This document shows, piece after piece, positions 1 to 64,000 of a DNA stretch of 64,000 nucleotides (position 1 is its first letter; each line of letters begins with the position of its first letter). A model generated the notes under the pieces. The model had not been told where the DNA came from. It saw nothing but the letters and a program-made list of their open reading frames with translations, and did no database searches. Made by a program: the position numbers and the translations under genes. This DNA comes from Haliclona indistincta (taxonomy: Eukaryota > Porifera > Demospongiae > Haplosclerida > Chalinidae): contig OZ024783.1 in NCBI GenBank assembly GCA_964017065.1, forward strand, positions 3,521,665 to 3,585,664, given 5' to 3'.

Positions 1-1935
1 AATCTTGCATAGAACAGATCATGTCTTGTGGCTTGTTCCTTGAATGGCAACGTGCAGGATGAGGGTGTCTACCTGACTGCACAGCGTGAGGACAGTAGAA
101 CCCAAAGTCCCAGTGCACATCTCGAGTGTGAGGATAGAGTGAACCAACTTCACCGAACATTGTCCATAGCTGGTGACGACACTCCAGGATCAAGCGTGGG
201 TTGATGACGGCATCAGTAAGAATACGAACCTCCATGTGACCAACCAGACTACGAATCTCAACATGAACCAATCCTTCTTCTCTGTCATCGTTGAAGTAAA
301 AGCGAATTCGATTCCTAAATCGATTGAGCTCATCAAGTCTCCACTTCTCATCTTGAGAGAATCTGACAACCGAGGCTTCGAACTGACCAAGGGGGACAAA
401 GCCAGTAGCTGGTATGAGGAGGAGAGGAGAATAGAAGAGACCAGAAAGGCGACCAGAAAGGAGCTCGGGGTCGCTGGACTCTATCGTCACATTGTGGTCG
501 GGGTAGAGGAGGCATGGCAGGAAGTACACCTCTTCTCCACTAGCAGAACGAGCATCCTTGTAGAGGATATAACACGACTCTAGTAGCTCCACAATCTCAT
601 CAGTCGGTATTCCCGCCTCGTCAGTAGAGGATTGACTGCATGCCTTGTTCATCAGACGATGAGAAACTTCTCCTGTGAGTCGCATGTGTTTAGCTGCCTC
701 TTGTTCTCCTCTTGCTGCTCCAAATGCAGACTTAAACAGCTCTGCTGGCGGCTTCATAATCAGGTTAACATTCACAATAACACGTTTGCCAAGCTTTCTC
801 AAGCGACGATAGTAACGGATAGTGCCATACTTGTTGTGCAGGTACTGGAGCACACCAGGAAGGACTTCTCTGGAGATGCCACATTGCTCAGCTATTACTG
901 CACATTCTTCTAGAGAGCACCATCCTGGAGATGGATCGAATCTCATACGTAGCATCAGGTAGAGCAATAATGCACCTGTTGGAACCATCTGTGGAGCAAA
1001 CCTCTCATGGACTATTCTTTCTATCAGTTCACGAAGACCCTCAATATCGCTAGAGTCTTTACTCACATTGTTGAGTGGATGAATGTATCTCTTCTCCTCT
1101 CCTGGCTTGTTGACTGAGCACAGAACATCTCTTTTCATGAAATAGTCGTCTTGGAAGGATTGCTGAATGGAGCGGTCGAGAGTGAGAACAGCTGCCTCAC
1201 TGGTCTGGTCGAGGTGAGTGCCAATGAGAATGGCTGCCGGCTTGTGGTATGGACTAGTCTGGAGTGAGGAGATGCTGCACAGAGCACGCTGGATGATCTC
1301 TCTGGTAGTGTACTCTGATTCATACTGTATTGAACTGGACCCATCAGCTCTGTACACTACTGTGTAGGGAGAGTCTAGATCGTGAGTGACGTTGAAAAAA
1401 ATCAGGTTTAGTGCCATGCCGTGCAATAGAAGAGGTAGGATTTCCTGAAACTCTGGCTGGTCTCCAATATCGATAAAGTGAATAAAAGAAGGGATATCAG
1501 TATTCTTGAGGAACTCCTGGATGGTCTCCCACTCCTCATCTTTGACTAATTCAGTGAGTGTGGTGGCCACTAGCTCATCTTGTGCATGATGAGAAAGACA
1601 GTCCCAATCATGTACAAGGGTGGCAGGGGAGTTTAGAATATGGCTACACAAAGTACGGCACTGTTCCTTCAGTCCCTGGCTCCTCCACTCTCCCTCAGAC
1701 AAGAGCACTGATGATTGGTCAATGTCATGATACAACTGGACAGTAATTGGAGCATCTATACCGGTACTGGGAACAATCTCGTCAGGTGATATGTGAACGA
1801 TCTCGTGAGTAAGACGACGTCGTGCTGTGGTTTTGCCAACACGAGATGGTCCGATCATGAAAGCCTTGAGTGAGCGTACTGGTACGCTACCTTGCTGCCG
1901 AATGTGATGCTGCACAATGCTCCTCTTTACAGCTC
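1..1935 (-). CDS. Gene A exon 6: Roc-COR domain exon (partial)
   Basis: The minus strand is open from the acceptor at 1936-1937 to the window edge, about 645 codons. It starts in phase 1, completing a glycine codon with the last base of exon 5. The Walker A motif lies just after the methionine codon at 1856-1858, DIGDQ is at 1457-1471, and a COR-type winged-helix stretch follows. Compared with gene B it carries an in-frame 12-base duplication near 450-470 (four extra residues, RLSG) and lacks a serine-rich insert after the Walker A region. No stop or frameshift was seen. Confidence 0.88.
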
Positions 1936-4900
1936 CTACAGAGCCTATTGTATAATGAAAACATCCATAACGATCAGAAGGAATTTTAACTGCAATGACA
2001 ATGACATGTAGAGGTGACCACCTGATTTAAGATGGTGGCTGCAATGGGCTCATCAATTTTATCATTTTATATCAAATTTCTAGCTGTTTTTAAGGTGGCG
2101 GGTTACTGTTCACGATAAATATTAATGGGTAAAATTCTTTTTCCTTAGAACGTCCGACAGAAACTATGTACCAAAGCTAAACACATAGGTCCAACTGTCC
2201 TGAAACATCCGGGACTGTCCCGATTTTATAGGCCTAGCTGTCCCGCAGCCCGTACAGAAGGCGCTTTTATCTTGCAAATAATAGCTGCCTAACTCAAAAG
2301 AGATTAATAACACACTAGGGCAAGGAAAACTAGCTATAAACATATCCAGAGCACAGTAAATAACCTCAAAGCATGCTACTCCATTTAGTGGGCAGGGCAG
2401 AGTGTGATCACGTTTAATTCATAAGCCTAAGGGAATGTCTGTAACCATTTAAATTAATATGACGTATAACGTAGCATGTACAGCAATAGCTAGTCTATGA
2501 GAAGCGCCTTATATCAAGCCAACGACGTCTTCGAGTGAATGACGAAGCCTTTTCTCGCTATTATTCTCGAATCGCGAGTTACTGTTGGTATACTAACTGT
2601 GACCTGCGTTAAAACTTCATGAAAAGTTCTGCAAAGCAAATTTTCAAAAAAGCTCAGTCATTCACTCTTTAAGTTGTTGATCTATAAGCAGGTACTAGCC
2701 AGTAAATAGAAAATGCAATTATCTACACAGGATCAAAGTCTTGTGGGAAACTCTGAATTTTATCTCTCCATTGCCATGTATTTCTCCATTGAATTTTATC
2801 TCTCATAGTATAGTGAGCTTGTTACAGTCTGTACAATGCGTGGGCAAAACGCAACCTGCTACCTTAACTCTTTCACAAGCTCAAGCACTTACAAGAAGTC
2901 CACTATAATGTCGATGATATCGCCTGCTCGTTGACATAAATCAAGATGGCAACTCACCACCAAGCGAAATATCAGCGTTTGAACACTAATAATGCATTAT
3001 AGCCACCATCTTGTTTTCCATCCCCATCTCTACATAGGGATGCACTAACATGCGTTCTTAATATTCATTCTTTATTTAGCTGACTTTATAATTCTGCTAT
3101 TTAAAACTCTGAGTATCCAGAATAGCTGTAGCATGGACAAGTTAGATACATCCCATGTTAGCGGAATTTATGTAGTAGTTATTTCATGCCTACTTAGTGT
3201 GTATAGGAAGAAATACACGAGTAAATGGGTGTAAACCTCAAGGGCGTAGCCCAAGGGTCTATTCACACATTCACGAGTTGGTACACACAAGGCAGGTATG
3301 AGATGCAATAGTTTATTACCCCTATGAGAGAATTATCCGGTTAACATTCACAAGCACGATAGCACGAAGCGCCCTCATGCTTATGACAGTAAACTGGATA
3401 TTTCCCAAGTACGTGATAACTGATTTATAACTCCATTGCTAAATGATCTAGAAACCGCATGGCCACAAGGTGAGGTCAAGGTCATGGTAGGATCAGCTGT
3501 GTGGTGTAGAGACAGCAACCGTAAGGAAAGTAAAGCAAAGACTAGAAAATAGGAAAGAAATTACTTATCAACGTTTTGTGTGTGTCTAGTGCTTCGATCG
3601 TGCTATCATGGGTGCGAGTGCAGCTATGTATTGCCGCGGAGACTCCCTCAGACTCATTGCACTATGGTGTTCTAGGTTTAATAAGCTAGAAAAATGTTTC
3701 TTTAGCTCGCAGGATCTTTGTTGAAAGTGCTTTCGTAGGATCTTTGTTGAATGTGCTACACGTTTTTTGCCAGCAGTCCGTGACCTTCACTGGTAAAAAA
3801 TGACTATCTTTCTCAAAGAAATACTGTGTAAATAATTTTCCTGATTTCCAGTGTGTGGGAAGCTATTCGAGAGAAAGCAAGATATTTTGATAGTAGAAAA
3901 AGATTCGTCTTAAAATAAAGTTTTAGTCTTAAAAATAATTTATTTTCGTTGGCTGTTATTGTCCTAAAAATTATTACGGTGAAATTTTTCAACACAAAAA
4001 AATTCTTCTCACAAGTTGACTAAGAAATTTACTACTGTAACACAAGAAACTAACTATAAAAGTGTTGATCACGAACTGTCAAGCTATGTATGAGCTCGAG
4101 TTGACCGGCACACCCACATGACCAATTTCGCTCATGTCGGCGCATGCTATTATTAACCCTCGGCGCATGCGCGAGGGTTACGGTACTTGGTTTGTCATTC
4201 GTTCGTTCATTCATTCGTTCATTCATTCTGTCCATCGAGCTATACAGAGACCATCGCTCACTTCTGAAACTCGGTAAGGGTATGAACAGGCTTAGCACGA
4301 CAGTGGCTTGCAATGTGACTCGTGGATTTTGCTAAAGTGCTTTCGTTCTCGAGTTATGTATGGCTGGCTCACCTTGACGGCCGTCTTTGACCTCTCTGAC
4401 GACAAAAGCGCCCATAGTTGACTACCTAGGTACTTGTAGATTCCATCTAAACTGCAGGACAGCTCTGGGGGTGCGTAGACATGTCAAGAAAAAGCCTATC
4501 AAAGCCAAGAGCAATGGCTACCTACTCAGTGTTCACGGTCGCGCCCACTGACACACCTTGTCCTTGTGGTCAGCACTTTGCTGTCTTCTGGTTAGCAATG
4601 CAGTTTCAATAGCAAGCAGGCTGCAAAACTCCATGCAGTTTCAATATAGCTATAGCCTATAAGCTAAGCAGGTTGGCACTAGCTGCAAACTCCTGCTGCA
4701 ATCTCCAACTAGGGAGCTTAGTGCTAACCTTACAATATGTGCAACGGTGCTCACACGCCGAGGGTTTGTGAAATTCGTTCATTAACCCTCGGCGCATGCG
4801 CGAGGGTTACGGTACTTCGTTTGTCAGTAACCCTCGGCGCATGTTGAATGTGCTACGGTACTTAGGGTTACGGTACTTAGTTTGTCATTTTTCTGTCAAG

Positions 4901-7900
4901 AATCTACTCAGTCCATGTTTCTGTTAACAGCAGTGTCAACTTTTTTGATGACAAGATGACGATCTTGAGGATTCCTGGCTAAAATTTACTTGAGCACAGT
5001 AGTAGAAGTGTGGGGTTTCGAAATTTTCAAAATAACATTTGTAAAAAATTTATATTTGCAACCCATTTCAGCGAAAATTTCCCATAATTTTAATGCAAAA
5101 GTATATTTACATGTACATGAATACTAACCAATATCATTCAAATAGGCTATCATGTCTTGTTTATTGAGATCTCTTGCCATATCAAGTGGTGTTTTGCCAT
5201 CCTACAACAAAAGATTTCAAATTTCTATAAACAGCATGCATGATAATTATTATAGGAAATCATTATTTTAGTACAAATCAACATGCACATTATTACTGAT
5301 ACGTTAGATATCACATGAAGAGCTAATTTGGTGCTGAGATAAGGATATCATAGAGGCAGGGGAGGCACTTGCTCCTCAATTTTAGACAGGTGCTAAGTAA
5401 ACAAACCTTTCAAAACAGGTGCACGGTCTCAGTAGAGTCCAGCAGAAGCAGAAAAGCTCGCTCTAACGTACATACATCGTCAGAGTTCTATTTCTTGCAA
5501 TCTGTATACATAACACGGCCACATTGAGGGTGATCGATTAGCAGAAATGACGCCATTTTCAATACATATTAATTACGTGCTTCAAAAAAATCGCGCACGC
5601 CTACTCTTTCTTTAGACTCTAATTTCGCCCCTGCTGATGGCAGGCCTGCCAACCAAAACTTTTCAAAACCTTGAGATCATTAATATTAATTGTAATCAAT
5701 AAAAATTAATTATTACGTCATAATTACACCATAACTTTGGTGCTGTGTGCTGACTGCTTACTGGGTGACGTACAGCACACAGGGTGTTGCTAAGGTCCAT
5801 GTATACATTAAGAGTGAAATTACAATGTAACTCATTTACAATTGCAACTTATTACATAGTATGTCATCTTTCACCAATCGGATTGCTCTATTCGAGGGCA
5901 TTAATGTAGGTTATTGACCGCGCGTAGCGTCTTCTATAGCAACAGACCGTTGCGTATTTGCGAATTAAAAAAATTCGCGATGTTCTTGCGCTCACAGTGA
6001 TGAACTATGTAACAAATCATTTATTGCCCTACACAACTCGGGCAATAACCGACATTAATGACCTCGGGAAAGTCGGTTGCCCTCGTACAGTCTCGGGCTG
6101 CGCCCTCGACGGCAACCAACTTTCCCGCGGTCATTAATGTCGGTTATTGCCCTCGCGTGAGGGCAATAACTAATACTTATAGCATAGCTAAGAGTGTTTG
6201 ACCAATCAGATTGCCCAGTTGCCGGGTTATATTTCTCATATGACCCGCGGGTTTTCATATGACCCACGGGCTTTCATATGACCCGGCTACAAGTCATTGT
6301 GTTATTAATGGAATTCATGATTGATAATACTGTTCATAATAACTGCTGTGTAAACAAAGTCGGATGAATACAACACAGAAAGCAGATGAATGATGACTGC
6401 GGAGATTTGCTGATTTGTTTTAGGTACAGTGAACCTAGAGCTAGAAGGCTGCTGCTGATGATGATAGGAGCTAGTAGGGGGCGGAGAGTAGGTAGATAGT
6501 GCTGTAACAGAGCTGGATATAGTGTCGAAGACTGAGGCAGTGAGGGAGGAGCTGGTTAGTGAAGATGGAAACACTGGAACAGTACGGTAGATTAGAGAGT
6601 GGACTGGATTATAGTTAGTGGCGAAGAGGCATTCTGGAAAAAGCTGGTGGGTGGTGACGGAAGTTGATGGGAGGTTAGCGGTATTAGATGAAAGGGTGGA
6701 GCTCGCAAGGGCTGGGCTAGGCTGATGGAAGTCACTGAGAGCGAGCTGCGTGATGGTGGTGGTAGTAAGTAGTAGCTGGGATAAAAGCTACTGCTCAGTG
6801 TTGGAAGACTAGCCGTAACTTGTTGAGTAGTTGGGTCAAAAACGTCGTCGTCTTGCGGGCCGGACAAAAACGCAGCTGCTCTGGACACAAAAAGATAGCA
6901 AGAGAGCGTTCCATCGTAGCTTTTGCGTCGAAAAGTCCTGTTGCTATGCTATAAATAACTTAGATACCTCGTCCGTGGGTCATACGTGATTTATAAACCC
7001 TCCGCGGTAAGTAACGACCTCGCTACGCTCGGTCGTCACAACAACCGCGTCGGGTTTATAAATCCCGTATGACCCTTGACTCGGTATCTAACTATTATTT
7101 AAAGTGTTAGTTCAGTTGCAATGTAACTTGTTCTGTAAGTAGACGCCTGTGCTAGATCAAAACTACGAGAAACAACTTAATTACCCGTGCGCAGTACGCG
7201 CCAGGGTTATGCATTCGTGTCCGTCTATATGTGTGTGTGTGTGTGTGGAAAAAAAACGCCTGTTTGCGTCTTACCGCCCGAAAATCTCCACGAAAACGCT
7301 CTCTGCAGCTTCTTCACTGAATTTATAGTCCTATGAAGACGTTTACTGTACTGGCAAGCCTTGCTCGAGCGGCTAATCCATGGCTTTCTAAAGCTATGTG
7401 GGCCTTGTAAGAGCACTTACGGTATTGTGGGTGTGTCATCCAACCTGTTGATGACCTCACTCAGTCTCACGTGTACCGCCTAGCTTCTCTGTATCATCTA
7501 TTTTTCTACTAGTGCTGTCTATGGGCTAGCTGTAACGTGCGTGTTGCAGAAATGCTGGAGTAGTCGCCTAGCTCAGCGCACGGGTATGTGTTCTTAGAAC
7601 TCTAGTTTAATATCAAACTTAATAATTAGTTAACGCCCACAATAGGGAATAATATGGATTTCTCATCAGATTTGTCCTGCTGCCCATGAGACCGTGAGAC
7701 TGGACTGAAAACCATGAATCGTTGATCCATGAGAGTTGGTAGGCCTGTGATGGTGTCAGGACCCCATAACAAGAAGGACCATCTAATGCTCAATGGACCG
7801 TATAGCTAAAAATTTTAGTGGACTAAAATTTTGGCGAATTTGGCGAATCGTTGAGCATTTGCCAAATAAAATCCGTCAAAATTTTCTTTTTATATTACTA

Positions 7901-10900
7901 ATAGGCCATGAGCCAGAGCCCAAAATTTTGGCTTTTGGTATCATCTGGAGGGACTAAGGTTCATAGTATTTTTTAGAAGCCCTACACATCTAGAATCAGA
8001 AAAGGTGTGATAGCATTGCCGAAATGGTAGCTTTTGTGTTTTATCAAGGTTTTTGTATCTACTGTTAGCAAGCTTGAATAATGATTAAGTAGTAATTAAA
8101 TTCATGCTCCTCTAATCATATTCACAACAATGATTCTGATTATCAAGCAATGAAACTACTTATACATGTACTTCATGCTGTAAGATTATCGAAGAAAGCT
8201 ATATATATAAGTTAGACGACGAGGCCATGGGATCTACGCTGTTTAGAAACCGAGGCGGGTTTGTTGTGACGACCGAGCGTAGCGAGGTCGTTACATAACC
8301 CGGCCGAGGTTTCTAAACCGCGTAGATCCCATTGGCCGAGGCGTCTAACTATTTTAGAGTATAGCCACGAGTAGCTAAGCAACACTCACACGACGGATTT
8401 TGTAAACAAAGAAATGGCGTTTGTTTTTTAAAAGACGAGGCGTGCTAAAGTTGTTTCTTACGTAGTTCTGAACAGAGAAAGTGCAATCTTCGATGGCGAA
8501 CGACACTCAGCAGTACTCTTACACAAACGTTAATGTTTTGGTAAGTCAAGCGCCTCCGTAGTATTAAACTGTCCACACAGAAGCTCTTTGGGTCGCCAGC
8601 CATCTGAGCCATGCATGTGCGCCACTATAACAAACTCCACCCTGGCTTTTGAAACTCCTCCCCTGCCACGGCATGCTGTGCGCACTGTACTGCGGACTCG
8701 CGACTAACGATCGAAAGCGAGCAACATTTCTAGCTCGCCTCCACTCGTCTATCTTCGCTACGTGTCAACTAGTCGTCGCTCTTCTTTATGATAGTCTTTT
8801 CGTTATGCAGAGAGAATGAATCCAACAATTCCTTTATTGGCTTTTAAGTAGCGCGGCTTGGATACTAAGTGCGCGGTTTGGATACTAAGCTATTTAGAGT
8901 CCAAGCTGTAGTCAATCTCATTGGTCAATATCACTAGACTATACTCTAATAATACTTAGACTGTAGTGATCTGCTCTGAAGGCAGATGCCCTTGGCATGT
9001 CATAGCAAGATAAGGACATGCTTGTTCCTTGTGTGGAACTAAAACCCAGAGAAGATGGGTATAGACCACGTAAGGCGCTAATCGTTTCTAGGAATTACGG
9101 TACGGAAAAAATTTCATAATTTTTCAATCCGCCATTTTATACGTCAAGCTGAGATCGATCGTTGAAGATGGTGATATCTTGCTGTGCTGTTGGGTGCACT
9201 AATCGTCAAGGGCGTGATGGTAAAAGTTTATTTGTTTTTCCAAAGTACAAAGAACAGCATGACAGGTGGATTGCTGCCGTTAACCCTTTAACCCCTAATG
9301 TCGCCTTTTGGCGACATTTCTATGGCTTCAGTGCAAAATTCACAACATTTTAGGAAAAACAAAATGGCTGCCAAGAAAATTGGGACATTACATGGCTTCA
9401 GGGTGCTCGGAAACACATTTTTGGACATTCTCTATGATCTGGGCTACATTTTGCACTCACCAAAACCACTGCTATTTGTGTGTACTTTTCAGCAGCCAGC
9501 CCCAAAGTACTAACTTTGAGCAAAATTTGACGAGGTCATTGCACTTTATCGGCTTCACTTTCGAAGTGGGAGGGGCATATTGACCGACTTGAGTGTGGGC
9601 AATTGCGGCTACTCACTGGGGTAAAAGGACGCAAATTTGAGACCAGTAGCTCAAAAGACACACGAGATATTCACGAGAGAAGTGGTCAGCATTTACGAGG
9701 TTAAAATTTCAGCTAGATAATTTAGTAATTAAAGGGTTAACAGAAAAATGGGTCCCAAATCAGCTGTGCAGCGATAATTTTGTCAGTGGTAAGTCTGATA
9801 TTTGTACATAGCTATGACTGTTTTTACTAGTATGGGTCTATTTCATACAGGAAAACCATCTCGAGGTCCTCTTCATCCCGACTATGTGCCATCTATATTT
9901 TCCTTTGCCAAGGCATCACCAAAGAGACAACAAAGGTGTCATCTTCAAGGTTGAGGGTTGTAGTGGACGAAGAAATGACTGATGAAAACCAAGGAGTAGC
10001 TGAAGATAGTAATGGAGCAGCTGAAGAAAGTAATGGAGCAGCTGAATAAAGTAATGGAGCAGCTGAATAAAGTAATAGAGTAGCTGAAGAGAGTAATGGA
10101 GCAGCTGAAGAAAGTAATGGAGTAGCTGAAGAGAGTAATGGAGCAGCTGAAGAAAGTAATGGAGTAGCTGAATAAAGTAATGGAGTAGCTGAAGAGAGTA
10201 ATGGAGTAGCTGAATAAAGTAATGGAGTAGCTGAAGAGAGTAATGGAGCAGCTGAAGAAAGTAATGGAGTAGCTGAAGAAAGTAATGGAGTAGCTGAAGA
10301 AAGTAATGGAGTAGCTGAAGAAAGTAATGGAGTAGCTGAAGAAAGTAATGGAGTAGCTGAAGAAAGTAATGGAGTAGCTGAAGAAAGCAATGGAGTTGCT
10401 GAAGAAAGTAATAGAGTAGCTGAAGAAAGTAATGGAGTAGCTGAAGAAAGTAATGGAGTAGCTGAAGAAAGTATTGGAGTTGCTGAAGAAAGTAATAGAG
10501 TAGCTGAAGAAAGTAATAGAGTAGCTGAAGAAAGTAATGGAGTAGCTGAAGAAAGTAATGGAGTAGCTGAAGAAAGTAATGGAGTAGCTGAAGAAAGTAA
10601 TGGAGTTGCTGAAGAAAGTAATAGAGTAGCTGAAGAAAGTAATGGAGTAGCTGAAGAAAGTAATGGAGTAGCTGAAGAAAGTAATAGAGTAGCTGAAGAA
10701 AGTAATGGAGTAGCTGAAGAAAGTAATGGAGTAGCTGAAAAAATTAATGGAGTAGCTGAAGAAAGTAATGGAGTAGCTGAAGAAAGTAATGGAGTAGCTG
10801 AAGAAAGTAATGGAGTAGCTGAAGAAAGTAATGGAGTAGTTGAAGATAGAAATGGAGAGGATAGGACAGATAAGATTGTGTCGAAATTTGCTCCCACTGG

Positions 10901-13900
10901 CTCAATTTTTACATTTCCCAAGCAGAGTCTCCGACAAAGAAATAACACAGAGGAGTGGATTTCTTGACAAGATAAAGTATGGAGATTGGGTCATGGCTGA
11001 CCGGGGCTTCAATGTGTCCGATGACCTGGCTCTATGTGGTGCAAAATTAGTAATGTCCACATATACTAAGGGAAAACTGCAGTTGTCCAAGTACGATGTA
11101 GAGAAGACAAGACAAATTGCTAGAGTTAGAATTCACATCGAGTGTGTTATTGGACAGTTGAGGAAAAAGTTTTAGCTGCTGCAGAACACCCTTCCTATTG
11201 CCTTAATTAAATGTCCGTCTGATGATGGAAAAGCAAACTGTACAATTGACAGAATATTCATTGTGACAGCTTCACTCACTAACTTGTGTCCATCAGTAGT
11301 TCCCCTTAATTAATTTTATTGTGATTGTCAAAATTAATATAAAATAACAACTCATACAGTACCATTTACCACGGGGTTTATGTTTTAACCCAACACATGG
11401 ATGGAAAATGAAACCAAATTACAGAGCAATTGTGATTGTCACAAGCGATCATCTTGCCAGAATCAGTCTGCACCCAACCACTACAAGAGTAGCATAGTAT
11501 AGGCTAAAAAGTATTTGAATACATAATATAATAATTGAATGCCTCCAGACTTTTGTGTGCGTTCATCTTTTCTTTTGTAAACTGCCCAGGAGTGCAATAA
11601 GGTAGGTATATATCTGGCCAAAACTCCAGTGGAGGCCAGCGCGATACGTCGTCCGACCATCTCTCGTCTGCAATTTCAAAAGGAGTCTAAACAGCTTTCT
11701 GTGTTGTCCTCTCCGTACACAATCTTCATCTTCTCTAAATATCTCTCTAATTCGGCACCAGAAATAGTCTTACAGTACGCCATTGTACACAGTTTGCCGT
11801 ATAAAATGGCGGATGCGTGGGCGATCGATCGTGGGCGGTTAGATCGACTTACGGTACCGATTAGCGCCTTACGTGGTCTATAAAAAAACCCAGCCTGAAG
11901 ATGGGTATAAGTAACTTGCTGCTACATACTGCATAGTAGTATACATGTATACAGAGCCATTATTGTATACATGCTTATACATTGGATGAGACAATGCCAA
12001 GTGTTTATGCAGCTAAAGCAAAGTAAAGACTATTGACCTGTATTAAAGAAATCAGAATGAACGCATTTCACAAACCCTCGGCGTCTACGCTCCATAGACC
12101 ATAGTTGGGGATTGCAGCAAGAGTTACCACTAGTGCAGACCTGCTTAGCTTATAGGCTGTAGCTATATTGAAACTGCACTGCTAACTAGTTATGGCTTTC
12201 AGAAGGAGCTTTGCAGGCTTGCAGCTAAAGCCAACCTGCTTACTATTGAAACTGTACTGGTACTGCAATTTTATTGAATCTTGCAAAATGTGTCACGTAC
12301 GTCAACGTCATTGCACATGCGCAATAGCTAGTTAAGTAACTTTTTACTATTATTTCCAGCTATTGCGCATGTGCAAAGGGCGTTTTGTTCGCAATACATT
12401 TTGCAAGATTCACTAAAATCGCAGTAAACAGAAGACAGCAAAGTGCTGACCACAAGGACAAGGTGTGTCAAGTGGGCGTGACCGTGAACACGAGTAGGTA
12501 GCCATTGCTCTTGGCTTTGATAGGCTTTTTCTTGAGATGTCTTCGCACCCCCAGAGCTGTCCTGCAGTTTAGATGGAATCTACAAGTACCTAGGTAGTCA
12601 ACTATGGGCGCTTTTGTCGTCAGAGAGGTCAAAGACGGCCGTCAAGGTGAGCCAGCCATACATAACTCGAGAACGAAAGCACTTTAGCAAAATCCACGAG
12701 TCACATTGCAAGCCATTGTCATGCTAAGCCTGTTCATGCCTTTACCGAGTTTCAGAAGTGAGCGATGGTCTCTGTAGCTCGATGGACAGAACGAATGAAC
12801 GAACGACAGAGCAAGTACCGTAACCCTCGCGCATGCGCCGAGGGTTAATAAGTTGAATGAATTAGGAATGATGCCTAGCAAAAGCATTCTGTACCTAGCA
12901 GGAGCATTCTGTACCTAGCTTTCTCCTAAACTAGATAGTATTTATGCCCATCCCTTCTGCCAGCATAGTGACTAATTATTGATCTCATGCAGACACCACC
13001 TGTATGTTCTAAAATGAGATTTAATCAACAGCTATATGCATGCCGATATAATTATGAAAGGCAAAGGACTATACATGCTATTAAGTCAAGGGCTGACTAC
13101 TAAGCAGGACAGCCAGGTAGCACTGTATTATAGGCCAGAGAGGTGACAGGTCCAGTTAGCCGAGGATGAAAATTGTAAGAAAAGAAGCTAAAGAGCAGTT
13201 GGTACAACAGTTAAGTCGTCTTATATCGGTCTTATATACCAATTTATTGACATCTTATTCCAAGCAATGAAAGATTTGATCAAAGGATTAATACAATATA
13301 CAATTCTGTATGACTTAATACAATCAGACATGCATGCAATGGGTAATAGTAATTTTAATAGACAAGATTAATAAAGAAATGAAGTAATAGTAATAGACAC
13401 AATAAACTATCCTAATAGCGAACAACAGGCAAACCTCTATTTTGTACACTTTAGTCATCAACATGTGTAGTATAGCAATAGAATGGTTGTTTAGCATAAT
13501 ATTATTTAGACCAATAATGAATGCAAACACATGATTCCCTAGATGATGAGTAGTATCTCAGTAAAGGTATAGTAATCAAGTTTAAGTATAGTTATTTCTA
13601 TTATGATTTTCTATTATAATTGACCCCATATCTGAAATTTTATTATACTGGAAGCTTATGCTCTATGGTTTGTGCTTTACTGTAAGAACCGCTGTTCTGC
13701 ACCTGATAGATTGCAACCAGCACACATCGGTCATTCTTTTACTGCATAAGGAATTTTACCAAGATATAATTATTATGGTAAATGGAGTAAAATGCTGTCT
13801 ATGCAGCTTGTCTAACCAAAAGAGCTATAGGGTGTACACGCACTGTGTCTAAGTCAGTGAAAAATGTGGATGAAAAAATGAAATGATCAAAATTAGTATA

Positions 13901-16900
13901 AAATAATTGTTAATTTATGGTAATTTATGCGCATTTAATATTTAATTTGTGATAAAACCCAAAAGCTACCTCTAGAACAATGCTATCATCTATTTTATAA
14001 CTCTAGGGATGTATACCTTCCTAAAAATCACCATTAACCTTAGTCCCTCAAAATGATACCCTCCGACCCCCCAAGCTCACGGTCTATACAGTAATACGTG
14101 AGCCAGGCGTTGGGTGCCAAAATTAATTCACCAAAATGCAAAATCTGCGTCATTCGCCAAAATTTTACCCTCCAAAATTTCTAGCTATAAATTATGGAAT
14201 CCTTTACGCACTATACTACCAAATATGGTGTTATTGCGGCAGACACCTCTGTAAATGCTTCCCAAACAAACTGAGTAACCACAATACTACCTTACTTGGT
14301 AGTACAGTGTCTAAAGGATTGGCTGTACAGGCCCATTGAGCATTAGACATTGTGTGATGCATCATACATGTAGGGGTTTGTCCAAGGATTAACAACATAC
14401 AATCCAGAAAACTTCTGAGTGTATACACATAATCTCACCTTATTGACAGCATCAGTTGCCGCACCTGCCATTACTAGTAGTTTAGCAACTGTTACATGGC
14501 CTGAATATGCACTTTGATGTAATGGCGTCTGATCAAACTACAATGAAATGAAGAGCACATTGTTAAGGCGTGTCCGCACTGGGAAACCGGGTTGAATCCG
14601 GGTTGGATTAAAACCAGACTTACCCCGGTTGAACTTGGTTAGCGCGCGACCGCACTCGACCCGGATCGATGCAAGTCGGATCCATGCAGCAGTCCAACAT
14701 AGCGTTTATAGCACTAGCACGAGAGCTTCTAAGTCTTTCTCTAGCGCTTGAGTTGAGTGCTCAGGGAATGTCTCTAGCGCGCGTACACGTGGCGGTGCCA
14801 AGATGAACCCAGTTTCAACCCACTTCAACCCACATACGTATGTGGGTTGAACCCGGGTTGGCTGAACCCGGGTTCAACCCGGATTCGCCAAAACCGGGTT
14901 GAGTGCGGACGCGCGCAACCCGGGTTGAACCCGGGTTCGCGCGCCAGTGCGGACATGCCTTTAGTGAGTATGAAATGCATTCATGATTATCATGGTACCA
15001 ACAACACCCGCTTGTCTGTGTGTGCAGCCTTGGTGACTGTTGTGCTCTTATGCAACAGCGGAGACTAACAAGCAAGTGAACTAGGGTTTGACCTCCCGGA
15101 GCAGGACTACTTGCCATCAAAAATCATTATTCTGGTCCACCCATCAGTAAAATGGGCACCTTGTCTTGCACTAGGGAGCATTAACCATGAAAGGAAACTT
15201 CAGTTGCCTACCAGCACTGTCAGTACTCTTGTAAGTTCTTAGCCCAGCTCGTATAGCACATGCTCAGTGCACAAGTGCCCACTTGAAATAGCAGAACACT
15301 TTGCTTTTTTATGAGAGTGTATGTGTGCATGTGTGAGAGTGTGTGCTATACCTGGTCACGGGCATTAACCACTATCCCAGGCTGAGACAGCAGTGTGTTA
15401 ACAACCTTGGAGTGTCCATTCAGCGAACTGATATGTAAAGCAGTCCACTGTAAGTAAAGAAACAATACACACTGACCGATGTATGATAGTTGCCAACTTC
15501 TGAAAAATTTTGCTCGGGACACTCATTAATATTCAAACCACACCTACAAAATTAATTGACCACACCTACAAATTAATCGACCATACCCATTAATTTTAAT
15601 AAACACGCCTATTAATTTGTTTACTCTGTACTAGCTTGAGGTAGTCTGTGGAACACCGCGTGAAGCAGACCGAGTGACACGACTAGCAGAGGCGAGAGCA
15701 GAAGAGGAAGCGCTTATGGCAGAGGAGGAAGCACTTGTTGAGGCCGAGGAATGAGCCAAGTGCTAAAATTCCGGGACAATCTGGGACAATTGTCTTTCCG
15801 GGACACCGTCGGGACAATAGCCATTTTCCCGGGACCGTCCCGGCCAAACCGGGACGGTAGGCAACTATGGATGTATGCAAGAATGAATTATGATAGATAT
15901 TAGCTTGGCAATGTCCCAAGGCTTACAGTTTTCCAGGTATAAACAAATTTTAAATTTTATACAGACAGGCTGATACTAACCCTAGACTCATCTACAGTAT
16001 ACATCTACAATGTCTACATTATTATGATCTACATTGATCATTGATTTACATTGATCTACATTATACATGTAATGCTTTGTACATTTTAGATCTAGCCTAT
16101 AAACAGATAGTCAATACACAGAGTTTCATTCATTATTTCATTCCAGATTACCACCATTGTACATGTGGAATTATGATGTTGTGGTATCACCCTCATGCAT
16201 TACCCCATAGACGTTTTCCAACTTTGTATACTTGGCAGGCAAGAACGTACAGTAGTGATAGGGAGATAGGCTTTTCCCCTACCGCTACGCTGCAAGAAAG
16301 GCAACGCCACCAACAAGGCTGTTTCTATGTAATAAAGCTGTATAATATTCTCTAACGCGGCTGGAGCTGGTGCGCGTCCTGCCACAGAAGCCCACCACAC
16401 GCCCAACCACTCACAATACAGGCTTTCCCACCAACATAGCAGCTTAAGCCCGTATATTCAACAAATTGGAAAAGGTCTATTGTGAGAAACTTTGGAGAAG
16501 GCGAAAACTTAGTAAAGGTGAAAGCTTGATGATTTTGGTATACAGTATGAAAAAAAGCAAAAAAATGATATGCCAGCATTGCCTGTCACATTTTAAGACT
16601 ATCAGGGCTGTACTAACACTGCAAGCACTATGGGTATAGGTTTCAAATAACAGTAACAATTTGAATAATGAGAAAAACGAAGGTGACAGCCCACTGTTGG
16701 TCAGGGTCCACGGATGCATTTCACGAAAGTATGTATTTATAGTGAGAAAAACACGCTATGACGAGGTGACCGCCCACTGTTGGACAGGGAACGGATGAAT
16801 TTCGCGGGAGTATACTGATCTACTGTGAGCTTCACATACTTTCGTGAAATGCATCCGTGGACCCTGACCAACAGTGGGCTGTCACCTTCGTTTTTCTCAT

Positions 16901-17814
16901 TATTCAAATTGTTACTGTTATTTGAAACCTATACCCATAGTGCTTGCAGTGTTAGTACAGCCCTGATAGTCTTAAAATGTGACAGGCACTGCTGGCATAT
17001 CATTTTTTTGCTTTTTTTCATACTGTATACCAAAATCATCAAGCTTTCACCTTTACTAAGTTTTCGCCTTCTCCAAAGTTTCTCACAATAGACCTTTTCC
17101 AATTTGTTGAATATACGGGCTTAAGCTGCTATGTTGGTGGGAAAGCCTGTATTGTGAGTGGTTGGGCGTGTGGTGGAACATTCCATCACGCCTCTGTCGT
17201 GAAACCAAGTATAACCACGAGACATAGAAACTAAGTTTTTCACCCTAGGAGACCATTATTTCACCCCGAATCAGGAGACATTGTGGTACCATTATGACCA
17301 TAATGCCTTTCACAACCAAAGAGATTCATGCTGCTCAGTGGGGCGTATTAGTACTACTATTCATACAGTGGGTGAAGCCAAAGTATCAGATAACAGTTTC
17401 TCATGCTGTTTACCTTCCATAAACCCTTTTCAGGATTGTGATAATTTACATTGGCTCCTTTAGAGAGGAGTTCCTTCACTTCGCTCACATTGCCTGCAGA
17501 ACAAGCTCCAAACAGCTCCTTATTCTATGAGAGGAAGCAATCATAAAAAATTAATAATAATTATAATACTATATCGGACAACTTGTTTTGACTACATCAA
17601 TACTAATCACAACCCGGTGAATAATACGTACAAAATCGTTTGATGATTATAAGGCTTTTGAAAAAGTATTAAACAGCTAGAGCAGGTTGGGGGGTGGGCC
17701 CGCCCGACTAGAGAAGCATCGTACCGTACTATATTTATGATCGTACTATAATAACTACAAACTATAGCACAGAATATAGTTTCTTACTAGTTTATCCTGG
17801 TCCTGGAAGCTCAT
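1..17814 (-). CDS. Gene A: ankyrin-Roc-COR (ROCO-type) GTPase, 3' end outside the window
   Basis: Six exons join in frame: 17814-17788, 17524-17414, 15447-15352, 14537-14439, 5201-5129 and 1935 to beyond base 1. They give about 780 residues: a short leader, roughly three and a half ankyrin repeats (residues about 10-135), then a Roc GTPase domain with Walker A GPSRVGKT (about 164-171), a G3-like motif DIGDQ (291-295) and a THLD G4-like motif, followed by a COR region. ROCO proteins are multidomain GTPases that act as dimeric signalling switches. Phases agree at every junction (0,0,0,0,1). Introns 4 and 5 are large and full of transposons. The last exon is very similar to the gene B exon at 24671-26694, so a second Roc-COR module and Death domains may lie off the left edge. 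Odd point: the G3 glycine is replaced by aspartate. The gene model is mine and has no transcript support. Confidence 0.85.
2006..3036. mobile_element. Probable MITE with about 35-base terminal inverted repeats
   Basis: The left end at 2006-2040 (ending in AAGATGGTGGCT) is an imperfect reverse complement of 3001-3036 (starting AGCCACCATCTT). A related end occurs at 52595-52640. The interior has no transposase-like reading frame. Confidence 0.45.
4136..4590. repeat. Dispersed repeat, left copy of an inverted pair with 12424-12875
   Basis: It includes a palindromic GGCGCATGCGC core and a stretch (around 4490-4590) that reappears reverse complemented at 12424-12530. Part of it recurs a third time near 35537-35590. 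Small reading frames inside it are not conserved. Confidence 0.6.
5129..5201 (-). CDS. Gene A exon 5: last ankyrin segment
   Basis: A 73-base exon encodes an ankyrin-like DGKTPLDMARD stretch followed by a helix ending in NDI. It lies between a TTGTAG acceptor and a GTTAGT donor. It enters in phase 0 from exon 4, whose last residues supply the preceding ankyrin loop, and leaves in phase 1, matching the Roc exon. Confidence 0.85.
6021..6172. mobile_element. Palindromic MITE-like element
   Basis: The arms CGGGCAATAACCGACATTAA (6028-6060 region) and the reverse complement around 6130-6165 surround a GC-rich centre containing CGGGCTGCGCCC. Confidence 0.6.
6961..7090. mobile_element. Palindromic element with CGCTACGCTCG-type core
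   Basis: The left arm (GATACC...CATACGTGATTTATAAACCC) is mirrored by GGGTTTATAAATCCCGTATG...GGTATC on the right. The centre reads ACGACCTCGCTACGCTCGG, the same core as the elements at 8204 and 56488. Confidence 0.65.
7180..7610. mobile_element. Dispersed element with ACCCGTGCGC ends
   Basis: It starts at TTACCCGTGCGCAGTACGCG and ends near GCGCACGGGTA. A second copy occupies about 48914-50048 and is interrupted by a LINE fragment. No protein is recognised. Confidence 0.55.
8204..8620 (+). mobile_element. Composite palindromic element plus a broken first-exon-like segment
   Basis: 8204-8352 is a palindrome (GATCTACGC...GTTTAGAAACC and its mirror) around the CGCTACGCTCG core. 8412-8550 resembles the minus-strand segment 56446-56330: an ATGGCGTTTG start, a short frame and then a GTAAGTCAAGCGCC donor-like end. 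Here the frame is interrupted by an early stop. Confidence 0.55.
9168..9972 (+). pseudogene. THAP-type zinc finger fragment of a transposase, interrupted
   Basis: From the ATG at 9168 the frame encodes a THAP start (two cysteines in SCCAVGC, then a VFPKY...RWIAAVN stretch). A piggyBac-like MITE splits it at TTAA 9280-9283. After the insert, 9741-9949 continues with WVPNQLCSDNFVSG and DYVPSIFSF, as in THAP domains, but one or two bases out of frame. THAP domains bind DNA through a C2CH zinc site; here the usual HF is NF. Confidence 0.65.
9284..9736. mobile_element. piggyBac-like MITE inserted at TTAA
   Basis: Termini CCCTTTAA and TTAAAGGG are flanked on both sides by TTAA (9280-9283 and 9737-9740), as for piggyBac target sites. 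A relative with the same left end starts at 46088. The interior has no transposase frame. Confidence 0.75.
9985..10850. repeat. 21-base minisatellite, about 40 copies
   Basis: The unit is GTAGCTGAAGAAAGTAATGGA. On the plus strand it reads as a seven-residue acidic repeat (VAEESNG) but with stops where GAAGAA became GAATAA. The long minus-strand LLSSATP frame (9893-10948) is a by-product of the repeat. It lies inside the THAP/DDE transposon, between the two protein fragments. Confidence 0.9.
10923..11175 (+). pseudogene. DDE_Tnp_4-like transposase C-terminal fragment
   Basis: The frame reads SDKEITQ...KIKYGDWVMADRGF...LVMSTYTKGK...IARVRIHIECVIGQLRKKF, the usual DDE superfamily endonuclease pattern with the catalytic Asp in ADRGF and the Glu expected near HIECVIG. 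The N-terminal catalytic part is missing, so it is a remnant. Confidence 0.75.
11883..14438. other. Gene A intron 4, 5' part: repeats and AT-rich DNA
   Basis: It holds a hairpin at 12270-12415 (arms around GCACATGCGCAATAGCT), the right copy of the inverted repeat (12424-12875), and AT-rich sequence at 12880-13660. At 13950-14110 it contains sequence resembling, reverse complemented, 7900-8050. No exon was recognised. Confidence 0.5.
12424..12875. repeat. Dispersed repeat, right copy of an inverted pair with 4136-4590
   Basis: It is the reverse complement of 4136-4590, including the CAAAGTGCTGACCACAAGGA stretch and the CCCTCGCGCATGCGCCGAGGG palindrome. Confidence 0.6.
14439..14537 (-). CDS. 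Gene A exon 4: ankyrin repeat
   Basis: A 99-base, phase 0-0 exon encodes 33 residues with the ankyrin signature DQTPLHQSAYSGH and VAKLLVMAGA, between a TTGTAG acceptor and a GTGAGA donor. One exon per repeat with symmetrical phase is typical of expandable ankyrin genes. Confidence 0.9.
14565..14962. mobile_element. Palindromic MITE with CCGGGTTGAACC-rich ends
   Basis: AAGGCGTGTCCGCACTGG at 14565 is mirrored by CCAGTGCGGACATGCCTT at 14944-14961. Both ends carry tandem ACCCGGGTTGAACCCGGGTT motifs. Confidence 0.75.
15352..15447 (-). CDS. Gene A exon 3: ankyrin repeat
   Basis: A 96-base phase 0-0 exon encodes 32 residues starting WTALHISSLNGHSKVV, an ankyrin repeat, between a TTACAG acceptor and a GTATAG donor. 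Confidence 0.9.
15486..15869. mobile_element. hAT-type MITE with 8-base target duplication
   Basis: Short inverted ends (ATAGTTGCC / GGCAACTAT) are flanked by GATGTATG at 15478-15485 and 15870-15877. Eight-base duplications are typical of hAT elements. The interior has GGGACA-rich stretches and no transposase. Confidence 0.7.
16388..17172. repeat. Near-perfect long inverted repeat, arms about 340 bases
   Basis: About 16388-16737 and 16836-17172 are reverse complements with very few differences: the 80-codon frames in the two arms differ at one residue (Gln/His). The centre of about 100 bases contains a weaker related copy of the arm ends. It lies in gene A intron 2. Confidence 0.85.
17414..17524 (-). 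CDS. Gene A exon 2: first ankyrin repeat
   Basis: A 111-base phase 0-0 exon encodes NKELFGACSAGNVSEVKELL and SKGANVNYHNPEKG, the usual first ankyrin repeat, between a CATAG acceptor and an AAG/GTAAAC donor. Confidence 0.88.
17788..17814 (-). CDS. Gene A exon 1: start codon and nine residues
   Basis: The ATG at 17814 encodes MSFQDQDKL and ends in phase 0 at a GTAAGA donor, joining exon 2 in frame. Tiny first coding exons ahead of ankyrin exons are common. The start is chosen because no upstream in-frame ATG with a donor was seen nearby. Confidence 0.7.
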
Positions 17815-18026
17815 GGTCAGCTAGCTTTCTTCCTGCTAGCCGTCTCAGTAGCTCAAAAACTTGGGCGTTGACTCGCGGGCGCGCGAGTTGACCTAGCGTG
17901 ACGTCATTAAAGTCTATGATTAAAGCGCGCGCGGGTAATTTGAACTTCAAAAGTTACTACCACCAAAAGCTCGAGTTTCGACTGCATATCAGTCGCGAAT
18001 ATAAAGTAGCAACTAACATGTTGATT
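17815..18026. promoter_or_regulatory. Probable divergent promoter of genes A and C, with a CRE-like site
   Basis: This region lies between the gene A start codon (minus) and the N gap preceding gene C (plus). It is GC-rich and contains a perfect TGACGTCA palindrome at 17899-17906, the consensus for CREB/ATF factors, 85 bases upstream of the gene A ATG. Regulatory function is inferred from position and motif only. Confidence 0.4.
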
Positions 18027-18049
18027 NNNNNNNNNNNNNNNNNNNNNNN
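18027..18049. other. Assembly gap (23 N)
   Basis: A run of N. The first exons of gene C, including any signal peptide and ectodomain, probably lie in it if its true size is larger. The same length as the gap at 50085 suggests a nominal size. Confidence 0.95.
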
Positions 18050-20119
18050 GAGGAGATGAGTCACCTGTTAGTGAATTCAATTTCACTACAGCTAACACAC
18101 CATTACAAATACCACCATTTCCAGCTCAATGTAAGTAACCACTGTGATTTCTATGTAGATGATGGATTTGTGGTATTACTGCATTTTGCGCTCTAACTAG
18201 CTATAGTTGTGCACATTAATTTTAAAGCAATCACAAACCATAAGTTTTTGCACATAAAAATTTTGTGTGTGCCTTTGAGATGCAATTTTCATGTAATCAC
18301 TGTTATCGAAGCAAAGAAAATTCGTAGCCATAAAAATTTGCTCATCTTAAATTTTGCACATGAAAATTTTGTGGGTGCCTTTCTGATACAATTTTTCATG
18401 CAATCACTATTATCAAAGCGACAAAAATTTGTAGGCAAGAAAAGTTTTGCAAAACTCAAATTTTACACGACAAATTTTTCCATTTACTTGTACAGTTTGT
18501 TTATTTATGTCCTGTGTACAGAGGTCTCTTGTGCATGGACTATAGCATTGTCATTTGACTGAGTGTATCTTATTTCTCTTTCTCAATAGCTACAAGTATC
18601 ATTCTCTCATCAACTACTCCGCCTTCCTCTGTTGTGATAGATGGTGAGTGGGTCAAACACTACCATGATGTGACACTACTCTTGCTCTTTACAGGGACAG
18701 TCATCATTGCTGCTGTGGGTGGTGGGATCTTAGGAGCAGCTGCAATGCTGGGCATCATCACTGTGATCATCATAGTCATCTCTATCAAGAGTACATTACC
18801 TAAGAGTATGCAACCGTCAATATACCCCCTAGGACGGCGTTTGACATTTTCTACGTCACAAGTTTAAACAGCAGAAAACATTAGGGCTGCTATGCTAATG
18901 ATATTCACAACAGCTGTAATGATAATCATCACTCTGTGGTAATGCTATCATCACTGAGGTTGGCTTGGTTGTGTAAACTTGTGACGTAGAAAATGTCAAA
19001 CGCCGTCCTAGGGGGTATATATTGACGGTTGCATACTCTTAGGTAATGAACTCTTGTCTCTATATACTTGTACAAAAGGTTAGGAACTTTCCAGTAATTT
19101 ATCAAAAACACAATGAGAGTATAAATTTGGAGACAGCAAAAATCTTGGTCAAAAGCTTTGAAGATAAATGATAGCCTTATAGCCCTACCAAGGTTTCAGA
19201 CCTTGAAGCCTGAACACCGGTAAAGTATTAAAACTATTTTTTGGTGAAAAATTGGGTTTCCACGTGATTTTATTTAGAGCTGAAATTGCATTCTAGTTCT
19301 CAAGTTTACCTTGAAGTGGTAGTGATGTGGTGTCAGTGGTCCTGTTATATCTTTAGCAAAGCTCCCATCACTACAGATTTCACACAATGCACAATGCTTT
19401 TGTGAACTAAGCTCTTTCTACTATATCTCTGTTTCTGCACTGTACAGCATAATTATTGTGTTACAAGTTAAAGACATCATCATTAATTTTTGTTCATTAT
19501 TATTATGTCTCTTCACAATAGACAGAAGAGACTGCAGACAATCCTACCACCACCTGTACCCAGCAGTAGTACCACAGACAATGCAAATGTATACAGTCGT
19601 GCTGAGTACTGTACAGTGGAGCCAACACCTTATGAGGCACCAGTGGTTACACTAACACGACCAACAATATCACAGCCATTAAACACAAGTGGACCACAAG
19701 CAGTTTACGAGGAACCGCTGAAGAGCTTTGCTGAGTACGAAGTAGCCGTCAGCACAGGGACAGCCGGTCCTCACAACATGTACTCTTCTGTGGATGAAGC
19801 TAAAGAGGAAGCTCATCAATATGCCTCACTACATCCAGCTACCATTGATAGAGAGGAGCATGTGTATACTCCACCACTAGTGAGGACTACCAGTCCAGCT
19901 AGCCCACAGCACCAACACACCTACACCTCACTGGAGCAAGGGAAGAGAGTGACAGAGACTAAGGTAGCAGCAGATCAGAGTAACGATATTGAATCAAGTG
20001 ATAGTGAAGATGAACTAGCTGCTCACACATACTGTACACTAGAGATGAACCACAAGAAACCTCCAAAAGAACACACCTACTTCACATTAGACAAAGACAT
20101 ACTGAACAAATGCAAATGA
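18050..20119 (+). CDS. Gene C: single-pass membrane protein with multi-tyrosine (YxxL/V) tail, 5' part missing
   Basis: Visible exons are 18050-18130 (partial), 18590-18643, 18695 to about 18790 and 19522-20119. Extracellular Ser/Thr/Pro-rich residues lead into a transmembrane segment (TVIIAAVGGGILGAAAMLG then IITVIIIVISIK), then a tail of about 199 residues ending at TGA 20117-20119. The tail has ten Tyr motifs, among them YCTV, YSSV, YASL, YTSL, YCTL and YFTL, three preceded by HT. YxxL/V motifs in membrane proteins recruit SH2 proteins such as SHP phosphatases or Syk-type kinases when phosphorylated. The first two junctions fit in phase 1. The junction from the membrane exon to the tail does not fit in phase with the donor at 18791; the donor region overlaps a MITE end. 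The ectodomain is unknown. Confidence 0.65.
18236..18475 (+). repeat. Two diverged tandem copies of about 120 bases in a gene C intron
   Basis: A stretch with AAAATTTTGTG..GTGCCTTT..ATGCAATTTT recurs at 18245 and 18365 with the same order of sub-motifs. It is AT-rich and has no coding signal. Confidence 0.5.
18786..19057. mobile_element. MITE with about 75-85-base inverted repeats, abutting gene C membrane exon
   Basis: 18786-18868 and 18972-19057 are near-perfect reverse complements (ends CAAGAGTNCATTACC, inner part GACGGCGTTTGACATTTTCT). The left arm begins inside or right at the end of the transmembrane exon. Confidence 0.8.
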
Positions 20120-21310
20120 AACTTCATACAGATCAAAATAATACTCACTATGAGTCCAATTACAATTATCATTAAAATGTATATAGAACGTAATAATTAT
20201 GATGCACGGTCATCTGTTTTAGAAATAGGGGTGGATGCTATTGATAGTAGTGTAGTGTTTGGTTTTCTGCTGAGAAGAGATAAAATTTAGAAATTCACAA
20301 TAATAATACTCTCAGCTCACCAATGCAAGCATGATGATGATGCATCAAAATTAATGATCTTGTTGGCTTATTCCAATTTTGTATGAGACTATGAAACTAC
20401 AATTGTACTATGAGTCCATGAATGTAAACTAGAGACTATTTTCAAGAAAGTAAATCCATAGGAGTGGATGGTGTTAATACTAGCCAAGTGAATTTGAATA
20501 TCGGATAATTCTCAATGCTTTCAGTTGACTTGTTCCTGTAAGAACAAGATTGATGATTTGCACATTCATGTGATATACAGTAGAGGATAATAATAAAGTT
20601 TGTGTTACATAATTATTCATACAGAAGTTGTTCGTGTTTGATGTAGCGATGATCATCGTATGATCAGAGAAAAAAGTGATTTCTCATGTAATAGCACTGT
20701 TAATATTCGTAGCCTTTGCAACTTGATCTAGTATGATAGAAAATACTCTGAGTGTTTGTGGCTGTTTTCTCGACTTATGAGCGACGAATCGACATGCTTC
20801 GAATACTATAGCGATCAACGGCATCTTGCCCACAAACATACAGAGCGATTTTGCGCAATGCATCACAGCAAAATATCAAACAATTGCTACATATTTACGT
20901 TTGCTGGCATGATGTCGCTGACCACTGAAGTGCATCGATCTGTAGTTTGAAAGTCGAGCATGGAAAACAGGCACAAATCCTCAGTGCAGTATACTGCCAT
21001 ACTCTTATAGAGACATCAAGCTGCAAAAGCAATGAATATTAACAACGCGACTGCCACTTTAACTTGAAGAAGGACGCTTTGCTTATTAACTGAACCAAGA
21101 GTACACTTGGCTGAACTGCTCACTTTATCCATGCACGAAGATAGTAGCACAACTGCAAGAGATGCTGCTCAAAGCGCATCATGTTGCACTCAACGAACAC
21201 TTTTTGTATGATTCTGGTACTATGATTTTATTACGAATCATACCAAACCCATTGTAGTACAAATACGACATGGAAACTTATTATTTTGTCTTCTGCTATG
21301 CAACTCACCA
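20120..21310. other. Gene C 3' flank and intergenic DNA
   Basis: A polyadenylation signal AATAAA is at 20592-20597. The rest is AT-rich with no supported gene. Genes C (plus) and B (minus) converge here. Confidence 0.5.
20592..20597 (+). terminator. Possible polyadenylation signal for gene C
   Basis: Canonical AATAAA about 470 bases after the gene C stop, followed by GT-rich sequence (TTTGTGTT). Position and motif only. Confidence 0.35.
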
Positions 21311-21585
21311 TTAGTTGATCATGATCTTGTCAGCCAACTCCTTTTCTCCGATTCTGTTTAGTGCATCTTTCAACACACTCCATGATGGAATTCCTTCCAG
21401 TGAGACTATGTCTTTTTGTTGTAACCAGGCCAAAAGCATCTCCATGATACAATCATTTATTGTGCCGTGCTGTTCACGATCTATCCTTTTCAAAGTAGGG
21501 TAGAGAAGCCCTAGTTGTAGTCCAAGTCTCTTCCACTCATCGAGATTATGAACCACAGGAAACACATGCTTGAGGTCCTCAACAG
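21311..21585 (-). CDS. Gene B last exon: Death domain 2
   Basis: It encodes DEWKRLGLQLGLLYPTLKRI, MEMLLAWLQQKD, PSWSVLKDALNRIGEKELAD and stops at TAA 21311-21313. The total length closes the frame exactly. Confidence 0.88.
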
Positions 21586-24500
21586 CTGTGAGTAAAACAA
21601 ATGAGTGCGCAGTAACAGCTATAGAGACTGTTTTATAGTAACTCACTGAGTGTTTTAGAAAGGTCATAGGCTGTAGTACAGGGGGTGGCAAAGACCTTGG
21701 GAATGGTGAGATCTTGTTTCGAGGTGGCAGGGACAGAGGGATTCTGTTCTGTATTGGGGACAGTGGGATTCTGTTCTGGAACGGGGACAGCGGGATTCTG
21801 TTCAAGTCCTGAGGTATAAATAGAAACACTATGACGTCAATCAATGTTAATACAATCAAGTACCTTTTATGGGCACAGCGTGTATGCAGGCTCTTTCAAT
21901 GTCACTGGCAACACTGTTGTTACCTATTGCTCTCAATGCTTTGACTAGGTCAGTCCATGATGCACCAGGGGAGTTCTTTAACCAAACATCAAACACATGA
22001 CTCTTGAGTATGTCAACCCCTTGAGGAGAATAGGTCTGGTAAATGTTCTCCAGTTGCGAAATGGTGAGACCCAGTTCTATGCCAAGTTGTTTCCAGTGAC
22101 TAACATTCTTGCATGCTGCGAGAAGATTCTTTACATCAAGATAATTCGAATCTGCAGAATAATTAAATGAAGTGAATTGGCTTCTCTAAAATACTTAGTA
22201 TACTTACTGTCCTGTCTAGTATCATCTTGAGTGATACCATCCTCCTCATCAATACCTGCACTCATGTCTATAGTGCAGTATCAGACACATAACATACATT
22301 TTATATGTTCTAGAACCATACCTGGTGATAACCAACGCAATTCCTTTTTCTTTAATCTACGTGCTTCTTTAATTTGTTCACACTCAGCCATATGTCGTCC
22401 AGATCGTTCACAATCAGCTTCATCATGATCTGATGCAGATTTGCAGGGAATATGGCGAGAATTCAGTATCGGAGGTCTGCAGGAGCAAGGAAAGGAGTCC
22501 TCGATAGTGATGCTCTCTATATCAAAGCTGAGCCTCTTCCCCGTTTCAAGAATTGCCTCGTGCACATCGGATCGAATATAAGAGCACTCACTATCAAGAA
22601 AGGAGTAGTAGATATCTAGCTGAACTCGTCTCTCGATGATGGTGACGATACCTTTATTGCCAGAACGACAAAGTACAAAGATGTTCCTGTACTGTTGATC
22701 ATTGCCTATGCTAAACGAGCCAGATGACAAGAGCAAGACAATTAGTGTAGGAGAGAAGCCAGGAGGCAAGGGAACATAGTCATGCTTTGGTCTGCGTTCA
22801 CATCTTAATCTAATAATCAATGGATAAGATAGATTCTTCATTATCTTGTCTTCTTCATTTAGAGCGTAGTTTAGTACACATGGCATAAAAAAAGATCGTG
22901 GTTTAGATTTCTCAATAATGGCTACAGCCTTTACCTCAGCAAGAAGATCGATAAATGCCACAGCATTGAGTGGTTCTGGAAACTGGAAGGTCACTTTCAA
23001 TGTCTGCTCATCAAGCTGACCACATTTTTGGAATTCACTCCTAATATCATAATTAAGTTCAATGTTAAAGTACTTCTTGAGCTCATTTTCTTTAAAAGAT
23101 GATATACCAATTAGACGGGACACCAACTCAAAGACAGGCTTTAGGTTTATGATAACAATGGAGTCGAGTGAATCTGTCTGGTAGTGCAAGATGAGGTTGA
23201 GGTTATGGAAGAATGTGATTGCCTTCCTGGTCTCCTGCTCATCCATATCCAGTGAACTGCCAATATCCAGACACTCCTGCAGTGATAGAATGGCTTTCTT
23301 TCTGGCCTCTTTCTGCAGACTAAGATAGAATCCAAACCAACATAGCTTTATCTTAACTGTTATGGAAGGCGCTTTACTGATTCGTTCTCGTAACTTTAGT
23401 ATGTATTTATCTCTCTCTTCCTCATTTTCAGTGACTGCATTGATGGGCAGGATAGTCTTACCCATTTGAAGTTTCTCATAAGCTTTCAGATTTAGGGCCA
23501 GGCTAGCATTTTTGTCATCAATTGACTCATCTGCACATTCTTCCACTTTGTCAGCAAAAGTCCCAATAATGGTAAATCTTGCTGTGTGATCATCCCAATC
23601 TGATAAAGGGCTCAAAGAAGGAAGAAAAGGAGACATTGATTTAGCAAGTGACTCTAACAGCTGCCCGTGTGAACACTGGAGCATTGTATCAGCCATATTG
23701 ATAGGTTCATCTTTTATACAAAATGAGAACTTTGGGATGGTATCTAACCGCTCATTAAGCTTCAGAGTGAAGAGGGCTAGACATCTGTTGTGGACAAAGA
23801 GAGGAAAAACGTCCAGATAGTTAGGCTGACCACCAGAGTCAGAAATTAGTATCAATCTCGTACTAAAGAGAGTTGATGATCCTTTAACATTGGGAAGTCG
23901 TTGCATGATGTCTTTCAGTACCTGAGGAAAGTCTCGTTCACGCTTGGCTTCAGCTATAGGAACAGGAGAAGAGCGAGAGGAAGGTCGAGAAGGAGAAGAT
24001 GGGCGGGATCTAGAGGAAAAGCGAGAAGAAAAGGAAGGACGAGAAGATGGTGGAGATTTAGTGGAATGTTTTGAAGAAGACTTGTGTGATGAAGAAAAAG
24101 GAAACAATGTAGAAGAAACAGTAGAAAACCGATCATCGGAGATAGGTTCAAACTCATGCTGCAGGACAGTAGGTTTTGTAGCAACAGGTTCAGCCAGAGC
24201 TTCGATAGTCTTACAAACCATGTCAAACATTCTATCAGGAGTGAGCTCCTCCCACTTGACATTTACAGTAGTTGAACTATCATCTCCTACTATAATGGAA
24301 CAAGATGGTGGCTCAGCAACACCAGTACTATGGTGATATATAACAGGGGGTTGACCCATAGCTAGTCTAATAACTGAAGTCTTCCCCGTAGCTGGAAAAC
24401 CATGTATACTGACATTAGAGATACTGAGAGAGACGTTATGACCCAGCTTGTCCATGGCTTCATCCATATCAACTAGAAGAATCATTTATGATCACGTTTA

Positions 24501-26694
24501 CAATAACAGAAATACTTAGCTCACTTTGTGAAAGTTGATAAATAGGAGCAGGTGATGGTAGAGACAATGAGGATGGTGGAGGAGACGATGCTGGAGGAGA
24601 CAATGGTACTTCCTACACACGTGTACACATAATAAGTTATAATTGTTCCAACCATGCACTGTGCACTCACCGTAAACCAGCACTTGTGTTTGTTCTCTAA
24701 ACCAACTGGTCCTTCTCGACAATCTCGTATAGAACAGACCACATGTTGTGGATTTATCTTTGAGCGACAGCGTGCAGGATGAGGCCGTCTGCCTGACTGG
24801 ATAGCGTGAGGACAGTAGAACCCAAAGTCCCAGTGCACATCTCGAGTGTGAGGATAGAGTGAACCAACTTCACAGATCATTGTCCACAGCTGGCGACGAC
24901 ACTCCAGGATCAAGCGTGGGTTTAAGACGGCATCAGTAAGAATACGAACCTCCATGTGACTAACCAGACTACGGATCTCAACATGAACCAATCCTTCTTC
25001 TCTGTCATCGTTAAAGTAAAAGCAAATTCGATTTCTAAATCGATTGAGCTCATCCAAGCTCCAATTCTCATCTTGAGAAAATCTGACGACTGAGGCTTGG
25101 AACTGGCCAAGAGGGACAAAGCCAGTAGCTGGTATGAGGAGGAGAGGAGAATAGAGAAGACCAGAGAGGAGCTTGGGGTCGCTGGACTCCATCGTCACAT
25201 TGTGGTCGGGGTAGAGGAGGCATGGCAGGAAGTACACCTCTTCCTCACTAGACGATCGAGCATTCTTGTAGAGGATATAACACGACTCTAGTAGCTCCAC
25301 AATCTCATCAGTCGGGATTCCCTCCTCGTCACTAGACGATTCACTGCGTGCCTTGTTCATCAGACGATGAGAAACCTCTCCTGTGAGTCGCATGTGTTTA
25401 GCTGTCTCTGGTTCCCCTCTCACTGCTCCAAATGCAGATACAAACAGCTCTGCTGGCGGCTTCATAATCAGGTTGACATTCACAATAACACGCTTGCCAA
25501 GCTTCTCTAACCGACCATAGTAAAGGATAGTGCCATACTTGTCGTGCAGGTACTGGAGGACACCTTTCAGGTCTGCTCTTGAGATGCCACAATGCTCAGC
25601 TATTACTACACACTCTTCTAGAGAGCACCATCCTGGAGATGGGTCGAATCTCATGCGCAGTATCAGGTGGAGCAATAATGCACCTGTTGGAACCTGCTGT
25701 GGAGTAAACCGCTCGTGGACTATTCTTGTTATCAGTTCACGAAGACCCTCAATATCGCTGGAGTCTGCACTAACGTTGTTGAGTGAATGAATGTATCTCT
25801 TCTCCTCTCCTGGCTTGTTGACTGAGCACAGAACATCTCTCCTCATGAAATAGCTGTCTTGGAAGGATTGCTGAATGGAGTGGTCTAGAGTGAGAACAGC
25901 TGCCTCACTGGTCTGGTCGAGGTGAGTGCCAATGAGAATGGCTGCCGGCTTGTGGTCTAGACTAGTCTGGAATGAGATGTTGCTCAGAGCACGCTGGATG
26001 ATCTCTCTGATAGTGTACTCTGACTCATACTCTATTGAACTGGACCCATCAGCTCTGTACACTACTGTGTAGGGGGAGTCTAGATCGTGAGTGAGATTGA
26101 AGAAAATAAGGTTTAGTGCTATGCGATGCAATAGGAGAGGTAGGATCTCATGAAACTCTGGCTGGCCACCAACATCGATAAAGTGAAGAAAAGAGAGGAT
26201 ATCTGTATTCTTGAGGAACTCCTGGATGGTCTCCCATTCCCCATCTTTGACTAACATAGTGAGTGCAGTGGCCACTAGCTCATCTCGTGTGCGATGAGTA
26301 AGATTGTCCCAATCCTGTACGAGGGTGGCAGGACCAGGTGAGCTGCTGGCAGCAGTGGATGGTCTAGTAGTAGACCTACTGCTGGACGGTACAGCAGGGG
26401 AGTTTAGAATACGGCTGCACAAAGCACGACACTGTTCCTCCGGCCACTGGCTCCTCTCAGACAAGAGCACTGATGATCGGTCAATGCCACGATACAACTG
26501 GACAGTAATTGGAGCGTCTATACCGGTACTGGGAACAATCTCGTCTGGTGATATGTGAACAATCTCCTGAGTGAGACGACATCGTGCTGTGGTTTTCCCA
26601 ACATTAGATGGTCCGATCATGAAACCCTTGAGTGTTTGTACTGGTACACAGCCCTGCTGATGAATGAGACGCTGGATACTATTAACAGCAACTC
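21311..26694 (-). CDS. Gene B: double Roc-COR, double Death domain protein, 5' exon(s) not found
   Basis: Seven exons join in frame with phase 1 at five of six junctions: 26694-24671, 24612-24525, 24472-22322, 22267-22208, 22151-21864, 21808-21647 and 21585-21311 (stop TAA). They give about 1,680 residues. Order: Roc 1 (Walker A GPSNVGKT, DVGGQ, THLD) with COR; a Ser/Pro linker; Roc 2 (GFPATGKT at 24378-24401, DSGGQ at 23826-23840, TFADK) with COR; an acidic linker; Death domain 1 (HWKQLGIELGL...); three tandem EQNPxVP units; Death domain 2 (EWKRLGLQLGLLYPTLKRID...). ROCO proteins are GTP-dependent dimeric switches; Death domains bind other Death domains. The first visible exon starts in phase 1, so an upstream exon (ankyrin in gene A) is needed; none was recognised up to 35 kb, perhaps displaced by the hAT insertion. 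Confidence 0.85.
21864..22151 (-). CDS. Gene B exon: Death domain 1
   Basis: 96 codons with six-helix Death pattern: DVKNLLAACKNVSHWKQLGI, ELGLTISQLENIYQ, VFDVWLKNSPGASWTDLVKA, LRAIGNNSVASDIE. Phase 1-1 makes it a movable symmetric exon. Confidence 0.85.
22322..24472 (-). CDS. Gene B exon: Roc-COR module 2 with Ser/Arg-rich insert
   Basis: A 717-codon exon carries a second complete set of GTPase motifs and a COR-like region. A low-complexity Ser/Arg/Pro segment (around 23960-24090) lies between the Walker A and DxGGQ motifs. It is not closely similar to module 1, so this is not a recent internal duplication. Confidence 0.82.
24671..26694 (-). CDS. Gene B exon: Roc-COR module 1
   Basis: It is open from a TTGTAG acceptor to a GTGAGT donor. 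It is closely similar to gene A exon 6 along its length but keeps the G3 glycine (DVGGQ at 26162-26176). It has a Ser-rich insert after the Walker A region, near 26330-26400, that gene A lacks. Confidence 0.88.
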
Positions 26695-27672
26695 CTACAA
26701 TGATAATAAATTATCATAAAACCACTGAGTGACAGGAAGAATGTACAATAATATAACACAGCTAGTGTAGCTATTCATCATGTGACCACAGTATCTACAA
26801 TATCACACCTTGTTATATACTCCACCCTTTCTGCAAAGACACTGCCAGTGGAACAAATCGGATGTTCCATTAAATCCTGGCAAAGTGACCGCCCATGAGT
26901 GTAACAAACAAATTGTTATACGGCAAAATCCAAATGCAAATGTATGCACTGGGAGCTAAGAATGGTACAACTGTATTGTACCACTCATGGGCAGGTCTGG
27001 CGGCAACCATGAATAAATCACATGACGCACAGCAGGACAGTATAGCCTAGTACCTAGTCGTTAAATTAACGGTAAGTATCAAATGTACACACATGCACGA
27101 ATAAAATGGGCGGGGACAGTTATAGAATGCTTTCACATCGTGTCAGTACGGACATCTAACCAACCGTGGATACTCGTAGCTGCAGGATTGTATGTCCAAG
27201 TTTGCTGCCAACTACGTCCTGTCGTTCGTTAGTATTCGAATTTCATTGTCAGCAAAACTGAAGCATGAGGTCAGTACACATGTCACAAACGTGAACGGAA
27301 AATATCTGGTATTCCTGGTATGTCGGGAAAATTTCGCACATGTGTATACATTTGAAACTAGGCACTCTATTTGGTGCGGCGCCGAGGTACTAGGCCACAG
27401 GACAGTAGTGCCCGCATTCCCAACTATTTAGGTAAGGCGCATGACAGTAGCCCTACCGGAAGGTGCATGAAGACCTCTGTAGTGCGCACCTTATATACAC
27501 AATGAGCACGCTCCACTCGGACTACGCCCTCGTGGTCTATTTTTAAAACTCGACTGCTCATGTGTACAAATCCGCATTATGTAGACACACTTACAAGATC
27601 ATGTAAAATTCACTTACACATGTACAAAAAAAATTTAAATTGGATCATGATCTGTACTTCACAAGAGCTAAA
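26695..27672. other. Upstream of gene B: no exon recognised
   Basis: 26880-27000 has an imperfect palindrome around CGCCCATGAGTG / CACTCATGGGC. 27090-27400 is the left arm of a long inverted repeat with 34000-34465. Confidence 0.5.
27090..27400 (+). repeat. Left arm of long inverted repeat flanking the hAT remnant
   Basis: It matches the reverse complement of 34000-34465 (shared AATAAAATGGGCGGGGACAG, GTAGCTNCAGGATTGTATGT) apart from about 165 bases inserted in the right arm. It could be the terminal repeat of one 7.4 kb element or two separate copies in opposite orientation. Confidence 0.7.
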
Positions 27673-28292
27673 GCCAGGGGGGTACGACAAGCTAATTTAT
27701 TCTGATGTATTGCTGACATACGACACGCCCACTAATGAACAATAATGCTTTGGAATGTATATAGGATAGTTTAAACAGTTTGCCATCACACTATAGTACA
27801 CGATATCGAGCTCAGGTGTGCATTGTTTACACTCCAGGTCGAGGCAAGTAATATTCCAGAACAATCTACTGAAAATAGCTGAAACAAGTTATCTGCTGTT
27901 ACAGTTATTGGACAACATTTGTGCATATTGCAGCAAGAGTTTGTGCGCCACAGCCACAATTTCTTTACATTATTAAATGAATGATGCTCAAGAATGATAG
28001 CAATGCTGTTTTGATCACGTTGGTGCTTTCTTGGGAGAATAGTCTTGCCAACCAATTCTCTATCTTCATCTCTCTGTACAGCAAAAACTAAAAGAGGTAA
28101 GGGTGGGGTAAGGTAGCTTAAACGAAAGCTCTCGGGTAGTAGTATCCATTCCGCAACATACTCACCCTTCAAATTGTTCTCTAAAGACGAAGCTGACCAG
28201 GAAAGTCGCAATGTATTTTGATGTACACTATATACGTGAAGCATGCAATGTCAGCATTACGTCAGAATAAATTAGCTTGTCGTACCCCTGGC
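27673..28292. mobile_element. MITE-like element with TACGACAAGCTAATTTATTC ends
   Basis: The left end at 27680-27710 is the reverse complement of 28260-28290 (GAATAAATTAGCTTGTCGTA). A 152-codon minus-strand frame inside (28244-27786) has no recognised domain and probably belongs to the element. Confidence 0.65.
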
Positions 28293-29081
28293 ATCACCAG
28301 AAATTAAGGACATCACATAGAATCACGCTTATGCACAGAACACAATTAAGGGTCGATTAGCCGAACTACTGCCCTTTACAGTGTACGAAATAGAATGCAA
28401 AAAGTGTCAGGACATATGTCAGAGCACTGTCAATTTTGTTCGGACATTTATTATATTTGATCTGCCATTATTTTTCGGAAAAAAATTACAGACATTAATT
28501 TTATGATCATAATTATGCATGTAAGTGATACAGTGATATTGTGTTATCGATACTGTGATAAGTGATTAAAATGATTTAGTCTGAGTCCACCTGCAACCAT
28601 TCATCCCAGTCCTCAAGTATCATCTGACCCTCTTCTTCCATTGCGTCACTGTCTAGTGATGGATTCTCTGCCACATGACGACAAGATCTCTTCTTATACT
28701 CTTTTCTTGGACCAGCTTGACTAGGTCTTCTAGTCTTAGCATCCCACCACAGCTCTATTGCACTGTCAGCTAAAAACTGTTCCAGCTCAAGCTTGTTGGT
28801 GTTCAGAACCAACAAGTCACTTAGCGTGTCTGTACCAAGCAAATTTCTCTTGTTGGATTTGAGGAGATTTACCTGAGAGAAGGTTCTCTCAAGTTTGCCG
28901 TTTGAGACAGGAAGTGAGAATAGAAGATTTACAAGGCTTAGAACATTGAACCATTCTAAAGAGTTGGGCGCATGAAATAACCTCCACCACACTGACCGAT
29001 ACTTCATATTAGAGTATAGCATGTAAGAATCTAGCAATCTGATTGGTTGCTTGCAGGTTTCTAAATCACGTAGACAGTACG

Positions 29082-29150
29082 CCAACTGATAGAACATGGG
29101 CGCCAACTGATAGAACATGTGCGCCAACTGATAGAACATGGGCGCCAACT
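29082..29150. repeat. 22-base minisatellite, about three copies
   Basis: The unit GCGCCAACTGATAGAACATGG repeats at the 5' edge of the last hAT fragment and adds MFYQLA repeats to its frame. Confidence 0.8.
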
Positions 29151-29198
29151 TCAACAATAATGTTATTTGATGTACAATAATGAGATGATTACAATAAC

Positions 29199-29890
29199 TA
29201 GGCACCAAAGGTGCTGATGCCTCGGTGGAATTCCATTGTACACAGCACTGGACTAGCTACAGTAAACTCCACCTATTATACAAGCTATAGCACAATTCCT
29301 GTACAGTAACTATCCACCATTCCACAAACACAGCAACTGCAGATGCATCTATACAGGATTTCTGTAGAGCAATGTAGAGCGCTGCAACAAGCTGCAATAC
29401 AGCACTATTTGCAGAATAAGCTAGTGGGTTGCAACTATGCAATCAGAAGCCTAGCAGTGCTAACCACATGGAATTCTGTTGGGCGTGCCTATAATCAACA
29501 CAGCACGTGAGCGCTGGTTGCTAACTTGAGCCGCTGGCGCTGCTTAGCGATAGCACGATTGATTTCTCAGCACTCACTGTACTACCTTGAGTAAAGAATT
29601 GTCTTACAAGCTGTGAAGAAAACTATAGTAGACAGCTTTATCTTCAGCGAAGTCCCACAATGCTGAGCGAGTCCAGCAATGCCATTCAAGGTAACGAAGC
29701 TTTGGAACCAAAAGTCTATCAATTCAATTCCGAGGCAACACCGAGTTGAACATGTATTGCAAGTATCAGCGCTTAGTTTTCCGCCGACGCGGAGTTCTGC
29801 CTGCGGACAGAATGAATGAATGAATGAATGAAGGACAAACCGACGAACTACTGTATGCCTCGTGGCTCCGCCCACCGAGGCATAATAATT
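29199..29890. mobile_element. MITE with ATGCCTCGGTGG ends
   Basis: The left end (TAGGCACCAAAGGTGCTGATG then CCTCGGTGG) and right end (CCACCGAGGCATAAT) match those of the split copy at 37438-43790. It is inserted in the hAT transposase remnant. Confidence 0.7.
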
Positions 29891-30509
29891 GTCCGCTCTG
29901 TCGCTATAGTATGACACACTACACAGTTACAACTGTCTGATAGAGTCATGATACACAACACAGTCACTGCTTCATGTTGATAATGATATTAGAGCAAGAA
30001 TTCAGCACTACGGGCAGAGGAGCAGCAGATCCTGATGAACAGGTGTTGGGCTCCATAGAGTTCGTCACTACAGGTTGAGAAGATAGTTGAGCAGCAGAGC
30101 TAGAAGAACAGATGTTGAGCTCCACAGGACGCAGAAGACTGTTGTGACTGGGGTTGTTCAATATGTCTGAGATTTGTTCTTGTTGCTCTTCTGATGTACG
30201 CTTGTAACTACGGATCCCATCTGTACTTCTATGGCCGGTTCTTTCCATTACCAACTGTTCGTCAACATTGTGATGAAAGAGTCAGGTATGTCGAACTGTA
30301 TAGTTCTTCGTGCTGCTGTCGCTCTCGAATTTTTCGTTGCCGAATGGTTTGTCTTAAAAAGTCGTCTTCTGGTGAATACCACTCCTTTACAGAATCGGGC
30401 AGAAGGTCGAAGAAGGAAGAAAAATCAGCCATAACTGCATGCCCAGTACGGCACGCGTCGACTATTTTGCGTCAAAACCCACTGTGGTAATGGTTGCTAG
30501 CTATACTCT

Positions 30510-30640
30510 AAATCGGTTAGACACCTCGGCCAACGGGATCTACGCGGTAAAGAAACCCTCGCGCTACGCGCTCGGGTTCTATGGCTTCCTCTCGGGTTTC
30601 TATACCGCGTAGATCCCTTGGCCTAGGTGTCTAACCTATA
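30510..30640. mobile_element. Palindromic element with GATCTACGCGGT arms
   Basis: GGTTAGACACCTCGGCC...GGGATCTACGCGGTA is mirrored by TACCGCGTAGATCCC...GGTGTCTAACC around a CTCGCGCTACGCGCTCG centre. It belongs to the same family as 8204 and 56488. Confidence 0.7.
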
Positions 30641-30954
30641 TTTGTACCATAGTAGCCTCAAAGATCAAAGGCACCGCCAGGGAAATATATCGTATATTTC
30701 CCAGCAATGGGGATTTTCCTTGTATACCAGAGGTAAAGCCACTAATAGAGTCAGATGACTCACTCCGCACAGAAAACAGTATTGACTGCGGGAGAAGCTT
30801 CGGTGGGGAGTGGTTCACCCACACCGAAGGTGAGGCAGGCTTAGGTATGCTCGCTTCTTATACACAGCTTTCATACTGATGCTAATGGGACCTCATAAAC
30901 GATTGACCTCATTAATTATGTCAATGGTTGCTATGATACAAGTCACCTATTCCA

Positions 30955-31083
30955 TGCCTACCAGGTATGTATACCATTTACACTTGGTATTGTGCTAATA
31001 AACCCTCGGGCTACGCCCTCGGGTTTATTAACACAATACCTCGTGTATATGGTATACATACCTGGTAGGCATGGAATAACTAC
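30955..31083. mobile_element. Palindromic element with ATGCCTACCAGGTATGTATACC arms
   Basis: The arms at 30955-31005 and 31030-31078 are reverse complements around CCCTCGGGCTACGCCCTCGGG. It separates two hAT transposase fragments. Confidence 0.7.
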
Positions 31084-33279
31084 TACGTAGATAAGGAAAT
31101 AAACTGAGTTGCATACACGACCAACTCCTCAAACTCACAATGGATCTCAGACACATTTACTCCAGCTCTTTCGAGTGGCTCCTTGAAATGGTCAGCAAGG
31201 CGCTTAATAGCATTTAGAGAGGTCTCACATTCGTCACCGCCATCAACTACATCAGCCTGCTCATCCTGAATCTTCTGCCACCCTTGGGTAGCTAACATAA
31301 AGATGATGTCACGGAAGAGTTGCATATCAGACCAGGAGAGCCTTGTGCGCATGTATGCAATCACCTGTTGGCAATACTCTTCATGGTTGTTTTCAAAGTA
31401 GCGCTTTGCTTCGGAAAAATTCTTCAACACCTGGCCCTGATAAAGATGCTGTTCCTCTTCCTCAGCGAATTTTTGCATTGCAGAAGCATATGTAGGCCAA
31501 TGATCTAATGGTTTTGCATCTAGCTTCTTGATCTCCTTCACTGTTCTGAGTAGGCAAGTCAAACCACCAAGAATATCGGTCTCATCTGCTTGCATACACT
31601 TAGAAAATATTGCGCAAGGTGTGAGCAGATCAACGAACAATGCACAGCCAAGAAGATACTTTGCATTAGACCATTTCCTCAGATACCCTTTGAATTTTGC
31701 TCGATCTACAGATTTCACAGATGAGTCTTCTGATAGGATGGTGAGGTGAGCTGTGTAAGCGCCGAACCTGGACAAAACTCTTTTCATGGCACTTATCTTG
31801 CGACAAACCCACCTTGTTCCACTTGCTCTAATTGGCCTTGTACCTGCTTCCTCACCGAATTGAAAAGCTTCCTTCAGGTCAGTGACAATACTCTCTAGTT
31901 CTGAGCATTTTTAGGAGACTTCTCGTAAAGGTAATAAAGACGAAGGAGCATTTCATCGACTAAATCGAACGCAGTACCATGTAGAGCATCTTTTATTGCC
32001 AACTCAAGACGATGTGCCAAGCACCACATCCAGAATATCCATGGCAGTTCTCTCTCCACCAGTCCTTTCAGACCGTTTGCCGCTATATTGGCTGCTGCAC
32101 CATCAGTGGCAAGTCCTACAAGACTATGACAGGTCTCCTTTGTAACTGACTGGATGCCAAGGCATTGTAGCCCATACTTCAGTGATTCAAAGAGACCTTC
32201 TGCAGTGAGGTGATGTGGCTTGTGAATAGAAAGGAAGCTCATTCTGGTGTGAATCTTTTCATCTTCAGCTTCAAGATCACACCAGAGGACTAGTAAAAGC
32301 TCGTTGTCGGCGTTGCTCTCGTCGGTAGAACCATCCATCAACAGAGAAAAAAATTTAGCCTTGGAAAGAGCTTGAAGCAAGTCTTGTCTTCTTGATTCAG
32401 CAATGAAGTGAACAAATTCTTTGCCAGCATTTTCATGTAGATAAGAGCTTCCAAGATCTACCCCATGCTGTGCCTCGAGTTTGCAAATCCTAGGATATTT
32501 TCGAAAGGCCATTTGCTCAGTTGCCACGAAATAGGCGACGTCAAACTTAGCTTTTAGCCTTTTCCTTTCGTCATCTGAAAGAGAGTGAAGCGACTGTGTA
32601 ATTGGAGTATACGTTGCAACACAAGCGCCTTGTGCTTGGGCGTTTTCTCTTTTCAGCAAGTTCATTGCGTGCACGTGTTGGTCAGACTTGCCATGATCAA
32701 CCACGTTCGAAGTTCTGACAGAGTCAGCTCCATCCACTCGTGATCCACTTGTTGTTGAAGTTTTTTCGACCAACAACACGTTCCTTATACTTTGTACAGA
32801 CTCGACACTTGAGTTTTGTCACTACTTTAGCTCCACCGTCGATCGCCGTCTCGCAGTCAAGCCACGTCATGGTTTGGTACTCTCTATCATACTGCCTCAT
32901 CCATTTCTGGTAAGTTGCGTGCGTCACATTTCTTCGCTTGGCGTTCGAGGAGGTACTGGTAGAAGCAAGACTTCTCTTCATGGCGATCGTCGAGATTCAA
33001 CGTGCTCATGTTGTGGGCGGGGCTTACGTAGTAGTTATTGCGCACGTGCTTGCACACTCGTAAAAGTAATTAATTTTGCGTGCGGCTTGCACATACACAC
33101 TCGCCCGGACAAATTGGCAGAACGAGTTTATTTTTGCTCGGACAAATACTAGAAATGGTCGGAAAATGACCGATGACCGGCTGCTATTTCATACACTGCT
33201 TTGCACAATATAACTCTACCATGTCATGGCTATTGCTTGGCTGTTTTACATGGAAAATGGGTTTAGCCATACTTAGCCT

Positions 33280-33645
33280 CGTACCCAGGCCTGCTCTATT
33301 GAGCAAACGGCCTGGTACACACTGTTCGCACATGCGTTTAATTTATCCAACATCCGGTTAAAACTCAGATTCTTACCGTAGATCTCTCCGTGTTACTTGG
33401 CTAGCCACGCGATGAACACAATGTAGATAGTGCATAGCGAACTTCCGTGCGGCTGACGCTTATTTTTAAGACGGTAAGTTTAGCTGATTTGTGTCCAGCA
33501 CGCGACGTTGTAAGCTGAAATAGTAAGTATCGCGCTAAATTCAGAGCAAGTGAGACACGCACATGTTTTTAATTACACGCATGCGCGAACAGTGTGTACC
33601 AGGATGTCCACTCAATAGAGCAGGCCTGGGTACGAGGCTAAGCCA
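33280..33645. mobile_element. MITE with TAGCCTCGTACCCAGGCC ends
   Basis: The left end at 33280-33350 is mirrored by 33565-33645 (GGCCTGGGTACGAGGCTAAG). A relative is at 54957-55510. Confidence 0.7.
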
Positions 33646-33715
33646 CACTGCAATAGTACTTGCGGTATTTGGAACAAAAATTATTTCGTACTCTGCAATC
33701 ACAGAGAACCCCATA

Positions 33716-33747
33716 GGGGTGGGGGGGTGGGTTGCGGGGTGGGCGGG
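33716..33747 (+). other. G-rich run with G-quadruplex pattern
   Basis: GGGGTGGGGGGGTGGG followed by GGGGTGGGCGGG gives more than four runs of three or more G with loops of one to four bases. Pattern only. Confidence 0.4.
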
Positions 33748-33999
33748 ATTGGGCTGAGATAGTGTTTTTTGGCTGTCTGGCAACAGGAGATATATCTTCT
33801 TCCATCGCTTTTGACGGTAAGAAATTTTTGCCGAAGAAATGCCATTTATGAAATCGTGTCTTCTCATTAAATATTTGCCCCTCTGTAACCTATAGACTGA
33901 GACCTTCGTGCAAAATCCGATACATACGTTTCTTCCTTGTGTACCAAATTCATGTCTGACATTTTGTATGGGTGTGGCATTCTTTAGCCTAGTACCTCG

Positions 34000-34465
34000 G
34001 CGGCAAATAGAGCGCCTAGATTCAAATGTGTACGTAAACGTACAATTTTCCCGACATTCCAGGAATACCGGATATTTTCCGTTCAAGTTTGTGACATGTG
34101 TACAGTGTAACCCCTCTAATCCGGACATCTGAATTGCGGACACCCCGTTTTAAAGGATACCAAATGTGGGCACCGGCTGATGCAGAGTGTATATTTCACC
34201 CCCTAAAAGAGGACACCCTCATTAATCAGGACAAATTTTTGAAGTCCCAAATGTGTCCGGATTAGAGGTTCCACTGTACCGACCTTGTGCTTCAGTTTTG
34301 CTGACGAAGAAATTTGAATACTAAAGAATGACAAGACGTAATTGGCAGCAAACCTGGACATACAATCCTGTAGCTACGAGTATCCATGGTTGGTTAGATG
34401 CCGTACTGGCACAATGCGAAAGTATCTTATAGCTGTCCCCGCCCATTTTATTCGCGCATGCGTGT
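34000..34465 (-). repeat. Right arm of long inverted repeat flanking the hAT remnant
   Basis: Reverse complement of 27090-27400, carrying an extra insert at about 34100-34277 whose own ends (AACCCCTCTAATCCGGACA and TGTCCGGATTAGAGGTT) form an inverted repeat. Confidence 0.7.
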
Positions 34466-34467
34466 CA

Positions 34468-34600
34468 CATTTGCAAGCATTATTCCATCTTGTTCCTTTA
34501 CTTTTGCAAGCATCATCCCATCTTGTTCCTTTCCTTTTTTAAGAGTCATCCCTACACTTTTCAGGTTTTTTATTAATGCTTTTTACTTTACTTGTTAACA
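34468..34600. repeat. Truncated half of a foldback element
   Basis: It matches the right arm of the element at 50617-51355 (TTTGCAAGCATNATCCCATC units, then the CATCCCTACAC end) but has only two or three units and no partner arm. Confidence 0.7.
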
Positions 34601-35837
34601 GGGGGTACCAGAAAGAAAAGTTACCGACCCCAGGCCAAAAAGTGGGTGGGTGGGTTGAGAGGGTTTTTACACAAAAAGTCATTTTGCGTAAATTTTAGCC
34701 ACTACATTTCTGGTGCTCTGTAGAGTTCTTTTACTGGTTCTTGACACCAGAAGAGGTCTATATCATGCAGATATAACATGCTTTTGTTATTTACAGTGTG
34801 TATCCACATACACTGTAAAAGGCAGGTAAATAAGGCATCATGCATGCATTAAGCTGTGAAGGGTGTGGACTGGAGGCGTGGCTAGCATAATCAGCTGCTT
34901 CTACTTGTAAGCCAGGCAGCTATTCTACGCACCAGCTTCTGCAATAGATTCAGTTGCACTCAGCCCTTGAGTGTTGTTCTTCCGTCGAAAGAAGCTATCA
35001 AATCGTGGAGTTTTAGCAGTATCGGGTTGAAACGTGTAGTCCAGTGGCAGATCTACAGGGGGGCCAGGCCCCCCTATATTACAATGGAATGTAAACAAGC
35101 ACTATACAAACGTATAATATGAATAAATTATGGCCCCCCAAGCACCTCTGGCTAGATCCGCCACTGGTGTAGTCGCTTAATCTTGGCCACATTCACAGCG
35201 GTAGTGCAGTCGCTTTCTGATCTCTGCTTGTTGCAGTAGCGTTCTGTATGATCGCGATCGATACTACACTCGCGCTATCGACTCACCCGCGCTATCGACG
35301 ACGAGCTACTTGTACGCGATCGCCATTTTTTCATGAATATTAATTAGCTCGCATTGTGAATATCATTATATGACACGTTATGACGTAGTGGGTGGGTGGG
35401 TAATGGGGCTATGTAAAAAACCGGCCTGGGGTCGACAATTTCCGCCACTGGCACCCCCTGCTTGTTATATGCTTCCGGTTCTACAAAAGCGGGAGGCAAG
35501 TGCCCCCTTGCTCTACCGTAGTTACGCCACTGGTGCGTAGACATCTCAAGAAAAAGCCTATAAAAGCCAGGGCAATGGCTACCTACAGTACCACTCACGT
35601 GCAAGTTCATACACACACGCGGTTCGCCTGCGAGGGGCTCGCGAGTAACACGAAAATGACCGTGAGGCAGTAATGCAAAGCCCGCGCGCATCAACGGGCA
35701 GTCCCGCGTGCGCGTGCAAGAGCTCTCGCGGTGCGCTCGCGTGCGCGATTACCTACATGATAACATGGAGCGCTCGATCTACAGCGCATATTTAAACCAG
35801 GTAGCGCTTTATAATCGCTGTCAGTTGCGGAGAGATC
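34601..35837. other. Region upstream of the BEN gene
   Basis: It contains a small MITE at 35041-35167 (GTGGCAGATC...GGGGGGCC and GGCCCCCC...GATCCGCCAC) and a piece of the 4136-type repeat near 35537-35590. From 35620 it is GC-rich, with many CG dinucleotides, which would suit a promoter for the plus-strand gene starting at 35838. Confidence 0.4.
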
Positions 35838-37205
35838 ATGGCATTGAGGAGAGCTTGCGCGCAGTCTCAAGCTGCAGCGCCAACGCATGCGCTGGTGCAG
35901 TTCGAGCACGAAGACACTATCAGCGTCGTGCCCCTAAAACGCGTTTCCTCTCCACCACGCCAAGAACTCGCCACAGGAGTGCGCTGCACAGTGGAGTGGG
36001 CTCGTGGGAAACTCTACCCTGGGATAGTGCTGGCTATTGGTAAGGCTTAATGTTCATGCTCTATACGTTGTATCATCGCGGTTTGTGCGTGTAGGGAGTG
36101 AAAGTGAAGTAGCAAAAGCTGCTGGTGATGTGGAAGATAAGGAGGAGGTAGAGAAAAGCACGGAGAAGAAGAAAGAAAAAGAAAATTCAAAGGGAAGAAA
36201 GGCAAGGAAGAGAAGCGAGGAGAGGCCAAGAAAAGCAAGGAGAAGGAAAAGCGACCAAAGAAAAGAAAAGCTGACCAGGTAAACCAATAAATTATGACAG
36301 CTATGCTAATAATAAATTCTGTGATTTTAGGCCAAGACTAGCAAAAGAGGAAAGAAGATTCTGCAGCTGGATTTGAAATAAAGTGTCTTGGGTCACCTGT
36401 GCCCTCTCAGAAAGAAACAGAGAATGACGAGAAAGGAGACTCGTGTAAAGAGAACGAGCAAAAAGAACTACCCCATATAGACATATCTTCCTCATCAGAA
36501 TCTGATTCTGTCACATGTAGCTCTTTGTGCTATAGTCCAGTTGTCGAGAAGGTATGTGTACTTGAGATTGTATCATAGTATCATAGTGCTTGAGATTGTA
36601 TCATAATATCACCTACTTACCTACTTATGTACTATCACAACAATGTACATGCATGTCAAGTACTTACAGTTTGTTTACATTCCAAAGGCCAGTATAATCT
36701 ACAAGTTACTGTGCTACTTAAATCTTTTGTTTATTGCACAGGTCATCACTCTGCGTGAGGTAAGAAGTCCTATCCATTTCAACCAAGATGCCGAAACGGT
36801 TCTTCAGGAAATAAAATCTGCTGTCTATGCCATCAAAGCTACAGTACATGAAATTAAAGAACAAGTCAGCCATCTCCAAGAACAGTCTTCTCACTCGCAG
36901 CCTCGCTTTCAACAGCCTAACCCTAATTTCCACCAAGCTCACTTTCAGCCACCTGTCTACCAAAACTATGAACAGACTTGGTATATGGAAGATCAGACTC
37001 CTCCACCACTTCCGCCATCTTTACTACCTCCACCATCTAAACCACTTGCACCAACTACTCCAATAGATGACGTCAAGGAAAATACAGAAGAGTTCACATT
37101 TGCTTTCCTTATGGATGTCAAATCACAAAGTTGCTCGAGAGCTAATTTAGCTTCAAAGCTAGTCAAACACCTGTTCACGAAGGAGGAGCGAAAAAACTCA
37201 AATGT
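35838..37205 (+). CDS. BEN-domain protein, cut by an N gap
   Basis: Four exons: 35838-36039, 36095-36278, 36331-36551 and 36742-37205 (gap). The first encodes a Tudor-like module often seen at the start of BEN proteins (ALVQFEHEDTISVVPLKRV and VEWARGKLYPGIVLAIG). The second is a long Lys/Glu-rich stretch with a KRPKKRK nuclear-localisation-like run. The last has a coiled coil (VLQEIKSAVYAIKATVHEIK), a Pro-rich linker and the start of a BEN domain (SRANLASKLVKHLFTKEERK). BEN domains bind DNA or chromatin proteins in the nucleus. Exons 1-2 join in phase 1. Exon 2 changes frame (Glu-rich frame to KRPKKRK frame) and exon 3 needs another one-base shift, so there are indels: sequencing error or decay. 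Confidence 0.7.
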
Positions 37206-37405
37206 NNNNNNNNNNNNNNNNNNNNNNNNNNNNNNNNNNNNNNNNNNNNNNNNNNNNNNNNNNNNNNNNNNNNNNNNNNNNNNNNNNNNNNNNNNNNNNN
37301 NNNNNNNNNNNNNNNNNNNNNNNNNNNNNNNNNNNNNNNNNNNNNNNNNNNNNNNNNNNNNNNNNNNNNNNNNNNNNNNNNNNNNNNNNNNNNNNNNNNN
37401 NNNNN
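37206..37405. other. Assembly gap (200 N)
   Basis: A run of N that removes most of the BEN domain. The 33 bases after it (NEDFCLGNSIN in one frame) may be the end of the gene or intron. Confidence 0.95.
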
Positions 37406-37668
37406 AATGAGGATTTTTGTCTTGGTAACAGCATAAACTAGGCACCGAAGGTGCTTATGCCTCGGTGGAATGTTATGCATACATGCCTGTCTGACTAAAT
37501 ATGCTGAACTGAAATACACAAGCAGTAATGAAAGTCTGCTGTTGCTAGTTGAACACTATGTTAGTGGCTGACGACTTATAAAATTATTACGAAGTTCAGC
37601 ACCTCATAATGAGAGACAATAAATCTGACATGGTATTCAATAATGGCAATGAATATTTTACATAATAT

Positions 37669-37861
37669 TGTAACGCCGGACAGTCTAGACCTGACTTAGT
37701 CATGTTCACAGAACAATCACTGTTGTATTTTCATACACATGTCACCTCATCATATGACCTAGCCTAACCTTTAAATATGTGTGCATTGACTGTTGCATGA
37801 GAGAGTATTTTCTGAGTCATAACTGTTGCACCGTGTTCCCGACGCTCTGGCTAGCGCTACA
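37669..37861 (+). repeat. 5' LTR of Ty3/gypsy element
   Basis: 193 bases, TG...CA, starting TGTAACGCCGG and ending GCGCTACA. It appears identical to the 3' LTR when compared by eye. The flanking target duplication is ATAT (37665-37668 and 43079-43082). Confidence 0.92.
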
Positions 37862-37862
37862 C

Positions 37863-37880
37863 TGGTGGCAGCGGTGGGAT
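37863..37880 (+). other. Putative primer binding site
   Basis: TGGTGGCAGCGGTGGGAT starts one base after the 5' LTR. TGG matches the complement of a tRNA CCA end; the tRNA is not identified. Confidence 0.55.
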
Positions 37881-38112
37881 ATCAAGAGTCCTGCAGCTCG
37901 CAACTTCTGTTGTCAGACGGGTGTCTTCGTCAACTGTCCAGGAGCCCCAAAGCCCTCGGTTGGCGGAGGGGACAGAGTCCAGCGGCTGGCGTTGTCACCT
38001 GTTCTTCACTGTCCTGACCTTGCCCTTAGTGAAGGGCCCTTAAAGGCGAGCTTTGCTGTACTCTCTGTGTATTTTCCTATCTGCTGTTTTTTTCTCTTAG
38101 TCACCGCGAATA

Positions 38113-38994
38113 ATGGCAGCTCCTCAGCTTCGCGCTCCACGTCCTTATTCCCTCGGGGAGGACTTCCAGTTATGGCTGCGTCGGTTCGAAGCATTCGCTA
38201 AGGCTGTCAAGACACCGGACGACCAGTTCTGTAATGCTGTTTTGTCTCTGCTAGATGATGGTGCGTTCCGGGCGTTCGACCTGTTACGGAATTCAGACGC
38301 GCTTGTTGACGCGGCAGACTACAAAGAATTGACTAAAGCGCTCACCGAGAGATTCAGCCCTGGGACAGCGATGCAGGAGCTACGGTGGCATCTAAGTCAA
38401 CGAGTTCAGGAGGAAAAAGAGTCACTCGACGAATTCGCAGATGCTCTAATTCACCTCGCAAATCGTGGTTACCCGGACCAGACTGCTAATTTCAGGATGG
38501 AGATAGCTGGAGACAGGTTTATTGCTGGTCTCCGAGATGACCGTCTACAAGAAGCGCTGATGCAACAAGAGCCGGACAAATTAAAGAATCTGGATGAAGC
38601 CCGCAAGGCAGCAAAGAGATTGGAAGCAGCACAGCTAGCTCGGAAGAAGATGCGTGCTAAGGCAGTGGAAGTCCGGCGAGTTCAGTTCACTGAGCCGACT
38701 CTAACTACTCCTGCTGATGTTAATGCTGTTGGAGCCAGAGCTAGGGGCGACGATGATTTAGCTGAGGCGGTTCGCCAAAACACCGTGATGTTGCAGCAGT
38801 TGCTAACCCAGTTCAACAATCGACAACCTACCGGACGTCGTCCTCCACGTCGACCACGCCGACCACCTTTAGGAAGTTGCTGGCGCTGTGGTGAAGAAGG
38901 TCACTTCCAGCGAGACTGCCCACATCCTAGCCCACAACCAGCGGGAAACGATCAGCGACCGACGAATTGGGTCAACCGCCGGTCGCAGAAGTAA
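38113..38994 (+). CDS. gag: Gag polyprotein of the Ty3/gypsy element
   Basis: 293 residues from ATG 38113. The N-terminal two thirds are helical and capsid-like (retrotransposon gag pattern with WHLSQRVQEEKESLDEFADA). An Arg-rich linker leads to a CCHC zinc knuckle, CWRCGEEGHFQRDCPH, near residue 257. Gag forms the particle and packages RNA. It overlaps pol by about 28 bases in a different frame, so pol is probably made by -1 frameshifting. Confidence 0.92.
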   Translation: MAAPQLRAPRPYSLGEDFQLWLRRFEAFAKAVKTPDDQFCNAVLSLLDDGAFRAFDLLRNSDALVDAADYKELTKALTERFSPGTAMQELRWHLSQRVQEEKESLDEFADALIHLANRGYPDQTANFRMEIAGDRFIAGLRDDRLQEALMQQEPDKLKNLDEARKAAKRLEAAQLARKKMRAKAVEVRRVQFTEPTLTTPADVNAVGARARGDDDLAEAVRQNTVMLQQLLTQFNNRQPTGRRPPRRPRRPPLGSCWRCGEEGHFQRDCPHPSPQPAGNDQRPTNWVNRRSQK

Positions 38995-41900
38995 CTGACC
39001 TCAACCCCCTTCACATATCCAGTACCTCCCTTCAGCAGTCCATCTTTGTCAACGGGGTGGTTCAGAAGAGGCCAATATCTCTACTTGTAGATACTGGGTC
39101 GGCGATTACCATTATTCATGAACGAGTATGGTGTCCTCCGCAGAGTGGTCTACGAAAAGTGAACAGACCAGTACTAGCAGCAAACGGAGGACCTCTATCC
39201 ATCCTTGGACAGACAGAAGTCCGCATAGTGATTGCCGGAAAAGAGTTCTCACATCAAGTTCTGATCGCTGGAGACATTACCCAGGAGTGTATACTCGGTG
39301 CCGATTTCTTGACCACACATGGATTTGTCATCGACTTGGGAAACCATGTGCTGCGTGTCGGAGAGACTTCTACTCCTCTGCTTAGTTCAAAGACACCACT
39401 TGCCTCCAGCTACCATGTCTCTGTTGGTGAGACTTTTGTTGTTCACCCGGGAGAAGAGAGACTGTGTAAAGCTAATATCAGTTGTGAATATCCCTCTCTT
39501 GCAGGTACTACAGGTGTGGTGGAAGCTCAGGAGGGAATCGAAGAGAAGCATCAGATCCTCTTGGCGCGTGTACTAGCTAACCCTGATCAAGGAACGGTTC
39601 CACTGAGAATTGCTAATCTCTCTGGTTCAGCAGTAACACTTTACAAGGGAACCAATCTCGCTAAATTTTGTCCCTTGGGTTCGCCAGATCAGGACACCGA
39701 GTATGTGGAGCTACCTATGACAGAGTCGACTCCTGATACACATGTCCATCACGTTGGTCTTCAGCAGTCTCCAGCATCGCTACTTGGAATTGATACCAGA
39801 GAGTGGAGTGAACATCAAGTAGAAGCCCTGAATGGACTGGTTAGCGATTTCTCATCTGTCTTTTCCTCTGGTAAAAGTGACCTTGGTCGTACTGATAAAA
39901 TCTATCATCAAATCAACACAGGTGAAGCAGCTCCCATATGTCAAACCCCTCGTCGGCTTCCCTTTCATAGCAGACAACAAGTCGCTGAGATGCTGGAAGA
40001 AATGGGAAGACAAGGTGTTATAGAATCGTCATCTTCTCCATGGGCGTCCCCCATTGTGCTAGTAAAGAAGAAGGACGGTTCTCTGAGGTTTTGCGTGGAC
40101 TATCGGAAGCTCAACAAAGTCACTACTCGTGACTCCTATCCGCTTCCAAGGGTTGACGACATCCTAGACTCTTTGCATGGTGCCGAATGGTTCACTACAC
40201 TGGATCTCAGAAGTGGGTATTGGCAAGTGGAAGTTGAACCATCTGACAGACCGAAAACCGCTTTTACAACACCATATGGACTGTATCAGTTCCGCGTAAT
40301 GCCTTTCGGTCTATGCAACGCCCCTAGCACCTTTCAACGATTGATGGAGCTGGTACTGTCGGGCATGTGCTGGGAGATCTGTTTGATCTACTTGGACGAT
40401 GTGATTGTCTTCGGACGTAACTGGGATGAACATCTTCAGCGATTACGTCAAGTATTGTCCAGACTTCAAGAAGCTCACCTCAAACTCCATCCAGGGAAAT
40501 GTCAATTTTTTCGCAAATCTGTGTCGTTCCTTGGTCATGTTATCTCTCAGCATGGTGTGGAGACTGACCCTGTCAAGATTCAAGCAATTACCCACTGGCC
40601 TCCTCCGACCAACGCAAAAGAACTCAGGAGTTTTCTTGGACTAGCATCATATTACCGACGCTTTATTCCCAAGTTTGCAGAAATAGCAGCACCTCTCTAC
40701 CGTCTTCAAGAGAAGGAATCTCGTTTCAGCTGGACTGAACCTTGCCAAACAGCCTTCGATACCTTGAAACAGAAACTCACTACTGCTCCTGTGCTGGCAT
40801 TCCCTACGCGTGACGGCATGTTTGTGTTAGATACTGATGCTAGTAATATTGCTATTGGTGCTGTACTCTCTCAACTGCAGGGCGGCGTGGAGAAGGTTAT
40901 TGCATATGGTAGCCGGACACTTTCTAAGTCTGAGAGAAACTACTGTGCTACTAGGCGAGAGCTTCTAGCCCTTGTCTACTTCCTGCGCTATTTCCGAGCT
41001 TATCTGCTAGGGAGACCCTTCCACGCTCGAACAGATCATGCTGCACTACAGTGGCTCCAACAATTCAAAGAACCAGAGGGACAAGTCGCTCGATGGCTGG
41101 AGCAGATACAAGAGTTTGACTTCCAAACACTTCATCGTCCGGGAAAACTTCACACCAATGCTGATGCTTTGTCCAGAATTGTACCATCTCAAGAAACTGA
41201 CGCCACAGCAGCAGTGAGCATGGATCCTATCGATACCTCCAATTGGGCACCAGTTTGGACTGACGAAGATCTTCAACACCAGCAAGCTAATGATCCTGAC
41301 TTGAAGATCATTTTGGAGTGGATGAAGACCTCCAGTGAGAGACCTGCTTTGGTACAAGTAAGCGGTAAAGGTTCTATTGTCCGTTCTCTGTGGGCTCAAT
41401 GGGACTGCTTGGAGTTGAGAGACAATGTCCTGTATAGGCGTTGGGAAGATAATGTTGGAAATGTTACAATGTTTCAGTTTGTTGTACCACAGGTCCTGGT
41501 TGATGATGTTCTACATGCTCTACATGGAGGAATTGGTGGTGGACACCTCGGAATCACGAAGACCCTGAGAAAGATACGAGAGCGTTTCTACTGGCCAGGT
41601 CTGCAGAAGGACGTGGAGGATTGGTGTCGAAAGTGTGCGAGGTGTGCTCAAGCCAAGTCCCCTTCTACCTCAGCAAGAGCTCCTCTGGTTCCAAGTGTGG
41701 TCGGAGTACCAATGGAAAGAGTAGCGTTGGACATCATTGGACCATTGCCTAAATCCAGACGTGGAAACAAATATGTCCTGGTGATCTCTGATTATTTTAC
41801 TCGCTGGGCAGAAGCTGTCAGTCTTCCGAATCAAGAAGCATCAACAGTGGCTCAAGCTCTCATGAATGAGTGGATCTGCCGTTATGGAGCTCCCGAATCA

Positions 41901-42872
41901 ATCCATACAGATCAGGGAAGGAACTTCGAGTCCAAGCTGTTCTCTGAGCTCTGTGATCTACTGGATATTCACAAGACCAGAACTACTCCCTACCATCCTC
42001 AGTCAGATGGATTAGTGGAGCGTCTGAATCGTACCCTTAGACAACTGTTGACCATTCAGATGCAAAAATGCCCAGAGGATACATGGGATGATCACCTTGC
42101 CCCTCTGATGTTAGCTTATCGTTCCAGTATACACGACAGTGTCAAGTTCACACCACACTATCTGATGTTTGGACGAGAAGTACGCCTTCCGGTGGATATT
42201 ATGTTTGGTGGCGAGAGAGCGCCTGGTGAATCTCCAGCTGAATACACAAGCAATGTGAGGAGCCGCTTCAGCAGAGCGTATGAGACTGCTAGAGATAATG
42301 GACAGGGAGCACAGAAGCGACAGAAAGATCACTATGACCGTAAAGTCACAGGAGGAAGATATAAGCCTGGTGATTTGGTGTGGCTCTACTGTCCAGCAGT
42401 ATCTCCTGGAAAGGCTAAGAAATTTCATAGTGGTTGGAAGGGACCATACAAAATTCTGAAAGTGATCTCCGACGTGGTCTACCGAATACAGCTGGTTACC
42501 CCACCAACCGACAGGAGACGAAGACAACGCTTGGTCGTACACTTCAATCGACTGAAGCCCTGTTACACGTCGAGTCCAGGAAACCCTACTGAGAAATCTC
42601 CAAGTCAACCGAACCCTCCATCTGCTGGCACACCTACCATAGACCCGCCTGTTGAAGATGATCTGATGGTGCCCATACCAATAGACGAGCCGACATCACA
42701 AGTAGCCAATCCAGACACCAACCCAACTTCCCAAGCAACCACTTCAGATGCTGATGCGGCTTCAGAAGCAGTCAGTCCAGATCAAGAAGCAGGCACTCGT
42801 GGAGGCAGCTGGTCAGGACAACTTCGGCGCACAGTGCGACCGCCAGACTACTATCGTCCAGGCTCTTCGTGA
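38967..42872 (+). CDS. pol: Pol polyprotein (protease, RT, RNase H, integrase)
   Basis: 1,301 codons open in the frame -1 to gag; the first codon counted is TTG, so it is likely not an independent start. Aspartic protease motif DTGS at residues 42-45. Reverse transcriptase with YLDD at 475-478. RNase H begins around the DTDAS motif near 620. Integrase has an HHCC zinc site around 850-895 and a catalytic triad D922, D982, E1018 (35-residue spacing between the last two). A GPY-type module (GWKGPYKILKV) follows, then a Pro/Thr-rich tail. All catalytic residues are present. Confidence 0.95.
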   Translation: MGQPPVAEVTDLNPLHISSTSLQQSIFVNGVVQKRPISLLVDTGSAITIIHERVWCPPQSGLRKVNRPVLAANGGPLSILGQTEVRIVIAGKEFSHQVLIAGDITQECILGADFLTTHGFVIDLGNHVLRVGETSTPLLSSKTPLASSYHVSVGETFVVHPGEERLCKANISCEYPSLAGTTGVVEAQEGIEEKHQILLARVLANPDQGTVPLRIANLSGSAVTLYKGTNLAKFCPLGSPDQDTEYVELPMTESTPDTHVHHVGLQQSPASLLGIDTREWSEHQVEALNGLVSDFSSVFSSGKSDLGRTDKIYHQINTGEAAPICQTPRRLPFHSRQQVAEMLEEMGRQGVIESSSSPWASPIVLVKKKDGSLRFCVDYRKLNKVTTRDSYPLPRVDDILDSLHGAEWFTTLDLRSGYWQVEVEPSDRPKTAFTTPYGLYQFRVMPFGLCNAPSTFQRLMELVLSGMCWEICLIYLDDVIVFGRNWDEHLQRLRQVLSRLQEAHLKLHPGKCQFFRKSVSFLGHVISQHGVETDPVKIQAITHWPPPTNAKELRSFLGLASYYRRFIPKFAEIAAPLYRLQEKESRFSWTEPCQTAFDTLKQKLTTAPVLAFPTRDGMFVLDTDASNIAIGAVLSQLQGGVEKVIAYGSRTLSKSERNYCATRRELLALVYFLRYFRAYLLGRPFHARTDHAALQWLQQFKEPEGQVARWLEQIQEFDFQTLHRPGKLHTNADALSRIVPSQETDATAAVSMDPIDTSNWAPVWTDEDLQHQQANDPDLKIILEWMKTSSERPALVQVSGKGSIVRSLWAQWDCLELRDNVLYRRWEDNVGNVTMFQFVVPQVLVDDVLHALHGGIGGGHLGITKTLRKIRERFYWPGLQKDVEDWCRKCARCAQAKSPSTSARAPLVPSVVGVPMERVALDIIGPLPKSRRGNKYVLVISDYFTRWAEAVSLPNQEASTVAQALMNEWICRYGAPESIHTDQGRNFESKLFSELCDLLDIHKTRTTPYHPQSDGLVERLNRTLRQLLTIQMQKCPEDTWDDHLAPLMLAYRSSIHDSVKFTPHYLMFGREVRLPVDIMFGGERAPGESPAEYTSNVRSRFSRAYETARDNGQGAQKRQKDHYDRKVTGGRYKPGDLVWLYCPAVSPGKAKKFHSGWKGPYKILKVISDVVYRIQLVTPPTDRRRRQRLVVHFNRLKPCYTSSPGNPTEKSPSQPNPPSAGTPTIDPPVEDDLMVPIPIDEPTSQVANPDTNPTSQATTSDADAASEAVSPDQEAGTRGGSWSGQLRRTVRPPDYYRPGSS

Positions 42873-42885
42873 GGAGGGGGAGTAG
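42868..42885 (+). other. Polypurine tract
   Basis: The purine-rich run GTGAGGAGGGGGAGTAG lies immediately before the 3' LTR, overlapping the pol stop codon, where plus-strand priming is expected. Confidence 0.75.
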
Positions 42886-43078
42886 TGTAACGCCGGACAG
42901 TCTAGACCTGACTTAGTCATGTTCACAGAACAATCACTGTTGTATTTTCATACACATGTCACCTCATCATATGACCTAGCCTAACCTTTAAATATGTGTG
43001 CATTGACTGTTGCATGAGAGAGTATTTTCTGAGTCATAACTGTTGCACCGTGTTCCCGACGCTCTGGCTAGCGCTACA
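42886..43078 (+). repeat. 3' LTR of Ty3/gypsy element
   Basis: 193 bases, identical by eye to the 5' LTR, followed by the ATAT target duplication. Confidence 0.92.
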
Positions 43079-43873
43079 ATATTATACTAGTGAGATGTAA
43101 GGAGTAGAGAAAAGAAAATAAACATACACGTACAGTAAAGTTAAACTGCAGCTGTTGTACCTTCTGTGCAGCAATCACAATGCAGTATAATAGTTGTGCA
43201 ATCAGAGTGCTGACCACTAATAATTGAACTGGGCGTGTCTATATGTTGTTCAGGGCACAGCACGTACAACGAGCGAGATAGCGTCCATAGCTTGCTTGCA
43301 CAATTTCTTTAGACATACGATGTAACCTATCAGCTTCTAGGCAGTCAACTGTGGATATTTTTGTCTACGGAGAACTCTAGATCGCCAGCAACGGCCATAG
43401 AACGCGAGGTAAGCAAAGCTACGCCATAACTCTAGAACGCAGCTTCATATACAAGTCTGCCGTGCTGTTCTGAAGTAAAGGCGAACTCACTAGCTGTAAG
43501 GCAGCCAGCAATAGACAATTCTGTCTTTACATCAGCAACTAGATCGCCAGCCGTCGATCGCGAGGTAAGCAATCACGCTATAACTCACGAACAGAGCCTT
43601 ATAACCAAAATCCTTACAATTCATTTTCAAGCAAATATCGACTTTAGCTTGTGTTGCAACTTTCAGCGCTTAGTTTTCTGCGAGCGACGAGAAATCCTGC
43701 CGACAGACAGACACACACACACACAGATACACAACACGACTACTGTATGTATGTATGCCCCGTGGCTCCGCCCACCGAGGCATAATGATTAACTCACAGT
43801 ACATACTAAGACATGATCAAGTACGAGTAACATTATGACCACATCATGTACATGATAAACTACAGCTACCAAC

Positions 43874-44283
43874 CTTGTACAGTGAGAAGAACATCACTGG
43901 AATCAGGTCTGGATAGAAGTCCTGCATACATGAACAAAAGAATCAGTAAGACAGCTGAATGCGGAGACTACTTGCAGCTGTACATGAGGAATTCAATTCT
44001 GTACACACATTCACTGACCGAACAGCACGTTGCTGAGATGCTCTGTTATTTTTGAGTTTGAAGTGATGGTTTTCACGAAGGCTCCTAGCTCGTTTGTGGC
44101 GCTGAGGAGAGCTTGGAACTCGTTGAGCACTTTCTTCACGTGAACTCCCAGCTCGTCGGCGCTCTCGAGTCGTTCTGTAGCACAAGCAATGCAGAAGCGG
44201 TGTATAGAGAACCCTGGAACAGTCCAAACAGCACTGTGCTGGGAGTGACTAGCTGTGTACAGAGGAAAGTCTGTAGTCGCCAT
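43874..44283 (-). CDS. Possible 5' exons of an unrecognised minus-strand gene
   Basis: Exon 44283-44019 begins with ATG (MATTDFPLYTASHSQH...) and runs 88 codons to a GTCAGT donor in phase 1. Exon 43921-43874 lies between TATGCAG and GTTGGT, is phase 1-1 and stays open (GLLSRPDSSDVLLTVQ). Heptad-like helices are seen (ADELGVHVKKVLNEFQALL). No family was recognised. The continuation would be interrupted by the MITE and retrotransposon at 37438-43790. Confidence 0.3.
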
Positions 44284-44661
44284 GATGTTTCGCACAGCTG
44301 GAAATAAACCAGCCACACCCCCAGGGCGTGTGCATGCATGCATACAGTTCTCTTCACGGATCTCATGCTGTGGGATTCAGAGACGAGACTAGGATCAGAT
44401 GTGAGTTTTAGTAGGCAGTGGTTGTTTAGAAAACACTAACTAAAGGGTGATTAGGAGCTCATGTGTAGCTTACGGTGTCTGCTGCATGAACTCTAGCTAG
44501 TCGTGACCTCCCCAGACTATACTATAGATTCCTAGTTAGCTGTCTAACAGTTACATGAACACAATAACTATGTACTATCCATAGGGTACCATACTGTGAC
44601 TTCATGTAAACTGAACAACATACAGTTATTCCTCCTAACATGTCTTTCTCTGTCACCACAG

Positions 44662-45255
44662 CATGCACGTACAAAGCTTGGCACTTGTATGATCTTAAGC
44701 TCCTACTCCTCTACAACTCTTGAGGATGTCGCCAAAGCCAGCTTGGGTGGACTGAAGTGGTTCCGGCTCTACCTGACTAAGGGTCAAGAGAGTTGAAGAA
44801 GCCGGCTATAAGGCTCTTGTGCTGACAGTAGATAGTCCTAAGCAAGGCAAGAGACTACCGATGATAAAGAACAACTTCACCTTTCCACCACACATCACAT
44901 TTGCTAACTTTTCTGACACTGGAGCTCAGTCATCGTTTGTCATAAAGAGTCAAAATCACTACTCATCTATTGTGAAAGATCCTAGTCTGACATGGACGAG
45001 TTTGGACAGGTTGTGCCGCTTGACAAACTTTCCCGTGATACTGAAGGGAATTAGCTGAAGATGCCCGGGAGGCAGTGAAACACAATTCATTGTTTCTAAT
45101 CATGGAGGAAGACATGCAACTAGATGGAGTGCCAGCTACTGTAAGTCAACTCTCTATCATAGAAAATGCTTAACTATTTCTTTTGTGTTCACCATTTAGA
45201 TCGATGCTCTTCGTGAGGTGGTGGAAGGGTTACCTTTCGCTCATGCATTATAAAT
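44662..45255 (+). pseudogene. Glycolate / 2-hydroxyacid oxidase-like (FMN-dependent) pseudogene
   Basis: Exon-like blocks after acceptors at 44661 and 45200 encode recognisable FMN_dh sequence: LGTCMILSSYSSTTLEDVA, GYKALVLTVDSPKQGKR, FPVILKGI (flavin-contacting Lys), AEDAREAVKHN, VSNHGGR (catalytic His) and GVPAT/IDALREVVEGLP. This family oxidises 2-hydroxyacids such as glycolate in peroxisomes. The frame breaks after KWFRLYLTKG, within LKGI-AEDAR, and again after SNHGGR. The N-terminal part of the barrel is not found nearby, so this is a decayed copy. Confidence 0.75.
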
Positions 45256-45401
45256 ATCATTATAAGCTGCAGTGAGGGCGGGGCTCACAGTACTTAACCA
45301 GACAATCGTGTTACCTCCTTGTTAGTTTATAATATTATTTTGATTTTCTAGAAATCCTTTTTAAATATTATAATTCATGCAAGTATATGTATGTATGAGG
45401 T

Positions 45402-48400
45402 TTAGTTGTACTCCTTGACTATATTAGGATCTCTGAGATTCTTTTCAACAATCTTAGTACATTCTTTTGCCTCATCCAATGGCATTGTTTTCAAGCACTC
45501 GAGAAGATTTTCAAATGTATATGGTGAGCTGGCCGATCGCTTCCATTTTGATATAACTTCACTCAATTTTCCAATGGGTGTTGGCCTACCCAAATTATTT
45601 TGGATGACATCTAGTGCAGTCGTAGAAACATTTAACTGCTCTCCAAGTTGACGCCATTCAATCTGTATGTCATTCAACCAATTCACTAGATGCCTCATTT
45701 GTGGTTCCTTCATCATCATCATTTCATCTGTACATGATAGTAGAATAATGTGAATAGTTAATGTTTAAGTGTTGAAAGTTATTGGAGTCAAGTGATTGTA
45801 GTTATCTATGTTATAGCTAACACTTCCTACAAGGTGCACAAAAATTTGAAACACTTACTGTACAGCAGTTTTTTTACTTCTTGCAAAATAAATACGTGCA
45901 GTGACTTGACACATATTATTTAGTGACTAGCTGCAAGGTTACACTTTATACTCAAACTTTCCTTGCAAGAAGTAATAAATCCTCTGTAATTATGTGCAAG
46001 CTACAGCACCACTGAATGTCAGCTCAATACCATAGCAGGAATCATTGCAGACTTGTCCCACAATGCTAAGCATTAAGTATTAGTTAACCCTTTAAGCCCT
46101 AATGACACCCTATGGCTTCAGTGGCCATAATTAATTTATTTTTAAATAGTAGAAAATTTGAGATTTTATGGCTTCAGGATGACCAGAAACACATTTCGCA
46201 CATTCTCCATGATCTGGGGTACATTTTGCACTCACCTAAACCACTGCTATTTGTATGTACTTTTCAGTAACCAGCCCCAAAGTACTAAAGGCCATGATAC
46301 ACTAGGCAACTTTGTTGCGCACAACTGTTGCCAGCAACAAAATCGCGTAGTGTGTCATGCAAATTCGAAGCAACTTTGTTGCGTGCAACATTGTTGTGCG
46401 AATAGAACGCCCTTCTATTCCAGGCAACAAAGGTGCGTAGTGTATCATCACCTTAACATTGAGTAAATGTGACGAGGTCATTTATTGGCTTCACTTCCAC
46501 AGTGCATGGGAGCCACGGGCATCCTGACTGACTTGAGTATGGGCAATTGCGGCTACTTACTGGCAAAAACAGACCGACATGAGATATTCGTGAGAGAATT
46601 GGTCAGCATTTACGAGGTTAAAATTCCAGCAAGATAGTTAGCGTTAATGCACTTTAAGAAAGACAATAGGAACATGCACCATGTAAACGTCATGTGAGCT
46701 GTTATGTACTTTCCTGTCGGTTGACACAGGAATTAGACAGGAAATATGCTCCCGAATATTGTAGGATAATTGCATGCATGGTGCATGCGTGGGTGTTGGT
46801 ATATAAGGTGTACAGGTATGATAGTTAATCATTCCTAGGCAACGTGCAGCCACTCAGTTTGTCCCACCCCCCCACCCCAGTGTGCTGAAGGGTGCTGATA
46901 TGCATTTGATATCTTTCTGAGTATTTTCCTCTCAGTTACCAACCAATAGATGAGGTGATCAAAGCAGGAGCAAGAGCAGGGAGCAAGGCTGTGGACTGGA
47001 CTCTGTCTGCTAATTATTGTGATTACTTTTGTAATTATTGTGTTTGCACAGGTGCGACAAAAATTTTTTCAGGTCAGCACTATGATGTTGGCATAGTGCT
47101 TGAGATTGACCAATGAGCTTATTTAGCCTGTCTAAAGAAATCCTAGCTGGCGTGTTTTTTTTTTAAGCACCATTGTGAATGCAATATCAGTTGTGTGAGC
47201 TGTTTAAGTTTCTTTGGGTTTTACCAGAGCATTTTGTCCTCTAAAGAGGTTTTATCTCTGGGTTTTTTCCCTTGGGTGATGTTAGACCAGCATCACCCAT
47301 GAATACGAAGTATTATCTCTTTTTCTTTTGGTCTCAGCTCAATGTTGTTTAGAGTGTGTTACTTGCGTAATGTGTGTGTGTGTGTGTGTGTGTATGTACG
47401 TGGTAGAGTTCAAGCTGCGTCTAAAGATTGTTAAAGTTGGGCATTGTGCATTTCGAGATGGTTGGTTAATTATTCACATGAGGCGAGCTTAGTTCATAGT
47501 TATAGTGGAGTGCGCGAGCTGTTCAGTTAATGCTTTGCATCGAGCTTGTGTTTGCAAGGTAGAGGTTGATTGCCTTAGGCATACCATAATATATTTTATT
47601 GTCAAGTTGATTTTGAGTTCTTCAGTTTTGTACTTTTCATGTGTGTCATGTGACATAAGAAAATGTTTGTGGCGTGCACAGCAGGCCTTAACCAGATGTG
47701 TGGTGTTATGGTGCATGCAAGTGGGTGCATGTTCGGGAGCTCACATTATACAACTATGCACCATAATATTTCCTGTTGTGACCACTAAGCATCCCATGAT
47801 AAATTATTATAGTTATAGTTATTATATAGTCCTGTACAACACCTCACCACTATCAGCTTCTATCTTTTCAGATCGTCCAATTGCAGAAGACACGGATGGA
47901 CCTGCATGCATGCAAAAATTATATTGAGAGTCAAATTAAAGTCATTTATAAATCAGTCATGGCACTATTATAATGACATGTCTACATGCTGCTCACCTGC
48001 AGTAACAACTGGAATGTGCAATGGTGTATCATATTGTTGAGTCTGCTGATGATCTTTCTGAAGACCTGTATGCATTGTTTATTGAAATACAGTGAAAATA
48101 GCATTGGTATAGATTTACTTTTCAGATTGAAATGCCCCATGCATGCCGTAAAGCATGGTTCTTGAATATCCCCAGAATGATACCTTCCTAGCATATCAAC
48201 AGTGCAATCGATTGTCTCCTTCCGTGTTAGTGCCAGCATGCTGAAGATGTCCATGTCCTTAGTTATGTTTCTCCAGAGGTACCTTGTCCAATATCCTCCT
48301 TCTCTGTAGTCACCGGCACTTCGGGTGTCAGTAGCAATCGCTACAAGGCTGTTGACACTGGATGGAAGATAAAATACCGGTTTGGTGTCGTCAGCTCGAC

Positions 48401-48821
48401 AGCATACATCGAAGAAAAAGATTCTTTTTGTATTATTTTCGCGAGTAAATGGTGATAAGAGCTCATCGATGATCATCGTATCCGAGCCTGCCAATTCAAT
48501 GTAAGGCTTGTTGTTGGAGTCAGATCCACCATGACCAGCAAAATACAAGGCGATCGCTTCCACGGTCCCAGTAATAGGCGAGAAGCTAGCAGCTGCATGA
48601 ATAAGTGCAAGAAGTTTTTCTCGAGTTATGTCTATTTCAGCGTTGAGGACTGCAAATCCAAGACTGCCAAACGCTGTCATCATATTGGTCGTGTCTTTCA
48701 GGGCGCCCTCTGCAAAGCTCGATCCTAACACGATAGCTAGTCCTGGCTCTATTCCGGAGAACAACTGCTTTAGTAGCCTGGTGTAGTACTCAACCCATTG
48801 AGAATCTGACTGTGTTGCCAT
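45402..48821 (-). CDS. Gene F: caspase/paracaspase-like (C14) protein with C-terminal Death domain
   Basis: Four exons close in frame: 48821-48119, 48065-47997, 47901-47848 and 45727-45402 (stop TAA), phase 1 at each junction, 383 residues. The first exon is a C14-type fold: a strand-rich core, ALYFAGHGG with candidate catalytic His97, and FFDVCCRADD with candidate Cys141, closer to the paracaspase LDxCR pattern than to the caspase QACRG. A short Ser/Gln-rich linker follows. The last exon is a Death domain (EWRQLGEQLNVSTTALDVIQ, LSEVISKWKRS, FENLLECLKTMPL). Such proteases cut after acidic or basic residues when brought together by adaptors. Start chosen at MATQSD because the upstream codons run into repeat sequence. 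Confidence 0.82.
46088..46648. mobile_element. piggyBac-like MITE, second copy
   Basis: It starts after TTAA 46084-46087 with CCCTTTAAGCCCTAATG as at 9284 and shares internal text (TGATCTGGGCTACATTTTGC-type). The right end is diverged near 46640. It lies in gene F intron 3. Confidence 0.65.
46290..46455. mobile_element. Palindromic element nested in the second piggyBac-like MITE
   Basis: GGCCATGATACACTAGGCAAC is mirrored by CGTAGTGTATCATCACC, with repeated CAACTTTGTTGCG motifs between. The copy at 9284 lacks it. Confidence 0.65.
46650..47847. other. Gene F intron 3, remaining part
   Basis: It holds a (TG)n run at 47370-47392 and GT-rich text. A plus-strand stretch at 46938-47030 reads YQPIDEVIKAGARAGSKAVD after an acceptor-like site; it is too short to assign. 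Confidence 0.4.
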
Positions 48822-48913
48822 CTCCTGTCTCGTAATGCTGATAGCTCTAATACTAAAATTTTGGCGAATGGTCAAACATTCGCCAAAATCAGCTTTTTAT
48901 TATGTATTATTAT

Positions 48914-50048
48914 TATTACCCGTGCGCAGTATGCGCGTGTGTGTGTAGTGGACAAAAAACACGCCTGTTTTTTTTTTTTTTTTTTTTTTTGTTTTTTTTT
49001 AATAGAAATAACACACATTTAGCAAATCGTGCTAGTAGTGGTAGGTATAATTAATTAAGTTAACTAAATAAAGGTAAAATAAGTTTTTTAAATAACTTAA
49101 GGTCAGTACACAGTTTAGCTTCTGTAGGTAGGTTATTCCATAATTTAATAGAACGAAACATGAAAGAGTTGGCAGACTGATAAGTACGAGAGAAAGGAAT
49201 AAAGAAATTATGAGGATTAGAAGAACGGAGAGCAGAGAAAGAAAAATGAGATGGTATAAGGGAAGCGGGAAAATAACTAAGTTTGTGTACGATTTTAAAG
49301 AAAGTGCACAAAGACAGATATAGACGACGATTTTCCAAAGTAGGTAAATTATAATGCTCAAGTAAGTCATGGTAGTTAGCTTGCCAGTTATTAGAACAAA
49401 TGCGAAGTGCAAAGACTTACTTGAGCATTATAATTTACCTACTTTGGAAAATCGTCGTCTATATCTGTCTTTGTGCACTTTCTTTAAAATCGTACACAAA
49501 CTTAGTTATTTTCCCGCTTCCCTTATACCATCTCATTTTTCTTTCTCTGCTCTCCGTTCTTCTAATCCTCATAACTTCTTTATTCCTTTCTCTCGTACTT
49601 ATCAGTCTGCCAACTCTTTCATGTTTCGTTCTATTAAATTATGTTTGCGTCTTAGCGCTCGAAACTCTCCACGAAAACACTCTCTGCAGCTTCTTCACTG
49701 AATTTATAGTCCTATGCAGACCTTTTCTGTGCTGGCAAGCCTTGCTCGAGCGGCTAATCCATGGCTTTCTAAAGCTACGTGTGCTTGTAAGAACACTTTA
49801 CGGTATTGTGGGTGTGTCACCCAATCCATGTCGCGATATGTCCTCTCTCAGTCTCACATGTACCGTAAGTCAGAGCTACGGTAACGGTATCTGTCTTTCT
49901 TGAAGCCTTCTGTGATGTGCCAATCAACTGTTAGTGCGTGTATGCTATCATCTATTTTTCTGGAGCTGTCTATGGGCTAGCTGTAACGTGCGTGTTGCAG
50001 TAATGCTGGAGTAGTCGTGTTTAGCTCCTAGCTCAGCGCACGGGTATG
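48914..50048. mobile_element. Second copy of the ACCCGTGCGC element, interrupted
   Basis: 48914-48970 and 49643-50048 match 7180-7610. The middle is replaced by the LINE fragment at 48970-49642. Confidence 0.6.
48970..49642 (-). mobile_element. LINE 3' fragment with poly(A), plus an inverted copy of itself
   Basis: A T-run at 48969-49001 is the poly(A) tail of a minus-strand element. 49338-49060 encodes the C-terminus of a non-LTR reverse transcriptase protein (RRLYLSLCTFFKIVHKLSYF, NSFMFRSIKLWNNLP). 49413-49642 repeats the same segment on the plus strand. A truncated and inverted 5' end is known for LINE insertions (twin priming), though here both arms cover the same part. Confidence 0.7.
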
Positions 50049-50084
50049 TGTTCATTAGAACTCTAGTTAACCAATGGAATGGGG

Positions 50085-50107
50085 NNNNNNNNNNNNNNNN
50101 NNNNNNN
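50085..50107. other. Assembly gap (23 N)
   Basis: A run of N inside repetitive DNA. Confidence 0.95.
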
Positions 50108-50616
50108 GTGACATCTAAATATACATTACAAACATATTAACATTACTGAGAAAACGCACGACGCTCCAGTCCCCCGCACACCGTCGCGATTATTTGCCTC
50201 GCGCTAAGGCGCTCGGCAATAACAGCTTGCGCCGGTGAGTTTGAGTACATTTTATGAAGAGGGAGTAATCCTGTATGCAACACATCAGGACTCAACAGCC
50301 TCGAACAGATCCTGACTGTTTGACCATAACTCGATTCAGGCAACTGTTGCTGTAGAAGAGAACTATTATTCTGTCGTCAAGGCACGTTGGATCAAAGATG
50401 TCTCGTTCATGCTGTTAGGAAAACACGCTCTGTCACAGGTAAATATTTCACTATACTTGCACGCGCACTCTAGTGCCTGCATTTCTAATTTTAGAAATGT
50501 AGGCACTATAGTGCTTGCATTTCACCATACTTGCACTCTAGTTTGTTCAGCTTATCTATAAATATAAGCTGAACAAACTATAGTAGAATACATAATTAAT
50601 ACTCATTAATGCATAT

Positions 50617-51355
50617 TACAAAAGTAAAAAAGTTTTAATAAAAAAACTAAAAAAGTGTAGGGATGACGCTTGCAAAAGTTAAGGAACAAGATGGGATGAT
50701 ACTTGCAAAAGTAAAGAAACAAGACTGGATGATGCTTGCAAAAGTAAAGGAACAAGACTGGATGATGCTTGCAAAAGTAAAGGAACAAGATGGGATGATG
50801 CTTGCAAAAGTAAAGGAACAAGATGGGATGATGCTTGCAAAAGTAAAGGAACAAGATGGAATAATGCTTGCAAATGTAAAAGTCCCAAGTATCCCTACAT
50901 CAGCGGCTTGAAGGAGGACGCAGTCCGATGAAGTAATTAACAATTGTAAATAACTAGAGCTATCTGTGTTTTGGAGGACGCAGTCCGATTAAGTAATTGA
51001 CGGTTGTAAAAGGTATAGCTATAGGAAGAGGATTCCATAAATGTCAGTTGCATGTTGTCGCAGCAAGCCGCTGATGTAGGGATACTTGGGACTTTTACAT
51101 TTGCAAGCATTATTCCATCTTGTTCCTTTACTTTTGCAAGCATCATCCCATCTTGTTCCTTTACTTTTGCAAGCATCATCCCATCTTGTTCCTTTACTTT
51201 TGCAAGCATCATCCAGTCTTGTTCCTTTACTTTTGCAAGCATCATCCAGTCTTGTTTCTTTACTTTTGCAAGTATCATCCCATCTTGTTCCTTAACTTTT
51301 GCAAGCGTCATCCCTACACTTTTTTAGTTTTTTTATTAAAACTTTTTTACTTTAC
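50617..51355. mobile_element. Foldback-type element with arms built of 33-base tandem units
   Basis: The arms at 50617-50900 and 51068-51355 are reverse complements. Each has an AT-rich terminus, a GTGTAGGGATGAC border and about seven tandem 33-base units (ATGCTTGCAAAAGTAAAGG...). The 170-base centre has two GGAGGACGCAGTCCGAT motifs. Terminal repeats made of tandem subunits are the mark of foldback (FB) transposons. Reading frames through the arms are artefacts of the repeat. Confidence 0.8.
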
Positions 51356-51359
51356 TTGT

Positions 51360-53752
51360 TCCTGTTACTTTTTTGATCACTATCAGTTTGAACTTATTAG
51401 CTGTATTCTATGCTATAGCTTTTATTTCATTTTTACAACCCTTTGAGCAGCAGGTACTAGTCTAGTAGATCAGACGGTACATAGCCTCTAGACAGCTGGA
51501 GAGTCAAGAAACACGGAATGTTATTATCGGCAATCACAAGAATAATGAAAAGGTTTAAATTAGTTAGAGAGGTTGAGAGTATGAGTTGACAACATGATAT
51601 TTCTTAGCACTGTGATGGATGAAGAAGAGACTAACACTAACAACTCAGTGGAACACTATGATGGCATGGCTAGTCTGTGGACTAGCTAGTCCCAGGCTTG
51701 CATGTTGATGTCGATATCACGATCACAGAGGCTTCTAGCTTTTTACAATGAACAATGTCCAGTTGTCAACAGCACAGGGGTCCTATGGGTATAGCTTACG
51801 CCGGGTAGAGTAAGAAACTAGTAGCCTATAGCTCAGTGAGATCGGGTATCATCACCGTCGTCCGGTTCGCGCCTACCGTGGGTCATGATGTCAGCATAGA
51901 CAGATCAGTGTTATCCAGGGTATGGTATACTGCTTGTTCATACCTCTAGGCTCTAGCTTGCTCGCTGAAGCGCCCAGAGCAGAGAGAAAGCACTGAGAAA
52001 GCGAGAACCGAGCTCAGTTTCAAAACTGATGTGGGCGGAGTCAATGATCAGTAGCGACAAGAGGGTTAATTAATTAAGTCGCTAGTCCAAAACGGTCCAA
52101 AAACCATGTTTTTCAAAGATTACTCGCTTCTGGAAGTGTTTGATGCCTATCTAAGAACTAAGTGCACTACCCCAGATATATACACATGCGATGGTGCAAG
52201 TTTGATAGTGATTTGTTCACTCAGGACAGCGCTAGGCTTGTCAAAAGAAGAAGAAGAAGAAGAAGAAGAAGAAGAAGAAGAAGAAGAAGAAAGAAGATTA
52301 ACAATTCGCGTGGGCGGCGATTTTGTTTTACCACTTTAGAAACGTCTGCCAGCTTCGCCAAAGGTATTTCCATGCTCAGAACAATCGTCTGATCAATCCT
52401 AGATGTCTAGAATCTCGAGAAACGCTATAACAGCGAAGATCTGCAAATTCTCTCTGTCTTGATTTTCGTCGTCAAGCAAGCAGTCCCGGCGACTTTAATA
52501 GACGTCCTACAAGCGCTTACACTTCAGAGTCACTTAGAGATAGTTAAAATGCAGTATAGATGTATAATAATAGAGATATGTGCGAAAACCCATTTTCAAC
52601 ATGAGTAGCCGCCATCTTAATTCGAGGTCATCCCTACATATCATTGCCGATCGGCAATGATAATTTTATTACTTCTTGCAACAGCCACAAAAGCGTAAAG
52701 CGTGATCTGTGCCTTATTTGGAAGGTTTGTTACAATACACCATGTACTAGAGCATTATAACATGTTAACGTGTTGGCCTGGAGCCATGTACTGGACTACT
52801 GGAGTGTCGAGATTGTGTACTGGCTGTGTGTATGTTAACATTTGCGCACGCTTGACAACCATAGGCCAGTTATCTCTCCGCTCCTCTCTGTTTTACATCA
52901 TCCATACTTTCATTCTCGTATTGGAGGTATTTTATACTTATCCGTGGTGCACTCAAGCGGCAGGAACAATATTGATGATGCCTACATAGACTAGAGCAGC
53001 GAATGTTACTCGGATATGATGCGTGTACACCAACTGAGAACAGTGCTGTGTGTAGTGGTTACCAGATAATGCCCATGAATATGACACCTCTCTAAAGAAG
53101 GAACATAGCTAGCTAGCTAGTTATTCATGTCACAATTATACATTGTGTTGAGAAGAAGGTCGAACAGCTTGTTATGTGCTCTACTATGTATTCTTCAAGT
53201 TTTATTGCACAGGCCAAAGGCATACATAAGTACAAATAACAATGGGTGATACAAACAGAGTCCAATGACCAGCTTTCTGGGATGACTGTCGACAACATAG
53301 CCCAAGGAGGATACCCATCTAGGACGACTGAGTACACAGTAGTTAAGGCATTTATCTTACTAGTAACCTAAGTGTGCATGCACAGAATGGTAACATGCAC
53401 GCCGCCAGTGCTTCATTCCATTAGTCCAGTATGCAACTCCAGTACAGCAAATTCACATACCCCACCATGTACTGGTCACTATTCTCACATGAGCTACATG
53501 CGGTACCGTCCAGATGCAACGTACACGTTTTGATTGCGATGGACGCACGAACGCACACAAGTTCAACACACGAGCAAAGTTGAAGTAGTCAATACTAGCT
53601 GCCTCTATAATGCTTAGTAGTACAGTAGAGCCTATCTAATCCAGTCACTCTTGGGACCAACCTGATTAGACAGTTTGACTGCATTTCATCTGACCTTTGT
53701 AATAATTTATGGTTGATAACGTGGTTTTGGCTGCATTATACGGTTTTATACA
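51360..53752. other. Region with no supported gene
   Basis: Notable items are an (AAG)n microsatellite at 52244-52290, a perfect 24-base palindrome at 52639-52662 (TATCATTGCCGA and mirror), and at 52595-52640 an end matching the MITE at 2006. Short frames (52106, 52702) have no recognisable domain. Confidence 0.5.
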
Positions 53753-54019
53753 GACAATGCGCATAGCAACCACGCTGTTGCTGTAGTAAAGGACGGAGAA
53801 GTTGTATGGCATGTCTCAGAATGTAAGAGTAAACTCATCTTCTACTTCCTTGGATACGATGGGAATGTCGGCTTTTGCGATGTGACGGGAGAAAGAGTGA
53901 ATCGTAGTGTGGGGCTAGGTTTGGAGGTTCCTTGTATTTACAAATTCTTCGGAAAAAGTCTTATCTGCAGTGGCTACAGAAGCTCTTGTAGATCATACAA
54001 CTCGATCATAGTAATATAG
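53753..54019 (+). pseudogene. Fragment resembling a KDGEVVGHVP-type (HIRAN-like) domain
   Basis: 89 codons are open to TAG after an acceptor-like TATACAG: HAVAVVKDGEVVWHV, KLIFYFLGYDGNVGFCDVTG, GLGLEVPCIYKF. I have seen this pattern repeatedly in cnidarian and sponge predicted proteins, often repeat-associated. The family name is uncertain and no start exon is visible. Confidence 0.35.
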
Positions 54020-54376
54020 TGTTGTACTACAATGACTGTGATAATTTACATTGCATAAATGGGCATAAAATAGTGGGGCCGGATTACCCTTTGCACTCCC
54101 ACACATGACTAGCATGCGTTCCGGGACAACACTACTGGCTGTAACACATATTAGACAGGTGGCTGGATTACAGCATAGTCTACCGTACCGGCCTCCTCAT
54201 CTGGCTGTAACAGAGAGATGACCGGCTAATTCAGGTGACGGGTTTGACTGTTTATCTCATTTTTCATTTGCTACTCTTTGTATGAGCGCTTCAGTGTTTT
54301 TCATACGCGTTTGCGAGCAATCAGATTTGCATTTTGGACGCGTTAGCTTTATACTTTGCATCTGGACGGTACTCAG

Positions 54377-54890
54377 TGTATTACCAGGAGCGTATGAAGG
54401 GGAAGGAGCGTTCAAGTATACCATAATTATTCGTTTAGTAATATCGAAGCCTAAAGTCCGCCGCCGTGCGCTGTTGCTACTTGGAACTTAGGCCTTTCTT
54501 TGCGCGTTGTGGCTCGCTATTTCCTACCTATACATTTATCCACGTTTCGTCCTGCTCGTCCCAGACTAAAATAAGCATGCGTTCAGCCAGAGCTATGGTC
54601 GCCGTCTTATGCGGCCAGCAAAAACTTCCTTTTAAGGAAGGCCTCATAAGACGGGGAATCAGTGAAACAGGGAATCAGTAAGACAGGGAATCAGTGAAAA
54701 CATCTTTAGAATTGTCTACCGGCAGACCAGTAATGCTGGACAGTGTTTTATCCATTTTGAAGGCATGTATAGACTTCTAGGTTCGCCAATAGCCAAATCG
54801 GTGCCTAAAGCGCAAGCGGCGGACTTTAGGCTCCGATATTTCTATTAGTTACACGCCTCTTTCCCCTTATACGCTTCTGGTATTACCTAA
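54377..54890. mobile_element. MITE with CCTAAAGTCCGCCGCC inverted arms
   Basis: 54377-54462 (GTATTACCAGGAGCGTATG...CGAAGCCTAAAGTCCGCC) is the imperfect reverse complement of 54820-54890. A hairpin on TCTTATGCGGCC lies between. Confidence 0.6.
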
Positions 54891-55688
54891 TTGCCTTAAT
54901 ACATCTTGGCTGCGGTTTGCAATAATTTATTAGCGTATTTGGCCATCCTGATAACTTAGCCTCGTATTCAGTCCCTTTTGTTTAAAAAAGGGCCTGGTAC
55001 AGACTGTCTACGCACGCGCGCATATTAACAATTATAAATGGCAATAAAACGTGATAACGTGGGCGAGATGATTAAGGGGCGGGGAGACATAACGTCACGA
55101 GATTTTTGTTCTTGCAAATTACTCCTCAGAAAGCTCTTGCACGCATTCCTTGATGTTTGCGAGTGTAAATAAGCGCTAGAAACAATGCAATGCTTGCTGA
55201 ACGCCTACAGTTGTTTGCGAAGATCTTGCATAACGGAAGCGAAAGCGGAATATGACGTTGGCCAATCAAACGCACGTAACTGAAGCTGTACACGTGACGA
55301 AAAGTGAATTTTATTGGCCAGCGTCACACTTCTGCTTTCGCTTCCGTTATGCAAGATCTTAGCAAACAACTGTATGATCGTGCCAAAGAAAGGACTATAG
55401 CATGTCACGGACGTGTAACGAGAATATCCAATTACCCCAGAAAAGTGGGGCAGCTCGAGCATGCGCAGACAGTCTGCACCAGGCTCTTTTCTGAAAAAGA
55501 GCCTTGGAGAGAGGCTACCTGATCACTATGCTAGCCATCATTAAAGCAACAAAACCGGCTCTATTCTGGAAGACAGGGAATCAGTTAAAAAATACTTTAG
55601 AATTGTCTACCGGCAGACCAGTAATGCTAGACAGTGTTTTATTCATTTTGGAGGCGTGTGTAGACTTCTAGGTTCGCCAATAGCCAGT
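54668..55688 (+). repeat. Direct repeat of about 125 bases, copies at 54668-54796 and 55570-55688
   Basis: Both contain ACAGGGAATCAGT, AATTGTCTACCGGCAGACCA and GACTTCTAGGTTCGCCAATA with a few substitutions. Two MITEs lie around and between them. Confidence 0.7.
54957..55510. mobile_element. MITE with TTAGCCTCGTA ends, containing a palindrome
   Basis: The left end CTTAGCCTCGTATTCAGTCCC...GGGCCTGGTACAGACTGTC is mirrored near 55460-55510 (GACAGTCTGCACCAGGCTC). It is related to 33280-33645. Nested inside, 55209-55372 is a palindrome with arms GTTTGCGAAGATCTTGCATA. Confidence 0.6.
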
Positions 55689-55689
55689 T

Positions 55690-56160
55690 CGCTTACATAA
55701 TGGGATTAGAAGTGCAACAGACTCTCTGACTATTGCTGTGTCTTATCATGGACAGACTCTCTGACTCACTTATTGTTATACAATACATTGTTCTGTTACC
55801 TCTCTACATATCATTGTCTTGCTCTGCTTATAATAATGGTGTTGTCTATTTTCATAAAGACTGCTGAGAGCTTGACCCAAACCTGCTCTGTCTGTCAATC
55901 TGCGTGTTACAGAAGTCTTGAAGAAAAACAGCTACATCTACTTCGATAGTCTTTTAACAATGTAGAAATTTTCATCATATAAAATCAGTGCTTTTCTGTC
56001 ATGATGACAAAAATTTTACATGGCTTAAAGACATCTACAGGATTTACTTCTCCGCACGAAAACCGATGTATAGACATCCCAAACGCTTAGCGAGGGCATC
56101 TATTTTGGTTTCAGTCCAAAATACCCTTGTCCGCACAGCATGTGGCAGGGGAGCTTAATA
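55690..56160. other. No feature recognised
   Basis: AT-rich sequence with no domain-bearing frame and no clear repeat. Confidence 0.4.
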
Positions 56161-56176
56161 ACACAAGTACATATAA

Positions 56177-56633
56177 TTATAGGTAATTAGAATATAGTGT
56201 GATGATTTTAAGAGACTGGCTACTACAGCTCTGGAGCTTGTTATGGTGGAGCTGGAGATCATGGCTGGCGCCGGACCCAAGGAGCTTCTGTGTGGACAGT
56301 TTAATGCTAGAGGCGCTTGACTTACCGTTTGATTTTGTGTAAGAATACTGCTGAGTGTTGTCGCCATCAAAGATTGCCCTTTCGCTGTTCAGAGCCACGT
56401 AAGAAACAACTTTAGCATGCCTTGTCTTTTCAAACACGAATGCCATTTAAAATCCGTCATGTGAGTGTTGCTTAGCTACTCGTGGCTATACTCTAAATGG
56501 GATCTACTCTGTTTAGAAACCTCGGTGGGCTTAGCAACGACCTCGCTACGCTCGGTCGTCACAACAAGCCCGCCTCGATTTCTAAACAGCATAGATTCCA
56601 TGACCTCGGCGTCTAACTTATATTATTAGTGTA
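56177..56633 (-). mobile_element. Composite palindromic element with intact first-exon-like frame
   Basis: 56488-56633 is the palindrome (GGGATCTACTCTGTTTAGAA with CGCTACGCTCG core). 56446-56323 encodes MAFVFEKTRHAKVVSYVALN and onward to a GTAAGT donor. The broken relative is at 8204-8620. Possibly the 5' end of a larger transposon. Confidence 0.5.
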
Positions 56634-56753
56634 AGATGTTACTTATGATTATCGCTATAAATTATGCTCGTACAACAAAATGTAAAACATAAAAACATTT
56701 TACATGTAATTGAGTTGACCATTGTTCGTATATCTTTCCAGCCTAAATGAGTT

Positions 56754-59700
56754 ATGGAAGCCACTGATCTTGAAGAGCCTAAGTTCACATGTGTAGAAGC
56801 CTTTAAACAAGGAGACCATGATAAAGCATTGCAATTGCTTCCTAACCTACAGCAACCAGCTGCTGTACGAACATCTTACAATGTAATTCTTCCTTTCAAA
56901 CCTGATTCATTATCCACTAATGTTTCTTTGCTACACTTGGCAGCACTTAATGGCTGGATGGACATTGTAGCTATCCTGATAGACAGGTATGGCTGCAGTA
57001 GTCAATGCTGTGATAGCCAGGGTCAGACTCCGTTGCACTATGCTGCTTATGGTGGTAGCTTGATAGTGGTAAAGTACTTGATCACTGAACAAAATTGTGC
57101 TCCACTGGATTCATGTGATGGTACTAATTCTTTGGTCTATGCTTGTCTGGGAGGTTGTCTAGAGTTAGTTAATTATCTCATAACAGAACATCATTGTGAT
57201 GCAAATTTTTCAAATGAAGAGAAAGTATCACTACTTTCTATGCTCTTGAGTAAACAAATTGATATAGTCAAATACCTTATAAATGAAAAACGTTACGATC
57301 CAAACAGTATGGACCAAAAAGGCATGACTATGTTGCATAATGCAATAGATAAAGATAAAGAAATCGATCATCTTAGAATCCATTATCTCATCAAAGATCT
57401 AGGTTGTGATCCAGCAATACCGAATACAGATAATGATATGCCAATTCACATTGCTTGCCTTGGTGGTCAATTGATTGTTGTAAAGTATCTTATCAATGAA
57501 CAACGCTGTAGAGGACAATATGGTACGACACCTTTGCATTATGCTAGTCAAAATGGACACACTGATATAATCAAGTATTTGATCGCAGAGCATGGTTGTG
57601 ACCCAGCATTACCGAACAACAATGGTAACATGTCAATACACATTGCTTGTCTTTTTGGGCAACTAGTAGTTGTCAAGTACCTTATCACTGAACAACACTG
57701 TGAACTAAACAGTAGAGGAAAATATGGTAGGACACCTTTGCATTGTGCTTGTCGGAATGGTCACATGGATATAATCAAGTATCTGATTACAGAGCATGGT
57801 TGTGACCCAGAAGTACCGAACAACAATGGTAATATGTCAATACACATTGCTTGTCATTTTGGGCATCTAGTAGTTGTCGAGTACCTTATCACTGAACAAC
57901 ACTGTAATTCAAACAGCAGAGGAAAATATGGTAGGACACCTTTGCATTGTGCTTGTGAGAATGGTCACTTGGATATAATCAAGTATCTGATTACAGAGCA
58001 TGGTTGTGACCCAGCATTACCAGATGATGATGGTAATGTTATGCCATTACACACTGCTTGTCTTTCAGGGCAACTAGTAGTTGTCAAGTACCTTATCACT
58101 GAACAACACTGTGACCCAAACAGTAGAGGAAAATATGGTTGGAGACCTTTGTATTGTGCTTGTGATCAAAGCCATATGAACGTAATTCGGTATCTTATCA
58201 GTGAACAAGGCTGTGACCCTGCTGTTGCTGACAAGGATGGCAAGACATCGTTGCATTATGCCAGTGGTGCTGGCCATATTGAAGTTGTAAAGTGGCTGAT
58301 ACAAGATAGACGATTAGACGTATTTAATAAAGACAAAAATGGTCATACTGCAATTGACTATGCTGAATCCAGTCACAATAGCTTTGAACTGTTAAAACTA
58401 TTTAAACCTTTCCTGCAATCAATAAAGTCTTATCCAATTCACTCATTCACTAAGACTATTATCACAGGGAACAGTGGTACAGGGAAATCTTCTCTTGCTC
58501 AATGCATCATACAACAAGCAACTGGTGGCTGGTTTCAGCGGTTCAGGAAAGTGCCTCCTGTAGAACAGCTGACGGCTGGTATAAACACTCATTTTGTTTA
58601 CAGTCCTAGTGTTGGAAACATGATTCTGTTTGATTTAGCTGGACAAGCTGAGTACAACTTCAGCCATTCTGCTATAATGGAAATTGTCATACAAAAATCT
58701 ACAGCCATATTCGTTAATCTAGTAGATCTTAGCAAGAGTGAAGAGGAGATAACTCATGCTCTTTGCTACTGGCTCAACTTTATTCAAGAATCTTCAAGTA
58801 AAAGTGAAGAGAAATCATTCCTTGTGATAGTTGGCAGCCATGTCGACATGATCACTAAGAATCAAAATGAATCCAAGAAGTTGCTTTTAACTGAACTTGT
58901 AGAGGCAAGAACAAAAAGATTGGAATATGTTGGATTTGTTGGTATGGATTGCCGCAAGATGAACAATAAGAAATTCCCTTCTTTGGTTCTACAATGTCAT
59001 CGCTCTATATTGGATCAAGCACCTTCACTCAGTATATACTGTCATTTGTTGTATGCATTTCTTAGAACAAAGGTGGAAAGAATAGCTATTGATTTGAAAG
59101 ACCTCATATCAAATCTTATTTCTGTTAGAGATTCTCCGATTCCACTAGATATGCTTTACCTCAATGAACTGTTAGAGTCTCTGAATGAAATAGGTGTAAT
59201 TATTTACATGAGGAACAGGCAGTGTGTGGAGAATAGCTGGGTAGTAATAAAGATGGAAATTTTGTTGAAAGAAGTCAATGGTGTGCTGTTTGCACCAAAG
59301 CATTTCAAAGAGTATCTTCCAATAGCCAGCAATACTGGTATAATACATTTCTCTTCATTTCGAGAGCTGTTTTCTAAGTACGATCCTGAGATGCTGGTTG
59401 AACTATTGGTCAGTCTTGAGTTTTGTCTTCCTGTCAACTTGTCCGGTATTAATACTAATCTTCAAGCTACTGTTGCCACTGATGATGAAAGAGATAAATT
59501 TCTATTTTTTCCTTCACTGTTGAATACTGAAAGACCACAAGATTTAGTCATAGAACAATCTGATCTGGTTGCATTTGGATGGTGTCTTGGTTCCAAGGAT
59601 TATGAGTACCGATATTTTTCGGTTCGCTTTTTACATGTTTTGATTCTCCGCCTTGCGTATACTTTTCCTTTACCTCGTGAAAACATTTCTAAAAACTATC

Positions 59701-60860
59701 CTTTGCATGGACTTGAGCAGAAGTGTACTGTGTGGAAAAATGGCATTTCATGGAACAATGAAGATGGTATCAGGACAGTAGTGGAAGTTATCCAGCAAAA
59801 TCGTTGGGTGGTAGTGACCATGTACCACAACAAGGACATCACCAGTCCAATGGAGTACAGCAAGCATCGCAGTGCTGTGATCAGACTGGTTCTAGAGCTT
59901 CAGAAGGAACTGGCTCCAGACCTGGAGACATTGGAGTGTCTTATCTCACCCTCTCTACTCCATCATTGTCCGTTGGAAAGTATTCCTGAGACTGCATGCA
60001 AACCTATATTCTATCAAAGCTATTGCTAGGGCTGTACTCCTCCGCACACCAGTGATTCTTAGTTGCACTAATGACAGTCATCAGCTCTCGACTGAAAAAG
60101 CTCTATTCTTTGAGCCATATCATCTCTTGAGCCCCTCCTCTGTGTGTGATCTGATGGACAGCAGCAAGAGTGACCAGCTAGTCTCCTCTGCCCTCCTCAA
60201 TGAGGTGAGGGAGTGCTGTCAGCAGCCTCAGCTGGAGTCACAGAGCCACTTGAGCTTGAAGAAGCATTTGGACAGTATGAGCATATTCACAGGAAGAAAT
60301 CCTCTGGTGAGTATGTACATATGAAACTATACTCAACAAGATTTTATTTGTTTCTACAGGTAGTGGCAGGGCTTGTTGCTGATGAAGTTGACAAACTCAA
60401 ACAATCACCACCAGTTGTTGAAGGTAAATATTGATTAATACTCTCATACTAAATTGTCATGTGCACTTAGCAATATCAGGTCAGTCTGGTAGACAATCTC
60501 AACATGTTCCTACTACTCAACCAGTATCTACTCCTCCTAATGAGGAAGAGCCACAAGTCATGGTAGATTTAACCAAAGTTCCTGATGGCACACTTGGTAG
60601 GAAGTGCAACAACTCTTTGAGTATCATTTCATTCTCTCACTATAGATGACTCTCATCTATCAGTGTTAGTGACAGCACTGAGTACAGTGTATCAATGGTT
60701 CCCACTTGGTATCCATCTTGGTTTGAGTCATCCTACCTTGAAAACTATTGAAGAGAATCAGAGAGGACAAGTGGAGAGGTGTAGGATAGACATGCTAGAC
60801 CTGTGGCTGAAGGGCCCAGAAGACAAGCGTACTAAACAGTTCCTACAAAAAGCTTTGTGA
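56754..60860 (+). CDS. Gene G: ankyrin-Roc-COR-Death protein
   Basis: Exons 56754-60306, 60360-60423, 60471 (or 60480)-60596 and 60646-60860. Residues about 60-550 are some fourteen ankyrin repeats. Roc follows with Walker A GNSGTGKS (572-579), DLAGQ (627-631) and SHVD (695-698), then a COR region, a linker and a Death domain (VYQWFPLGIHLGLSHPTLKT, IDMLDLWLKG). The order matches the ANK-Roc-COR-Death part of DAPK1 without its kinase. ATG 56754 follows an in-frame TGA and an acceptor at 56740, implying an untranslated first exon. The long frame stops at 60029, but the adjacent +1 frame continues (YSIKAIARAVLL...) into the 3' exons: a one-base indel near 59995-60030. The Death domain ends early, before its expected last helix. 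Confidence 0.82.
57720..58140 (+). repeat. Higher-order ankyrin duplication, period about 207 bases
   Basis: A two-repeat unit starting AAATATGGTAGGACACCTTT recurs at about 57720, 57926 and 58131 (partly from 57520) with high nucleotide similarity. This indicates recent unequal exchange in the ankyrin array of gene G. Confidence 0.8.
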
Positions 60861-62365
60861 CAACTCTCTTCTACTAGTGAGTATAAGAGAAAATAGCTCA
60901 ATGCACCAACTACCATGAATGCTAATGAATGCACCATTAAGGCTTTTTAATAATGTAATGTGATTTCTAACAATAGTACAATGTGCATACACTCCAATAT
61001 CATGTGTGTTGTACTAAAATATCTCAATTTATTATAGATAATGTGATGTGATGTGTCATATCATCCTCCCATTTCTCTCATTGTTTTTTCGTTACAATTA
61101 TTTCTCAATACTGCCGACTGTACTGCAAGTCATCATTGCTGATTATCACAGTAAGTATTACAGCATTGTCAATACCTTTATTATGACAATTGACTTATTA
61201 TACGTGTGTGATTATTATGTCTTAATTTCTTTCTGCAGGATTTCTTTGTGCAATTTCTTTCTGCCTACTCTCTCAGTACCAGTTGAATCTCTCATTCTTC
61301 TTCCGCTTGTATGAACCTTGCTCCAGAATGCTGTGACCTTATGATTATCTTACTAGAGCTCCTGCCTCACGATGCCCTCACTATCTAATCTGCCACTCAC
61401 TCCTTTCACTCTCTCTCTTTCTTTGATCCTCCTGTCTAATTTGGGATCAAAAATGATTTAATATTTATATATAAATTGATGGCTAGCAAGGTCGTGCACC
61501 ATCAATCCTGTCTCCTGTTTGATCCAAGCTCTTTAAACTGGATCCACTCCATCTCTCAGTCTTTCCTTACGTCTTATTTGATCCAAGTGTGATCATTGTT
61601 TAATTCTTCATAATTCTCGACTCTATTTGCAGTTGATGGTCTCCATCAATCTCACTCTGTTCTTTCCGATCCAATCTCCTCATACTGGTCATGATATTAA
61701 TTATTTATTACTGTCCTGGGCTAACACAGTTAACCCCTTGATCACTAGCTCATCTTCAACCAGTCTCAATCAATGTGTTCTCTCTTTGTCAACTAGAGCA
61801 CTCTGAGCTATGACTCCTTTTCGATTCTCTTCTTCATAACTGATCAAGACTGGTTCTAGCCGCCTTCAACTCCCTAATGTCTCTCTTAAACTCTTTCCTC
61901 ATTCCTAGGCTCCTGTGAGAAGATCTACTTGTTATATTCTTTATCACCGACTCTCATGTAATCAGTTAAAGCAAATCATGGAATTCCTTATCAATGATCT
62001 ATGTGTGCATGATCATCACATTCTCTTGGATGTTCAATAATTCTAAACTATGTTTCCACTTACTATGTCTAATTTTATGATTTAAATTTTTTCTTTTCCT
62101 CAATATTTTTTCGGTACTCTTCACTTATCAATCATTCACAGGTTTTAATTTCACAAGTTCATTTCGTTTTTATATCATAAAAAATATATTATTGTGCAAA
62201 ACTCCTAAAAAATTACACCATGGTTTCCATGGTAAAAAAAAAAACTACTGTAAGAACATTGTGACGTACGTGTACAGACCTAATTTAAAATTTCACGCCT
62301 TTTTGTAAGCCTAATAACGAGCCACGCCTTCTTTTGAGGTGCTTTGTTGGTAGAGAAAGTTCAGT
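60861..62365 (+). other. Gene G 3' region and intergenic DNA
   Basis: Pyrimidine-rich text with repeated GATCCAAG/TGGATCC motifs (61500-61680). 61206-61480 is a direct repeat of 63719-64000. No supported gene. Confidence 0.5.
61206..61480 (+). repeat. Direct repeat, first copy (second at 63719-64000)
   Basis: Both begin TGTGATTATTATGTC and share GAATCTCTCATTCTTCNNCC, CCAGAATGCTGTGACCTTAT and GGGATCAAAAATGATTTAAT. The two copies flank the aldo-keto reductase gene. Confidence 0.85.
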
Positions 62366-63740
62366 ATGATGCGCTATCGCTCGTTCGGTGAGGGTGGAAG
62401 AGTACTATTGTCTGTGATTGGACTGGGAGGCTCTGGATACGGGAGAATATATGGAGAGTTTGACGAAGAGGTAGCGAGAGCAGGCCTCAGGTAAACCTGC
62501 ATGTGCCACATTTAATATAGCCATTTTATAAACTTAAACACAGTTTGAACTGCTTCTACATATGACTAGGTGGTGTGCTTTAGCTGTTCTGTATTTCATG
62601 GCTGCATTTTCTAGGTATGCTGTTTTAGAGAAAGGAGTCAATCTGATAGACACCTCACCGTTCTATGGTGAGGGTCTCTCTGAACTCTTCATTGGTCAAG
62701 CTCTGAAAGGTATCTCTCGCGACAAGTTCTTCCTCTCAACTAAAGTGGGTCGCTACACGTGGGCTGTAGCTACGAGATTTGACTTCACAGCCGACAGAGT
62801 GACAAAGAGCATCGAAGAGAGCTTATCCCGTCTACAGCTCAGTCATGTTGATCTCTTGCAGGTCCATGATGTTGAGTTTGCGTCATCAGTTGATGTGATA
62901 GTGAATGAGACTCTTCCTGCTGTCCAGAGACTGAAGGAGAGAGGATTGTGTCGAAACATTGGTATCACAGGATACCCACTGCAACCACTGAGAGAGATCA
63001 TCACTAGAAGCAACGTGAAGATTGACTCTGTACTCTCATATGCTAGACTCTCTCTCAATGACTCTTCTCTCATCGACCATTTTGAGTTCTTCAAGTCACG
63101 TGGAGTAGCGCTCATCAATGCTGCTCCTGTCTCACTCGGTTTGTTGACTCCTCAAGGACCACGTGAGTGGAATCCAGCGATGGAGGATGTGAAGAAGGCG
63201 TGTGCTGGAGCAGTCCAGTACTGCACTGAGCAGGGAGTGGATATCACTAGACTAGCAGTGCACTACTCAGTCAACCATGATGAGGTGAGAACACGTGCAG
63301 ATTACAGAACACCTGGTTGCTCTCTACTACAGTTCTTTATACATGTAATGAGACACACCTCATGAGTAAACATTCTAGCTCACTTCAGTCACTAATTTTG
63401 TGCCCTGAAAATAATGCAACCTTGATACAGCCTTGATAGCCTCAAAATCGCTTTCAAGGACTTCAAATAGCAAGAAAAACTGCTTGGGCATACTCAGACC
63501 CCATATAAAGCTGATTGACCTTTAACACATAAAATATTTTCCCTTAGAAAAAAAAATTATGAAAGCCAGTAACTGGTCACAATTCCTCTACGTTGTTTCC
63601 ACACTGATCGCTATTACTGATAAGGAGATGCTGGACAAGAATATAGCGTCCACTCTCACTCCTCTCACAGAGAAGGAACGAGAAGTGCAGGAGGAGATTG
63701 AGAGGAGGTTCTTCCAGCGTGTGATTATTATGTCATAATT
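62366..63740 (+). CDS. Aldo-keto reductase, L-galactose dehydrogenase-like; last exon probably decayed
   Basis: Exons 62366-62490 and 62615-63284 join in phase 2 and encode 265 residues: MRYRSFGEGGRVLLSVIGLG, DTSPFYGEGLSE (catalytic Asp and Tyr), FFLSTKVGRY (Lys), VDLLQVHDVEF (His), NAAPVSLGLLTPQGPREWNP. All four catalytic residues of the AKR fold are present. Plant L-galactose dehydrogenase, the nearest family I recognise, oxidises L-galactose with NAD+ in ascorbate synthesis; the animal substrate is unknown. The expected C-terminal exon is seen at about 63580-63740 (DKEMLDKNIASTLTPLTEKE, VQEEIERRFFQR) but its 5' edge has lost bases and a clear acceptor, and it runs into the direct repeat. 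The start is the first of two ATGs at 62366. Confidence 0.75.
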
Positions 63741-64000
63741 TCTTTCTGCAGGATTTCTTTGTGCAATTTCTTTCTTTCTGCCTACTATCTCAGTACCAGT
63801 TGAATCTCTCATTCTTCTGCCGCTTGTATGATCCTTGCTCCAGAATGCTGTGACCTTATGATTATCTTACTAGAGGTCCTGCCTCATGATGCCCTCACAA
63901 CCTAATCTGACACTCCCTCCTTTGGCACTCTCTCTCTTTCTTTGATCCTCCTGTCTAATATGGGATCAAAAATGATTTAATATTATTTGTATAAAAATTG
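63719..64000 (+). repeat. Direct repeat, second copy, runs to window edge
   Basis: It matches 61206-61480 with small differences and replaces the expected end of the aldo-keto reductase gene. Confidence 0.85.

Follow-up and report, generated by a model that had tools for sequence, protein, structure and literature searches.

In DAPK1, a kinase is followed by Ank, Roc, COR and Death domains in that order. A review of Roco proteins, in the part drawn on here, gives the positions of Death and kinase in this protein, treats Death as what sets the DAPK1 group apart and describes COR as the part through which dimerisation occurs (PMC6337361). The ROCO family of Trichoplax is expanded and carries CARD/Death domains, and for at least three of its members the prediction includes a Ras-like domain on the N-terminal side of Roc and hence two GTPase domains per protein (part of PMC4104024). 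In Amphimedon, Death/TRADD-N proteins have undergone a large expansion with swapped C-termini that include a caspase (PMC8195603), and brown algae hold an expanded ROCO family with exon shuffling whose members are proposed immune receptors (PMC11378527), as set out in sections of both papers. Neither a fusion of Roc-COR to a caspase nor a tandem Roc-COR was described in the titles and abstract openings of the open-access literature searched.

The sponge DNA compared with these systems, referred to here as the window, is a stretch of 64,000 nucleotides (C1:3521665-3585664 of a 144-Mb genome in 46 contigs) with four Roc-COR units, A, A2, B and G. The original prediction had counted three ROCO-type genes; A, B and G were borne out as ROCO, and the modules number four instead. 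The explanation that we favour, with a probability of about 0.48, is that the window samples a ROCO family of very large size, expanded by tandem duplication, in which the A-type Roc-COR (A, A2) would act as a switch spliced onto varied outputs, and in which the pair formed by A2 and B, here called double-ROCO, would nucleate a Death assembly. It is based on exon anatomy, motifs, predicted folds and the splice and fusion models seen in the DNA. Genome-wide, some 268 ROCO loci were counted from merged COR-A matches, A-type exon ends, B-type P-loops and G, a rough figure that is probably a lower bound and that includes 37 B-type P-loop matches, about 2 of which are expected from the reversed control. 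Scoring the best 150 of 209 candidates gave at least 139 COR-A matches, the best 150 of 1,372 first-look candidates gave at least 150 Death domains, all above cut-off, and all 45 C14 candidates scored were matches. As all three are so common in the genome, their co-occurrence within 64 kb is only weakly unusual. Protein C (open frame, 19487-20119) had no Pfam match, and its tyrosine motifs as well as a hydrophobic exon upstream were read by eye only. An NCBIfam scan of five proteins matched none of them.

The A-type was assessed by structure because several of its Pfam scores fall under the curated cut-off. At E<=0.01, 24 of the 51 members match Roc and 13 match COR-A, and the COR-A scores of A, A2 and B (17.1, 20.5 and 30.2 bits) all lie below the cut-off of 35.3. 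An AlphaFold model from 51 aligned sequences reached a pLDDT of 75.8 and a pTM of 0.77, and every one of the 17 PDB matches of the A2 model at E<=0.001 was LRRK2, LRRK1 or a prokaryotic Roco protein. The A2 profile reached the LRRK2 Roc in the PDB only at E 0.12, and phmmer searches of the PDB returned nothing at E<=1 for A2 and a single match for B (E 0.66). P-loop, DxGGQP and GTHLD are invariant in 51 of 51 sequences (G18 K19 T20, D159 G161, T242 D245). On the modelled fold, A and A2 are a Roc domain followed by COR, i.e. predicted ROCO GTPases. They are 81% identical to each other over 668 aa and each only 21-23% identical to B, which marks the two halves of double-ROCO as old relatives and not the fresh duplicate of one exon. 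In viral contigs, 41 stretches fitted an A-type pattern and none was confirmed.

A2 and B apparently form one gene on the minus strand with the order Roc-COR-linker-Roc-COR-Death-Death. Seven exons were found, the first exon of the gene not among them, and once joined they read through 1,677 aa without interruption up to the stop. The first Roc-COR exon, A2 (24671-26694; motifs, AlphaFold model, splice sites), is followed by a Pro/Ser-rich linker exon (24525-24612; GT-AG borders and phase), the second Roc-COR exon, B (22322-24472; COR-A at 30.2 bits, 139 homologues, in phase with A2), a short exon (22208-22255; splice model) and the first Death exon (21864-22151; Pfam Death 31.7 bits). A further linker exon (21647-21808; splice model) leads to the last exon, which carries the second Death domain, B2, and the stop (21311-21585; Pfam Death 20.1 bits, cut-off 22.6). 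The A2 exon ends in KHKCWFT directly before the donor GTGAGT, the B-type P-loop lies 286 nt further on, and GT-AG borders at all six junctions keep one frame; as these sites were selected visually and with knowledge of the frame, the in-phase joining is partly a matter of choice. B2 scored 31.8 bits with a Death HMM whose seeds excluded B2 and included wrong-strand sequences from four minus-strand loci (L002, L003, L004, L008).

In B, the motifs GFPATGKT, DSGGQP and a divergent GTFAD were read by eye. Many of its 139 homologues carry PF16095, and among the 120 that were listed two are named by organism, both from Amphimedon queenslandica at 22-26% identity. One Amphimedon protein, P0261 (LOC109582865; 26% identity), resembles double-ROCO in uniting Death domains and COR-A in a chain homologous to B; it differs in having three N-terminal Death domains and one COR-A match in a partial record, whereas double-ROCO has two Roc-COR units and C-terminal Death domains. 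The Trichoplax proteins share with the sponge family the Death-fold domains, the expansion in an early animal and the two GTPase domains (part of PMC4104024), but double-ROCO has a Roc-COR in each of its halves, and a caspase follows a sister exon in the gene model described below. Unlike DAPK1, double-ROCO is without Ank in the exons found, and no ligand-sensing domain was found in A2 or B.

A second copy of the arrangement begins at the edge of the window. Gene A, cut by this edge, has its A-type Roc-COR exon at 2-2026 on the minus strand (Pfam, alignment, exon-end pattern); the exon-end pattern itself lies at C1:3521618-3521635, 30-47 bp beyond the window border; on the same strand, 386 nt past the exon end, is a B-type P-loop (C1:3521232). 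By these sequence marks, gene A starts like the double-ROCO gene and is a second tandem copy; P0025 is 99.8% identical to it over 638 aa. The contigs of A-type and B-type homologues also agree exactly in length in 8 cases among the 101 and 92 distinct lengths listed, where 0.06 would be expected, and two of the 8 (147780, 171659) carry the A2 and A proteins of the window itself.

These observations bear on a quite unlikely alternative, in which the tandem, and likewise the caspase fusion described below, would be adjacent separate genes bridged by chance splice sites. An in-frame ATG barely within the intron that is presumed to precede the second Roc would fit separate genes, as would the choice of splice sites by eye and the metagenome gene calls, which give the exons as separate proteins. 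Against this stand the six junctions in one frame, the second tandem copy at gene A and the upstream ends of the B homologues. Several of 25 B homologues start with MDKLG or MGHNV; the ones among the 25 that extend further upstream differ from one another up to about DxDEA and have some intron-like residues there, a pattern that fits B as an internal exon.

If A2 and B are one gene, double-ROCO would be one of several outputs of the A-type exon. About a hundred copies of this exon end at the same phase-0 donor: the pattern of exon end plus donor gave 104 matches with up to 2 mismatches and none in the reversed control. The 103 exon ends analysed comprise 100 of these matches and 3 from a separate search. 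For 9 of the 103, a Death domain stands on the same strand no more than 1.5 kb further downstream (rotation mean 0.1, p 0.0005; best 150 Deaths of 1,372 candidates), the P-loop of a second, B-type Roc follows two (p 0.0025), both at this window, and a C14 domain follows one (p 0.019), so that an output is assigned to 12 of the 103 and 91 are left. In brown algae, it is LRR exons on the sensing side that are shuffled (part of PMC11378527), whereas in the sponge A-type the output side varies. The Death/TRADD-N proteins of Amphimedon are likewise a lineage-specific expansion with swapped outputs, with TRADD-N and not Roc-COR as the central module (part of PMC8195603).

The single C14 case, L052, is a gene model (C6:2530298-2534101; A-type HMM, splice sites, Pfam) in which an A-type Roc-COR is joined in phase to a caspase exon. 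The Roc-COR part scores 572 bits with the A-type HMM, and none of the Pfam models matches it at E<=0.01. It ends at C6:2531664 in KHKCWFT before GTAAGT, and an acceptor 94 bp on, in the same phase 0, opens at C6:2531759 an exon with THG and QSCRG, a Pfam score of 111.9 bits and a caspase-3 match at E 1.3e-19; L052 thus has a caspase domain with a QACRG-type site. Among 30 C14 loci examined, it is the sole one with flanks that match the A-type or B-type HMM. For the reading as separate genes, the point here is an ATG at the seventh codon of the caspase exon, which may be a separate gene start; against it, the L052 donor is the conserved one of the family and a good acceptor follows in the same phase. 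At the level of the family, the putative link between ROCO proteins and caspases is supported by this fusion model and not by the neighbourhood in the window.

In the mechanism that we favour, the A-type Roc-COR exon would be a GTP-binding switch spliced onto Death domains, onto a second Roc-COR with Death domains, or onto a caspase. Double-ROCO would contain a built-in Roc-COR pair that replaces the dimerisation used by ordinary Roco proteins, and its nucleotide state, through a GTP-driven conformational change, may expose the two Death domains. Once exposed, these would nucleate a Death-fold assembly by recruitment between Death domains, with outputs that include Death-bearing proteases and perhaps a role in cell death or immunity. 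A bolder version, which is rather doubtful, would make Roc-COR GTPases direct switches of proteases: L052 would be an adaptor-free, GTP-gated initiator caspase, double-ROCO would gate a Death assembly, and both would belong to an NLR-like class of exon-swapped receptors built on ROCO instead of NACHT. Alternatively, the ROCO-Death proteins could be scaffolds for trafficking, cytoskeleton or patterning, in which Death domains only oligomerise and the expansion reflects drift in a fast-duplicating genome. Roco proteins of other organisms do serve chemotaxis and trafficking (part of PMC4104024), but the direct joining of Roc-COR to a caspase in the L052 gene model and the Death groups common to ROCO and C14-linked genes speak against scaffolding, which is unlikely. 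Should the switch mechanism hold, a single-chain Roc-COR pair and a Roc-COR-caspase would be natural tools for studying how LRRK2 and DAPK1 turn GTP binding and dimerisation into output, because the output would then be a measurable protease, and, at the base of the animals, ROCO proteins might stand in parallel to NLRs.

G resembles DAPK1 in domain order. This gene on the plus strand (56754-60860; Pfam and splice model) has five exons, 56754-59979, 60020-60306, 60360-60423, 60480-60596 and 60646-60860, with a frame open for 1,302 aa and an in-frame stop just 5' of the first ATG. It has the same Ank-Roc-COR-Death order as DAPK1; the N-terminal CaM-dependent kinase domain of DAPK1 was not found, as neither the main ORF nor any of 10 ORFs selected upstream (52.0-56.3 kb) matched a kinase. 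Its Roc scores 24.0 bits with Pfam (cut-off 27) and matches the LRRK2 Roc at E 0.0014, and its COR-A reaches only E 0.056. With Pfam, the Death domain of G goes unmatched at E<=0.01; it was picked up only by HMMs with G among their seeds and by its likeness to Death domains linked to C14 genes. Three Death domains on two ROCO genes had been predicted for the window; the two exons after B and the one in G agree with that count, with B2 and the G domain weak by Pfam.

F had been described as a caspase/paracaspase-like Death protein, of which the caspase fold was upheld, the paracaspase was not, and the Death exon is probable. Its C14 exon lies on the minus strand at 48119-48896, the upper border being that of the open frame (Pfam C14 34.0 bits, cut-off 21.4; alignment of 28), with the first ATG of the aligned part near 48820. 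Caspases fill all PDB rows shown in the profile and fold searches (best 60 of 126; best 50 of 1,181; best 50), and a phmmer search of the PDB gave only acyl-CoA oxidases (E 0.11 and 0.32). On the profile and fold matches, F is a predicted caspase-fold peptidase that keeps the His/Cys dyad, with His in FAGHGG and Cys in FDVCC. A QACxG-type site and the Asp-specific Arg/Gln/Arg S1 pocket were not found, FDVCC standing in place of the former, and R87, Q184 and R233 of caspase-7, which we take to be the S1 pocket residues, align with A, D and G in the F family profile. A MALT1-like paracaspase was considered on account of the D-x-C in F, presumably also the active site of MALT1, and was rejected, since caspases fill all the rows shown and MALT1 is absent among them. 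MALT1-type paracaspases resemble F in combining Death with a C14 peptidase (part of PMC5978004), but their Death domain is N-terminal and accompanied by Ig domains, whereas the Death exon of F is downstream. Within the window, the Death HMM matched nothing on the strand of F in the upstream part, where a type 1 paracaspase would have its N-terminal Death domain, and a scan of two exons (C14 and Death) yielded no Ig match. The terminal Death exon (45402-45727, minus strand; Pfam Death 28.6 bits, cut-off 22.6; acceptor) probably belongs to the C14 exon: F and three paralogues have a GTAA donor at the identical place, and the paralogous C14 of L077 and L078 is likewise followed by a Death exon that belongs to the same group as that of F. 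Another paralogue, L070, has Death matches on either side of its C14.

The relationships of the Death domains are consistent with some sharing between ROCO and protease genes. A tree of 37 domains, from which duplicates and matches covering fewer than about 56 profile positions had been dropped, is weak: stars went to 6 of its 34 inner branches, and in places long branches meet. In it, three Death domains adjacent to C14 genes (L070, L081, L065) are joined by that of G (supports 84/81 and 85/84, below the tool's star), and the nearest relative of B2 is that of L081 (42% over 81 columns). The F domain groups with other C14-linked Death domains (94/80) and next with the ROCO-linked ones of L013 and L018, not with B2 or G. 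As the labels cluster by gene type (6 changes vs 16 in shuffles), sharing between ROCO and C14 genes would be the exception. On this tree, ROCO-side and protease-side Death domains may pair homotypically, without F being singled out as a partner. The predicted functional link between ROCO genes and a caspase is supported at family level by the in-phase L052 gene model and, more weakly, by the grouping of the B2 and G domains with C14-side ones.

A physical module in the window, as the original prediction also had it, found no support, the excess of neighbours being weak and owed mostly to one other cluster. For these tests the 45 C14 matches were merged to 41 (within 3 kb), and the rotations used an estimated length of 15.7 Mb for C4. 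C14 genes were not significantly near COR-A matches (rotation of chromosomes gave p 0.10-0.24, rotation of the whole genome 0.054-0.18). When any ROCO mark was counted, 3, 8, 10, 10 and 12 of the 41 lay within 10, 20, 32, 64 and 100 kb (p 0.20, 0.030, 0.025, 0.092 and 0.10, uncorrected for five scales), so that the expectation of ROCO and C14 genes as neighbours held weakly at 20-32 kb and failed at the other distances and with COR-A alone. Nearness of C14 to Death was significant (p about 0.015, chromosome rotation); it says little about ROCO because 12 of 30 C14 loci have a Death match in their own 1.5-kb flanks. COR and Death were not significantly near each other (p 0.21-0.59, chromosome rotation) despite the many COR loci with a Death exon, because the Death marks were the best 150 of 1,372.

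That the ROCO-Death genes of the window and F are one co-inherited cell-death module, with B or G recruiting F, is very unlikely on this evidence. Besides the excess at 20-32 kb, 0.18% of 8,940 overlapping 64-kb windows held at least one C14 and at least two ROCO loci, compared with 0.04% if independent; the study window is among them and is favoured in this count, since G was entered manually and a 500-bp margin brought in gene A. In other assemblies, an F homologue and an A-type homologue come from contigs with exactly the same length (155,851; one such length, 0.03 expected). Set against these are the lack of significance at 64 and 100 kb and with COR-A, the transposon sequence between B and F (28.6-32.8 and 38.1-42.9 kb) and the placement of the F Death domain away from B2 and G. 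The gene cluster was accordingly rejected as evidence by itself, the closeness of F to the ROCO genes of the window is most likely incidental, and the neighbourhood as such has little importance. The scale-dependent excess is carried by one cluster at C6:2.42-2.97 Mb, which holds 8 of the 10 C14 genes within 32 kb of a ROCO mark and also L052.

At a locus on contig C6 of the same genome (L052, C6:2530298-2534101), a gene model spanning locus positions 3-2316 places a canonical caspase exon, with the motif QSCRG, in phase with a Roc-COR exon. The surroundings of this locus form a 0.55-Mb cluster that holds both ROCO genes of the A-type, the Roc-COR exon family to which gene A of the window belongs, and genes with the caspase-type C14 domain. 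Among homologues of F, the C14 gene of the window, four proteins (P0128, P0132, P0135 and P0144) carry an N-terminal, signal-anchor-like hydrophobic stretch ahead of the C14 domain, as judged by eye from the alignment, and because of this stretch some of them may be anchored in the membrane. Elsewhere in the genome, Death-domain genes occur in large tandem arrays (C8:11.89-12.24 Mb, C10:4.28-4.37 Mb and C7:8.30-8.45 Mb), many of them with long open frames of up to 1,531 aa.

Within the window, reading by eye of 18559-20119 (+), a region that gave no match in a Pfam scan, picked out a hydrophobic exon and roughly ten YxxL/V-like motifs in a tail; the region possibly encodes a membrane protein with a tyrosine-signalling tail. 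Three ankyrin-repeat exons at 14343-17524 (-) perhaps represent one more ankyrin gene. An FMN-dependent dehydrogenase exon (44777-45058, +; 64.5 bits), which lies next to the Death exon of F, and an aldo/keto reductase (62538-63365, +) look like ordinary metabolic genes. Mobile elements comprise hAT-like transposase pieces at 28576-32818 (-), with a hAT dimerisation match of 20.1 bits, just below the cut-off, and with the pieces at 31.1-32.8 kb assigned by eye, and a Gypsy-type retrotransposon at 38101-42872 (+), which has gag as well as a pol frame that is open and encodes RT, RNase H and integrase.
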